The position numbers and the translations under genes are program-made. Source: an uncultured Flavobacteriaceae bacterium (GTDB lineage Bacteria > Bacteroidota > Bacteroidia > Flavobacteriales > Flavobacteriaceae). Taken from it: a stretch of 50,853 nt of DNA. Below the pieces are notes generated by a model, which had not been told where the DNA came from, made no database searches, and worked only from the letters and a program-made list of their open reading frames with translations. The first letter of the stretch is position 1. The number at the start of each line of letters is the position of its first letter. The DNA lies in the NCBI GenBank assembly GCA_947500385.1, contig CANMSA010000027.1:1-50853 (forward strand), read 5' to 3'. Below are positions 1 to 50,853 of this stretch, in pieces.

Positions 1-1939
1 CGCTCCCCTGCAACTGGTCGATGAACCAAAGACGCTCCTGTGAATAGGAAAGCGGTATACGGTCGGGGCGGTCGGCCTTCTGAATAGGTTGCTGTATTTC
101 CGAATTGAGCGTTGAAATGTACTCGGACAACTTTGCAACAGTAGCATGTTCGAAGAGATCTTTTAAACCAACCGTAATTCCAAACTCTTTGTATATGTGC
201 CCTACAACCCTGGTTGCCGAAATACTTTGCCCTCCCAGTTCGAAAAAACTATGATCAACTCCCACCTTTTCCAATTGAAGTACCTTGCCCCAAATGGCCG
301 CTAGCCGTTCTTCCTGTTCATCGCCGGGGGCTCGGTAGGCCTTCTGATCGTATAGTAATGCCTCGGGAGAGGGCAGCGAACGACGATCGATCTTCCCGTT
401 CAGGTTCTTGGGAAGTTCTGGCAGCCAAACATAGTACTGTGGGTGCATGTACGAGGGAAGGTGTTCCCCCACATGGTCTCGCAACAACGAATCCAAAATC
501 ACACTCCCTGATTCATAATAACAAACAAGTACCTTCTCTCCCAACGAGCGATCTAGGGCCAATACCACCAGCGCGCCTATATCATGGTACGAGCGAAGGC
601 AGTGTTCTACCTCTTGCAGTTCTACACGGTTCCCCCGGATCTTTACCTGACTGTCACGGCGCCCCACAAAACGCACCATACCATCGGAAGTATAACGCCC
701 CAGATCTCCCGTGCGATAGACTATGTCTTCAAAATCGTCGTGCAAAGGGTTCTGAATAAAATAGGACGCAGTAAGGTCTGGTGCACCGTAATATCCCTTG
801 CTGCGAAAGGGTGTTTTGATATAGAGTTCACCAATGGCCCCAGGGTTACATAGGGTGTCATTATGTAAAATAAGGATTTCGGTATTGCTAATGGGTACTC
901 CCAAAGGTATCACCGCCGTAGAATCTGAAAGATCTTGCGTATTTATGCGGTGAAAGAGTTTCGCCAAGGTCGTCTCCGAAGGGCCGTACAGGTTCACCAA
1001 TTGCGTAGCCTCTCCCATTAGAGATCGCCAACGCAATACATCGGCCCCGTAGAGCGCCTCCCCGGCCAAAAGTACATGTGACAGCGCGGGCAGTGCGCCC
1101 GTGGATGCCTCCATCGCCCCCGTAAGGCCTCGGAACAGCGTTGGGACGATATGTAAAAAGTTTACTTCTTTGTTGATCAACCAATTCAAAAGGTCAGGAG
1201 GCGAGGCTACAGTCGATCGATCGGGAATACATAGACAGCCTCCACAAAGCAATGGTACAAATATATCGCGCAGGCTCACATCGAAAGTCAGCGGGGCCAA
1301 TTGTCCCGTACGTACCTCTTTGCCAAGAGTGAACTCACCACACTCCCAATGGATAAAGTGACTCAATGATTTGTGCACCCCTTCTATAGCCTTTGGCGTA
1401 CCGGTACTACCGGAGGTGAAGAGCAGATAGGCGCTCTCATCTCCCGTAAGCTCGGGCAAGGGGGATGGCACAAGGGACGATACCTCCATGTTCGTAGTGC
1501 CGACACCATAGCGCCATGCTTCGCATACCCCTTTGGTATCAAACACAAGGATCAGGGCTTCAAGACCCTGTTCCGATAGGTGCGTGGAAAGACTGCTTAA
1601 ATGCTCCCTTAACGTGACCAATACTACCGGTTTGCCCAGGGTCAACTGGAGCCCTAAACGTGTTGCGGGGTGCGAGGGGTCCATCGGCATTGCGATACCG
1701 CCAGATTTCATAACCCCCAACAGGCATTCGATATATTCACGACTACTTGCCATATACAACCCTACCACATCACCGATCGAGATAAGACCCGACAACAAAC
1801 CACCCAAATGGTCGCTGCCCTCTATTAATGAACGATAGGTAAGGGTACCGTTTTGATCCGAAACACAGACGCTATTCCCGCTAAGGTTTTTTTGTCCGTC
1901 TATTATGTTCGATATTAGTCGCTTATTTGTCGTTTTCAT
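1..1939 (-). CDS. NRPS subunit, A-T-C..., 3' end outside window
   Basis: Nonribosomal peptide synthetase, about 646 residues visible; it runs off the left edge. The start is the ATG at 1937-1939 (MKTTNKRLISNIID). Residues 1 to about 500 are an adenylation domain with the A3 core TSGSTGTPK, A4 FDVSLRD, A5 NLYGPSETT, A7 YRTGDLGR and the A10 lysine in NLNGKIDRR. The carrier domain follows, with phosphopantetheine serine near residue 570 in FFELGGQSISATR. The last visible residues, IPLSYSQERLWFIDQL, are a C1 motif opening a condensation domain. That C1 is the textbook LCL/DCL form and differs from the YYPxSxAQ form in the other subunits. Threading on GrsA gives the code DVRHLALLAK. The substrate is unproven; see findings on side-chain activated acidic residues. 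It is the last gene of the operon seen here, after a 165-base gap. Whether a thioesterase follows cannot be seen. Confidence 0.95.
   Translation of the reverse strand, partial: MKTTNKRLISNIIDGQKNLSGNSVCVSDQNGTLTYRSLIEGSDHLGGLLSGLISIGDVVGLYMASSREYIECLLGVMKSGGIAMPMDPSHPATRLGLQLTLGKPVVLVTLREHLSSLSTHLSEQGLEALILVFDTKGVCEAWRYGVGTTNMEVSSLVPSPLPELTGDESAYLLFTSGSTGTPKAIEGVHKSLSHFIHWECGEFTLGKEVRTGQLAPLTFDVSLRDIFVPLLCGGCLCIPDRSTVASPPDLLNWLINKEVNFLHIVPTLFRGLTGAMEASTGALPALSHVLLAGEALYGADVLRWRSLMGEATQLVNLYGPSETTLAKLFHRINTQDLSDSTAVIPLGVPISNTEILILHNDTLCNPGAIGELYIKTPFRSKGYYGAPDLTASYFIQNPLHDDFEDIVYRTGDLGRYTSDGMVRFVGRRDSQVKIRGNRVELQEVEHCLRSYHDIGALVVLALDRSLGEKVLVCYYESGSVILDSLLRDHVGEHLPSYMHPQYYVWLPELPKNLNGKIDRRSLPSPEALLYDQKAYRAPGDEQEERLAAIWGKVLQLEKVGVDHSFFELGGQSISATRVVGHIYKEFGITVGLKDLFEHATVAKLSEYISTLNSEIQQPIQKADRPDRIPLSYSQERLWFIDQLQGS
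240..1930 (-). repeat. GC-rich A-T block, copy 1 of a duplicated NRPS segment
   Basis: This stretch is the paralogue of 9240-10945. The two copies read nearly alike at protein level and are alike over long runs at DNA level, for example at 1041-1075 and 10051-10080. A hand count of 1021-1080 gives 36 G or C in 60. The matching line of a more distant paralogue, 16621-16680, gives 24 in 60. Boundaries are estimates by eye. Confidence 0.7.
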
Positions 1940-2104
1940 AGCAATGTTCTCTTTCTTGGTATTTATAATTTCCTAAACCCTTTTTCCCGACAATTTTGGG
2001 GTATTTGCCAACATTTCAAATTACACCCCATGCTGTATGGTATTAGGAACCTATTTACTTTATTGGTAGAATGGCCTCCAGTTGTTTTTCACTGGTCAAA
2101 AGGT

Positions 2105-3757
2105 TCATATAGTCTCCGCAGGAACCCCTGTCCCCTCTCCATATTCTATTATTTTTTCTCCAAACAAACGTTCTGCATCAATTCCCTTTTCTATGCAGTA
2201 TGCGATGGTTTTATTGGATTCTATAATCGGTTTCGATTCTTCGGTATATTTGATAGAACTAATGTATTTAAGCCAAGGTTCCATCCCCATCGCGTATACA
2301 AATACCGTAGTAGGTTCAAAAATATCGATCAATGCCTTGCTCTCCTGAAAATCAGACCCCGCCAAACGTCGGGTTTGATCTTTATCCCTATCTAGTTTGT
2401 TAGGCATAATAGGGCCATACAACCAAGATAAAGGTGCTCCGTCACACTCCATTCCTAAAAAGACGATGTCTACCTTCCCATATACCTCGCTTACTCTTTC
2501 ATAAAGTCGTGGTTCAATATTGCATGAGTCCGCAGCAAAAATCATTTTGAAATTATCTTTAAACTGTACCATATGACAGATTTTGCTGCGAACATCCAAA
2601 TCGGAGTGTTCGCCTAAAAACGGAATACCGGAAATGGCACAATCTGCAAATTCAAGCGTCTCCATTTCGTCAATTTCAATAACACTTTCAAACCCTAATT
2701 TTTTAAACATTAATTTTAGACTAGGGTCTTGTAAACCTCCCCCATTACTCTTAGGTACAATAATGTTTTTAACTTTATGTCGTATGCGCAGTAAGGTCTC
2801 GAACAGCACATGATCCTGATGGTTATGTGTAATAAGTACATAATCAATTTCTTCGGGAAGGTCTTCGTAGGTGTATCGAGACAAATCAGATTCGTACCCG
2901 TAGCTAATTACCGGGTCTACCAAAATACTGGTATTCTTGGTTTCCACTAAAATACAGGCGTGACCAAAATAGCGGGTTAAAACCCCTTTCTTGTCATACT
3001 TTTCGTATCTCTTTGGCGCCTCTTTGGTAAACAAAGACCGGAAAAGCGGTTCTTGTTGGTCATTAACTTCAAAAAGAGTTTTTAACGCTCCGTAGGGCTT
3101 GGGGCTATTGGTGGTCTCGAACAATGTGTCTATCTTTTTACTTTTGAGGGGCAGGTTCAATCGGAGCACATCTGGTTCGGGAAGGCTTGGCGTACTCAAA
3201 ATAAAGGATCTGGAATCGTCGTCCCGAACTCTGAAGAGATTAACGGCCTGTAATTCTTCTTTATAGTATTTAGTTCTGTACAGCAATGGCTCTATAAACC
3301 TGTAAGACGGATTATTGTTTAAGTCATAATACAGTTCTACAAGCCCCCTTAGCGACTCGGGAACTTTCGGATACAGAGGTTCCAATGAATACCCTTTCGC
3401 TTCGTTTTCAAGAAGCTTATTCAATTCATCTAGGTGCTGGCTTAACTCCAGTAACTCTTCACAAGCAGCTTCTGTTTGCTCCTTCATTTTTTTTATTTCC
3501 TCCACCCTTTTTCCCCCATAATCAATAAAGGGACCTCCTAGCATTTTTGGATTTTTTATTGCAGCAGCATGAATCATTGGATTTTGAATATAGGACTCCA
3601 TGATACTTAGGTGCCTATTTTTAATATTCATCGCCGCTGTCGCCGGGCTCACTAAATGCGCCCAAGCATACCAATTATCGATAAGAGGCTCTATGGCGAC
3701 ATCAGAAGCGATGTAGACCAGATCAGAATCGTTTATTATTTCATTTCTACTACTCAT
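2105..3757 (-). CDS. CmlA-like metallo-beta-lactamase-fold oxygenase (putative diiron beta-hydroxylase)
   Basis: A 550-residue two-part protein. Residues 1 to about 245 are an N-terminal domain without an obvious motif. Residues from about 260 carry a metallo-beta-lactamase fold: RYFGHACILVET, then HNHQDH (H311, H313, D315, H316), then GEHSDLD (E383) and AADSCN (D410). Length, the large N-terminal domain and a Glu at the third ligand position fit CmlA, the diiron enzyme that beta-hydroxylates a carrier-bound amino acid in chloramphenicol synthesis. From memory, CmlA uses an HxHxDH motif plus E377 and D403, so the spacing is nearly the same. No histidine follows D410; MGMEPW (E493) sits where the last MBL ligand is expected. 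By context it likely oxidises a thioester-bound residue on the NRPS. A plain hydrolase of the same fold is the alternative. It starts 10 bases after the exporter gene. Confidence 0.7.
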   Translation of the reverse strand: MSSRNEIINDSDLVYIASDVAIEPLIDNWYAWAHLVSPATAAMNIKNRHLSIMESYIQNPMIHAAAIKNPKMLGGPFIDYGGKRVEEIKKMKEQTEAACEELLELSQHLDELNKLLENEAKGYSLEPLYPKVPESLRGLVELYYDLNNNPSYRFIEPLLYRTKYYKEELQAVNLFRVRDDDSRSFILSTPSLPEPDVLRLNLPLKSKKIDTLFETTNSPKPYGALKTLFEVNDQQEPLFRSLFTKEAPKRYEKYDKKGVLTRYFGHACILVETKNTSILVDPVISYGYESDLSRYTYEDLPEEIDYVLITHNHQDHVLFETLLRIRHKVKNIIVPKSNGGGLQDPSLKLMFKKLGFESVIEIDEMETLEFADCAISGIPFLGEHSDLDVRSKICHMVQFKDNFKMIFAADSCNIEPRLYERVSEVYGKVDIVFLGMECDGAPLSWLYGPIMPNKLDRDKDQTRRLAGSDFQESKALIDIFEPTTVFVYAMGMEPWLKYISSIKYTEESKPIIESNKTIAYCIEKGIDAERLFGEKIIEYGEGTGVPAETI

Positions 3758-3767
3758 TTTTATTTTT

Positions 3768-5504
3768 TTAGAAAGATTCTTGGATACTATTCGTTTTTAA
3801 AGGGGATGGTTGGCTACTGTTGGTACCAAGAGATGGTGCCGAAATTTCGGTTAGTTTTCCATATTCAAACCTCAGCAAACGGTCTGCGCATTCGAAGTAG
3901 GCATCGTCATGCGTAATTGCAATGATTGTCTTTCCCTTCTCTTTCAAATCAGGGAGTACCTTTGTATAAAACGTTCTCCGAAATTCGGGATCTTGTTCTG
4001 CCGCCCATTCGTCAAAAAACAGCAAATCTTCATCTTCTAGAAGTGCGTATATTAAGGCAATTCGTTTTTGCTGCCCCTTAGATAAGTCATGGGAAATTGA
4101 ATTGGTATCCATATTCAATCGAATTGTATCCCTCAATTCCATTCTTTCAAGAAGCGCAACAAACTCGTCATTATCCGAGTTTAGGTCATGGCCATCATAA
4201 TTTTCAGAAAACAAATGATGGTCGGTAAAAATACTGGACAGGCGATTTCTATACGCTTGCATCGCTTCAGGAGTAATCAGAAAATCGTTAAAATAAATGG
4301 CACCTGATTTAGGGCTTAAAAGTCCTGTAATCATATTCATAAAAGTTGTCTTACCGCTACCGTTACCGCCTGAGATAAAAATGACCTCTCCTTTATGAAA
4401 AGTAATATTTACAGGGTCTAAACGAAACGAAATTTCTTCTTTGAAAGGGTTTAAATAATGATATGAAATTGCCTCTAGGCGAAGACTCTCAAAACTTTCC
4501 AGAGGAAAAGTAATCGTTTTTTCGGCCTTCATTTCTATTAGAGAGTCCGCGATGTTTTGATTGAAAGAGTTTAAACGTTCCAAAGCAACCTTAAACCTCA
4601 AGAAACTGCTGATAAAGCTGGTCAAAAGTGCGATTGGCGCCATAACAAAAAGCACGGTTACTATAAAATTTGTGCGTACTTCCACAGGAAGTTGTATTAG
4701 CAAGGGCAACACAAAAAGTAAGACTCCGATGGCAAGGTAAAAAGAATAGTTTCCGGCCAACCTATTTCCCATGTCCCTTAGAAAGGCCCGAGTTCGTATT
4801 TGCTGATACTCTTCACGGTTCTTTACCAAGAAGTCAAAGAAAAGCGCGTTGCTTCTAGTTGTTTTCATTTTTACCTCGCGAAAGCCTTTCAACAAATCAT
4901 CAACATTTCGCATATAGGTATCATTGAGCATTCTAAAGGATCGAATATCTTGCTCTACTTTTTTATTTCGCTGAATATAGATGGTTAGGATCACCATAAG
5001 CAGGACTACCAATATCGTGGCGCCCATAACATCGATTAAAAAAAGGTAAACGATGCCCATTAATATCATCACTACTGCATTAAAACTATCGAGTATGATA
5101 CCGGGGGAAGCTTCTAAAACCGTGATATCTTCCAGCGCAGTTCTTACTTTTTCCTCTCCCAATCTTAAAAAAGATAGATACTCCGCCTGCCGTACCTTGT
5201 CCAACAAAGTCACGACCATTTCTTTTCCAAGACCAAAGGTCAGCTGTATCATATACGATTGAAAGAATAGGGAAGTGACAAAAGAGACGACGGTTAACAC
5301 TGTATAAAACAGCCAGTCATAGGCATCTAAAAAAGGGAGCGATTGTCCCAATGCCTTGGTATTTATAAGGTACAATAAACCAATTGCCCAAACCGCATTG
5401 GCCAATCCTAGCAAGCCCAATAGTGGAATGAACCATTTGGATTTGGACCGTAGCAAGCTACCAAAAGTGTACTTCTCTATTACAGAATTAGTTTGCATTT
5501 TCAT
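3768..5504 (-). CDS. Cyclic-peptide-type ABC exporter (fused membrane and ATPase domains)
   Basis: A 578-residue half-transporter with N-terminal membrane domain and C-terminal ATPase. Hydrophobic segments are clear at about residues 25-50, 60-90, 135-175 and 250-305. The nucleotide-binding domain has Walker A GGNGSGKTT near residue 381, signature LSKGQQKR near 477 and Walker B LLFFDEWAAEQDP near 498. The DEWAAEQDP form is typical of the SyrD/PvdE/YojI group, which exports or flips lipopeptides and siderophore precursors across the inner membrane. It lies inside the operon, 52 bases after the PhyH gene and 10 before the CmlA-like gene, so export of the cluster product is the natural role. The C terminus (residues about 560-578) is a Ser/Asn-rich tail. 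Confidence 0.9.
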   Translation of the reverse strand: MKMQTNSVIEKYTFGSLLRSKSKWFIPLLGLLGLANAVWAIGLLYLINTKALGQSLPFLDAYDWLFYTVLTVVSFVTSLFFQSYMIQLTFGLGKEMVVTLLDKVRQAEYLSFLRLGEEKVRTALEDITVLEASPGIILDSFNAVVMILMGIVYLFLIDVMGATILVVLLMVILTIYIQRNKKVEQDIRSFRMLNDTYMRNVDDLLKGFREVKMKTTRSNALFFDFLVKNREEYQQIRTRAFLRDMGNRLAGNYSFYLAIGVLLFVLPLLIQLPVEVRTNFIVTVLFVMAPIALLTSFISSFLRFKVALERLNSFNQNIADSLIEMKAEKTITFPLESFESLRLEAISYHYLNPFKEEISFRLDPVNITFHKGEVIFISGGNGSGKTTFMNMITGLLSPKSGAIYFNDFLITPEAMQAYRNRLSSIFTDHHLFSENYDGHDLNSDNDEFVALLERMELRDTIRLNMDTNSISHDLSKGQQKRIALIYALLEDEDLLFFDEWAAEQDPEFRRTFYTKVLPDLKEKGKTIIAITHDDAYFECADRLLRFEYGKLTEISAPSLGTNSSQPSPLKTNSIQESF

Positions 5505-5556
5505 AAGATCTCATCGAATATTAACCCAAAAGGGTTGCTACTTACTGCTAAATCAA

Positions 5557-6387
5557 CTAAGACTCTACCTTTTCAATTTTTTCTGCATTCGAACGTTTTA
5601 TCTCTTCTAAAAAGGCCTTGCATTGGCGTTGATGCTCTTCTATCGAAGCTACATTCACCCCAAGATTTAGGGGTTGATGGTGCTCGAAATTTTGAAAAAG
5701 GTCCTTTCCCTTCACCAAGAGTGTTTTGGGGCTCGCTCCATACTGTTTCACGGAAGGTGCTATGTAGCGTATTACAAAACCGACTCTAAGTTTATCAGAG
5801 GTATTGGGTTCGGATCCATGGATAAGTTTACTATGATGTACAGAAAACTCTCCTGGTTTTAGCACTACAGGAACACTATACCTCTCAAATCCAATCGATT
5901 TTATGTTTTGCTTTCTAGAAAGTTTATTATTGGTATCGCCGGTTTCCTCGTGTTCTAATTGCTCAAGGCTATGTGAGCAGGGTACAATTCTCATGGATCC
6001 ATTTTCTGAGTTACTATCAGTTAAAGCCACCCAAACGGAGGCTACTTTGTCTTCATCTGAAAGCGACCAATAGGTGCTATCTTGATGCCATCCTATATAA
6101 TCCGAAGTGCCGCCTTTTTTATAAAAAATCGAGGTCGCCCACACGAGCACATCTTCTCCTATAAGTTGCTTCACCACCTCTAAAATCCTGGTATCCGTAA
6201 CCAGTTCATAGGCCTTCTTAAAGGTTAGGTGCATTTGAGTAAGCTCTAAAGGCTCCGGATTAGCACCCAAGCCTTCCATCAGTTCTTTACAAAACGTCAA
6301 ATACTTTTTTCCTTCTTCCTGCGAAAAGGCACGGATTGGAAAAGCCGCGCCCAATAAGTCATATTCTCTTTTAATATTTTTCATCAT
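5557..6387 (-). CDS. PhyH-family Fe(II)/2-oxoglutarate dioxygenase
   Basis: A 276-residue phytanoyl-CoA dioxygenase-like protein. The iron triad reads H101-Q-D103 in GWHQDSTYW and H190 in LIHGSEPN; R201 in KLRVGF is placed to bind the 2-oxoglutarate carboxylate. Because the HxD aspartate is present, a hydroxylase is predicted rather than a SyrB2-type halogenase, in which that Asp is Ala or Gly. In NRPS clusters this family includes SyrP, which hydroxylates carrier-bound aspartate, so the same reaction is a reasonable guess. The 5' end overlaps the 3' end of the glycosyltransferase gene by 17 bases, indicating translational coupling. Start chosen at the first of two tandem Met codons; the exact Met is uncertain. 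Confidence 0.85.
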   Translation of the reverse strand: MMKNIKREYDLLGAAFPIRAFSQEEGKKYLTFCKELMEGLGANPEPLELTQMHLTFKKAYELVTDTRILEVVKQLIGEDVLVWATSIFYKKGGTSDYIGWHQDSTYWSLSDEDKVASVWVALTDSNSENGSMRIVPCSHSLEQLEHEETGDTNNKLSRKQNIKSIGFERYSVPVVLKPGEFSVHHSKLIHGSEPNTSDKLRVGFVIRYIAPSVKQYGASPKTLLVKGKDLFQNFEHHQPLNLGVNVASIEEHQRQCKAFLEEIKRSNAEKIEKVES

Positions 6388-7564
6388 CTTTTAAAATTTG
6401 TTTTTCTATTAACCTTGCTTCCAACACCTGCCATTTGTTAAGTATCGAATCAAGCGAGTTTAGTTTGAACCAGTTTCCCAGCAGGGCCAACAGTTCCGGA
6501 AAATTGGTATGTGCCCTCCTTGTCTCAATAATTGCCACCTCGGCCGGTTCAATCACATGTCTTTTTCCCTCACCATATGCATATACTGCCTCGTATTGCA
6601 TGGTACTTCCTTTCACAACATGAAAAGCATCTAGTCGCAAGTTCAAATACCGTTTCCAATAGGGCACTACTTCCCTTATCTCCTTATTAATCAGCTCAAG
6701 CAAGGTATTGTACATGACCTTCTCTGGCCGAAAGCTATCTGAAAAATAGTTGGTATAAAGACTTCTTTGGAGGCCATCCTCTACCAGTTTCACCACTCTT
6801 AATCCATCATTGTCGTACACCGTCGGTTTTGAAATCATCTTATTTTTTAAATGCTCATATGACGATTGGTACCGATGCTGCTTATCGGCTGCTAGGTATT
6901 TCTCGTATCTTTTATGCCGTTCTTGGGCATTGGCCTCATGATAAATCGCCAAGTTTACCAATCCCATTTCTTCAGGAGTAATTTCGAGAGGTATGAGTCT
7001 ACAATGCAAACGCCGCATATCAAAACTGTACCCTTCCCGATATCGATACATCCGGTGTCCAAATCGCTGGCGAACGGTTTCTTCACCATCAAGGTCGACC
7101 ACTTGAAATGCATATCCCTTTAGGTGTGGGTAGTTATTTTTCAAGCTATCCACATATAACCTAAAACGGGGATCTAGTTCCTCGTCCGCATCTACACAAA
7201 TCACCCATTCAGGTGAATATTTGGCCGCTGCCATATACAATTCGTGACGATTGTACGCATCATGCCATTCGCTCAAAGACTTTCTTTTTTTCTTTAAAAC
7301 TGCCCGTACCAGTGGGTGTTTTTTGGCAATAGCTACACTGTTATCGGTACTCCCATCGTCCAAAACCAAGACTCCGTTCACAATACCTTCCAACGAATCT
7401 AAAGTTGCTGCCAAATGACCTTCTTTGTTCCAAACTGGAATCAACGCCAAGAAATCGCATTGTAATGGGCTTTTCTCCTTTTCCCATAACGTAGTGCCTC
7501 TGGCAGGAACATGTTCCTTCGCTACAATCGGTTTAAAGTCTACTCTCGTTTCTATCGTTTGCAT
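6371..7564 (-). CDS. Family 2 glycosyltransferase
   Basis: A 397-residue GT-A fold enzyme. After about 35 variable residues comes FLALIPVWNKEGHL, then the nucleotide-binding DDGSTD (69-74) and the metal-binding CVDADEEL (D125-A-D127). No membrane segment is evident, so it should be cytosolic. In this position it probably adds a sugar to the lipopeptide or its precursor; donor and acceptor cannot be read from sequence. It follows the third complete A-T-C gene after 119 bases and overlaps the next gene, so it belongs to the operon. A cell-surface polysaccharide role is less likely because no other sugar-pathway gene is nearby. Confidence 0.85.
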   Translation of the reverse strand: MQTIETRVDFKPIVAKEHVPARGTTLWEKEKSPLQCDFLALIPVWNKEGHLAATLDSLEGIVNGVLVLDDGSTDNSVAIAKKHPLVRAVLKKKRKSLSEWHDAYNRHELYMAAAKYSPEWVICVDADEELDPRFRLYVDSLKNNYPHLKGYAFQVVDLDGEETVRQRFGHRMYRYREGYSFDMRRLHCRLIPLEITPEEMGLVNLAIYHEANAQERHKRYEKYLAADKQHRYQSSYEHLKNKMISKPTVYDNDGLRVVKLVEDGLQRSLYTNYFSDSFRPEKVMYNTLLELINKEIREVVPYWKRYLNLRLDAFHVVKGSTMQYEAVYAYGEGKRHVIEPAEVAIIETRRAHTNFPELLALLGNWFKLNSLDSILNKWQVLEARLIEKQILKDDEKY

Positions 7565-7683
7565 ATCAATATCATATCATTAAGAGTTCCGTTTCCAAAG
7601 AATCCGGGTCGCCCATTATTTTGATGCTCCATTCGGCGCAAGAATTTTATACGGACTTTTCTTGTTTTCATATCACTTTCTCT

Positions 7684-10600
7684 CTAGAAATCCTCACTTA
7701 TCAAGGTAGCCCTACCGGTTATTTCGTTTTTACTTTTACCGTGCAGTTTCCACATCAGATTATCAATGGAATCTCCATTTTTAGTTAAACTCCATTTCAT
7801 TATTTTCAAAAAATCCTTCTCCATCTTATGGATGGTAGCTTTCTCAAACACATTTGAATTGTATTCTATCATGCATCTGAAATCTTTCTCGTCCGTAACA
7901 AAAAGGCTCAAATCTAACTTAGTGGTGTTTTTTTCTACTTTGAAAGGGGTAATATCAAAGTGTTTTTTGAGCTCGTTCAGATCTGAATCCGCAATGTTCA
8001 ATTCGGGATTGTTCATGACGATCAATACGTTGTAAAAGGGGTTTTCTAAGGAATTATTTTGTGTGTTCAATTCCTCGACCAACAAGTCGTAAGGGTATAT
8101 TTGATGTTCAAACGCATCAAGCGCTACCTGCTTGATTTGCTGTACGAATTCTTTGAAGTTATTTTTCCGATTAATGGTACTTCTAAGCACTACATAATTT
8201 AAAAACAGTCCTATTTGGTTTTCCAAACCTGGATAGTCCCTACCTGCTACCGGAGTACCGAGCACTATCTTATCATTGCCGCAATAATGGTAAAGCAAAA
8301 GTTTGAAAATTGATGAAAAGAACATAAATGCGCTTAGTCCTTCCTGTCCCAGAAGTATTTTAATGTCTCGAGAAGTGTTCCCATCAATGGGAAACTCATA
8401 TTCCTTACCCACAAACTGTTTATCGAGTTCTTTTGGATGGTCGAAAGGCAAGGCGGGCAATTGTAGCTCGTCACTCAACTGTGCAACCCAATACTGGCGA
8501 TGCGCTTGCATTTCAGGAGCCGCTAAACGCTGCGATAACCAATGCGTATAGTCTTTGTGTTGAATTGGTAGAACGGTGTTTTGTAGTGGCATTTTACCGG
8601 CCAATTGTTTATAAAAGTTGATTACATCATTGATCAGTACTTTCATGGACCAGCCATCTCCAACGATATGATGCAGTACATAGGCGAGAATAAATTCAGC
8701 TTCGGCCAATTGTATTAGCGTGACTCGAAGCAAAAAAAGTTCTCCCAGGTTAAATGGTTCAACAAATAGTTTTTGAACCAATTTTTCTGCTTCGACCTCG
8801 GCCGAGGAGCTGTTCCTTAAATCGTGTTTTTCTAATTGAAACTGGTTGGCATCAGCAGGTAGAATTTGTTGATAGGGATGCCCGTTTTGGGGAACAAATA
8901 CGGTGCGAAGGCTATCATGCTTTGCAATTAACAGTTGAAAGCTCTGTTCCAAGATATCTTGGTCTACTTTTCCATTCAGACGCACCGCACCCGGCATATT
9001 ATAGGCGGTCATACCTGGGTTCATTTCTTCGAAAATCCAAATTCTGTGCTGAGCGTTCGATACCGGATAATATGGTTTCTGGGGAGCCTCTTTGATTTCA
9101 GCATAGGTCGCTGTCTTTTTTCCATGTAGGTATTGAGCCAAAGTACGAACCGTATCATACTGAAAAAACTCTTTCAAGCTTAATTGAATACCCATTTCCT
9201 TGTAAATAGCTGAAACTACCCGGGTAGCGGTTAAACTATGCCCCCCTAGTTCAAAAAAGCGATGTGTTGTCCCTACCTTTTCTAATTGGAGCGCACTCCC
9301 CCAAATTGCAGCAAGAAGTTCTTCCTGTTCGTCGACAGGAGCGCTATAGGCTTTCTGATCGTACAACAAAGCCTCCGGGAAGGGAAGTGAGCGACGATCT
9401 ATTTTTCCGTTCAAGTTCTTGGGGAGCTCCGTCATCCAGATATAATACTGTGGGTGCATATACGAGGGAAGTCGTTCCCCGACATGGTCTCTCAACAATG
9501 AATCAGGAATCGCTACCGCGGATTCGTAGTAACAGGCCAGCACCTTCTCCCCCAGCGATCGGTCAAGGGCCAATACCACCAATTCCCCGATATCGCGCTG
9601 CGACCTAAGGCAATGTTCTACCTCCTGAAGTTCCACACGGTTCCCCCGTATCTTTACCTGGCTGTCACGACGGCCTATAAAACGTACAGCACCATCGGGC
9701 CCGTAACGCCCTAGATCGCCCGTGCGGTAAACGATATCCTCGAAATCTGAATGTAATGGGTTTTGAATGAAATGGGAAGCGGTAAGCCCCGGCGCCCCGT
9801 AATACCCCTTGCTGCGAAAGGGTGTCTTGATATAAATCTCCCCGATTTTATTGGTTTTGCACAATTTCTCATTATGTAAAACAAGTACACCTGTATTACT
9901 AATGGGATTTCCCAAGGGTACCACCGCCGTGGGATCTGTTAGGTCTTGTTCATCGATCCGGTGAAAGAGCTTCGCCAGGGTCGTCTCCGAAGGCCCATAA
10001 AGGTTCACCAGTTTTGTTCTATCGCCCATTACCGATTGCCAGCGAAGTACATCGGCCCCGTAGAGCGCCTCCCCGGCAAGCAATACATGTGACAATCCTG
10101 GTAGCTGCCCGGGAGATGACTCGATAGCGCCGGTGAGTCCACGGAAAAGCGTCGGGACAATATGTAACAGATTCACTTGTTCCGAAATGAGCCAATCCAA
10201 CAGACCCTTGGGAGCGCTCACCGTGGAACGATCCGGAATACACAAGGTACCCCCACAGAGCAAGGGAACGAAAATATCCCGTAGACTCACGTCAAAAGTC
10301 AACGGTGCCAATTGCCCCGCACGTACCTCGCCTCCCAAAGAGAACTCCCCACTTTCCCAATGGACGAAATGGCTCAACGATTTATGTACCCCTTCTATCG
10401 CCTTGGGTGTTCCCGTACTGCCCGAAGTGAACAACAGGTAGGCACTCTCATCTCCCGTAAGAACCGGCAACGATGATGATACCAGAGACGCAAAATCCAG
10501 CTTCATCGGTACACCCCCATATTGCCAAGCTTCCCATAAACCTTCCAAATCCAATACTAATACAAGGGTCTCTTCCCCATGCTCCCAAAGGTGTTTTTCC

Positions 10601-10953
10601 AAGCTCCCCATGTCTTCTTTTCGGGTAATTACGACCGAGGGACTTCCCACTGAAAGTTGGAAACCTATACGGGTGACAGGATGGGAGGGATCTATGGGCA
10701 TAGCCATTCCACCAGACTTCATAACGCCCAAAAGGCATTGGATATATTCCCGGCTGGCGCCCATATAAAGACCCACTACATCACCAATGGAAACCAGTCC
10801 GGACAAAATTTCGCCCAAAAAATCACTTCCGTCTACTAAGGAATTATAGGTAAGTATACCGGCCCCGTCCGATACGCAAACCTTATCCCCTTTAGGCGAT
10901 TTATGACCGTCTATTATGTTCGTTACTACTCTCTTGTTTACTTTCGCTGCCAT
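7684..10953 (-). CDS. NRPS subunit A-T-C (third complete module)
   Basis: A 1089-residue single-module synthetase in the order A-T-C. The A domain (1 to about 500) has TSGSTGTPK, FDVSLRD, NLYGPSETT, YRTGDLGR and NLNGKIDRR. The carrier serine is near residue 569 (FFELGGHSLTATR). The condensation domain (about 620-1060) opens with YYPVSNAQHRIWIF and has an intact HHIVGDGWS near 763. Code by GrsA threading is DVRHLALLAK. The C domain would pass the growing chain to the residue on the next subunit, presumably the protein at 1-1939. It ends in ISEDF, a tail shared with other subunits. A mosaic is visible: the A-T half is GC-rich (38 of 60 at 10021-10080) and the C half AT-rich (19 of 60 at 8281-8340). 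The upstream gene ends 9 bases before it. Confidence 0.95.
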   Translation of the reverse strand: MAAKVNKRVVTNIIDGHKSPKGDKVCVSDGAGILTYNSLVDGSDFLGEILSGLVSIGDVVGLYMGASREYIQCLLGVMKSGGMAMPIDPSHPVTRIGFQLSVGSPSVVITRKEDMGSLEKHLWEHGEETLVLVLDLEGLWEAWQYGGVPMKLDFASLVSSSLPVLTGDESAYLLFTSGSTGTPKAIEGVHKSLSHFVHWESGEFSLGGEVRAGQLAPLTFDVSLRDIFVPLLCGGTLCIPDRSTVSAPKGLLDWLISEQVNLLHIVPTLFRGLTGAIESSPGQLPGLSHVLLAGEALYGADVLRWQSVMGDRTKLVNLYGPSETTLAKLFHRIDEQDLTDPTAVVPLGNPISNTGVLVLHNEKLCKTNKIGEIYIKTPFRSKGYYGAPGLTASHFIQNPLHSDFEDIVYRTGDLGRYGPDGAVRFIGRRDSQVKIRGNRVELQEVEHCLRSQRDIGELVVLALDRSLGEKVLACYYESAVAIPDSLLRDHVGERLPSYMHPQYYIWMTELPKNLNGKIDRRSLPFPEALLYDQKAYSAPVDEQEELLAAIWGSALQLEKVGTTHRFFELGGHSLTATRVVSAIYKEMGIQLSLKEFFQYDTVRTLAQYLHGKKTATYAEIKEAPQKPYYPVSNAQHRIWIFEEMNPGMTAYNMPGAVRLNGKVDQDILEQSFQLLIAKHDSLRTVFVPQNGHPYQQILPADANQFQLEKHDLRNSSSAEVEAEKLVQKLFVEPFNLGELFLLRVTLIQLAEAEFILAYVLHHIVGDGWSMKVLINDVINFYKQLAGKMPLQNTVLPIQHKDYTHWLSQRLAAPEMQAHRQYWVAQLSDELQLPALPFDHPKELDKQFVGKEYEFPIDGNTSRDIKILLGQEGLSAFMFFSSIFKLLLYHYCGNDKIVLGTPVAGRDYPGLENQIGLFLNYVVLRSTINRKNNFKEFVQQIKQVALDAFEHQIYPYDLLVEELNTQNNSLENPFYNVLIVMNNPELNIADSDLNELKKHFDITPFKVEKNTTKLDLSLFVTDEKDFRCMIEYNSNVFEKATIHKMEKDFLKIMKWSLTKNGDSIDNLMWKLHGKSKNEITGRATLISEDF
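9240..10945 (-). repeat. GC-rich A-T block, copy 2 of a duplicated NRPS segment
   Basis: This is the paralogue of 240-1930, covering the adenylation and carrier domains but not the condensation domain. GC drops sharply near 9240, where the carrier domain gives way to the linker: 30 of 60 at 9241-9300 against 23 of 60 at 9121-9180. The pattern suggests duplication or gene conversion of the A-T unit alone. Boundaries are by eye. Confidence 0.7.
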
Positions 10954-10962
10954 ATGCTTGCC

Positions 10963-13900
10963 TTAAAAATCTTCATCAAATACTTGGGTGAGCGCATCTT
11001 CTCTTCCTTTGGCCATTTCCAGTTCTTCTGGATCATAAAAAATACTCGCCAATGATTCTATCGAAGGGTTTTCCGTTCTTATTAATTCTTTTACCAATCG
11101 CTTAAAATCCTCTCCAATTTTTTCAACCGCGACACTATGGAACACCTCTTGTCGATATTCCAATTCTAAATGGAGTGTGTCTGACTGGCTAAAGAAAAAT
11201 GATAAATCGAGCTTACTGGTATCATGCTCTGTTGGAAAGGGTTCAATAGTAAGGTCATCAATTTCGTAGGCAAATGATGTCTGCTTAAAAAATGCCTCCG
11301 TGGTCTTACCGGTTTCCTCCGTATTAAGTACCAGCAACACATCATAAAGCGACTTTTCCTTTTTCTCACCAACCAAATCCGAATCTTCTGCCAGCCGTTC
11401 AAGTGGGTAATTTTGATGTTCGTGCGCTTCTAAAATAGTTTGCTGTACCTGAGCTAAAAAGCTTCTGAATTGCATTTCCCTGTCAAACATATTCCGTAGC
11501 ACTACTACATTTAAAAAAAGACCGATTTGATCTTCAAGTTGTGTATGTTCTCTACCGGAAATAGGGGTACCTATACTTATATCTTCGTTCCCGGAATAGG
11601 CATATGATAAGGTTTTCACTAGGGCAGTCAATAAGGAGAAAAAAGTTACCTGTTGCTCCCTGGCATAGTGTTCAAGTGCCTTGTAATCAAGCAAATCAAT
11701 TTGCGTTTTGTGTATCGCTCCTACCGTTTGTAAAACCTCGCTTGTTCTTGGTTTTTCAAAAGGAAATTTCAGCTTGGGACTAGCAGGTATTAATTTTTCT
11801 TTCCAATAGTTTTGGGCAGCCCTCATATCCATGTCATTCCGGGTCATATTCTTCCAATACGCGTAATCCTTATATTGGATGCTAAGTTCCGGCAGTGCTG
11901 TTTTCAGACCTTCATCCTTCGATTTGTAAAGCGTTAGCATCCGTTCCACGATCAACCGCATTGACCATCCATCGCTAATTAAATGGTGCGCATTTAACAC
12001 AAAAACATAATTTTGGTGAGTCTCTATCAAGGTTCCCCTAAACAAGGGTCCTTTGATGAGATCAAAAGGAACGGCTATCACCTCGGCAACCCTATCTTTC
12101 AAATCCTTGAGTTCATAGGTGCTTTTCGTTAAATCGATGTGCTCAAAGCTCACCGGCAGATGACTCAAAGCTTCTACTTTTTGCATAGGTACTTCGTCTT
12201 CTAAAACAATCCGGGTTCTCAAAATCTCATAATGCTCGACCAATTGTTCAAAACAATTTTTCAATTTTCCAATATTTAGATCTCCCTCTAGATACATCGC
12301 CATCGGCATATGGTATGCAGTACTCTCCGGGTTTAATTGATGCATTAACCAAAATTGATGTTGTGCTGCGGAAAGCGGATAATACGCCTGTTCGGGCGCC
12401 TTATTAATTTTGGCATACCCGGAGCTGTTTTTCGCGTCCAATAATTGGGCCAACGCACGAACGGTCGTGTGTTGAAAAAGTTCTTTTAAGCTTACTTGTT
12501 TTCCAAAATCCTTGTAGATATATGCGATCACCTGCGTCGCATTTAAACTATGGCCGCCCAATTGAAAAAAATCATTTGTGGCCCCAACTTTTTGCAGCCC
12601 AAGCACCTGCTTCCAAATTGATGCCAACATGGTTTCCGTTGTTCCCAAAGGGGGTACATACTCCATTTGCTCATAAAGCAATGCTTCTGGTCTGGGTAGT
12701 GCTTTCCGATTTACTTTACCATTTAGATTGGTTGGAAACTCTTCTAGTCGCACCATATGCCCAGGAAGCATATAAACCGGTAATACATTTTTAAGATACT
12801 CTAAAAGGGCATGCTCGTCCAGTGCCATTTCAACCCCTATATAAGCAACCAGCACTAGTTCTTTGGTACTCTTCTCCCAAGGAACGACCACTGCCTGTTT
12901 GATTCCCGGATACCCCATAATCTCACGTTCGACTTCGGAACACTCAACACGATTACCACGGATTTTGACTTGATTGTCAGTTCTACCGGCAAAAGCAACA
13001 GTTCCGTCTGCCAGATATTTACCCAAGTCCCCAGTTTTATAAACGATATCTTTAAATTCTGTATGCAAAGGGTTTTGCACAAATTTTTTGGCTGTTAAAT
13101 CCGGGTTTTTAAAATAACCGTTGGAGCGAAAGGGTGTTTTAATCAAAATTTCCCCCAGTTCATCAATACCGCATAGTTGGTTTTCCTTTACCACTAATAC
13201 CGCTGTATTTGAAATAGGGATTCCTAAGGGAATAATTTCTCCGTCATCAAAAGGAGTATCTTCTATCTTAAAAAACAATTTGGCCAAAGTCGTTTCAGAA
13301 GGGCCATATAGATTTACCAATTCTGTATTGGCGCCAATCGTAGCTTTCCATTTTTGTACGTCCTTACCGTAGAGCGCCTCTCCCGCCAACAAAACGTACT
13401 CTAAATTCTGTAAGCGGTTTGGGTTACCTTGCGAGGCGACCTGTTCCGTTAATGACCGTAACAAGGACGGCACGGTATGCATCAAGTTTATCTTCGACTC
13501 CTCTAACCATCCCAGTAGGGCACCGACCGACTTTTTCGTGTTTCCTGGAGGAATACACAGTGTTCCTCCAAGAAACAATGGCAAAAAGATATCACGAAGG
13601 CTTACGTCAAATGACAGGGGCGCCAATTGGCTCACCCGTACTTTTTGATTTAGTCCAAAAGTGGCTCCTTCCCAATGAATAAAGTGGCTGAGCCCCTGAT
13701 GTACCCCCTCGACCGCCTTGGGAACCCCCGTAGAGCCAGATGTGTACATCAAATAGGCACTTGATTCGCCTAGTATCTCGGGAAGCGATTTTTCTTTCTC
13801 AATGCTTATTGGCATATACTTATTTGCAGTGCCTGCTACGGATTCAATTTGAAAAAACTTCCAACGCGATTCATCGACAATCACAATCTCGGGAGATTCC

Positions 13901-14289
13901 TCCGCTTCCACTAGTACTTTTAAAAGTCCTGCCAACTTCTCTTTTGTAGTAATACATATGGTCGGCCGAGCTTGTTTTAGCTGGTTTGCCAGCCTTCCTT
14001 GGGGATGAGAAAGTTCCATAGGCATGCAAATACCGCCCGCCTTGAATATTGCCAACATAGCAACTACGTAGGCCGTACTGCTTGGCAAATAAGTACCTAT
14101 TACCTCTTGCCCATGTGTTCCAATAGCATTTATGCCATTCGCCAGCCTATTTGAGTATGTAGAAAGCTGCCGATAGGTGATACTACCGTTTGCACTTTCA
14201 ATCGCAATGTTCTCAGATCTATTTTCATCAATGATCGTATGAATCACTTTTTTATTCGGTATTTGGGGAGTCCTTTCCATATGCATCAT
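10963..14289 (-). CDS. NRPS subunit A-T-C (second complete module)
   Basis: A 1108-residue A-T-C synthetase. A domain motifs: YTSGSTGVPK, FDVSLRD, NLYGPSETT, YKTGDLGK and NLNGKVNRK. The carrier serine is near residue 580 (FFQLGGHSLNATQ). The C domain opens with YYPLSAAQHQFWLM and has HHLISDGWS near 770, so it should be active. The code is again DVRHLALLAK. The tail reads VFDEDF. Its start codon overlaps the stop of the preceding gene by one base (TAATG at 14287-14291), giving tight coupling; an alternative ATG three codons in (MERTPQIP) is possible. No epimerisation or methylation domain is present. The A domain is clearly homologous to, but not a recent copy of, those at 1-1939 and 7684-10953. 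Confidence 0.95.
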   Translation of the reverse strand: MMHMERTPQIPNKKVIHTIIDENRSENIAIESANGSITYRQLSTYSNRLANGINAIGTHGQEVIGTYLPSSTAYVVAMLAIFKAGGICMPMELSHPQGRLANQLKQARPTICITTKEKLAGLLKVLVEAEESPEIVIVDESRWKFFQIESVAGTANKYMPISIEKEKSLPEILGESSAYLMYTSGSTGVPKAVEGVHQGLSHFIHWEGATFGLNQKVRVSQLAPLSFDVSLRDIFLPLFLGGTLCIPPGNTKKSVGALLGWLEESKINLMHTVPSLLRSLTEQVASQGNPNRLQNLEYVLLAGEALYGKDVQKWKATIGANTELVNLYGPSETTLAKLFFKIEDTPFDDGEIIPLGIPISNTAVLVVKENQLCGIDELGEILIKTPFRSNGYFKNPDLTAKKFVQNPLHTEFKDIVYKTGDLGKYLADGTVAFAGRTDNQVKIRGNRVECSEVEREIMGYPGIKQAVVVPWEKSTKELVLVAYIGVEMALDEHALLEYLKNVLPVYMLPGHMVRLEEFPTNLNGKVNRKALPRPEALLYEQMEYVPPLGTTETMLASIWKQVLGLQKVGATNDFFQLGGHSLNATQVIAYIYKDFGKQVSLKELFQHTTVRALAQLLDAKNSSGYAKINKAPEQAYYPLSAAQHQFWLMHQLNPESTAYHMPMAMYLEGDLNIGKLKNCFEQLVEHYEILRTRIVLEDEVPMQKVEALSHLPVSFEHIDLTKSTYELKDLKDRVAEVIAVPFDLIKGPLFRGTLIETHQNYVFVLNAHHLISDGWSMRLIVERMLTLYKSKDEGLKTALPELSIQYKDYAYWKNMTRNDMDMRAAQNYWKEKLIPASPKLKFPFEKPRTSEVLQTVGAIHKTQIDLLDYKALEHYAREQQVTFFSLLTALVKTLSYAYSGNEDISIGTPISGREHTQLEDQIGLFLNVVVLRNMFDREMQFRSFLAQVQQTILEAHEHQNYPLERLAEDSDLVGEKKEKSLYDVLLVLNTEETGKTTEAFFKQTSFAYEIDDLTIEPFPTEHDTSKLDLSFFFSQSDTLHLELEYRQEVFHSVAVEKIGEDFKRLVKELIRTENPSIESLASIFYDPEELEMAKGREDALTQVFDEDF

Positions 14290-17200
14290 TAAAAGTCATT
14301 ATCAAAGCTTTCTAGTGCCGCTTTCTGAAATCGTTGTTGTTGTTCGAGCGCTTTTGGAGCCATGAGCGCATTCTTTATTTGTGCCAACGTGTACTCCGGA
14401 AACGCTACTACCAAGGATACCAAATCCTTAAAATCGGCAGCAATGGATTCCATCGCAGCAGTACTGAACAAATCGGTTCTATACTCTAAGTTCATACCAA
14501 TATCGGCGGTATCTTCAAAGAAGAAAGAAAGGTCTAGTTTACTTGAAAAGTGAGGTGATACATAAGGTTCTGTTTGAAGCGAATCTTCTCGCCCTTCCGC
14601 CACTGTTTGAAAACTATCAAGTAATAATTCTTGTGTATTCAACACTACCAATACGTCATACAACGGATTTTTTTCACCTTGTAAGTCTTTGCCCAAATCT
14701 TCCACTAATTTATCGTAAGGATAATCCTGATGTTCGTAGGCCTCTAGCACCGTGTTTTTAACCTGCCCCAAGAACTTGGAAAATGATTGTGCTTTTAAAA
14801 GTGTATCGCGCAAGACCACCACATTTAAATACAATCCTATTTGGTTTTCCAATTGAGGGTGGTCTCTTCCTAGTATGGGGGTACCTACACTTATAGTTTC
14901 AGCACCATCATATTTAAAAAGCAAGGTCTTTACAAGGGCTATCAATGTTGAAAACAAGGTGACCCCTGTTTTTTGACTGAGGGAGCGCAGCGCTGCGGAA
15001 CTTTCCTGACCTAGCTTAAAACGAGCCAAGCTCCCTTCAAAACTCCTTATGGTAGTTGGTTGCTTGTCAACGGGTAGTTTCAAGGGATGTACATCGCTAC
15101 TTAATTTATCTGTCCAATAGTCTTTAAGGCGGGTGTCCGAGGCAAATTTATTCAGATGCCAATTTGCATAGTCTTTGTATTGAATTGGTAAGGAAGGAAG
15201 TTTCTTTTGAACAAAACCGTCACTGTTTTCATAGTAATGGAACAGTTCCTTCACAAAAACTTTCACCGACCAACCATCGCTTATGATATGATGCAGGTTA
15301 ACCAATAACACATGTTCCTGCGTTGAGAGTTTTACCAACTGCACCCTAAAAAGAGGCGCTTTGGATAGGTCAAAAGAAATCGTGGCCTCATTTGACGCAA
15401 TTTCCTCTAGCGCTTTTTCCTTGTCTGGTTTGGCTGATATGTCGATGGTATTCAAAGCTATTTTGAGCGTGTCGGAACTTGCGACTTCTTGCATGGGAAC
15501 CCCATTTAGTAAGGTAAAAGAGGTTCTTAGAATTTCATGGCGCTCCATCAGCTGATACAAACCGCTTTCCAAAGCGTGTTCGTTTAACTTTCCCTTTAGT
15601 CGCATACCACCGGCCATATGGTATGCCGATGCACTGTTCGTTAGCTGATCTATAATCCAGAATTGTTTTTGCGCATGTGTCAGCGGATAATAAGGCGCCA
15701 TTTTAACCTTGGGAATTGCAGTTAGCTCCTCGTTTTTCTTTGCGGCTATCAATTTTGCCAATGAGAGGATGGTAGCGTGTTCAAAAAAATCTTTAAGGCT
15801 TAGTTGTTTCCCGGTAAGCTCATAAATTTTCGTAACGATTCTGGTCGCGGTAAGGCTGTGTCCCCCTAGTTGAAAAAAGGTATGGTTAACTCCTACTTTG
15901 CTAAGACCTAACACTTCTTTCCAAACCTCGGCCAATGCTTTCTCCAAAGTGCTGGTAGGTGCAACATAGTCCAACGTTTCATACAACATTTCTTCCGGGC
16001 TTGGGAGTTGTTTTCGATCTACTTTACCATTGAGATTTACAGGAATGGTATCCATTGCTACATAATAGGCAGGGCACATATAGGTGGGTAGGCTTTCAGA
16101 TAAAAAAGATCGCATACCCGCTTCATCTACCCCTTCGGTTTTCTGGAAATAGCAGACCAATGCTTTTTCATTCCCTGGTCTGTTCAAGGCCTGGATAACG
16201 ACTTCTCCGATTCCTTTATAGCCGCGTATTGTTTCCTCTACCTCGGAAAGTTCTACCCTATTTCCCCTTATCTTTATCTGGTTGTCTTTTCGACCTACAA
16301 AAAGGAGCTCTCGATGCGAGTTAAATTTGCCTAGATCCCCTGTTTTATATACGATGTCCACATACTCATCATGCAAAGGGTTTTGAACAAATTTTTCAGC
16401 CGTTAATTCACCGTTTTTAAAGTACCCTTTACTTCTAAAGGGAGTCTTGATATAGATTTCCCCTATTTCATCTACTTCACATAGATCGCCTTCGTGAATG
16501 ATCATCGCGGCGGTATTGGAAATAGGGTTTCCCAAAGGAATTACTGAATTCTTCTCCATGGGAAGGTCTTTTACCCTGTAAAAAAGCTTTGCCAAGGTTG
16601 TCTCCGAGGGACCATATAGATTAATCAATTCGGTTTTTTTCCCATTGGCGTTATACCAGCCCGCAACATCGCTACCATAAAGGGCTTCCCCTGCCAAGAA
16701 AATAGTTTTCAAGTAGTTGAACCTTCCATGTTTGGTGACCATTTTGGTCAACAACCTAAATACGGTCGGTACCGTATGTATGTGTGTTATTTCATGCTTT
16801 TGTAACCAATGGTAGAGCTTTTCAGGAGTTGCCTTAGTGGCCTTATCCGGAATGAACAGGGTACCACCAGAAAACAATGGCAACAAGATATCGCGCAAGC
16901 TCACATCAAATGACACCGGAGCCAATTGACTCACTTTTGCTGAAGTTTCTAGTTTAAATTCTTTGTGCTGCCAATGGATAAAGTGACTTAACCCTTTTTG
17001 AACACCCTCTATCGCCTTTGGAACGCCTGTTGACCCTGAGGTATACATTAGGTACGCACTATCGTCTCCATCATTTTGTGAAAGTACCGGTTCAAGTTTA
17101 TCAATTACAGTTTCCAGCACTTTTTCGTTGTTGCCATCTATCAACCGTATTGCGGCGCATTCTTCTCCTATTAGTAGAATTTTTGGGGCATTTTCCGCTC

Positions 17201-17573
17201 CTTGGGCGACCAATTTCCTTGCGCTGTCTAAATGGGAATCATTCGTTATCAATACCTTGGGAGTTGCTTGCCCCAGTTGTTGCAACAGCCTTTTGTGCGG
17301 ATGCCCTATCTCCAACGGCATATGAATAGCGGCTGCCTTGAGGTTTCCGAGCAGCGAAGCTATATAACCTATACAGGATGGTAAATAAGTCGCAACCACA
17401 TCTCCTTTTACGATGCCTAATTGTATTAAGCTATGGGCAATTTGATTTGAAAACTGAAAAAGTTCTTCGTAGGTACTCTTACCGTCCTCCGTGACCACTG
17501 CGTGCTTGGGCCCGTGAACCGAACACTGAAGATCTATCACCGTGTGTATTACTTTTTTATCTACTGTTGCCAT
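14289..17573 (-). CDS. NRPS subunit A-T-C (first complete module)
   Basis: A 1094-residue A-T-C synthetase and the first amino-acid-activating protein after the lipid-forming megasynthase. A domain: YTSGSTGVPK, FDVSLRD, NLYGPSETT, YKTGDLGK, NLNGKVDRK. The carrier serine is near residue 569 (FFQLGGHSLTATR). The C domain opens with YYPLTHAQKQFWII and has HHIISDGWS near 765. The code is DVRHFALLAK, differing from the other three only by Phe for Leu at position 299. The acyl chain should be joined to its amino acid by the C domain that ends the megasynthase. The tail is FDNDF. The gene starts 19 bases after the luciferase-like gene and shares one base with the next. Confidence 0.95.
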   Translation of the reverse strand: MATVDKKVIHTVIDLQCSVHGPKHAVVTEDGKSTYEELFQFSNQIAHSLIQLGIVKGDVVATYLPSCIGYIASLLGNLKAAAIHMPLEIGHPHKRLLQQLGQATPKVLITNDSHLDSARKLVAQGAENAPKILLIGEECAAIRLIDGNNEKVLETVIDKLEPVLSQNDGDDSAYLMYTSGSTGVPKAIEGVQKGLSHFIHWQHKEFKLETSAKVSQLAPVSFDVSLRDILLPLFSGGTLFIPDKATKATPEKLYHWLQKHEITHIHTVPTVFRLLTKMVTKHGRFNYLKTIFLAGEALYGSDVAGWYNANGKKTELINLYGPSETTLAKLFYRVKDLPMEKNSVIPLGNPISNTAAMIIHEGDLCEVDEIGEIYIKTPFRSKGYFKNGELTAEKFVQNPLHDEYVDIVYKTGDLGKFNSHRELLFVGRKDNQIKIRGNRVELSEVEETIRGYKGIGEVVIQALNRPGNEKALVCYFQKTEGVDEAGMRSFLSESLPTYMCPAYYVAMDTIPVNLNGKVDRKQLPSPEEMLYETLDYVAPTSTLEKALAEVWKEVLGLSKVGVNHTFFQLGGHSLTATRIVTKIYELTGKQLSLKDFFEHATILSLAKLIAAKKNEELTAIPKVKMAPYYPLTHAQKQFWIIDQLTNSASAYHMAGGMRLKGKLNEHALESGLYQLMERHEILRTSFTLLNGVPMQEVASSDTLKIALNTIDISAKPDKEKALEEIASNEATISFDLSKAPLFRVQLVKLSTQEHVLLVNLHHIISDGWSVKVFVKELFHYYENSDGFVQKKLPSLPIQYKDYANWHLNKFASDTRLKDYWTDKLSSDVHPLKLPVDKQPTTIRSFEGSLARFKLGQESSAALRSLSQKTGVTLFSTLIALVKTLLFKYDGAETISVGTPILGRDHPQLENQIGLYLNVVVLRDTLLKAQSFSKFLGQVKNTVLEAYEHQDYPYDKLVEDLGKDLQGEKNPLYDVLVVLNTQELLLDSFQTVAEGREDSLQTEPYVSPHFSSKLDLSFFFEDTADIGMNLEYRTDLFSTAAMESIAADFKDLVSLVVAFPEYTLAQIKNALMAPKALEQQQRFQKAALESFDNDF

Positions 17574-17592
17574 AGTGTTCCTGCTTTGCTAT

Positions 17593-19734
17593 TTAGAATT
17601 CATCGCTCATTACTGATTTCCCTTCCTCCAGCATGCTGGCATACAAGGCATTTTTCGCATCTTTAAAGCTCGTTTTTTCTACTACCAGCGGTGTTTCCGT
17701 ATCAAAAGAAGTACGGTAATGCAATTCCACTACTTTCCGTTCCATAGCGGAATGGAAATACTGCGGGTTCAATGCGCTATTGTGTATGACCAATGATCGC
17801 AACCAAGGAAGGTTTTCCTTGAAAAGTCCCTTTTCTGCCAAGTTTTCAAAAACGTTCTTTCCACAACGAACATGTAAGTGCCTGTACCGTTCGATAGCAT
17901 CTTGATCATACGTTTTCTTTAGGGCCGTAAGATGGTCTAAACCACCCATTACATCTTCCGGTTCCAGTCCGAAGTCTATTAAACAGGCTAGTTCATCTAC
18001 CCCGTATGCACGCAGTTTCTTGATCATTGTCCTACAACGGTCGGCATCTCCTAAAAGGCCGGCGAATTCATAGAATCGTTCGTATGCGATTTCAAGTAAT
18101 TCCTCTAACAAATCCTCTGGAATTTCCCCATTGATCGTACCATACCTTCCAATGGCTTCCTTATGCTTTTCAGGATTGTTTTGTTTCACCATCGACTCGA
18201 TCAAATGCACTGAAGACCGAATGTATGTTTTGAGCGGTTCCCGCACGATTTCTTTGGTAGTAGCATCTTCTTTGCCCACGTAAGTATGGACCATTACCGA
18301 TACGGTTCTGGCATCTGGATCATACCCATGATCACTCAAGGACTTTCGGTAAGCCTGAATTTTTTCAATCAATTGATCGGTATCTTGCCACAGCAAGTGT
18401 GTCAGGATATTGGCACCCATTTTTCCGGCATCGACAAAACTCTCTGTCTTCCCGGAGACCGTTACCCATATAGGGAGCTCTTTTTGCACTGGTCTGGGAA
18501 AAATCTGGATGGGGATATCCGCTTCTAGGCCATCTTTAAAATGGATGCTTTCTCCTTTCCATAATCGTTTCACTTCCCTTATCTGTTTGTGCATCATCTC
18601 GTGTCTGTTCGGATAGGCCTTAGGGTTAAAGATAAAATCGTTGCTTTGCCATCCTGAAGCAAAAGAAACAGAAGCCCTACCATGCGAAAGATTATCAATT
18701 ACAGACCAATCTTCCGCTATCCGAACGCTATGATGCAAAGGGGAAACAATGCTCCCACACCGAAGCTGTATCTGTTCTGTTATAGTGGCCAAAGCAGCGC
18801 TCAATACGGAGGGGTTCGGGAACAATCCTCCAAATTCGTTGAAATGCCGTTCAGGGGTCCAAACCGCTGAATAACCATTTTTGTCACCATGACGTACGCT
18901 GTCTAAAACCATTTTATACTTATCGTTGGTAGTAATAGTTCTCGGGTAACTGCCAAAATAGAACAGGCTGAATTGCATAGGAAACGCACCCGCAGTAGGG
19001 ATTAGCCTCTTGATATCATTATAGGGGTCGTTGGTTGACAAGACTTGAACAAATTGCCCGCCTTGCACAAGTACCCAAAGGGCCTCCATTACAAATTGAG
19101 ACAGCTCCAAGGTTTGAAGTACGAGGTATTTATGATATTTATCTAAAGAAACCAGGGAGTCGAACAGTTTAAAACCTTCTAAAAGTTCTTTTTCGGTAAT
19201 CCGATGTTTTTCAACCCCTCCGTTCTTTTGTTGAAAAAAAGTAAGAAAAAAAGAAGCATTTTGTACAGGGTATTGCCACTGCTCATTCGAGTGTTCAAAA
19301 TTCGTCGCTTCCTTGTTCCCAATAGATATGTAGGGCGGTGCATCAAACATAGGATGTGCCTCTTTAACCCCATCACCCAATAGCACCAATGGGTTTTCGG
19401 AGTTGATTAAAAATGCAATTTCGGATTCACCACAGGTGTGGTCTGCTATGAGTAGTTCCACACCCGTTTTGAACGCGGCACATACTGCTTTGAGGCACGA
19501 AACTCGACTTGTGGGAAGCAGCAATACTTTCTTGTCACGGGTGTCTCCCTTGAAATGTGTTTGCAAAAAAACAACTATGTCATTTGTACCATTGTAAAGA
19601 TCCGAGTAAGAATACGAGCACTCCCCTTCTTTAAAGGCCGTTAGCGTTTTTTGTATAAGCGCTTGTTGTTCAAAGCGTTTGACTATTGATTCTTTGTTCA
19701 TAGTTGGGTCTTTATATTTAAATACATCTAACAA
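17593..19734 (-). CDS. Luciferase-like monooxygenase fused to a degenerate adenylation-domain remnant
   Basis: A 713-residue protein of unusual build. Residues about 12-250 align with the N-terminal half of the neighbouring A domains: SYSYSDLY matches the STYEEL region, and LSQFVMEALWVLVQGG matches the A4 region. The A3 phosphate-binding loop is gone, replaced by SFFLTFFQQKNGG, and A5-A10 are absent, so no adenylation is possible. Residues about 252-605 are a flavin-dependent luciferase-like monooxygenase of the type found in natural-product clusters (MQFSLFYFGSYP, YSAVWTPERHFNEFGG, SPLHHSVRIAEDWSVIDNLSHGR split across the FMN site). The last ~100 residues are unrecognised and end in MSDEF, like the synthetase tails. 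It likely acts on a carrier-bound intermediate. The gene overlaps asnB by 7 bases; an in-frame ATG at 19701 (MNKESIVK) may be the true start. Confidence 0.85.
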   Translation of the reverse strand: MLDVFKYKDPTMNKESIVKRFEQQALIQKTLTAFKEGECSYSYSDLYNGTNDIVVFLQTHFKGDTRDKKVLLLPTSRVSCLKAVCAAFKTGVELLIADHTCGESEIAFLINSENPLVLLGDGVKEAHPMFDAPPYISIGNKEATNFEHSNEQWQYPVQNASFFLTFFQQKNGGVEKHRITEKELLEGFKLFDSLVSLDKYHKYLVLQTLELSQFVMEALWVLVQGGQFVQVLSTNDPYNDIKRLIPTAGAFPMQFSLFYFGSYPRTITTNDKYKMVLDSVRHGDKNGYSAVWTPERHFNEFGGLFPNPSVLSAALATITEQIQLRCGSIVSPLHHSVRIAEDWSVIDNLSHGRASVSFASGWQSNDFIFNPKAYPNRHEMMHKQIREVKRLWKGESIHFKDGLEADIPIQIFPRPVQKELPIWVTVSGKTESFVDAGKMGANILTHLLWQDTDQLIEKIQAYRKSLSDHGYDPDARTVSVMVHTYVGKEDATTKEIVREPLKTYIRSSVHLIESMVKQNNPEKHKEAIGRYGTINGEIPEDLLEELLEIAYERFYEFAGLLGDADRCRTMIKKLRAYGVDELACLIDFGLEPEDVMGGLDHLTALKKTYDQDAIERYRHLHVRCGKNVFENLAEKGLFKENLPWLRSLVIHNSALNPQYFHSAMERKVVELHYRTSFDTETPLVVEKTSFKDAKNALYASMLEEGKSVMSDEF

Positions 19735-21593
19735 CTGGGCATCTTAAACTGTTCAAGAAAAACTCCAAAAGTGAGTACGATCATTAACAAATCGTTTTCA
19801 AAGGTTTGATTCACGTTAAAGCTATCGGCACTATACATTTTTTTTAATCTTTCGACCACATCCGGGTCAAAATAGCCCTGCCTTTTAATAGTCTCTTTGG
19901 AAAGTGTGTCATTGACCCACTCTACATCCCTACGCATTAGATATGGACTTCCTGGTGCCACAAAACTGAATTTTTCACGTTCTATGATTTGCTTTGGCAG
20001 GTGCCGTTCAGAGCATTTTTTTAAAATGTACTTTTCTTTTAAATCCTTGAGTTTTAAGGCCGACGGAATCGTTTTTACAAACTCCAATAAATTGATGTCT
20101 AGAAACGGATATCTGGCCTCCACTGAATTGGCAAAACTCACACGGTCTCCGTGATCGGCAAGAAGGTGATCAGAAATACGAAGTTTAAAATCTATATAAG
20201 ACCGTTTATGGAGTTTACTTCTACCGTCTAGTTTCATTTTATCTACAGGGCCCGTGATTGAACTATCAAATTCCGCTAATCGCCTGCGAATGTCATGCGC
20301 ATACAATACTTCTTTTGTATCCCTAAAAGCATTGTAATCACGTTCGTAAAAAAAAGAACTGTCACCCCAAAGCTGCAATCTATTCTCTCGTTCCATTAAT
20401 TCCTCCATATCGAGAATTCCTGAAGACACATCTGCTCTTTGTTGATCAAATCTATATCCGACATATCCAGCGAACATTTCATCGGCCCCTTCACCCGTCA
20501 AAACCACCTTTAATTTTGAGTCGCTCACCAAACGTGATAATGCCAAACTACAGGTATTATAACTCTCTTTTAAAGGAGCTTCCGCGTGATACACCGCCCT
20601 TTGAAGTGAACTGGCTATATTATCACTACCAAACTTTGATTCGTGATGAATGGAATTGACATGGGAAGACATCATATGTTGGTAATAACTCTCGTCTATG
20701 GTATCGTCTTCAAAAGCAATGGAAAATGAATGGCGCTGTACAGTAGGTTGTATCTTATGGGCATAGGACGCAATAAGCGAGGAGTCTAGACCACCGCTCA
20801 AATAGAATCCGACCGGGACATCGGCCCTAAGCCGATACTCAGTAGATTTTTGCAGCAAGGCATCAAGTTGGTCCACATAGTCTTCCTCTTTGTATTCCTG
20901 TACTTCTTCAGCCTCTTTAGGGTAGGTCATATCCCAATACTCATGAAGCTTCACATCCTTATCATCTACCAACATAAAATGACCTGGCCGTACACAGATA
21001 ATATCTTGAAACATGGTCGTAGGACTGGCCATTCCCGGGAACGTAAGAATTTGGTCGAGCCCCTTCATATTTACGTTCCGAGGCACCTCAGGGTGTTCTA
21101 ACAGCGCTTTGATTTCTGAAGCGAACAAAAAAACATTCTTATTGTTGTAGTAAAACAACGGTGCGATTCCTACATGGTCCCTTGCCAAAAAAAGACGCTT
21201 TTTGTTACTATCGTACAGCGCAATGGCGAATTGGCCGTTCAAGTGTGCTAGTAACTCTACCCCATACTCTTCGTATAAGTGTACGATTACCTCGATATCG
21301 CTATTGGTTCGAAATGAGTGTCCCTTTGCAACAAGTTCTGCCCTAAGTTCATGGTGATTGAATATTTCACCATTGCATACCAGTATTAAAGATTTATCTT
21401 CATTGTATAGCGGTTGGTTACCTGTATCCAAATCAACAATAGACAGCCTTCTAAATCCGAATGAAACTTTGTCATTATGACTGTCGCCAAAATCATCCGG
21501 GCCTCGATGCGTTAAGACACTTGCCATTCTTCGGAACAACTCCTTATCCGTTTCCCGATTCTTATAAAAATATGCCCCTACAATGCCGCACAT
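19728..21593 (-). CDS. asnB: Asparagine synthase (glutamine-hydrolysing)
   Basis: A 621-residue class II glutamine amidotransferase. It begins MCGIVGAYF, so Cys2 is the nucleophile once Met is removed. CNGEIFNHHELR and NGQFAIALYD complete the glutaminase half. The synthetase half has the ATP pyrophosphatase loop YLSGGLDSSLIAS, LTGEGADEMFAGY and VEARYPFLD. All key residues are present, so it should be active. Length fits AsnB/AsnO enzymes. Its place inside the operon, between megasynthase and NRPS genes, suggests either supply of Asn or amidation of a free carboxylate on the product. It lacks the DF-type tail of its neighbours (ends KMPSC), so it may not dock to the line. The start lies 18 bases after the megasynthase stop. 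Confidence 0.92.
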   Translation of the reverse strand: MCGIVGAYFYKNRETDKELFRRMASVLTHRGPDDFGDSHNDKVSFGFRRLSIVDLDTGNQPLYNEDKSLILVCNGEIFNHHELRAELVAKGHSFRTNSDIEVIVHLYEEYGVELLAHLNGQFAIALYDSNKKRLFLARDHVGIAPLFYYNNKNVFLFASEIKALLEHPEVPRNVNMKGLDQILTFPGMASPTTMFQDIICVRPGHFMLVDDKDVKLHEYWDMTYPKEAEEVQEYKEEDYVDQLDALLQKSTEYRLRADVPVGFYLSGGLDSSLIASYAHKIQPTVQRHSFSIAFEDDTIDESYYQHMMSSHVNSIHHESKFGSDNIASSLQRAVYHAEAPLKESYNTCSLALSRLVSDSKLKVVLTGEGADEMFAGYVGYRFDQQRADVSSGILDMEELMERENRLQLWGDSSFFYERDYNAFRDTKEVLYAHDIRRRLAEFDSSITGPVDKMKLDGRSKLHKRSYIDFKLRISDHLLADHGDRVSFANSVEARYPFLDINLLEFVKTIPSALKLKDLKEKYILKKCSERHLPKQIIEREKFSFVAPGSPYLMRRDVEWVNDTLSKETIKRQGYFDPDVVERLKKMYSADSFNVNQTFENDLLMIVLTFGVFLEQFKMPSC

Positions 21594-21611
21594 ATGGTCT
21601 TTTTAAGTTAT

Positions 21612-24600
21612 TTAAAAATCTTCTTTAAGTTCTTTTTTCAATGCCTTTTTATGGTCCTGATGCTCGTTTGTTTCTGCATCGGAAGACAATTCACTTTTCA
21701 ACTGTTGTATAGATTTACCAGGAGCTTTCAACACTCGGTTCAGTAACCAACTAAAATCACGTACCATTTCGCTAATTGTTTCAGTTTTAAAAAGGTCTAA
21801 TCGATATTCAATCTCTATTTCCAAACGCGCTCCCTGCATAATAAAAAAGGTAAGATCCAGTTTACTCGTCTTATGTTCGAGCTCATAAGGCTTCATACGT
21901 ACACCGTCTCCCAATTCGAGACCTGAAAAGAAAGCTTTGTCGTTGATATTCTTATCGCTTGTGATGTTCCCCAGTGTTACAAGAGTGACCAATACATCAT
22001 AAAGGGGGTTTCTGCCTTCTTCGGGTGAAATAGACAATGTATCTACCAACATATCATATGGAACTCGTTGGTGCTCCAGACCAGCAAGGGTCGTATTCTT
22101 GACCTGCTGAAGAAACGCTTTAAAAGTCGTCGTTCTTGTGAAAATATCACGTAGTACAATTACGTTTGAGTAGTATCCTATTTGATGCTCGAAAGCCTTA
22201 TGGTCCCTACCGGCGACCGGTGATCCAACCGTAATATCTTCTTGACCGCTATGCCTGTATAAGAGGACCTTAATGACAGCCAAAATCGTAATGAACGGGC
22301 TTACCCCCGCTTGCTTACTAAATTCTTTGAGAGCGTCGTAGTTTTTAGGTGAAACAACGATTGTTTCCTTCGCTCCCGCATGACTTCTCACATCTGTTCT
22401 CGGAAAATCGGTTTTTAGTTGAAGGGGCTGATACTCTTTTACGAACTGTTGTTTCCAATACGTCAAATGCTTTTCTAATTTATCCTTTGTCAAATGGTTA
22501 TTCAACCAAGAAACATATTCCTTAAAATGAACCTTCATCACAGGTAATCCGTGTGGTTTTTCATGCGCATAGTTCTGGTACAAAGCGCGTATTTCGTGTA
22601 ATACCACTCCATGAGACCATGCATCACAAGCCATATGATGAATCACCAAAATAAGAACGAAGCCCGTATCAGACAGCTGAAGCAAGGTCATTCTTATCAT
22701 GGGCCCCTTTTCAAGATCAAAAAATCGATTGGCTATTTCTTCCGACTTTTTCTTTACCACTTCTGGTTGGATCTTATAAGATCGAAAGTCAATAAGTTCA
22801 AAAAGTTGTTCTTCCTTAAAGTCGGTCAGTTGATTGACTTTTTGTTTTGTTTGAGCATTAACTATCCGATACGTTGTTCGTAGTACTTCATGACGGTTCA
22901 CCAGTTCTAAACATGCTTTTTTCAAAGCATTTATGCGAAGATCTCCCTTAATTGCATGAGATGATATCATATTATAGGCGGATGCATCCAAGCCCATGTT
23001 TTCCAAAATCCATAGGCTCTTCTGAGAGGGTGATACGGGATAGTACGCTTGTTCCTTTAAAGGTACAATGGCAACCTCTTTTGTCGCTACCTCCGACTTC
23101 TTCTCTATTATAGTCATGGTTTCGGCCGCAAGCTCTTCGATGCTTGCCCCGTCCAGTATTTTTTCAATTCCGATTTCAATTCGCAATTGTTGAAACCGAT
23201 TTCTAAGTTCCATTGCCATCAGCGAATCCATTCCCAACTCCATTAAAGGTCTGTCTGTTGGGAGGGAAGCATGATCGTTCCCAAAAGACATCACCTTGCC
23301 TATTTCAGCCTGTATGGTTTCCTTTAAAAAACCATGCCTAGATTCTTTGCTCAGTAATTGAAGTTCCTTATGAAATGCGTCCCCTTCCGAAGTATCCGTT
23401 TGTAAAAGATCTACGCTGAAGTCTTCATATAACAAGGGGACCGCTCCAAGACGTTGGTGCATTACCGAAGTAAACCGCTCCTCGACGATGCCAGTGATTA
23501 CATGTTGATACTCATTGCTGTTCAGAACTCCGGACAAGTATTCAAAAGCCTCTTCCTTTTCAAGGTACTCTAGTCCTAACGCCCTTATCCTATCGGCCTC
23601 CTCGGTACCCGTAGTGGCTGCCATGCCACCACTAATATCCCAAGCTCCCCAATTAATAACATGAATTGGCAGGGAAAGATTACGCCTATATCCTGCCAGG
23701 GCATCCAAAAATGAATTCGCCGTGGCGTAGTTGGCCTGACCAATAGAACCAAGAATGGACGTGAAAGAAGAGAAGAGTACAAAGTAATCTAGTTCAGAGT
23801 CTTTCGTAAGTTCATGCAAATGCCACGCACCCGATGCCTTTGGCCTAAGTGCCTTTTCAAAATGATTTTTTGTTTGATTGATGATAGTTGCATCTTGCAA
23901 TACCCCTGCCAAATGAAAAACGCCTTTGAGCGCGTATTGTTCAGGAATATTCTCAATGGCGGTTGCCAACTGGTTCTTACGGCTAACATCGGCCCTTTCA
24001 TAAGTTACCTTTACACCTTTCGCCCGTAGGTTTTCCATAGCACGATTTGCTTCCAAGGATGCAGCACTTCTTCCTACTAACAGTAAATGTTCAACGGCCG
24101 TATTTGCCACCAACCAGTCGGCAAGCCCCAAACCAATACTACCCAACCCGCCGGTAACGAGCACTGTACCCTTAAGTTTTTCAGATTCTATCTTATTTTC
24201 TATAATTCCTATCGGTTTTCGTAGTGGCCTTAATCGCATCCCAAAAAGGGCGTCATTTCGTAAAGTAATATGTCGTTCTCCCACATTTATATTTGGGGCC
24301 CGCAATAAGGACCTCAACGCCGATAAAGGAGTTTCTTCTGCGATAGAGACGACCCTTAAAGGCAAATGATAGTACTCTTGTGAAAAAACCCGGGCCAACC
24401 CTTGCAACGGGGAATTTGCTAAACCTACCCCCTTGTCCGCTATGCCGAAAGTGTCATCGGTTAACCACCAAACAGCTTCTAGACCCATCATACTTTTCTG
24501 TTGTGAACTTGAAATCCAAGACTGCAACTGCCGCAATGCGGCAATACTTCTTTCCTCAAAATTCTCGATGGTGAAGTCGACTTCTTTTGTACGCCAGTCT

Positions 24601-27600
24601 ACTATTACACCTGTAAGCTGTTCTTGACTTGCTATGTTTGCGAGATTTTCCCAACTTTCGATTTCCAATAGGGTATCTCCGGCGTTTGTAAGCTCCTTTG
24701 TAAGAGAGTCGTTATCCTCAGTAGTATTATATGAAATCAACGCCCACGACTTACCGGCGTCATTCGAAACATTGGTTTCTAAAGGTGCCAACTCTTCCCA
24801 TCCTAGTTGGAAACGACTCGTTACTTCTTGCCCTTTGGTACTATCAATAAAAAGGTTAAGCGGCATTTTACGAAGTACTACTTCCCCCAAACCTCCTATT
24901 ATTTTTCCCAAACTATTCGCCAATGACATGGAAAAGGAAAGAGTGGTATCTCCAACACTTCCACTTTTATGCTGTAGCCGAACCCAAAGCTCATTTTCCC
25001 CAGAAACTTCGATATGATATGCTTGCATACTATCCGGTAAGTAAAGCGTGTTCGAGCCGCTAGTATCATACATCAATGCCGCCGCTTGGAAGGCGCCGTC
25101 CAATATTGCGGGATGTAGCACATATGAGGAGGTCGCCTCTTCTTCCGATAGGGATACCCTTGCCAGAATTCCGTTGTCTATCTCATACAATTCTTTTACT
25201 CCTTGGAAAATTGAACCATAATGCAAACCGACCGCGGCAAGCTGTGTATAAAACAAGGGAATGGTCGTGGTACTAGGGGTAGTCTTTAACCCAGCTAAAT
25301 CAAAATCAGCATTGTTTTCGATACTTGTTCTTTGCGCAATAGCTCCGGAAGCGTGTTTTTCCCATTTTGTTCCCTGATCAGGTTTGCCATAGATGTTAAA
25401 GTCCAATTGCGCTTCGTCGGAGTCTCCAATAAACTGTATCATCACCCCTTTAGACGAATCTAATGCCAATGGTGTATGGAACCGCATACTGCCTATATAA
25501 AGATCTTCTTGTTTTAACTCCCGAATGAATTCTTGTACTATCTCAAAGAAGGCCGCAGCGGGAAGTACTATCTTATCCCCTACCTTGTGTTGTTCCAAAT
25601 AAGGGAACCGATTCAGCGAAATGTGGGTTTCATATGCATGATCACTTTGTGCCAAGGACAATTTTGAAGATAAGAACGGGGATTTCGTGTGACCCGCCGT
25701 CTTTGGAGCTGCCTCTACCGTTGCATCGATCCAATAGCGTTTTCGTTGAAAGGCATAGGAAGGCAGGTTCAGTTTCATCCCTTGTCGATGCTGATAAAAC
25801 GATTTCCAATCAACTTGAAGACCGCTTACATAACATTTTGACAAACTTTCCAACACCATTTCGCCGTCAGATTGGTTTTTACGAAGGAAACCACCAAACA
25901 ATAATTCACCATCTTCCTCGACAATTTGGGATATCATGGCAGTTAGCGTTGGTTGTGGGCCAATTTCCCAGTAACAATTTATTCCCATTTCCTGCGTCGT
26001 ACGCACACCTTCCAAAAAATCGACCGTTGCGATGACATGCTCCACCCAGTATTCCGGCATCAATATTTCTTCCTGAACCGGTTTTCCAGAAATATTCCCA
26101 ATGAGCGGGTACAGGGGTTTTTCGTACGATACTTTTTTTGCTGCTTTTTCAAAATCGTTTAAAATAGGTTGCATCAAGGGCGAATGAAAAGCATGCGAGA
26201 CCTCCAGCAGTTTATACGTAATTCCCTTCTCTTTAACGGCCTTGCAAATGGCTTCAACCGCCGACCGCTCACCGGAAATTACCGTTTGGTCTGTGCTGTT
26301 TTTTGCTGCGATTACGACCTTTTTAAGATGGTTTTTTAGCAGCTCCTGTGCAACTTCGGCATTACAACGCAACGAAGCCATGGTTCCTTCTTTTGTCAGT
26401 GCTTGCATTAATCTTGCCCTGGCCGTCACCAATTTCACCGCATCGTCAAGATCAAAGACCCCGGCGATACAAGCGGCCGTAATTTCCCCAATACTATGTC
26501 CCATAAGTACCGAGGGCCGTATTCCCCAAGAAATCCACAACTTGGCAAGAGCATACCCCAAAGAGAAAAGCGCTGGCTGCGTGTAGAGTGTTTCGTTCAG
26601 ATAGGTAGTGTTTTGGATATGGAAAATGACCTCCTTCAAATCGATTTCCAAATTTTTGTTAAATCGCTCCAAACATGCCTCCAAATGATATCTGAATTCC
26701 GGCTCAGTTTCATAGAGTTCTCGACCCATCGTGGCATACTGTGAACCTTGTCCGGTAAACACGAAGGCAATTTTTAATTCTTCTTTAGAGGGTTTTTGAA
26801 AACCGTTCCAATTTTTCAAAGTTTGTTTAACGCTGCTTAACTGGCTGGACCGAAACGCTACCCTATGCGAAAAGTGGGTTCGATGTACTGCAAGACTGTA
26901 CGCAATATCCGCGATATTTAACTCCTTTTCATTGTCGATATAGGTCAACAGGTTTCGTATTTGACCTGCAAGTGCCTGCTCATTGTGCGCCGAAACGATT
27001 AATAACTCGGATGTTTTGGTGCGGCGGCTTGCGACGGATTCTGTTTCGACATTGATACCTTCCTCTAAAATTAAATGCGCATTGGTACCACTAAAACCAA
27101 ACGAACTTACCCCCGCCATACGGGGTTTTCCATTTTTGGCCCATACCGTATTTGACCCTGTAATTTTCAATGGAAGCGTTTCCCATGGAATATGCGGGCT
27201 TGGGGTATTGAAGTGAATATTGCCCGGTATTAGCTGATGTTTCATTGCCAAAACGGCTTTTAGTAAACCCGCAATGCCAGCGGCTCCTTCGCAATGGCCA
27301 ATATTGCTTTTTACCGAACCGACCAATAAAGGAGTTCCTTGTTCTCCTTTCTTGCTAAAAACGGTTCCCAACGATTGCAATTCAATTGGGTCTCCTAGCG
27401 GGGTTCCCGTGCCATGCGCTTCAACATAATCTATTTCCGAAGCATTCACCTTACTTTGTTCCAATGCCCTTCGAATGACGGCCTGCTGCGAAGGGCCATT
27501 TGGAGCGGTAAAACCTTGACTTTTTCCATCTTGGTTTACGGCGCTCCCACGAATGATCGCATGAATTTGATCTCCGTTGGAAAGTGCGTCGGAAAGTCTT

Positions 27601-30600
27601 TTTATGAGAACCACCCCACAGCCTTCACTACGTATATACCCATCGGCATTGGCATCGAACGAATGACAATGCCCTGTGGAGGATAATGCATTTAACTTGC
27701 TAAAATAGACACTACCCTGGGGTGACAACACCAAATTGACCCCACCTGCAAGTACTTGATCGCATTCTCCATTTCGCAATGCTTGAATTCCTAAATGCAC
27801 GCTTACCAAAGAGGAAGAGCACGCAGTATCTATCGCCATACATGGCCCTTTCAGACCCAGCCAGTATGAAATTCTTCCCGCAATGGCACTATGGGAACTT
27901 CCCAACATTGCATAGGCATCTATTTGTTTTGCATCTGACATCACCTTTGCCTGATAGTCTATTCCGCACATACCAAAATACACGCCCGTATTACTATTTT
28001 CGACATCTTGCTTGGTATAGCCGGCATGTTCCAATGCTTCCCAGCTAGTCTCTAATAGCAGACGTTGCTGAGGGTCTATACTAATGGCTTCCCTCGGACT
28101 GATACCGAAAAAAGAAGCGTCAAAAGATTCTATGTTTTTTAAAAAACCGCCATGTCGCACATACATTTTTCCTTCTGCCTCCTTATCATCACTGTACCAC
28201 TCATCAAGCGGCCAACGCTCTTTTGGTATTTCCGAAATACCGTCTACGCCCTCCACCAAATTAGACCAGAACATCTTTAAATTCTCTGCCCCTGGGAAAC
28301 GTCCGGAATAGCCCACGATGGCAAATTTTTCATCAGATGTTTGTTTACGGGAAACAACGGTCTCTTCATTGGTCTTCGGTGCATGGTCTGTGCCCCCCAA
28401 ATACGTTTCGTAGAGGTGAACTGCACAAGTTTCTATCGTTGGATAATCAAACAGAAGCGAAACTGGAAGTATTTTGCCCACAGCCGACGAGATCCGATTC
28501 CTGAGCTCGACTGCCATCAAAGAATCCAAACCTGCCTCCATTAAGGGTCTGGAAGTAGCGATAGAAGTGGCCTCTTTTTCCGATAACACCTTCGCGACTT
28601 CTTTTTGTAGAAAACGCTCTAAATAACTTACACGAGCCGTTGGGGCGAGCGCAGCAAGCTGCTCTTTCAGACTACTATCGGAGGCCCTTTGTCCTGCTAG
28701 CTGTGTGTTTAAAAAATCTTGGTAGGTAGTAGGTATACCCTCTAAATTGGTCGCGAGATAGGAGGCAAATTTTATTGAATTCAGGGAAACCGCTATGGTA
28801 TTTGTATGAGAAGTTTTGGAAATTGCCTCCAAGACCGACAAACCAGTGGTTGTTTTCCAAGAATTAATACCAATGGAGGCCATTCGTTGTCGATCCAATT
28901 CTAAGACTCCTCCAAGCCCTATCAACTCCCATGGCCCCCAATTTATGTTCTGTGCTTTAAGACCTTTTGTTCTTCTAAAGGTGGCAAGTGTATCTAAAAA
29001 AGCATTTGCTGCGGCGTAATTGGCCTGTCCGGAAGACCCCATTACAGATGCTATGGAAGAAAAAGTGATAAAAAAATCCAAAGGCATTTTCTCGGATAGC
29101 TTATGTAAATTCCAAGCGCCCCTAACTTTTGGTGCAAAAGCTTTTAAGAACTTTTCCTCCGTTTGATTTTCAAGGACCGCATCTTCTAAAACACCTGCCA
29201 AATGGAATACCCCCGTTAAAGGAAACTCCTTAAGATAAGGGGCAATGCTCTTTTCAAGATTTTCAAATTCGCTTACATCTGTTGAAACATAATACACAGG
29301 CATACTTTTTGCCGAAAGCCCTGCTAATATTTTTGTAATTGTTGCATCTCGTTTTCTTCTACCCACCAGCAGCACCTGAGCTATTTTGGTATCTTCTGAA
29401 AGCAACCAATTTGTAACCTCTTGCCCTAGCTGCCCTACACCCCCCGTTATGAGCACTGTACCAGTGGATAATCGTATATGGGGAATAGCATTATGCTGTT
29501 TGTCACCAATCGCAAGACCGGATTGGTTTATCACAGTAAAGCGGAGTGCATTACATGACCGGCCATCAATGACCAGTTGCCGTTCTTTTCCTGCCGCGCC
29601 GCTACAAATGCGGGCCAAGAGGGATGTTTTGGTATTTTTAGATACGGTATCGATGATTCCAAAGTCAAACTGCCGCATTTCCTGCATGAAGACCCTTCCC
29701 AATCCCCATAGTCCTCCATGGATCAAGCCCGTTTCATGGCCTGTTCCATACACATCTTTGGTGACCCACCAAAGATGTTTTAAATTCTTGCATACTCCTT
29801 TATTTTTTTGGGAAACAATAAATTGCAGCTGTTTCAAAGCAGTTATGCAAGTATCTTCCGCTCCGTTATCAACTGTTTTTCGCCCCATATTGGGCCAAAG
29901 GACTACGATACCATCAATAGATGAAAAGTCTTTGTATTGGTATAAATCGTTCAGGTACTCAAAAGCAATTACCTTGTTGCCCAAATCCTGAAATTGCGCT
30001 TCCAAGGAGTTCTTTTCATTCTTGGCACCCAGTATCAACCAAGTTAATGGCAAAGGTGGTTTTGAAGTTTCTCCTAGTAAAATAGGTTGCTGCTGCAGTT
30101 GGTACATGACCGGTGTAGCCGCGACTTTGTTCGTAACGCCCCGAACGTCTTGAAGTTCCGAAAGAACCACGGAATCAATGCTGGCCACCGCTTTTCCTTC
30201 AGTATCCCATATCGATAGTGCAATTGATGCAGGTTTTGTCCCGGGATTGCCGGATTCGCAATATTTAACCTTTACCCATAAGCCAGATGCGCCCTTTTGA
30301 TACAGTTTGTATCCTATAAACTTGTTTGGAAAAAGCAACCGCCATTCCTCACTTTGCCCAGCGAAAAGTAACTGCAGACAATTCTCTAAGAGTACTGGAT
30401 GCAACTTGTAATTTGCCGCTTCTTTTTGGGTGTTTGCCGTACCTTCGATATATGCATAAACCACATCACCCTCTTCAAAAGCTTCTGTAACCCCTTGAAA
30501 CATACTTCCATATTGTATTCCATGGCTTGCTATGGTATTGTAAAAATTCTGTAAATCGATAGCCTTCAAGTTTGTGCGAACCTGTTCCGCGTCAAACATT

Positions 30601-33600
30601 TCAGGTAGTTGCGTAGTGTTGTCTTCCCCTACCTTGCCCCATGCACATCGCGCCCATTTCGATTGATTGTCCGAAACCTTCATCACAAAAACTTCCATCA
30701 AAAATTTGTCTTCCGATTTTTTAATTTTTACCTGTAGTGTAAAGACCGCATCTTTCTTGAGAACAATCGGAAATTCTTGTTCAAAACTTTCTAGTTTATA
30801 GGGCTTTTCTTTAGGTAAAAAATCGGCAATACCGGTTTGTAAAAGCTCCAAAAAGAACACAGCTGGGAGGGGCATCCGATTATTCACTTTGTAATCTTCC
30901 AAATACGGGAACAAATCAGTCGATATCATTGTCTCAAAGGCGCCATGACAATCTTTAAAATCAACTTCTGAAGACAACATACGGTGATTCGAAAATGCGG
31001 TTTCCTTTCTCAGTCCCTTGTCCAATTTTAGCCAATAGCGTTTGCGATCAAAAGGATAGGTGGGGAGCGGAACGAACCGACCTTTATTTTCTTTGTAAAA
31101 TCCATTCCAATCTACCCTTCCACCACTGAGATAATATTTACCCAAACTGTTTAAAATAGGGTAGCCATCGGTTCGGTTTCTTTGCAAAGAAGGTAACAAC
31201 AAACTTGTTTTGGATATCCTTGAATCTGCTGTTGCGACAAGTCCCAAGAGTGTGGCTTGCGGACCTATTTCAATGAAGGTATTGCAGGCATGTTTGTGAA
31301 GTCTTTCCAGTCCCTTTTTAAAATGTACCGTAGCAGTAATATGAGAAAGCCAATATGCTTTATCGCTCATTTCATTTGTAACTTCTTCCCCGGTAACGGT
31401 ACTTACCAAACGGTAGTTCGGCTTGTTAAACACAAGTTGGGCTAACAGTTCTTCGAATGCATTGAGCATTGGAAGCATTAAAGGTGAGTGGAAGGCATGT
31501 GATACCTGTAGATGTTTAGCGGTTACTCCTTGTTTGGCAAGTACTTTGACAAGTGTTTCTACCTGGTTTTGTCCTCCTGAAACAACCACTTGGTTCGTAG
31601 TATTTACGGCTGCCAACGATACCAAATCAAATGACTCGATTGCTTTGACAGCTTCATTCTCGGTACACGAAAAAGCAACCATCATGCCACCCTTTGGTAA
31701 GGACTGCATCATACTGCCCCTAGCGAAAACGAGCTTTACAGCATCTTCTAAACTGAACACGCCGGCGAGACAAGCGGCCGCAATTTCCCCGATGCTATGC
31801 CCCATTAATACCTCAGGCACAACGCCCCAAGCAATCCAGAGTTTTCCCAAGGCATACTCAAGCGCAAATATTGCGGGTTGGGTGAACTTGGTATTGTTCA
31901 AATCAGCACCCTCCATTTCTTCACCCTTTAACAACTTTAGCAAGTCTATTTGTAGTAATGGGTTCAGAAGATGAATACAAGCATCTAAATGATATTTAAA
32001 TACCGCTTCGGTATTATAGAGCCCCATGCCCATTCCCACATACTGTGATCCTTGACCAGCAAATAGAAAGGCCGTTTTTAGAACTTCGCCACCAACCAAA
32101 CGAGCCTTGATTTCATGATCGAGAAATAGATCGGTCGTCAAATGTGTATTTGATGCAGGTATCACGGCAACGCCCCTATATGAGTACGCTGAACGAAATA
32201 TAGCCTGGCTAAAAGCAATATCATGTAATGTATGCTTTTCAGTATTTTTGATGGCAACTAGCCGTTTCTTCATCTGCTCCAGTGCAGCAATGCTTTTTGC
32301 TGCCGTGGGAACCAAATGAAAATTTCTTTTGTTGTTTCTACTGCTTGGTTCGGAAACATACCCTTTTGGCAGTTCTTCTAAAATGAGGTGCGCGTTTACC
32401 CCACCAAATCCAAAGGAGCTGACCGCGCCGATCAATACTTTATTTTCTTGAGCTTCCCAATTCCTCAGTTCAGCGTTTACTTGCAGGTTGATATGTTCCC
32501 ACGGAATATGATGGTTCTTTTTATTGAAATGCGGTTGCCCTGGTATCTTACGATATCTTAGGCATAATGCCAGTTTAATAAGTCCTGCGATTCCCGCAGC
32601 GGATTCAAGATGCCCTATATTGGCTTTGACGGATCCGATGGCTAGCGGGGTTTTTCTCCGATGGCTACCATAAACGGCCTGCAATGCATTTACTTCAATT
32701 GGATCTCCAAGGGCGGTGCCCGTTCCATGCGCCTCTACATAACCGACGGTATCGGCGGTAATTCCAGCCTTTGCAATGGCTTTTTTTATGACTGCTTGCT
32801 GTGCGAGGCCGTTTGGTGCAGTAAGGCCATTGCTATGACCATCTTGGTTGATTGCCGAACCTTTTATAACCCCAACAATGGTATCACCTTCTGCCATGGC
32901 CATTTTTAGCGGTTTTAACAAAACCAGACCACAGCCTTCACTTCGAACATATCCGTCTGCCGAATCATCAAAGGTTTTGCAGCGTCCATTTGGTGATAGC
33001 ATGTTTGCTTGCGACAAAGCGACCGAGACTTCCGGACTCAAAACTATATTTACACCACCAGCAATTGCCAGACCACATTCACCGTTTCGTAAACTCAGTA
33101 TCGCATTATGTACCGCGACCAAAGAAGAAGAACAAGCGGTATCAATGGCAATACTAGGACCAGTAAAATCATAATGATAGGAAAGGCGATTGGCAGCTAT
33201 GCTCAAAGCTCCTCCAAGCCCTGAGTAAATATCCTGTTCGGCCATTTTAATAAGATCGCTATAATTGCTTTGGCTTATTCCCAGAAAAATGCCGGTATCG
33301 GAACCTTTTAAATTCTCGGGGAGATACCCACAATTTTCGAACAACACATGACTTTGCTCTAGCAATATGCGTTGTTGAGGGTCCATTTGGCTAGCTTCTC
33401 GTTCATGTATTCCAAAAAAGTGAGCATCGAACAAATCAATGTCCTCAATAAACCCTCCGTGTTTGCTGCTGATTTTGTTTTTTTTGGGAAGCGCACTGAA
33501 ATAGATATCGTTACTCCATCGTTTACTAGGCACCTCGGTAACAGAATCAACTTTATTGGTTAGATTGCCCCAAAACTCCTCTAAGTCATCCGCCCCAGGA

Positions 33601-35735
33601 AACCTACAGGCCATACTAATGATGGCAATAGGTTCATCCCCTGCCTCGGATACACCCTCGACTGAAGTGGGTGTTTCACCATGAAGGATATATTGTGATA
33701 GGTTTTTGACATTGGAATAGTCATACAAAGTTATCGGTTGTATTTCTTTTCCAGTATATTCACTCAGTTCTCCTGCCAAGCGGATCGCCTGTAGTGAGCT
33801 CAAACCTAATTCTGCAAAGGCAGTGGTAGGTATAATGTCTTTTGAGGGCAACTGAAGGGTCTTTGCCAAAGTGGAAATCATCCATTCCTCCAAATGATTT
33901 GCATCCTTCAATTCTATGGATTTGTGATCAGCGCCCGTAATCGATTGTTTGACAGCCTCAAATTGATCTAACACTCCAACAAACGTATTTGACATGTACC
34001 ATTCGGCACATTGTAATCTTTTTATTTTGCCGCTTGAGGTTTTTGGTATCCGACCAGGACTCACCAATACAATTGCTTTCACGGCGAGCTGATGGTTTTT
34101 AAGAACTGCCTCCTTTACCGCTTTAATAAGGGTTTCAAGGTCATAGGCTTTTAGGGAGGTGCGTTTGATTTCCTGAGCAACTACCAACACTTCTTTTTGT
34201 TGCGCTTGGATGCTGAAGACCGCCCCTGCATTTGGGGTAAAATGTTCGCTGGCGGCCTGAACGGTTTGTTCTATATCTTGTGGGTAATGATTTGCCCCAT
34301 TGATAATGATCAGTTCTTTTATTCTTCCGGTTACATAGAGTATTCCTCTTCGGAGAAAGCCTAGATCCCCCGTCCTCAAAAACGGGGTACTGTCTTGTTT
34401 TCCCTTACGTGTGCATTGCGCCTTGAAAGTAGCTTTGCTTACCACCGGTTTATTCCAATACTTTTGTGCGACACTAGGCCCGGAAACCCATATTTCACCC
34501 ACTTCGTTCTTTGCACATGCTACCAGTGTTGTCGGGTTTACAATACGAACATCCATATCTTTCAAAACACGACCGCTACCCACTATTTCGTAGCTATTAA
34601 AAGTTTGGGTATCCTGTGTTTTGGATATCTCTTTTACTTTTCCCGTATCAAAAATTGTTTTGTTCAATGAGAGATAAGAAGGCTTGCTTTTGCCTGTAGT
34701 ACCCGTAATTATCAAGGTAGTCTCGGCCATGCCATAGCAAGGAAAATAAGCGGTCTCTCTGAATCCGACCTTTTTAAACTTTTCTACGAATCTCCGGATG
34801 GTGTTTGGCCGAATGGTTTCAGCACCGTTATAAGCGATTTTCCAATGGCTTAAATCAATACCTTCCAGTGCCTCGTCGCCAATGGCCGTAACGCAAAGAT
34901 CGTACGCAAAATTAGGAGCCCCTCCTGTCGTAGCCTTGTAGCTCGATAATGCCTGAATCCAACGTATTGGTTTTTGAATAAAGGCAGTTGGAGGCATAAA
35001 AATCAGGGTACCTCCTACGAATAATGGTTGTATAATGTTTCCAATAAGCCCCATATCATGATAAACAGGAAGCCATCCTACTACTATCGTTTCGTGTGAA
35101 TGGTCGAACGAGGCTTTGATAAGACCTTCGTTGTGAATTAAATTGGCATGGGATACGACCACCCCCTTTGGATTCCCGGTGGAACCCGACGTATATTGCA
35201 GAAATGCCGTGTCACTGGCAATAACTTCTTGTAACCTCCCAGGCACAATTGCCTCCTGAATGCCGTCGGTGGCGATCCATTTCACGTTCTGCAGCGAATC
35301 ACTCTTTAAAAACCACTGTTCACCTTTCGATTTCAATGCTTCTGTACTCAATGCCCATTGCGCATTGCAGTCAGCAACAATGTTCTCCAAACGCCCCAAA
35401 CGCCTGCTGCCTGCCGGCGGGTATACCGGTACGGCTATCATCCCAGCCGATAAGCAAGCAAAAAAGGCAATTATATACTCGATACCTGTTGGATACAACA
35501 ACAGCACACGATCTCCTTTCTCGCCTTTTTCGTTTAGTAAATGAGCCAACGCAAGTTGCCTTTTATAAAAGGTCTTATAGTCTATCTTATCTGTTTCTTC
35601 CTCCCCGTTAGACAAAAAGCGATAGAGCACCTTGTTGGGCTGTTTTTTAACCCAATGCGCCAATACGTCCAAGATTGTCATGTTAGCGGAGTTTACCGGC
35701 TGTCCAGGAGTCGTAGTGATTTCTAGACCTGACAT
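21612..35735 (-). CDS. Hybrid megasynthase FAAL-ACP-KS-AT-DH*-KR-ACP-KS-AT-DH-KR-ACP-C
   Basis: A 4707-residue type I PKS/NRPS that starts the line. Approximate residues: fatty acyl-AMP ligase 1-585 (LLYPTGIEYIIAFFACLSAG); ACP serine 645 (ELGLSSLQA); KS1 700-1120 (DTACSSS 868); AT1 1225-1520 (GHSIGE, HAFH: malonyl); DH1 1580-1870; KR1 from 2095 (TGGVGQLG, Tyr in QANYAAANAF); ACP 2405 (GLDSL); KS2 2470-2890; AT2 2990-3290 (HAFH: malonyl); DH2 3370-3650; KR2 from 3860 (Tyr in QANYATANSF); ACP 4168 (GMDSL); C 4230-4670. DH1 has Tyr for the catalytic His (LEDYKVNNRMPLP) and Glu for the Asp (LLENCLQ), so it looks dead. DH2 keeps both (HKVGDKIVLP, ILDGAFQ). The C motif is HHMACDAWS, with Ala for Gly. 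Predicted acyl product: a free fatty acid extended twice, keeping a hydroxyl from round one and a double bond from round two. Tail KEDF. An internal ATG (MTILDVLAHW) is a possible alternative start. Confidence 0.95.
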   Translation of the reverse strand: MSGLEITTTPGQPVNSANMTILDVLAHWVKKQPNKVLYRFLSNGEEETDKIDYKTFYKRQLALAHLLNEKGEKGDRVLLLYPTGIEYIIAFFACLSAGMIAVPVYPPAGSRRLGRLENIVADCNAQWALSTEALKSKGEQWFLKSDSLQNVKWIATDGIQEAIVPGRLQEVIASDTAFLQYTSGSTGNPKGVVVSHANLIHNEGLIKASFDHSHETIVVGWLPVYHDMGLIGNIIQPLFVGGTLIFMPPTAFIQKPIRWIQALSSYKATTGGAPNFAYDLCVTAIGDEALEGIDLSHWKIAYNGAETIRPNTIRRFVEKFKKVGFRETAYFPCYGMAETTLIITGTTGKSKPSYLSLNKTIFDTGKVKEISKTQDTQTFNSYEIVGSGRVLKDMDVRIVNPTTLVACAKNEVGEIWVSGPSVAQKYWNKPVVSKATFKAQCTRKGKQDSTPFLRTGDLGFLRRGILYVTGRIKELIIINGANHYPQDIEQTVQAASEHFTPNAGAVFSIQAQQKEVLVVAQEIKRTSLKAYDLETLIKAVKEAVLKNHQLAVKAIVLVSPGRIPKTSSGKIKRLQCAEWYMSNTFVGVLDQFEAVKQSITGADHKSIELKDANHLEEWMISTLAKTLQLPSKDIIPTTAFAELGLSSLQAIRLAGELSEYTGKEIQPITLYDYSNVKNLSQYILHGETPTSVEGVSEAGDEPIAIISMACRFPGADDLEEFWGNLTNKVDSVTEVPSKRWSNDIYFSALPKKNKISSKHGGFIEDIDLFDAHFFGIHEREASQMDPQQRILLEQSHVLFENCGYLPENLKGSDTGIFLGISQSNYSDLIKMAEQDIYSGLGGALSIAANRLSYHYDFTGPSIAIDTACSSSLVAVHNAILSLRNGECGLAIAGGVNIVLSPEVSVALSQANMLSPNGRCKTFDDSADGYVRSEGCGLVLLKPLKMAMAEGDTIVGVIKGSAINQDGHSNGLTAPNGLAQQAVIKKAIAKAGITADTVGYVEAHGTGTALGDPIEVNALQAVYGSHRRKTPLAIGSVKANIGHLESAAGIAGLIKLALCLRYRKIPGQPHFNKKNHHIPWEHINLQVNAELRNWEAQENKVLIGAVSSFGFGGVNAHLILEELPKGYVSEPSSRNNKRNFHLVPTAAKSIAALEQMKKRLVAIKNTEKHTLHDIAFSQAIFRSAYSYRGVAVIPASNTHLTTDLFLDHEIKARLVGGEVLKTAFLFAGQGSQYVGMGMGLYNTEAVFKYHLDACIHLLNPLLQIDLLKLLKGEEMEGADLNNTKFTQPAIFALEYALGKLWIAWGVVPEVLMGHSIGEIAAACLAGVFSLEDAVKLVFARGSMMQSLPKGGMMVAFSCTENEAVKAIESFDLVSLAAVNTTNQVVVSGGQNQVETLVKVLAKQGVTAKHLQVSHAFHSPLMLPMLNAFEELLAQLVFNKPNYRLVSTVTGEEVTNEMSDKAYWLSHITATVHFKKGLERLHKHACNTFIEIGPQATLLGLVATADSRISKTSLLLPSLQRNRTDGYPILNSLGKYYLSGGRVDWNGFYKENKGRFVPLPTYPFDRKRYWLKLDKGLRKETAFSNHRMLSSEVDFKDCHGAFETMISTDLFPYLEDYKVNNRMPLPAVFFLELLQTGIADFLPKEKPYKLESFEQEFPIVLKKDAVFTLQVKIKKSEDKFLMEVFVMKVSDNQSKWARCAWGKVGEDNTTQLPEMFDAEQVRTNLKAIDLQNFYNTIASHGIQYGSMFQGVTEAFEEGDVVYAYIEGTANTQKEAANYKLHPVLLENCLQLLFAGQSEEWRLLFPNKFIGYKLYQKGASGLWVKVKYCESGNPGTKPASIALSIWDTEGKAVASIDSVVLSELQDVRGVTNKVAATPVMYQLQQQPILLGETSKPPLPLTWLILGAKNEKNSLEAQFQDLGNKVIAFEYLNDLYQYKDFSSIDGIVVLWPNMGRKTVDNGAEDTCITALKQLQFIVSQKNKGVCKNLKHLWWVTKDVYGTGHETGLIHGGLWGLGRVFMQEMRQFDFGIIDTVSKNTKTSLLARICSGAAGKERQLVIDGRSCNALRFTVINQSGLAIGDKQHNAIPHIRLSTGTVLITGGVGQLGQEVTNWLLSEDTKIAQVLLVGRRKRDATITKILAGLSAKSMPVYYVSTDVSEFENLEKSIAPYLKEFPLTGVFHLAGVLEDAVLENQTEEKFLKAFAPKVRGAWNLHKLSEKMPLDFFITFSSIASVMGSSGQANYAAANAFLDTLATFRRTKGLKAQNINWGPWELIGLGGVLELDRQRMASIGINSWKTTTGLSVLEAISKTSHTNTIAVSLNSIKFASYLATNLEGIPTTYQDFLNTQLAGQRASDSSLKEQLAALAPTARVSYLERFLQKEVAKVLSEKEATSIATSRPLMEAGLDSLMAVELRNRISSAVGKILPVSLLFDYPTIETCAVHLYETYLGGTDHAPKTNEETVVSRKQTSDEKFAIVGYSGRFPGAENLKMFWSNLVEGVDGISEIPKERWPLDEWYSDDKEAEGKMYVRHGGFLKNIESFDASFFGISPREAISIDPQQRLLLETSWEALEHAGYTKQDVENSNTGVYFGMCGIDYQAKVMSDAKQIDAYAMLGSSHSAIAGRISYWLGLKGPCMAIDTACSSSLVSVHLGIQALRNGECDQVLAGGVNLVLSPQGSVYFSKLNALSSTGHCHSFDANADGYIRSEGCGVVLIKRLSDALSNGDQIHAIIRGSAVNQDGKSQGFTAPNGPSQQAVIRRALEQSKVNASEIDYVEAHGTGTPLGDPIELQSLGTVFSKKGEQGTPLLVGSVKSNIGHCEGAAGIAGLLKAVLAMKHQLIPGNIHFNTPSPHIPWETLPLKITGSNTVWAKNGKPRMAGVSSFGFSGTNAHLILEEGINVETESVASRRTKTSELLIVSAHNEQALAGQIRNLLTYIDNEKELNIADIAYSLAVHRTHFSHRVAFRSSQLSSVKQTLKNWNGFQKPSKEELKIAFVFTGQGSQYATMGRELYETEPEFRYHLEACLERFNKNLEIDLKEVIFHIQNTTYLNETLYTQPALFSLGYALAKLWISWGIRPSVLMGHSIGEITAACIAGVFDLDDAVKLVTARARLMQALTKEGTMASLRCNAEVAQELLKNHLKKVVIAAKNSTDQTVISGERSAVEAICKAVKEKGITYKLLEVSHAFHSPLMQPILNDFEKAAKKVSYEKPLYPLIGNISGKPVQEEILMPEYWVEHVIATVDFLEGVRTTQEMGINCYWEIGPQPTLTAMISQIVEEDGELLFGGFLRKNQSDGEMVLESLSKCYVSGLQVDWKSFYQHRQGMKLNLPSYAFQRKRYWIDATVEAAPKTAGHTKSPFLSSKLSLAQSDHAYETHISLNRFPYLEQHKVGDKIVLPAAAFFEIVQEFIRELKQEDLYIGSMRFHTPLALDSSKGVMIQFIGDSDEAQLDFNIYGKPDQGTKWEKHASGAIAQRTSIENNADFDLAGLKTTPSTTTIPLFYTQLAAVGLHYGSIFQGVKELYEIDNGILARVSLSEEEATSSYVLHPAILDGAFQAAALMYDTSGSNTLYLPDSMQAYHIEVSGENELWVRLQHKSGSVGDTTLSFSMSLANSLGKIIGGLGEVVLRKMPLNLFIDSTKGQEVTSRFQLGWEELAPLETNVSNDAGKSWALISYNTTEDNDSLTKELTNAGDTLLEIESWENLANIASQEQLTGVIVDWRTKEVDFTIENFEERSIAALRQLQSWISSSQQKSMMGLEAVWWLTDDTFGIADKGVGLANSPLQGLARVFSQEYYHLPLRVVSIAEETPLSALRSLLRAPNINVGERHITLRNDALFGMRLRPLRKPIGIIENKIESEKLKGTVLVTGGLGSIGLGLADWLVANTAVEHLLLVGRSAASLEANRAMENLRAKGVKVTYERADVSRKNQLATAIENIPEQYALKGVFHLAGVLQDATIINQTKNHFEKALRPKASGAWHLHELTKDSELDYFVLFSSFTSILGSIGQANYATANSFLDALAGYRRNLSLPIHVINWGAWDISGGMAATTGTEEADRIRALGLEYLEKEEAFEYLSGVLNSNEYQHVITGIVEERFTSVMHQRLGAVPLLYEDFSVDLLQTDTSEGDAFHKELQLLSKESRHGFLKETIQAEIGKVMSFGNDHASLPTDRPLMELGMDSLMAMELRNRFQQLRIEIGIEKILDGASIEELAAETMTIIEKKSEVATKEVAIVPLKEQAYYPVSPSQKSLWILENMGLDASAYNMISSHAIKGDLRINALKKACLELVNRHEVLRTTYRIVNAQTKQKVNQLTDFKEEQLFELIDFRSYKIQPEVVKKKSEEIANRFFDLEKGPMIRMTLLQLSDTGFVLILVIHHMACDAWSHGVVLHEIRALYQNYAHEKPHGLPVMKVHFKEYVSWLNNHLTKDKLEKHLTYWKQQFVKEYQPLQLKTDFPRTDVRSHAGAKETIVVSPKNYDALKEFSKQAGVSPFITILAVIKVLLYRHSGQEDITVGSPVAGRDHKAFEHQIGYYSNVIVLRDIFTRTTTFKAFLQQVKNTTLAGLEHQRVPYDMLVDTLSISPEEGRNPLYDVLVTLVTLGNITSDKNINDKAFFSGLELGDGVRMKPYELEHKTSKLDLTFFIMQGARLEIEIEYRLDLFKTETISEMVRDFSWLLNRVLKAPGKSIQQLKSELSSDAETNEHQDHKKALKKELKEDF

Positions 35736-36332
35736 GATAACAAATACTTTACTGCTTGTGAATACATCTTCATCATTTCTTAGTGCTCTTAAAAGAATTT
35801 AGTTGTGCTCTGCGCACCTACTCTTTATGTTGTTGAAAACAACGTATTCACAACCATTTTACAAGCTATCTTCGTATGTAATGCGTTGCAGAGATCGGTT
35901 CAAGCATTTGAATACAAAGGCCTTTGGAAACCGATTGAACTTGAGAATGCTTACGTCGAAGATATTCGTTACATCAGAAGACTTTAAGGTATGCCTCAAA
36001 GCAAATCACAGGTCGTCTTCATTATTAGGGAGCCAGTAGCGAACTGTTCTGGAACTAGTAAAACCTATAAAATCAAGAATCTAAAAACCCGAAATTTCTG
36101 TAAAATGATTACAAATAGCTTAGGCTAAATGTCAGTCCTTTTTAGGGAAAAAGCCTTGATCTACATCAATTTTGAAGTAAGAAACTTAGTTTAAAGCAAG
36201 ATTATACTTTCTTATAATAAAGACTAAAGGAATGGTAAGTTTCTTTTTTGTTTCTGTGTCGATAGCATTTAAAAAGAGATTGAAAGCAAATACTACAAAG
36301 AATCAACGGTTATTATAAGCCCAAAAAAAAGA
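35736..36332. other. Intergenic region upstream of the biosynthetic operon
   Basis: About 600 bases between the megasynthase start and the Crp/Fnr gene. It should contain the operon promoter, but I find no clear TAnnTTTG box on the minus strand. Visible structure: a short hairpin GTTGTT-GAA-AACAAC at 35829-35843, and a perfect 8-base inverted repeat GAAACTTA (36181-36188)/TAAGTTTC (36236-36243) flanking an AT-rich stretch with TTATAATAA. Short plus-strand ORFs here (for example 35805-35987) resemble nothing I know and I do not call them. Confidence 0.5.
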
Positions 36333-36932
36333 TCATACCAATTGGGAAGCCCTTATTCTACTAAGTGTGGAGGGAGTCATATTTAAATAGGAGGCAATAT
36401 CTTTTAATCGAATTCTATTAAAGATAGATGGATTTTGTTTCATAAGTGCAGTAAAGCGTTCTTTGGCAGTTGTTTTCTGTAGATTGATAATGTGCCTTTC
36501 CAATCCGCAATAATATTGCTCCATAATATGTCGAATGGAATGGTCCATTTTTGGAAAACGTTCGCTCATTAAATTCCAATTTTGTTTGGATACCCGCTTT
36601 AATTTACAATCCTCTATGGTCTTTAAACTAATAAGACTTGGTTGGTGAGACAAAAATGAATGAAAAGCGGTTACAAAAGACACTTCGAGACTAATACAGG
36701 TAACATGCTCTCCTTTATCGGAAACAAAAAATTTCTTTATGGCACCTTCTTCCAAAAAGTATACATAATCGCACATTTCCCCTTCCTCGACCAAAAAGGT
36801 ATTTTTTTTAACACGAAAATCCTCCCATAGATACAGTAACTCGGAAACCAGGGCGTAGTCGTTAACATATTTCATTAAAAGAGACGCTAATTTTCCCGTA
36901 GGAATCTGACTTATCTGTATCATATTAAACAA
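36333..36932 (-). CDS. Crp/Fnr-family transcriptional regulator
   Basis: A 199-residue regulator with a cyclic-nucleotide-binding-type beta-roll (about residues 25-115, FLVEEGEMCDYVYFLEEG) and a C-terminal winged helix whose recognition helix is in DIASYLNMTPSTLSRIR. There is no cluster of cysteines for an iron-sulfur centre, so it is not an FNR-type oxygen sensor; the effector is unknown. This short form is common in Bacteroidota. It lies just upstream of, and co-directional with, the biosynthetic operon and may control it, but the 400-base distance to a usable promoter leaves that open. An ATG three codons in (MIQISQ) could be the start. A 19-base palindromic element lies 160 bases upstream (37091-37109). 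Confidence 0.88.
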   Translation of the reverse strand: MFNMIQISQIPTGKLASLLMKYVNDYALVSELLYLWEDFRVKKNTFLVEEGEMCDYVYFLEEGAIKKFFVSDKGEHVTCISLEVSFVTAFHSFLSHQPSLISLKTIEDCKLKRVSKQNWNLMSERFPKMDHSIRHIMEQYYCGLERHIINLQKTTAKERFTALMKQNPSIFNRIRLKDIASYLNMTPSTLSRIRASQLV

Positions 36933-37090
36933 TTAGGGGCATTTGTTTATAATCGAATTTTAAGAGCAAATATTACAACTTGTTCCTACATCCTGTGATT
37001 TTCGTATATACGGTACAAACATGTATATTGGATTAAATATACTTAATTATTTGCGCTTTTTTGCTGTAATTTTCCATAAATTGCGTCAAT

Positions 37091-37109
37091 AATGCAATAT
37101 TTTGCAATT
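37091..37109. promoter_or_regulatory. Repeated palindromic element, copy 1 (candidate Crp/Fnr operator)
   Basis: AATGCAATATTTTGCAATT, identical over 19 bases to 42636-42654. The core TGCAA-TATT-TTGCA is a 5-N4-5 palindrome, the layout used by Crp/Fnr-family dimers. It lies upstream of the Crp/Fnr gene, which would fit autoregulation. The binding protein is inferred. Confidence 0.5.
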
Positions 37110-37172
37110 ACTTAACATTTCGCGTGTTGGTAATTACTCTTTTTTTTGGACAAACTTGTAAGAACGATAAAT

Positions 37173-37206
37173 ATATAAATACGCTCATTTATTAGCGTAT
37201 TTATAT
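37173..37206 (-). terminator. Hairpin at the 3' end of the methyltransferase gene
   Basis: A perfect 13-base inverted repeat, ATATAAATACGCT (37173-37185) and AGCGTATTTATAT (37194-37206), with an 8-base loop. It begins right at the methyltransferase stop codon and is followed on the minus strand by an AT-rich stretch. It could equally act as a binding site. Confidence 0.6.
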
Positions 37207-37868
37207 CATTGTATTGTGAGTGTAAAAATAACCGACAGTGGCTTTTTTTGTTGATTACAAATCTCTTGCAACCTTATTAATTTATAACCGGAAGCTTGTA
37301 AGATGCCAATCCAATCCTCAAAAGTTCTAGCATACCACGAATGCCCATCGGACCAATTTCCAGACAATCCCTTCCAAGAATCATGGATAGTTTGGCTTTC
37401 ATAGGGCAACTGCTGTTCCATAAAGAAAAAAGGGTGTAGGGTTTGAATTACGAGGTGTCCGTTTTTAGATAAGGTTTTCTTTAAACTAATCAACAATTTT
37501 TCCAAGGCGTCCGCCAGATAGATGGAAAAATTGAATACGATTACGTCATACGGTGCTTCTGGAATCTTTGCCCCATTGGCTATTTCTTCAAATGTAATTT
37601 GATAAAAATTACCCGTTTGTTTTTTGGCAAAATCTATCAAGGCCGCAGTTGCGTCAATACCCACCATACTTTTTCCAACATGGGTAAGGTTTCTGACCAA
37701 CCATCCTTCACCGCATCCCATGTCCAAAATTTTTGATCCCGGTAAAGAGACCACAGCTTTTTCAATTGCAGGATTGGTAAAATGTCTTGAAGCTAGCTGT
37801 CCCTTTTTCATTACGCGAATCCACTCTGCCGCATTTTTCTCCCATGATCGCATTATGTCATTTTCCAT
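37206..37868 (-). CDS. Class I SAM-dependent methyltransferase
   Basis: A 220-residue methyltransferase with the SAM-binding glycine motif ILDMGCGEGWL (about residues 44-54), an acidic loop in VGIDATAALIDFA and the motif IV region YDVIVFNFSIYLA. The substrate cannot be told. The gene stands alone: a strong terminator (37976-38014) separates it from the SusC/SusD genes upstream, and a hairpin follows it. It is not close enough to the biosynthetic operon to be counted as part of it, though a tailoring role is possible. Confidence 0.85.
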   Translation of the reverse strand: MENDIMRSWEKNAAEWIRVMKKGQLASRHFTNPAIEKAVVSLPGSKILDMGCGEGWLVRNLTHVGKSMVGIDATAALIDFAKKQTGNFYQITFEEIANGAKIPEAPYDVIVFNFSIYLADALEKLLISLKKTLSKNGHLVIQTLHPFFFMEQQLPYESQTIHDSWKGLSGNWSDGHSWYARTFEDWIGILQASGYKLIRLQEICNQQKKPLSVIFTLTIQ

Positions 37869-37975
37869 TTTATATGTTTTTTGAAGTTCTGCATAGCCTT
37901 GTAAAAATATACCTGCAAGCCAATTGTTATCCAGGATGGCTTACTTTACCTAAATGTAGTGATATCTTCAAAACA

Positions 37976-38014
37976 AAAGACCCTCATTTGCTAACCAGGC
38001 AAAATCGGGTCTTT
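37976..38014 (-). terminator. Rho-independent terminator of the susC-susD operon
   Basis: The stem AAAGACCC (37976-37983)/GGGTCTTT (38007-38014) is perfect, with further pairing of TTTGC and GCAAA inside. On the minus strand the stem is followed by TTTTGTTTTG, a U-rich tract. It lies 24 bases after the SusD stop codon. Confidence 0.85.
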
Positions 38015-38037
38015 CTCCTCTAAACTAACTCAAACGA

Positions 38038-39378
38038 TTATATTGATGGGTCTCCAGGGGTATTGGGATTACTGTTTCTCTCAATATCCGGAAAAGGATA
38101 AAAGTTTCGATTGCGTTCCTCTTCGTAATCCATTGCACTGCCGCTTGGTTCTGGTCGATTGAACCTACGACTATCCTCTAGACTCATTCCTGTGAGGAAT
38201 AATTCCGCCCTTCTGTTTTTAAAAACCTCATTTAATAAATCAGCGACACTTCCGTCACCACTGTACGCCGCCGTATTGGCATTGATCCCAAAAACATCAT
38301 CGGTATCGGTAAGTACTTCGTTCAATGCTACAATGGCAGCGGCTGTATCGGGTGCCGCTTTTCTAAGATTCGCTTCAGCAATTATCAATTGCATTTCATC
38401 AGGCAAGTATAAAGGAATACTGGCCGTACTCGCATTATAGAAGCCAGCCAAGTCTTCGATGGGCAAACCGTTCTGGTTTAATTCCGCCAAAGGAACCAAG
38501 TAGAATGAAAGTCGACCATCTGCGGCATCAAAGGAGAATTCAGCAGGTAATCCAAAATTATCCCTCGGTTTAAAGTTCGGTGCGTCATTCTGAAAAACCC
38601 TTGCCCAAATAGGATTGAGGTTTTGAGAATCATAGGTGAACAAGGAGGTTGAAGAAAGATCAACCTGTCCTGCCGCAGCAATTGCAGCATCATAGTTTCC
38701 TGCAAATAAATTGTACCGGGCCAGCATAGCATCGATGGAATTTGAAAGATCAATGTTTCCTTGGGTAATCTGGGCTGAAAACTCATCGGATATCGGAGTA
38801 CCGGTAATGAGCGTTTTTGCCTCTCCCAATAAGGTGATTGCCGTATTCAATGCTTCTATCCTGGATACAAAGGGCGCATCATTGTCCGCACTGGTGACCA
38901 CTACTACATCTGTGTAATTCTGGGCCAAGCTCGCGATCGCGATCGCCTTGTAGAATTTCGCATAGGCTACTAAACCACTTTTGGTTCCTTCCTCCAAGGC
39001 AATACTTTCGGTGTTTGCTTCAATATCTTCGGCAACCTTTATGATTCTTAACATGGTGGACCAAAGGCCTTGCACATTTGAATTAAAATTCGGCAAAGTA
39101 GCGCCACCATCTTCCAACTCAATCATATTCTGAAAGGTAGTTGTGATGCCACCTTCACGGGTAGTAACTGCCGGAGTTTCTACTATAAACCGTAAGCCAG
39201 TGGTACTAAAAGTCTGCTGCAAACCTACTGCAGCCGCAAGAATACCTTCCCTTGAAGAAAAGGTTTGATCCACGGTAGGTGCATTTGGATTATCAAAATC
39301 GGTTTCACAGGATACCATAGGCAACAGGCCGATGATAGCTAATGCGAACCATAAAATATGTTTTATATTACTTTTCAT
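38038..39378 (-). CDS. SusD/RagB-family outer-membrane nutrient-binding lipoprotein
   Basis: A 446-residue lipoprotein. The signal peptide ends in a lipobox LPMVSC (Cys24), followed by ETDFDNPN, typical of SusD proteins. The body is rich in helical TPR-like repeats and ends with the family's C-terminal region, EVFKNRRAELFLTGM then DSRRF and YPFPDIERNSNPN. It would form the substrate-capturing lid on the partner SusC channel at the cell surface. It follows susC by 16 bases. At 446 residues it is on the short side for SusD. No glycoside hydrolase, lyase or sulfatase is near, so the ligand (glycan, peptide or other) is open. Confidence 0.93.
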   Translation of the reverse strand: MKSNIKHILWFALAIIGLLPMVSCETDFDNPNAPTVDQTFSSREGILAAAVGLQQTFSTTGLRFIVETPAVTTREGGITTTFQNMIELEDGGATLPNFNSNVQGLWSTMLRIIKVAEDIEANTESIALEEGTKSGLVAYAKFYKAIAIASLAQNYTDVVVVTSADNDAPFVSRIEALNTAITLLGEAKTLITGTPISDEFSAQITQGNIDLSNSIDAMLARYNLFAGNYDAAIAAAGQVDLSSTSLFTYDSQNLNPIWARVFQNDAPNFKPRDNFGLPAEFSFDAADGRLSFYLVPLAELNQNGLPIEDLAGFYNASTASIPLYLPDEMQLIIAEANLRKAAPDTAAAIVALNEVLTDTDDVFGINANTAAYSGDGSVADLLNEVFKNRRAELFLTGMSLEDSRRFNRPEPSGSAMDYEEERNRNFYPFPDIERNSNPNTPGDPSI

Positions 39379-39394
39379 TTTTATCTTTTTTGAA

Positions 39395-42373
39395 TTAGAA
39401 ACTTACGTTGATACCCAATTGATAGGTTCTAGGAATGGGCACACCTGCAAAATCAAAACCTCGAACGGCGTTGCTTTGACCTGCAGTATTAATTTCAGGA
39501 TCCCAACCACTGTAATCATCCCAAGAAATCAAGTTTCTTCCAATGAGACTAATACCTATATTGTCAATACGCTTAAAAGGCGACTTTAAATCATACCGCA
39601 AAGACAATTCTCTAAGTTTCACAAACGAGCCGTCTTCTACAAACTCCTCAAATATCCCTGCTTGGGCTCCACCAAACCCCTTGGGTCTGTTACCAGCTAA
39701 TTCTTCTCCTACGTTTGAACCGCCCCCAAAAATAACGTTGTCCAGCAATCGTCGATTCCAGTTGAATACATCAAAGCCTTGTACTGCATCGAATTGTACA
39801 CGTAATGTGAAATTTTTATAGGCAAATTCATTGATCAAGGACCCGAACCAATCTGGATTCGGATCTCCGATTACTTTTGAAGAGGCCCCATCATCGGTAG
39901 TCCCTGCGAAAGGGTAGCCGTTTTCATCCAAGGAAATACTACCATCAGCTTCTCTCGCATAGAACTGTCTGTAGAAGACGCCCAAAGGCTCTCCTTCGAT
40001 CACATAGTTCGTTGCAAAACTACCGGCCAAGGCAAATTGTCCGCCTCCGGCCACTTTGGTAATCGTGTTTTCGTTCTTTGAATAGGTAGCGGTGATATCC
40101 CAAGAAAAATCTTCCGTTCGTACAGGGGACCCTTTCAGCAAGAGCTCAACACCTTTATTCTCTAAATCCCCCACATTTTCGATACGAGAACCAAAACCTG
40201 TAGAAGATGCCAATTCGCGTGGAAGTAACAAGTCGGATACATCTTGTTTGTAATAGGTAAACTCAACTCCTAACCTATTGTTAAAGAAGCCTGCATCAAA
40301 TCCAAATTCTATTTCTTCTTGCCGCTCCGGCGCGATGTTCAAATCACCTAGCTGCGTATCTGGATTTAGACTTGGTACCCCGTTAATAGCGGACGGTACA
40401 TAGTTCGTAAATCGTTGAAAAGCAGAAAGTGCGGTGAGGTTACCTGCTTGCCCCCATGAACCTCTCACTTTAAAGGTGCTAAAGAAATCACCAAAGGTAT
40501 TTTCCCAAAACTCTTCTTGGGAAACGACATAGGAGAGACTCGCTTTTGCATACAATTGATCCCGTTCATCCTTCCCAAACGTAGAGGCACCATCTTGTCG
40601 TAAGGCACCATTCAAATATATTTTATCCTTATAGCTGAAGGACTGCTGAATAAACGCACCCCAGTAAGAAATTTGAGATCTGCTTTCACCTTGGGCAAGG
40701 ATGCTTCCACTTTCCGCCGTTTCCACAATCGGTGGCAGTCCATCGGCACTTATACCGATTCTATCAAATTCTTCATATTGCCAAGATCCTCCTACGGTCG
40801 TCGTAGACACGATGGCATCGGACAAGTTTGCTTTGTAAATCAAATTTAAATCACTGTTGTACTGAAAGTTATTGAGATCAGATCTACGGGCAAAACCGGC
40901 TCCATTGGGCGAGGTATTATTAATTGGTATGAACGCAGTCGCAGACTGATTAAAATAATCTAACCCCAACTTATAATTCGCCGATAGATTCTTGGAAATT
41001 TTCGCATCAAGGCCCACACTTGTGATAATACGATTTACCTTTTGACCAAAGTCGAATCGGTTGACCGCCTCGGCCGGATTGGTCCGGGGTACCAATAAAG
41101 AAGTAACCGGGTACACTCCGGAATCGTTCGGAGCGGGATTCACCGAGTTTTCACTAAACAAGAATCCCGTAATCGCTCCATAGGCCGAATTAATTCCCCC
41201 ATTTGGAATATCTGAGCTACTGCTTCGTACATAATTTAAACCGATATTTACATCTAACCAATCAAAAGCCTTCTGATTAATATTGGCCTTGAACCCTATT
41301 CGTCTGTAATCAGTATTCTTGATAATACCTTCATTATCCAATTGAGAGGCCGAAATAAAGTAAGAAGTCTTTTCATTCCCCCCGGTTACCGAAAGATAAT
41401 TTTCAACCCCAAAACCTGAACCAAAAAACTCATCCTGAAGATCATAGCGCGTTACTGGCACCGTGGCAAGATCTGTTCTGTCGAATGGATTTTCCCAAGC
41501 GAGCGGCACTGTATTATAATCGATTTTTTTCCGCAATTCATTTACACGGATACTGGTAGAAAAGTTAAACTTTGGGTCGCCACTTTTTCCTTTCTTGGTA
41601 AATATTTGAACTACCCCGTTGCTCGCTCTAGAACCGTAAATGGCAGCGGCAGCGGCACCTTTGATAATTTCGATACGTTCAACATCGTTGGGGTTCAAAT
41701 CTGCCAGTCTATTCTGTGCGCTACCTCCCAAATCGACTAATTGATTGCTTGAGTTACTGATAATAATACCATCTACAATGTAAAGGGGGTCTGAATTTCC
41801 CAATACCGTACTTGGTCCTCTTAAGCGAATACTGATTCCCCCGGCTGGATCACCGGAATTCTGCTGTACCAATGCCCCGGTAACTTTACCGGAAATGGCC
41901 TGATCAACAGCCGTTGCGGCATTGTTCACCAAGTCTTCTGACTTTACCGTAGATATAGCATTTCCCAAGGTTCTTTTATTCACACCCGAATTCGTCCCGG
42001 TTACTATTACCTCATCGAGACTTAGTAAATCCTCGGTAAGCTGGGCATTGGTCGTTATCGAATCCGAACTCCCAACTTCTACGGAAGTTTTCTTTGTTGA
42101 ATACCCAATATAGCTAATGACCAAGGTATATGAACCAGCGGACAAAGTGGCATTGAAATTGTAGTTACCATCAAAATCCGAGACCACCCCGTATGTGGTA
42201 CCTTCGATAAAAACAGACGCACCGGCTATTGGAATATTCGTACTTGTATCTGTCACATTCCCATTAAAGGAATAATCACTGGTTTGCCCCTTAACCGAAG
42301 TAAAGCATACCATACATAATAGCAGTAAAAAAGGGAAAGATACCATCCCTTTCGTAAACTTCTTTTTTTTCAT
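39395..42373 (-). CDS. SusC/RagA-family TonB-dependent outer-membrane transporter
   Basis: A 992-residue TonB-linked receptor. It has a signal peptide (residues 1 to about 30, ending VKGQ), then a carboxypeptidase-regulatory-like beta-sandwich (about 33-115, IAGASVFIEGTTYGVVSDFDG), then the plug with SAQNRLADLNPNDVERIEI and GSRASNGVVQIFTKKG, and a beta-barrel that closes with a terminal Phe (LGINVSF). Energy comes from TonB-ExbBD, not encoded here. It would import the ligand captured by the SusD partner. It is the first gene of the pair and diverges from the DeoR-type regulator across a 360-base region with several inverted repeats. Confidence 0.95.
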   Translation of the reverse strand: MKKKKFTKGMVSFPFLLLLCMVCFTSVKGQTSDYSFNGNVTDTSTNIPIAGASVFIEGTTYGVVSDFDGNYNFNATLSAGSYTLVISYIGYSTKKTSVEVGSSDSITTNAQLTEDLLSLDEVIVTGTNSGVNKRTLGNAISTVKSEDLVNNAATAVDQAISGKVTGALVQQNSGDPAGGISIRLRGPSTVLGNSDPLYIVDGIIISNSSNQLVDLGGSAQNRLADLNPNDVERIEIIKGAAAAAIYGSRASNGVVQIFTKKGKSGDPKFNFSTSIRVNELRKKIDYNTVPLAWENPFDRTDLATVPVTRYDLQDEFFGSGFGVENYLSVTGGNEKTSYFISASQLDNEGIIKNTDYRRIGFKANINQKAFDWLDVNIGLNYVRSSSSDIPNGGINSAYGAITGFLFSENSVNPAPNDSGVYPVTSLLVPRTNPAEAVNRFDFGQKVNRIITSVGLDAKISKNLSANYKLGLDYFNQSATAFIPINNTSPNGAGFARRSDLNNFQYNSDLNLIYKANLSDAIVSTTTVGGSWQYEEFDRIGISADGLPPIVETAESGSILAQGESRSQISYWGAFIQQSFSYKDKIYLNGALRQDGASTFGKDERDQLYAKASLSYVVSQEEFWENTFGDFFSTFKVRGSWGQAGNLTALSAFQRFTNYVPSAINGVPSLNPDTQLGDLNIAPERQEEIEFGFDAGFFNNRLGVEFTYYKQDVSDLLLPRELASSTGFGSRIENVGDLENKGVELLLKGSPVRTEDFSWDITATYSKNENTITKVAGGGQFALAGSFATNYVIEGEPLGVFYRQFYAREADGSISLDENGYPFAGTTDDGASSKVIGDPNPDWFGSLINEFAYKNFTLRVQFDAVQGFDVFNWNRRLLDNVIFGGGSNVGEELAGNRPKGFGGAQAGIFEEFVEDGSFVKLRELSLRYDLKSPFKRIDNIGISLIGRNLISWDDYSGWDPEINTAGQSNAVRGFDFAGVPIPRTYQLGINVSF

Positions 42374-42733
42374 AGAGTTCTAGTTTAGTAAATATTTAGT
42401 TTTAGCTGCCCTTCCGCGAATGCGCAATTACGGAAGAAGTCGTATTGATTGGAAATTTGTCGATTTGGCGACAAACGACGATTAAAAAAAATCGAAATCC
42501 CATATTGATTTTGAAGTTGGCAAAGTATTGAATTTGCCATTTTTTAAGTTATACTGTGCCAATTCTTGCAAAATCATTCAAATATATGCAAATAACTGCT
42601 ACATATGCAATTTAATGCGTATATTTAATTCCTTTAATGCAATATTTTGCAATTTATCTCTTTTAATTAAGATGTCGTCAATTATTGTTGAAGAACGTCT
42701 AGATGTTATTTGTTTTTATATTTTTACCGTACC
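42374..42733. promoter_or_regulatory. Divergent control region between susC and the DeoR-type gene
   Basis: Visible elements: an inverted repeat CTTCCG (42411-42416)/CGGAAG (42431-42436); a perfect 7-6-7 repeat TTTGTCG (42456-42462)/CGACAAA (42469-42475); CGATT-A6-AATCG (42479-42494); and a minus-strand TATATTTG at 42579-42586, matching the Bacteroidetes -7 box TAnnTTTG, with a TTG (42608-42610 complement) upstream. The 19-base shared element is at 42636-42654. If the -7 box is right, susC has a long leader of about 200 bases containing the hairpins. Confidence 0.5.
42636..42654. promoter_or_regulatory. Repeated palindromic element, copy 2
   Basis: Identical 19 bases to 37091-37109, with core TGCAA-TATT-TTGCA. 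It sits 80 bases before the DeoR-type start codon and about 50 bases upstream of the susC -7 candidate on the minus strand, a place suited to activation of susC. Confidence 0.5.
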
Positions 42734-43483
42734 ATGTTAAAAGAAGAACGTCACCAAATTATCTTGAACGAAGTAAGAGTACACAACAGGGTACTCCTAA
42801 CTGACTTGGGGGAAATGCTCAATGTATCCTTAGACACCGTACGGCGTGATATTAAAAAGTTAGACGAGGAAAAGAAACTTAAAAAAGTTCATGGCGGAGC
42901 GATATCTCTTGGATTTGACAGTTACAGTTTCAAAGGATCCCAAATATATTCGAGAGAAGAAAAAACCCAAATTGCCAAGAAAGCAATTGCGCTTTTAAAG
43001 GAGGGACAAGTTATTATCTTAAGCGGTGGAACCACCAATTTGGAATTGGCACGATTGATTCCTGAAAAAATGAAACTCACCTGTTTTACACCGAGCCTTC
43101 CGGTCGCTATCGAATTGCTATCAAAACCAAATATTGAAGTCATTTTTATCGGTGGAAAACTTTCTCACCAGGCACAGATAACCATTGGTGCTGCTGCCAT
43201 ACGTTATTTAACGCAAATCAAATTCGACATAGGTTTTATTGGAACGGGCTACTTAGATTCCGTAAATGGACTTACTGAGTTCGATTGGGATGTAGTACAA
43301 ATCAAAAAAGCCATTATCAAGGCTTCAAGAAAAACGGTAGTCTTGTCAATTTCGGAAAAATTAAACTCAAGCCAACGCTATAAAACCTGTGATTTAAGTG
43401 ATATTGACACCTTGATCACGGAGTTAGAACCCAACGATGTTTCTTTGGTCCCTTTTGAAAAACAAGAGATAGCGCTCCTCTAA
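42734..43483 (+). CDS. DeoR/GlpR-family transcriptional regulator
   Basis: About 249 residues from the ATG at 42734 (MLKEERHQIILNEV), preferred over an upstream in-frame ATG at 42710 because DeoR proteins usually begin at this point. The N-terminal winged helix contains LTDLGEMLNVSLDTVRRDIKKLDE, the family signature, followed by VHGGAI. The C-terminal sugar-phosphate-sensing domain has SGGTTNLELA and GFIGTGYLD. It probably represses or tunes the divergent susC-susD pair in response to a phosphorylated sugar. It converges with the MarR gene, leaving only 6 bases between stop codons. Confidence 0.92.
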   Translation: MLKEERHQIILNEVRVHNRVLLTDLGEMLNVSLDTVRRDIKKLDEEKKLKKVHGGAISLGFDSYSFKGSQIYSREEKTQIAKKAIALLKEGQVIILSGGTTNLELARLIPEKMKLTCFTPSLPVAIELLSKPNIEVIFIGGKLSHQAQITIGAAAIRYLTQIKFDIGFIGTGYLDSVNGLTEFDWDVVQIKKAIIKASRKTVVLSISEKLNSSQRYKTCDLSDIDTLITELEPNDVSLVPFEKQEIALL

Positions 43484-43489
43484 TCGGTA

Positions 43490-44005
43490 CTATTCAATAT
43501 CGACCAATAGCTTGTGGAACGATTTTATCTTATCATCCTCATTGATAAGTTTGTTCATACAGGTTTCTAAAAAGCGTAGAAACGTCTTTTTCTCGGCACT
43601 GTCAAAACCTTCGGTCAAGTAATTGATTACCCCCAATCGCGACGGCTGCGTATTATTGACCAGTGTAATGCCCTTTTTCGTTAGTTTTAACCGCTTTTTC
43701 CTGCGATCATCCTTATCCTCGTATTGCCGAATCAGGCCTTTATCCAATAACACATTAATAAGGTTGGTGATATTGGCCCGCGAAACGTTCAAGGAGTCCG
43801 CGAGCTCGCTTGCCATTAAATCTTTGCTATGCTTTTCCCTTTTAAAAAATGGTAAATTGGGATTATTGGCCAAGTGCAGAAGAATCAACCATTGCTGGGT
43901 AGTCAATCCTACTTTTTGGTACACATCATCCCCTATTTTTTTTAGCTGATTCGACAAATCAAATATGCTTAATACAATCGATTCTTCTATGCTGCTTTCT
44001 ATCAT
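43490..44005 (-). CDS. MarR-family transcriptional regulator
   Basis: A 171-residue regulator with the MarR winged helix: LTTQQWLILLHLA, then ASELADSLNVSRANITNLINVLLDKGLI and the wing YEDKDDRRKKRLKLTKKG. It follows the nitrilase gene on the same strand (53 bases) and is probably co-transcribed. MarR proteins bind palindromes and let go when a phenolic or other small ligand binds; the TAGTTAA/TTAACTA repeats at 45106-45130 and 47319-47357 are likely targets. A looser half-site CTAACTA lies at 44028-44034, just before this gene. Confidence 0.92.
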   Translation of the reverse strand: MIESSIEESIVLSIFDLSNQLKKIGDDVYQKVGLTTQQWLILLHLANNPNLPFFKREKHSKDLMASELADSLNVSRANITNLINVLLDKGLIRQYEDKDDRRKKRLKLTKKGITLVNNTQPSRLGVINYLTEGFDSAEKKTFLRFLETCMNKLINEDDKIKSFHKLLVDIE

Positions 44006-44058
44006 TTCTTTTTCCTTGCTTACGAGTCTAACTACCGCGCAATATAAAGCACTTCGTA

Positions 44059-45105
44059 TTAACCCTGTAATTTTTTAATAACGTTTAATTGTGTTTTTAT
44101 AAACAATTCTTTCGACGGTTCTTTTGCTTTGAACGAATTGGCCGGATAATGCGAATACTTCGCATAAGACGGGGCGTACAATTCAAACCGCTGCCGGGCA
44201 TTGTAGTTTTGCATGGATACTTTTGAGCGATAATCCCGTAGTGCCATGATATCAATATAGCTATTGGCTACCATACTTCCTCCCGTACCGGCTTCAGACA
44301 ATACATGCCCTTCATATCCCACGATCTTGGACAGCCCATCCGTTGCGGCAAACGGAAAATCGATTCCGGAAATTCCGGCGGAATTCGCCGAAACCACGTA
44401 GCTCATATTCTCGATCGCCCTGGCGCGTTTGGCCACTTCCTTATGGGTCAGCTGCGGGCTTCCTGCCTCTGATGACGAATGCAAAAACACCTCCGCCCCG
44501 CGCATCATCAAACACCTGGCAATCTCGGGATACAGGATTTCTTCGGAGGCAATACAGGTCAACCTGCCCAATTTGGTATCTGCCACCGGAAATAAGGCCT
44601 CCTCACCGTAAACCTGTATGTACTCGTCCAACACATCATGCGGCGTAGGTGCAAACATTGAATTTAAACGGCGGTATTTGAGAATCAATGCTCCGGTATC
44701 ATCAATAATAAAACTGCTTTGAAAATAGAGTTCCGGAAAGTGTTCATCGAGTTCATAGAAATTGCCCGAAAGAAAAATAGATTGTTCTTTGCAAAACGCC
44801 TTCATTTGGTCAAAGAGTGGATCCTTCACTGAAAGACAGGCTTTCTTTCGCCATTGTTCCATATGCTCCCCAAAAGGAAAACTTGTCAGAAAATACTCCG
44901 GTAACACGACCAGTTTTAAATCGGGTCCTATAAATGCCTTAGATCCCCTTGTCTCTGCCAAAACCTTTTTTAGAGACGTTTGCATAAGGGCATATGCCTC
45001 TGCCCGGTCTTTACAGGAATTCACGGCAAAACACTCGGTTTGTAGGGCTAAAGCTTTATATCGTTGAATCAAATTCTGAAGATTAGGATATAGTACAAGG
45101 TACAA
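44059..45105 (-). CDS. Nitrilase/carbon-nitrogen hydrolase family protein
   Basis: A 348-residue enzyme with the family triad: E70 (VVLPEYFLTSF), K143 (LILKYRRLN) and C184 (GRLTCIASEEILYPE). The motif around the cysteine is less canonical than CxDxRFPE. It hydrolyses a C-N bond in an amide, nitrile or carbamoyl compound; the substrate is not evident. The annotated ATG abuts the inverted repeat at 45106-45130, leaving no room for a ribosome site. An in-frame TTG at 45072 (IQRYKALALQTECF) starts right before the first beta strand and is a credible true start. It leads a two-gene unit with the MarR gene. Confidence 0.85.
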   Translation of the reverse strand: MYLVLYPNLQNLIQRYKALALQTECFAVNSCKDRAEAYALMQTSLKKVLAETRGSKAFIGPDLKLVVLPEYFLTSFPFGEHMEQWRKKACLSVKDPLFDQMKAFCKEQSIFLSGNFYELDEHFPELYFQSSFIIDDTGALILKYRRLNSMFAPTPHDVLDEYIQVYGEEALFPVADTKLGRLTCIASEEILYPEIARCLMMRGAEVFLHSSSEAGSPQLTHKEVAKRARAIENMSYVVSANSAGISGIDFPFAATDGLSKIVGYEGHVLSEAGTGGSMVANSYIDIMALRDYRSKVSMQNYNARQRFELYAPSYAKYSHYPANSFKAKEPSKELFIKTQLNVIKKLQG

Positions 45106-45130
45106 AAATAGTTAATAATATTAACTATTT
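45106..45130. promoter_or_regulatory. Inverted repeat before the nitrilase gene (candidate MarR operator)
   Basis: AAATAGTTAA (45106-45115), spacer TAATA, TTAACTATTT (45121-45130): a perfect 10-5-10 palindrome. The same TAGTTAA/TTAACTA half-sites recur at 47319-47357. Assignment to the adjacent MarR protein is inferred. Confidence 0.65.
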
Positions 45131-45200
45131 ATACATAGAAGTTCGTTGAATCGATGAATGTCCGTTTACAAGGACCAACGCTCAAAAACGAACTAAGAAT

Positions 45201-46274
45201 TCATCCAATACGTTTAAATTCCAGGTCCGTTCTAGGGGTATTTACGGGTTTTTGTGTCTTTTCGATTATTTGCCAACTGACCCCCGCAGTATCACTGAAA
45301 ACAAAGGATAGCTCCCCAAACTCGTTGGCCTGTATTTCGGAAGGGTGTAGCTTGTGCTTAGCGACCAAATCTTGTACCGTTGTCAGTTTTGGAGTATAGA
45401 ATGAATGCAGGGTAATCCCCTTCTCACCTATTCTTTGTTGTGCTGACTTGTTGGTCTTTTTTCCCCTAGGGATAAAGAACTTTAACTTTCCACAGATATT
45501 ATTTGGGGATACAAACCCTTGATACCAGTGGCTAAAGCCTGGCTCCATCTGAAAAACCTCCTTGGGGCCTTTTTGCCAATCTCCGTCAATGGCGGGTGCT
45601 TCCTCTGCTTTTAATCCCAAGGCGGTCGATAAATAGGACATTTGTTCCAAAGAGACTGCATCTATAATAAAATCATGATGGGTAAACTCGCTTGTCTTGA
45701 GGGTAGTATCGGTATCGACGGTACCGTAACCCGGTATCTCGTATCCATATCGTTGAAAAAAGATATGGTTGAAAAAGGCGCCATACACCGCATTCTCACG
45801 CACCAATACGGGACGTTGAAAAAAATCGCGCGCTCCCGTGTTGAGGCCAAAAAGATCATCCGCTACGGGTACGGTAGGAAGCCATGGTTTTTTTCCTACC
45901 TCCCTGGCAGTTTGATAAATATCGTATAACCGAAAAATGTCATGCGTCATCATCACCGCGATTCTACTGCCTATGGTCTCCACGGGGGCATACCCTACAC
46001 CCTCTCCCAATGGGTGCTCCCATTCTAAAATACGCAGTAGACCGTGACTGTCTATCCGTCCGTTTTGCAGCCGGAAGGAGCGTAGCTTTGAATCGACCCC
46101 GTAGAGCCTACGGGCTGTCACCGCATCTAAGACACCGCTATCGATTTCTTTAAAACCAAAGTCGGCAAAATACTTTTTCGCATAATCGGCATCCGAAGTG
46201 CCGATCATTACTTCATAAAGTCCGCTAATGCCGGTATCGGGGAGCATAGTTTCGGTAGTTTTTGAATGCGACAT
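45201..46274 (-). CDS. Two-domain VOC (glyoxalase/bleomycin-resistance/dioxygenase) superfamily protein
   Basis: A 357-residue protein with two apparent VOC repeats: GLYEVMIGTSDADYAKKYFADFGF at the start (broken here as the beta-alpha-beta opening) and HHDFIIDAVSLEQMSYLSTALGLK at about residues 193-216. VOC proteins bind a metal between paired modules and include isomerases, lyases and extradiol dioxygenases; which applies here cannot be settled. It lies 10 bases after the reductase gene and is surely co-transcribed with it. The setting with a reductase, an alpha/beta hydrolase-fold protein and an SDR suggests breakdown of a small organic compound. Confidence 0.8.
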   Translation of the reverse strand: MSHSKTTETMLPDTGISGLYEVMIGTSDADYAKKYFADFGFKEIDSGVLDAVTARRLYGVDSKLRSFRLQNGRIDSHGLLRILEWEHPLGEGVGYAPVETIGSRIAVMMTHDIFRLYDIYQTAREVGKKPWLPTVPVADDLFGLNTGARDFFQRPVLVRENAVYGAFFNHIFFQRYGYEIPGYGTVDTDTTLKTSEFTHHDFIIDAVSLEQMSYLSTALGLKAEEAPAIDGDWQKGPKEVFQMEPGFSHWYQGFVSPNNICGKLKFFIPRGKKTNKSAQQRIGEKGITLHSFYTPKLTTVQDLVAKHKLHPSEIQANEFGELSFVFSDTAGVSWQIIEKTQKPVNTPRTDLEFKRIG

Positions 46275-46284
46275 ATAACAACGT

Positions 46285-47280
46285 TTACGGAATCAAAATA
46301 AGTTTCCCAAAGTTCTTCCCTGTATAGAGCATTTTGAGGGTAGCGGCATAATTCTCCAACCCTTCTGTAACATGCTCTTTCACGTTTATTTTCCCCTCCT
46401 CGATCCAACCGGCAATTTCCTTGACCGCCATGGGCCATTCTGCTATGAAATCGAACACGATAATACCGGTCAATGTCCCGCGGGCCGTTACAATCTTCAT
46501 GTAGTTTTTGGGGCCTTGAACATTTCCCATATTGTTGTACTGTGATATGGCACCACAAATCACTACGCGAGCTCCCTGTGCCAAGTTCATCAATGCAATA
46601 TCAAGGGTCTCACCTCCCACATTATCGTAAAATATATGCACCCCCGTAGGAGCGTATTCCTTTAATTTAGCATTGATATCCTCCGTTTTATAGTTAATCG
46701 TGTAATCGAACCCACAATCCTTTAAGAGATATTCGCATTTGGCATCGGTTCCGGCCGAACCAATTACGGTACAACCCATTATCTTTGCAATTTGCCCTAC
46801 CGTGGAACCGACCACGCCCGCAGCCCCGGAAACATAAATAACTTCTCCTGCTTTGGGTTTTCCGCGACGTAGCAAACCAAAATAAGCGGTCATTCCCGGC
46901 ATCCCCAGTACGCCTAAATGATGTGTGAGCTTGCCGAAGGACACATCCAATTTTTTAAGCCCTTCCCCGTTTGAAATGGCATGGGTCTGCGACCCTAAAA
47001 GTCCTTCTACATACGTCCCCACCTCGTACGCATCGTTGTTGGACTCGATTACTTTCCCAGCAGAAAAGCTTCGCATCACGGCGCCGATCTCAATTCCTTT
47101 TATATAGGTCGTTCCTTCATTCATCCAACCACGGATGGCGGGATCTAGCGATATCGCTTCGATTTGAATCAGCACTTCCCCGTTCTTTATCGGTGCCAAC
47201 GTTTCCGTTACCAAATCGAAGTTGCTATCTTCGATCGCCCCTGTTGGCCTGCTGGCCAAAACCACTTTTGTATTGGTCAT
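46285..47280 (-). CDS. NADP-dependent medium-chain oxidoreductase (PTGR/CurA-like)
   Basis: A 331-residue zinc-independent MDR enzyme. The NADP-binding core begins VIYVSGAAGVVGSTVGQIAK and continues with VIGSAGTDAKCEYL and IFYDNVGGETLD. Relatives reduce the double bond of alpha,beta-unsaturated ketones and aldehydes. WMNEGTTYIKGIEIGAVM matches the substrate-side loop of the group. It heads a two-gene unit with the VOC gene and diverges from the alpha/beta hydrolase gene; the AT-rich repeats between them may bind the MarR protein. Confidence 0.92.
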   Translation of the reverse strand: MTNTKVVLASRPTGAIEDSNFDLVTETLAPIKNGEVLIQIEAISLDPAIRGWMNEGTTYIKGIEIGAVMRSFSAGKVIESNNDAYEVGTYVEGLLGSQTHAISNGEGLKKLDVSFGKLTHHLGVLGMPGMTAYFGLLRRGKPKAGEVIYVSGAAGVVGSTVGQIAKIMGCTVIGSAGTDAKCEYLLKDCGFDYTINYKTEDINAKLKEYAPTGVHIFYDNVGGETLDIALMNLAQGARVVICGAISQYNNMGNVQGPKNYMKIVTARGTLTGIIVFDFIAEWPMAVKEIAGWIEEGKINVKEHVTEGLENYAATLKMLYTGKNFGKLILIP

Positions 47281-47318
47281 CCTTGAAATGATTTAATTTG
47301 CTTTTAAAAGTATGAAAA

Positions 47319-47357
47319 ATTAGTTAATATTATAAATAATTAACTATATTAACTAAT
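47319..47357. promoter_or_regulatory. AT-rich inverted repeats in the divergent promoter (candidate MarR operator)
   Basis: ATTAGTTAATAT (47319-47330) and ATATTAACTAAT (47346-47357) form a perfect 12-base inverted repeat. A further TTAACTA lies at 47340-47346. These half-sites match those at 45106-45130. The location between the reductase and hydrolase starts would let one regulator control both directions. Confidence 0.6.
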
Positions 47358-47376
47358 TAATTGAAATTTCTTAAAA

Positions 47377-48402
47377 TTGAGCACTAGCCGTTTCGTCCTT
47401 GTTGATACTAGAAAGGTACACTTTCATATGATGGGGGTAGGTCCCGCCTTGGTATTGTTCCACCCCTCTCCGCATACTTCTGAGATATTGCTTCCCTTGG
47501 CAAAAGAATTGGCAACCCATTACACCGTGTTTGTGATGGATACACCCGGTTACGGAAAATCGGACTCCTTAGGTTTTACGCCAACCGCTGTGAATGACTA
47601 TACGGCATTTTTGCACAAAGCTTTCAAAAAAATGGGGTTAAGGAAGGCCCTCTTTTATGGCTCCGCTACCGGTGCACAAATTGCCATTCGCTACGCTTTG
47701 GAATATCCTGAGGATGTTTCACAGCTTTTTCTGGACAATTCGGCTCATTTCGACAAGGCACTATGTGATGCCATTTTGCAACATTACTTTCCCGACCTGA
47801 CACCGAAACTTGATGGAAGCCATTTGACGCAAATTTGGACAATCGTACGTCAAATGTTTCAATACTTCCCGTGGTGTTTTACGACCAAAGAATATGCCTT
47901 GAACCGCCCTCAGCTACCTGCAGCGGCCCTGCACTTCATTGCGATGGATTTTTTAAAGGCCGGAAAGAACTACGACCATGCCTATAAGGTTGCTTTTCAA
48001 CATGAACGCGGTGCGTATGTGCAACAATTAAAGGTACCTACCGTTATTTTTCGTTGGAACAATAGTATCATTACAAAATACGTCGATGACCTATTGGCCT
48101 TCGAATTCCCTTTGAATGTATCGGCCTTCCTCATTAATGGAGATCCCGCCGCGCGCATGCAGGCTATGACCTCGTTCATCAATGAGAAAGCCCAAACCTT
48201 CGCATCTTTCAAAACATCGGTTACGATACAACCTTATGTTGAAGGCCCAAGAATATCCTATCAGCAAGGAAACAATCCCCTTCCAGAAGTCACGGATGAT
48301 GGGCAACACTTGCATCGCGCTTGGAAAATGCTCGTATTGAATAACCCCGCCATGGACGCTGCTCAAATTCAAGCTTGTTTAGTTGATTGGTATACAAAAT
48401 AA
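47377..48402 (+). CDS. Alpha/beta hydrolase-fold protein
   Basis: A 341-residue alpha/beta hydrolase-fold protein. LVLFHPSPHTSE is the oxyanion region and VFVMDTPGYGKSD the usual strand-4 motif. At the nucleophile elbow the sequence is FYGSATGAQIA: in the Gly-x-Nuc-x-Gly frame the nucleophile position (97) is Ala, not Ser. The protein may be non-hydrolytic, or may use Ser96 in a shifted elbow. The start used is a TTG at 47377, 20 bases after the inverted repeat; no ATG is available before the first beta strand. It leads a plus-strand unit with the lipoprotein and SDR genes. Confidence 0.85.
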   Translation: MSTSRFVLVDTRKVHFHMMGVGPALVLFHPSPHTSEILLPLAKELATHYTVFVMDTPGYGKSDSLGFTPTAVNDYTAFLHKAFKKMGLRKALFYGSATGAQIAIRYALEYPEDVSQLFLDNSAHFDKALCDAILQHYFPDLTPKLDGSHLTQIWTIVRQMFQYFPWCFTTKEYALNRPQLPAAALHFIAMDFLKAGKNYDHAYKVAFQHERGAYVQQLKVPTVIFRWNNSIITKYVDDLLAFEFPLNVSAFLINGDPAARMQAMTSFINEKAQTFASFKTSVTIQPYVEGPRISYQQGNNPLPEVTDDGQHLHRAWKMLVLNNPAMDAAQIQACLVDWYTK

Positions 48403-48413
48403 CCCAAAATAGT

Positions 48414-49175
48414 ATGATGAAAAAAACGTGCTTCTCCCTGCTCCTGTCCTTACTCGTATTTGCTTGCAAGGAAAACAACACAACTCCTCAACCCATTCCA
48501 AAAACTGCGAAAACAACATCTTTCATCGGCACTTGGGATAATTTTCAACAATTCTGGCTTGAAAATACCGAAACAGATATGCATCGGCTAGAAACCGATG
48601 ATAAGCATCGTCACCTTTCGATGCGGGTTCAAGAAAACGACAATGGTGGTTTTTCAGTCGAACTTAGAGAAGGTAGAAACGGTGCGAATTTGGTGGAAAC
48701 AATGACATTGAGCGAAGCGGAATTGGCCGGACCCGATTTTAGGTTTGACGGCGATACATTATTCGTTACCGGAAGTACACACTTCAAAAACAAGGATCCT
48801 TATAAGTTTGTCCGTACGCGAAAATTTTCCGGTTGGATCGAAGTGCCTATCACACCGTACAAGGACAGTATTTACCGAAAAAGTAATCTTGAAATCCACG
48901 ATCAAGGGGGCATGGCGGAACTGCAAATAGCCGGTGTTCAATATACTGCCGAGTTGACGCAACTATTGTTTGGACAAAAATTGGCAATCATGAAATTGGC
49001 CATTTACGATATGCCATTGGATAGCGTACAAATTAATAGTCGTTCTATCAGCTATACCTGGCTGAATCCGGAGGCCAAAAGAACGGGCATCAATCTTCGT
49101 AAAGTAGTTTCCGGGTGGACACTTATTGAACCGGGCTATGTAAATTCGGACAATACCAAATTTAATAAAAAGTAA
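48414..49175 (+). CDS. Lipoprotein of unknown function
   Basis: About 254 residues from the ATG at 48414 (MMKKTCFSLLLSLL). The signal peptide ends in a lipobox VFAC (Cys18), so the protein should be lipid-anchored in the cell envelope. The mature part is mainly beta-strand by eye (FRFDGDTLFVTGSTHF, FSGWIEVPITPY) with an opening FIGTWDNFQQFWLENTE that hints at a lipocalin-like or META-type barrel. I do not recognise a family. It lies 11 bases after the hydrolase stop and 4 bases before the SDR start, so the three genes form one unit. Confidence 0.8.
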   Translation: MMKKTCFSLLLSLLVFACKENNTTPQPIPKTAKTTSFIGTWDNFQQFWLENTETDMHRLETDDKHRHLSMRVQENDNGGFSVELREGRNGANLVETMTLSEAELAGPDFRFDGDTLFVTGSTHFKNKDPYKFVRTRKFSGWIEVPITPYKDSIYRKSNLEIHDQGGMAELQIAGVQYTAELTQLLFGQKLAIMKLAIYDMPLDSVQINSRSISYTWLNPEAKRTGINLRKVVSGWTLIEPGYVNSDNTKFNKK

Positions 49176-49179
49176 TACT

Positions 49180-49923
49180 ATGAAGTCGGCATTTCAAGCG
49201 GTACCATCGAACGTTCTTATAGTGGGCGCCAACAGCGGTATTGGCCAAGCATTGATTCAACAACTTTTAGATGTCGGCGCAACGGTATTCGGCATTGATA
49301 TTCAAAAGGAATCCAAGACTTCGATTTCTAAAAAGTATCGGTATTTCGGAGCAACACCTCTTGACCCTCAAAAACTATCCGAGGTAGCCCAAAACATTGG
49401 AGCACAGACCGCTCATATCGACGGACTCGTAAACCTTTCCGGAACTATTCGTAAGTTCAAACCGATCGCAGCGCTCACCTTGGAGGAATGGGATGAAACC
49501 TATGACATTAGTTTTAAAAGTTGCTTTAACTCCTGTAGAATCTTTTTGCCCTTGTTAAAGGGCTCTCCAAAGGCAGCAATTGTAAACATGTCATCGGGAC
49601 TCGCATTTATCGGACAGAAAAACTATGGGCCGTATAGCGCTGCGAAAGCGGCTATCCTTAGCTTTAGCAAGACCCTGGCCGCCGAGCTAGCTCCCCAGAT
49701 TCGTGTCAATGCCGTCGCTCCGGGAGCCGTAGATACGGATTTTATATATAAAGAAGATGGGAGTACCCGCTTCAACAAGGAGGCCTACTTAAAAATGGTG
49801 CCTTTGGGTACGATGGCAAAACCTACGGAAATTGGCTCCGTAATCCTATTTTTACTAAGTGAAAGTGCGGCACATATGACCGGGCAATGCCTGCATGTGA
49901 ATGGGGGTGCCGGGATGCACTAA
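49180..49923 (+). CDS. Short-chain dehydrogenase/reductase
   Basis: A 247-residue classical SDR. The Rossmann glycine motif is NVLIVGANSGIGQAL; NLSG stands for the usual NNAG; the catalytic residues are Ser138 or Ser139 (VNMSSG) and Y152-x3-K156 (YGPYSAAKAA). VAPGAVDTDF and GQCLHVNGGAGMH complete the fold. The Asp at the end of beta 2 (FGID40) favours NAD(H). It oxidises or reduces an alcohol/ketone in the pathway served by this gene group; the substrate is unknown. Last gene of the plus-strand unit. Confidence 0.92.
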   Translation: MKSAFQAVPSNVLIVGANSGIGQALIQQLLDVGATVFGIDIQKESKTSISKKYRYFGATPLDPQKLSEVAQNIGAQTAHIDGLVNLSGTIRKFKPIAALTLEEWDETYDISFKSCFNSCRIFLPLLKGSPKAAIVNMSSGLAFIGQKNYGPYSAAKAAILSFSKTLAAELAPQIRVNAVAPGAVDTDFIYKEDGSTRFNKEAYLKMVPLGTMAKPTEIGSVILFLLSESAAHMTGQCLHVNGGAGMH

Positions 49924-49931
49924 AAAATCAA

Positions 49932-49955
49932 GTTCAGGTTCAGGTTCAGGTTCAA
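49932..49955. repeat. Tandem hexamer repeat, four copies
   Basis: GTTCAG three times followed by GTTCAA, directly after the SDR stop codon in the 113-base gap between convergent genes. Further GTTCAA/TTGAAC words occur up to about 50010. It could be slippage-prone; I see no function. Confidence 0.85.
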
Positions 49956-50036
49956 TGCCTATCTAGGGCCGTTGAATTTAGTTCAATTTTATCTTATGTA
50001 ACACTTGAACTATCCATCCGAATAGCAACTATTCGC

Positions 50037-50786
50037 TCACTTTTGATTCTCGTCAATTAACTTATATGCCAAATCTAGCGCTACATCACGCCTTTGTAAG
50101 AGGTCATAGATGGTGGGTACGGCGCCGTAATCTGGTAATACCCCATGCCCTTTATGATCAAACGACAGGTTCATTACCGATCGTAAAACCGGAATCGTAA
50201 CCCTAACTTTTGAATTTGGAAGGGTAAGTCTCAATAAATCGTTTGCTGTGGTCTCCCCGGGATTCCCCCCCGCCTCCTCACCAATGAATGTGGCATTTGT
50301 ATATGATTTGACAAGGCCCAAAAAAGTTCCTGTAGCCGAAGCACTGGCAGCATTTTGTAAAACGTAGAGCTTTCCCGTGTAGGATGCTTTTTTGGGCAAA
50401 ATTCTTTGTAATTCAATATTCTTAATATGATAAGTATCGCCTTTTTTCACCAAGGGCTGACGCCTAAAGTGTTTAAAGAAACCATCCTTCTCATAGTGTT
50501 TCGGATTTGGTATTTTTTTCACTACTGCATACTCATCCTTATAGGGAAAAATAGGTGCGGAAATAAGGTAACGCAGCACCTCGTCCGCTGCCTCCCCATA
50601 TCCCCCCCCATTGTTGCGTACATCCAAAATAAGATTCTCAATTTTTTTAGCCTTTAGTTCTTGGAATACTCCTTTTATCATATTTCTAAACTCCCGGGCA
50701 CTATCATATTGAAAGGATGGTATTTTAAAATAGCCTATATTTTTTTGTAGGTTAAATTCAATCGTTCTACTAGGTATTGAACTCAT
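50037..50786 (-). CDS. S41-family serine peptidase, possibly 5'-truncated
   Basis: A 249-residue S41 (C-terminal-processing/IRBP-like) peptidase core: NIGYFKIPSF, LILDVRNNGGGYGEAADEV, the serine region LQNAASASATGTFLG and FIGEEAGGNPGET. The Lys of the Ctp-type Ser-Lys dyad is not at the usual spacing, which is normal for the IRBP-like branch. No signal peptide or PDZ domain is seen, although relatives usually carry 100-200 residues before this core. The ATG at 50784-50786 follows directly on an in-frame TAA (50787-50789), and the frame is open from that stop to the right edge. The gene may therefore be split by a nonsense mutation, or start here as a short form. Confidence 0.75.
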   Translation of the reverse strand: MSSIPSRTIEFNLQKNIGYFKIPSFQYDSAREFRNMIKGVFQELKAKKIENLILDVRNNGGGYGEAADEVLRYLISAPIFPYKDEYAVVKKIPNPKHYEKDGFFKHFRRQPLVKKGDTYHIKNIELQRILPKKASYTGKLYVLQNAASASATGTFLGLVKSYTNATFIGEEAGGNPGETTANDLLRLTLPNSKVRVTIPVLRSVMNLSFDHKGHGVLPDYGAVPTIYDLLQRRDVALDLAYKLIDENQK

Positions 50787-50853
50787 TTAGACTTTTTTAT
50801 TTTGAATTTTCTCAAGGCCAAGACTATGAATGACAGGTAGTTGAAACCTTTCC

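Follow-up and report, generated by a model that had tools for sequence, protein, structure and literature searches.

The window, meaning the whole stretch of 50,853 nucleotides analysed here, comes from an uncultured Flavobacteriaceae bacterium and carries an assembly line of nonribosomal peptide synthetase (NRPS) modules with a lipid-type loading protein. The features are listed in the order in which the minus strand is read.

21612..35735, minus: loading protein with FAAL-ACP, two PKS modules (KS-AT-DH-KR-ACP) and a C-terminal condensation domain (Pfam, NCBIfam)
21615..21629, minus: LKEDF, the acidic-Phe tail at the C-terminus of the loading protein (read from the sequence)
19728..21593, minus: AsnB-type glutamine-dependent amidotransferase (TIGR01536, 480.6 bits; cut-off 267.1)
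17593..19734, minus: MupA-type luciferase-like monooxygenase (TIGR04020, 456 bits)
17596-17610, 14292-14306, 10966-10980 and 7687-7701, minus: like acidic-Phe tails of other proteins (read from the sequences)
14289..17573, minus: module X1, A-T-C, code DVRHFALLAK; A core 16266-17066, FDVSLRDI 16887-16910
10963..14289, minus: module X2, A-T-C, code DVRHLALLAK; A core 12961-13773, FDVSLRDI 13588-13611
7684..10953, minus: module X3, A-T-C, code DVRHLALLAK; A core 9649-10461, FDVSLRDI 10273-10296
6371..7564, minus: family 2 glycosyltransferase (PF00535; orthologue 78%)
5557..6387, minus: PhyH-type Fe/2-oxoglutarate dioxygenase (PF05721; orthologue 90%)
3768..5504, minus: peptide-export type ABC transporter, permease-ATPase (PF00005; TIGR01194 264.9 bits, below the cut-off of 286.2)
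2105..3757, minus: CmlA-type diiron beta-hydroxylase (PF18456, 304.8 bits; THNHQDH)
2..1939, minus: module X4, A-T plus the very start of a C domain, code DVRHLALLAK; A core 638-1450, FDVSLRDI 1262-1285

Assembly-line layout

A preliminary description of this DNA had predicted a lipid cap, which the FAAL-ACP, the two PKS modules and the condensation (C) domain of the loading protein support. The loading protein ends in KELKEDF and has a 75% orthologue in a relative of the same genus (G001:C48). In the MupA-type protein, the monooxygenase is preceded by a degenerate A-domain N-terminus (weak PF00501 match at residues 21-120), and the protein ends in VMSDEF. The PhyH-type dioxygenase carries WHQDS, the HxD form of hydroxylases, and lacks the HxG/A of halogenases. 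The CmlA-type enzyme has the CmlA_N domain and the HxHxDH metal motif.

The four window adenylation (A) domains match PF00501 and have the A-domain motifs, D235 and K517; a PCP follows each. The three complete members are A-T-C proteins; X4 is cut by the contig end, since contig C27 and the window start at the same base. Another contig, C43, matches the first bases of the window exactly over 55 bases. It is a doubtful candidate for the rest of the cut gene: the 58 bases before the shared stretch differ and its identity to the protein of the relative is only 43.5%.

The relative, whose AsnB is 95% identical to that of the window, also has four modules of this type in a block, after which come four different ones. 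Its 5984-residue NRPS continues with an Asn-like module (DLTKIGEIG), one with the code DASTIAFVG and a pair of Val-like modules that carry methyltransferase domains. A homo-oligomer had been predicted from the shared code; the block of four like modules stands, and a pure homo-oligomer is ruled out for the relative by the four further, different modules.

The shared A-domain code and its family

The four A domains lie within 1-17573 and read DVRH(L/F)ALLAK, which bears out the earlier claim of one code with Arg239 and His278. When aligned to the GrsA segment, a reference that returned GrsA's own code correctly, they gave DVRHLALLAK twice, DVRHLALL-K and DVRHFALL-K. The gaps at position 331 are an alignment slip, because alignment to their own family placed Ala there in all four. 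R239 and H278 together (hereafter R/H) occur in 2 of 27 listed non-window A/FAAL-type segments of the same genome, which has 57 PF00501 matches in all; both belong to another lipopeptide cluster of the genome, on contig C16.

R/H domains form a family. In a tree of 100 family rows and a random 50 of the other A domains, all 100 family rows, the window domains included, lay on one side of a single branch. R239+H278 was found in 91/96 non-window family members and in 0/124 other A domains encoded in the same loci, six low-scoring fragments and loci L063, L065 and L066 being set aside. Since the motif used for the scan, FDVSLRDI, itself includes R239, members without this motif were counted separately, and 55/60 have the pair. 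D235 is conserved in 96/96 members, R239 in 93/96 (Lys in two, Gln in one) and H278 in 94/96. R239 alone is not exclusive to the family: it is combined with D278 in one of the 124 other domains and, twice, with S278 in a plasmid NRPS from Agrobacterium (L066, not part of the 124). Given the rarity of the pair in its own genome and its counts across loci, the code shared by the four window domains is beyond chance.

The family occurs in many phyla, as judged from the 80 best of 107 matches, and the trait is not confined to Bacteroidota. A plasmid search of 1660 records returned none above 60% identity; of six plasmid loci fetched, three (L061, L062 and L064) carry R/H domains.

An acidic-Phe C-terminal tail at R/H junctions is a new observation. 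It is present at 54/66 such junctions and 2/60 elsewhere, with a pattern fixed after the tails had been inspected (an earlier, cruder pattern matched 47/66) and with the last protein of each locus excluded from both control classes. The tail probably docks consecutive proteins.

Racemase, AsnB and condensation domains around the family

In 29 genomes chosen for bearing R/H loci, an Asp/Glu-type racemase or AsnB lies within 10 kb of 33/38 R/H clusters, compared with 0/45 other listed NRPS clusters (L118 left out; controls are the non-R/H matches listed). Because the clusters are related by descent, they cannot be taken as independent events. Five of the 38 clusters have neither enzyme inside 10 kb. 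The R/H family is widespread and comes with a racemase of aspartate type or an amide-forming enzyme of its own.

The racemase goes with one form of the pocket. The A236 form, often with Val or Ile at 331, is often beside an Asp-type racemase: one is present in 17/30 A236-only loci and 0/46 V236/A331 loci (L061 omitted, the mixed locus L074 set apart). The window domains are of the V236/A331 form, and no racemase was found in the window; the three of this genome are on C4, C7 and C16, the last with a TauD between the FAAL-PKS and the DARH modules of the second R/H cluster. All ten racemases scanned passed TIGR00035 and none passed the glutamate racemase cut-off, and the Cys pair is kept in 12/12 aligned.

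AsnB is the first upstream gene of 16/54 V236 domains. It was not seen in 23/46 V236/A331 loci; nine of these 23 hold less than 3.2 kb before the match, and 11 hold at least 10 kb. The window AsnB exceeds the cut-off of TIGR01536, the model for plain asparagine synthase, and has the N-terminal Cys of glutamine-hydrolysing asparagine synthases. Its score on TIGR03104, the model for N-acetylglutaminylglutamine amidotransferase, is 361 bits, below the cut-off of 570. N-acetylglutaminylglutamine amidotransferase amidates a peptide alpha-carboxylate. In a tree, 36 R/H-associated AsnB copies, including that of the window, form one clade against 19 others; the copies were selected above a similarity score to the window AsnB, so membership is partly by choice. 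Cys2 is no mark of the clade, being kept in 36/36 members and in 19/19 others.

By motif, an epimerization (E) domain follows 0/75 R/H modules versus 6/59 other modules (Fisher 0.006). None of the C domains after R/H modules falls inside the DCL set, and six are near it on long branches. A DCL-type donor, suggested by the YYPLS motif, was rejected for the four window C domains, which group as a separate clade on the side of the LCL domains. A single cross-phyla clade of C domains accepting R/H residues was not found, with 20 changes on the tree; they are nevertheless more clustered than shuffles (mean 55 changes), with 35 C domains lacking a found acceptor and 10 followed by another C set aside.

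Substrate, linkage and comparison with known systems

We consider it probable that the four A domains activate Asp at its beta-carboxylate, giving an iso-linkage. Asp235 and Lys517 (GrsA numbering) would keep their usual roles, and Arg239 and His278 would hold the alpha-carboxylate at the far end of the pocket. The FAAL/PKS part would first build the acyl chain, and the C domain ending each protein would join the chain to the amine of Asp on the next, separate A-T-C protein. This would yield an acyl-(beta-Asp)4 block whose four alpha-carboxylates stay free, and other residues would follow. The V236/A331 pocket probably takes L-Asp and the A236 pocket D-Asp. AsnB may amidate the free alpha-carboxylates to give isoasparagine residues.

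Side-chain activation, as first proposed, is upheld as the best reading by the adjacency of racemase or AsnB, the lack of E domains and the DLTK-type codes in some R/H clusters. The latter presumably specify Asn or Asp, so the R/H code is hardly that of an alpha-linked Asn or Asp, and ordinary loading of either was set aside as the plain reading. On geometry alone, Arg239 and His278 could just as well bind an acidic residue by its side-chain carboxylate while its alpha-carboxylate is activated, and the AF2 model confirms only an ordinary A-domain fold. Alpha-activation of Asp or hydroxylated Asp, giving alpha-linked residues whose side chains AsnB later turns into carboxamides, is the strongest competitor, if an unlikely one. 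A positive pocket residue is usual for alpha-linked acidic residues, and AsnB normally amidates the beta-carboxylate of Asp. Also counting against the beta reading, CmlA-type chemistry acts on the carbon beta to a thioester; in iso-Asp bound as a thioester that position is the alpha carbon, which leaves the target of the window enzyme hard to place. The chitinopeptins of Chitinophaga eiseniae and C. flava, Bacteroidota lipopeptides whose clusters have a CmlA-like function, contain beta-OH-Asp, and in the accessible text CmlA-like hydroxylation is proposed for it and for beta-OH-Phe and beta-OH-Ile; that text reports no racemase acting in trans and no iso-linkage. The R/H locus of C. eiseniae (L105), which has Val- and Pro-like codes, is at most a candidate for the chitinopeptin cluster. 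Against alpha-activation, Asn or Asp is already provided for in some of these clusters by the ordinary DLTK code, and D-residues would need E and DCL domains, whereas the 75 R/H modules have no E domain after them.

The identity of the residue bears on the remaining alternatives. Free isoasparagine (the alpha-amide of Asp), made by AsnB and activated at its beta-carboxylate, could be the true V236/A331 substrate; the clade of AsnB, its place directly upstream and the lack of racemases from V236/A331 loci agree with this. However, the Arg/His pair, suited to a carboxylate, is identical in the racemase-linked type, and AsnB also accompanies A236 domains in seven racemase-bearing loci (L081, L100, L103, L113, L115, L117 and L120), so we regard this substrate as improbable. 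Glu linked through its gamma-carboxylate is more doubtful still. The D-Glu of microcystin is likewise iso-linked according to the accessible text, and PF01177 racemases include glutamate racemases; however, the pocket is lined by Leu/Phe299, Leu322 and Leu330, smaller than in the McyE Glu code, and the racemase scores point away from Glu. Asp probably fits better because of this bulky lining and the TIGR00035-type racemases; of the pair beta-Asp or gamma-Glu first put forward, we prefer beta-Asp. A residue with another anion, such as cysteic acid held by its sulfonate and alpha-activated, seems very improbable. On the cysteate-racemase model (cut-off 190) the ten racemases reach 103.6 to 188.7 bits, nine of them higher than on TIGR00035, but a sulfonate offers AsnB nothing to amidate, and a Pfam scan of 24 window ORFs gave no hint of cysteate synthesis.

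Beta-activation of Asp has a close parallel in microcystin. In the accessible text on McyB, McyE and the racemase McyF, D-MeAsp and D-Glu are joined through their side-chain carboxylates, an aspartate racemase lies in the cluster and iso-linked D-MeAsp relies on a racemase. The D235, R239 and H278 of the window domains were compared with codes attributed to the microcystin A domains, which text searches of the literature did not return. These are DARHVGIFVK (McyB, iso-linked D-MeAsp) and DPRHSGVVGK (McyE, iso-linked D-Glu), and they would share D235, R239, H278 and K517 with the R/H domains. The racemase-linked type DARHLALLVK differs from DARHVGIFVK by similar residues only. Unlike in microcystin, R/H modules are split A-first proteins, up to four in a row, and the window type combines V236/A331 with AsnB in place of the dedicated racemase. 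A 2011 review, in its accessible part, described the activation mechanism of the side-chain-linked Glu/Asp of microcystin as still unknown, and 'McyB', 'McyE' and 'side chain carboxyl' were not found in the text of a 2024 A-domain review.

VinN, BolO (vicenistatin, bolagladin) and AfcQ (AFC-BC11) likewise activate Asp or 3-methyl-Asp at the beta-carboxylate, and for each the accessible text proposes an Arg that holds the alpha-carboxylate of Asp. AfcQ is described there as building an oligomer by repeated loading and decarboxylation to beta-Ala, with a FAAL cap. These enzymes are free-standing, load free carrier proteins and act with PLP decarboxylases, whereas each R/H unit has its own A-T-C module; the window members are A-T-C proteins, the cut one so far as it is present. 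No such PLP decarboxylase was found among the 24 window ORFs scanned. VinN was absent among the structure matches listed for the AF2 model, which excludes nothing.

More tentatively, the family may constitute a self-contained 'beta-aspartate cassette' found in many phyla. A monophyletic clade of A domains in split A-T-C proteins would be recruited through the common acidic-Phe docking tail. The pocket switch between V236/A331 and A236 with Val or Ile at 331 would set L or D, and the family's own racemase would supply the residue. Its own AsnB would turn the exposed alpha-carboxylates into amides, and the window would make a lipid-capped beta-peptide tetramer of isoasparagine within a larger peptide. 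To our knowledge, no described lipopeptide has such a backbone.

The R/H family offers many domains that naturally differ in likely chirality and in residue 239, some of them in cultured bacteria such as Chitinophaga rupis, C. japonensis, Fulvivirga marina and Magnetospirillum molischianum, and makes the choice between side-chain and alpha linkage testable. It would aid product prediction for unassigned clusters and point to beta-peptide lipopeptides, and the acidic-Phe tail might serve as a portable docking element in module engineering.

Gene content of the window cluster and its counterparts

The genome from which the window contig C27 derives comprises 6.03 Mb in 123 contigs. The window cluster consists of the following genes:

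21612-35735, minus strand: FAAL-ACP-PKS-PKS-C protein, as read from domain content
19728-21593, minus strand: AsnB
17593-19734, minus strand: MupA-type luciferase-like monooxygenase, behind a degenerate A-domain N-terminus
14289-17573, minus strand: A-T-C protein (X1)
10963-14289, minus strand: A-T-C protein (X2)
7684-10953, minus strand: A-T-C protein (X3)
Beyond X3, minus strand: family 2 glycosyltransferase; PhyH dioxygenase; export ABC protein; CmlA-type hydroxylase
Cut at base 2, minus strand: fourth A-T-C protein (X4)

The single code reported for the window A domains in the preliminary description is real and wider than first noticed; all four domains read DVRH(L/F)ALLAK. The luciferase-like monooxygenase adjoins AsnB and the genes for A domains carrying Arg239 and His278 (GrsA numbering; R/H), and similar proximity to R/H genes was seen in Chitinophaga and Flavitalea. 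The same strand also encodes, upstream of the cluster (38038-42373), a SusD-like and TonB-dependent receptor pair, a putative uptake partner. Window bases 1-55 are identical to positions 81-135 of contig C43 of the same genome (G000), where a C domain starts; this 55-base identity is probably the reason for the assembly break at the window start. A second lipopeptide cluster of this genome, also cut at its contig start, lies on contig C16 (L051, 1-15457). Alongside FAAL-PKS-C, it encodes a racemase of the Asp/Glu type, a TauD dioxygenase, and two R/H modules that begin with the A domain (codes DARHLSLMV and DARHLSLMI).

An orthologous cluster is present in locus L067 (G001), from the MAG of an uncultured Flavobacteriaceae bacterium, apparently of the same genus, with identities to the window of 75% (PKS), 95% (AsnB), 80% (luciferase-like monooxygenase), 78-79% (three modules), 90% (PhyH), and 88% (CmlA). 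Its last NRPS (5984 residues) carries an R/H domain followed by DLTKIGEIG, DASTIAFVG, DAFWLGGTF, and DLFWLGGTF, the last two with two methyltransferase domains; a separate C-domain protein is also encoded. We take these codes to be Asn-like, probably aromatic, and Val-like (both last), respectively. The motif FDVSLRDI was found in 2 of 60 related genomes (own included), in four copies apiece. The A domain of X4 shares 52% protein identity with its own orthologue and 71% with that of X3 (76% DNA identity over 1.2 kb, window 224-1450 and 9235-10461). The X4 domain was probably overwritten by that of X3 via gene conversion.

The R/H family and its split architecture

When genome contigs were searched for similarity to the four A cores, the best 80 of the 107 matches gave 73 loci. 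Their hosts belong to Bacteroidota, Desulfobacterota, Pseudomonadota, SAR324, Nitrospirota, Planctomycetota, and further groups; R/H domains were also present in three of six plasmid records examined (one Azospirillum, two Streptomyces). In the A-domain tree, a single branch split 100 family rows from 50 other A domains (SH-aLRT 100), a clean separation to which the choice of loci by similarity contributed. The common code marks a clade and is not a coincidence. Of the 96 non-window family members, 91 had both R239 and H278, versus 0 of 124 other A domains; among those lacking the scan motif, which itself contains R239, the figure was 55 of 60. The family exceptions were K239 (L098 and L128), Q239 (second domain of L087), and C278 (L126 and L129). 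Outside the family, R239 without H278 occurred in L107 (DARDVGVVD). Two non-family A domains of an Agrobacterium plasmid (L066, 12024 and 21685) read DPRSLCQMS, with R239 and Ser278; this is a further pocket type in which position 239 is Arg. Residue 236 of the family was V in 50, A in 45, and L in one, and V/A changed three times on the tree. Two or three R/H modules were also present in L111, L113, L115, L117, L120, and L074; thus, runs of like modules recur. In Chitinophaga, these multi-module clusters carry DARH codes and also encode racemase, AsnB, and TauD.

The family A domain nearly always opens its protein, and the C domain serving it ends the preceding protein for 66 of 69 family A domains versus 1 of 110 other A domains. 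An acidic-Phe/Tyr C-terminal tail (I-S/D-E-D-F type, e.g., ISEDF) terminated 54 of the 66 preceding proteins by a pattern fixed after the tails were inspected (47 of 66 by a cruder first pattern), versus 2 of 60 other NRPS proteins and 13 of 240 other proteins in the loci. The 13 include five monooxygenases (those of the window, L067, L100, L103, and L104) and a 578-residue window protein, the same length as the window ABC protein. Window tails were seen at protein C-termini within 7684-35735, including that of the monooxygenase. The acidic-Phe tail may be a docking tail, possibly a new motif.

Racemase and AsnB neighbours

Neighbouring genes were counted in 29 genomes, all picked as bearers of R/H loci. 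Family A-domain matches scored at least 226 bits (next match, 190 bits), those within 30 kb were grouped into clusters, and neighbours were sought within 10 kb. Among 38 family clusters, a PF01177 racemase was present in 18, AsnB in 23, and either in 33, compared with 0 of 45 other NRPS clusters of the same genomes among the matches listed (Fisher 3e-18, a value that overstates independence because clusters share descent). The neighbouring genes point to the substrate class. By locus, the racemase accompanied 17 of 30 with only the A236 pocket and 0 of 46 with the V236/A331 pocket of the window; AsnB accompanied 9 and 23, respectively. Eleven AsnB-less V236/A331 loci have at least 10 kb ahead of the match; hence, AsnB does not accompany every such locus within this distance. 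In one of them, L136, AsnB lies approximately 10 kb off on the opposite side, beyond the locus.

All 10 racemases scanned passed TIGR00035 (asp_race) and none passed a glutamate racemase cut-off; the cysteate racemase model outscored TIGR00035 in nine, with its cut-off reached by none. Two Cys positions, presumably catalytic, were conserved in 12 of 12 aligned racemases. The 36 family-adjacent AsnB copies were separated as one clade (SH-aLRT 99) from 19 further AsnB encoded in these genomes, and Cys2 was present in all 55. G000 encodes two more AsnB over the cut-off besides the window copy. AsnB may have a role with the R/H modules.

Condensation domains, stereochemistry, and probable side-chain activation

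By motif, an E domain followed 0 of 75 R/H A-T units and 6 of 59 other A domains. Provision of D-residues by a free racemase, without an E domain, is expected if the beta-carboxylate is activated, because the stereocentre is then not beside the thioester. The DCL reference set was built from C domains that come after E domains in G000; none of the C domains after R/H modules fell inside this set in the tree. Six lay near it on long branches (L109, L110, L124, L127, L128, and L137); in L109, L110, L128, and L137, the C-like domain lacks HHxxxDG and a further C match lies downstream. The four window C domains formed their own clade (96/94) on the LCL side, and that following X4 in the relative grouped with ordinary LCL domains. 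These placements are in line with an L-configured residue, and positions 236 and 331 may act as a chirality switch.

In published work, microcystin contains iso-linked D-MeAsp and D-Glu, with McyF as racemase (PMC6950048), and the activation of its omega-linked residues was called 'still unknown' (PMC3252866). VinN/BolO are proposed to bind the alpha-amino group through Asp230 and the alpha-carboxyl group through Ser299/Arg331 (PMC7756342). AfcQ repeatedly loads L-Asp by its side chain, and an Arg has been proposed to hold the alpha-carboxylate (PMC12186527); a CmlA-like function was proposed for the beta-OH-Asp of chitinopeptins (PMC9248904). Among the papers listed from an open-access collection without most subscription journals, no description of a comparable A-domain family was found. 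Side-chain activation of Asp, a narrower form of the acidic-residue activation suggested in the preliminary description, is the best-supported reading of the R/H domains, and a rather likely one.
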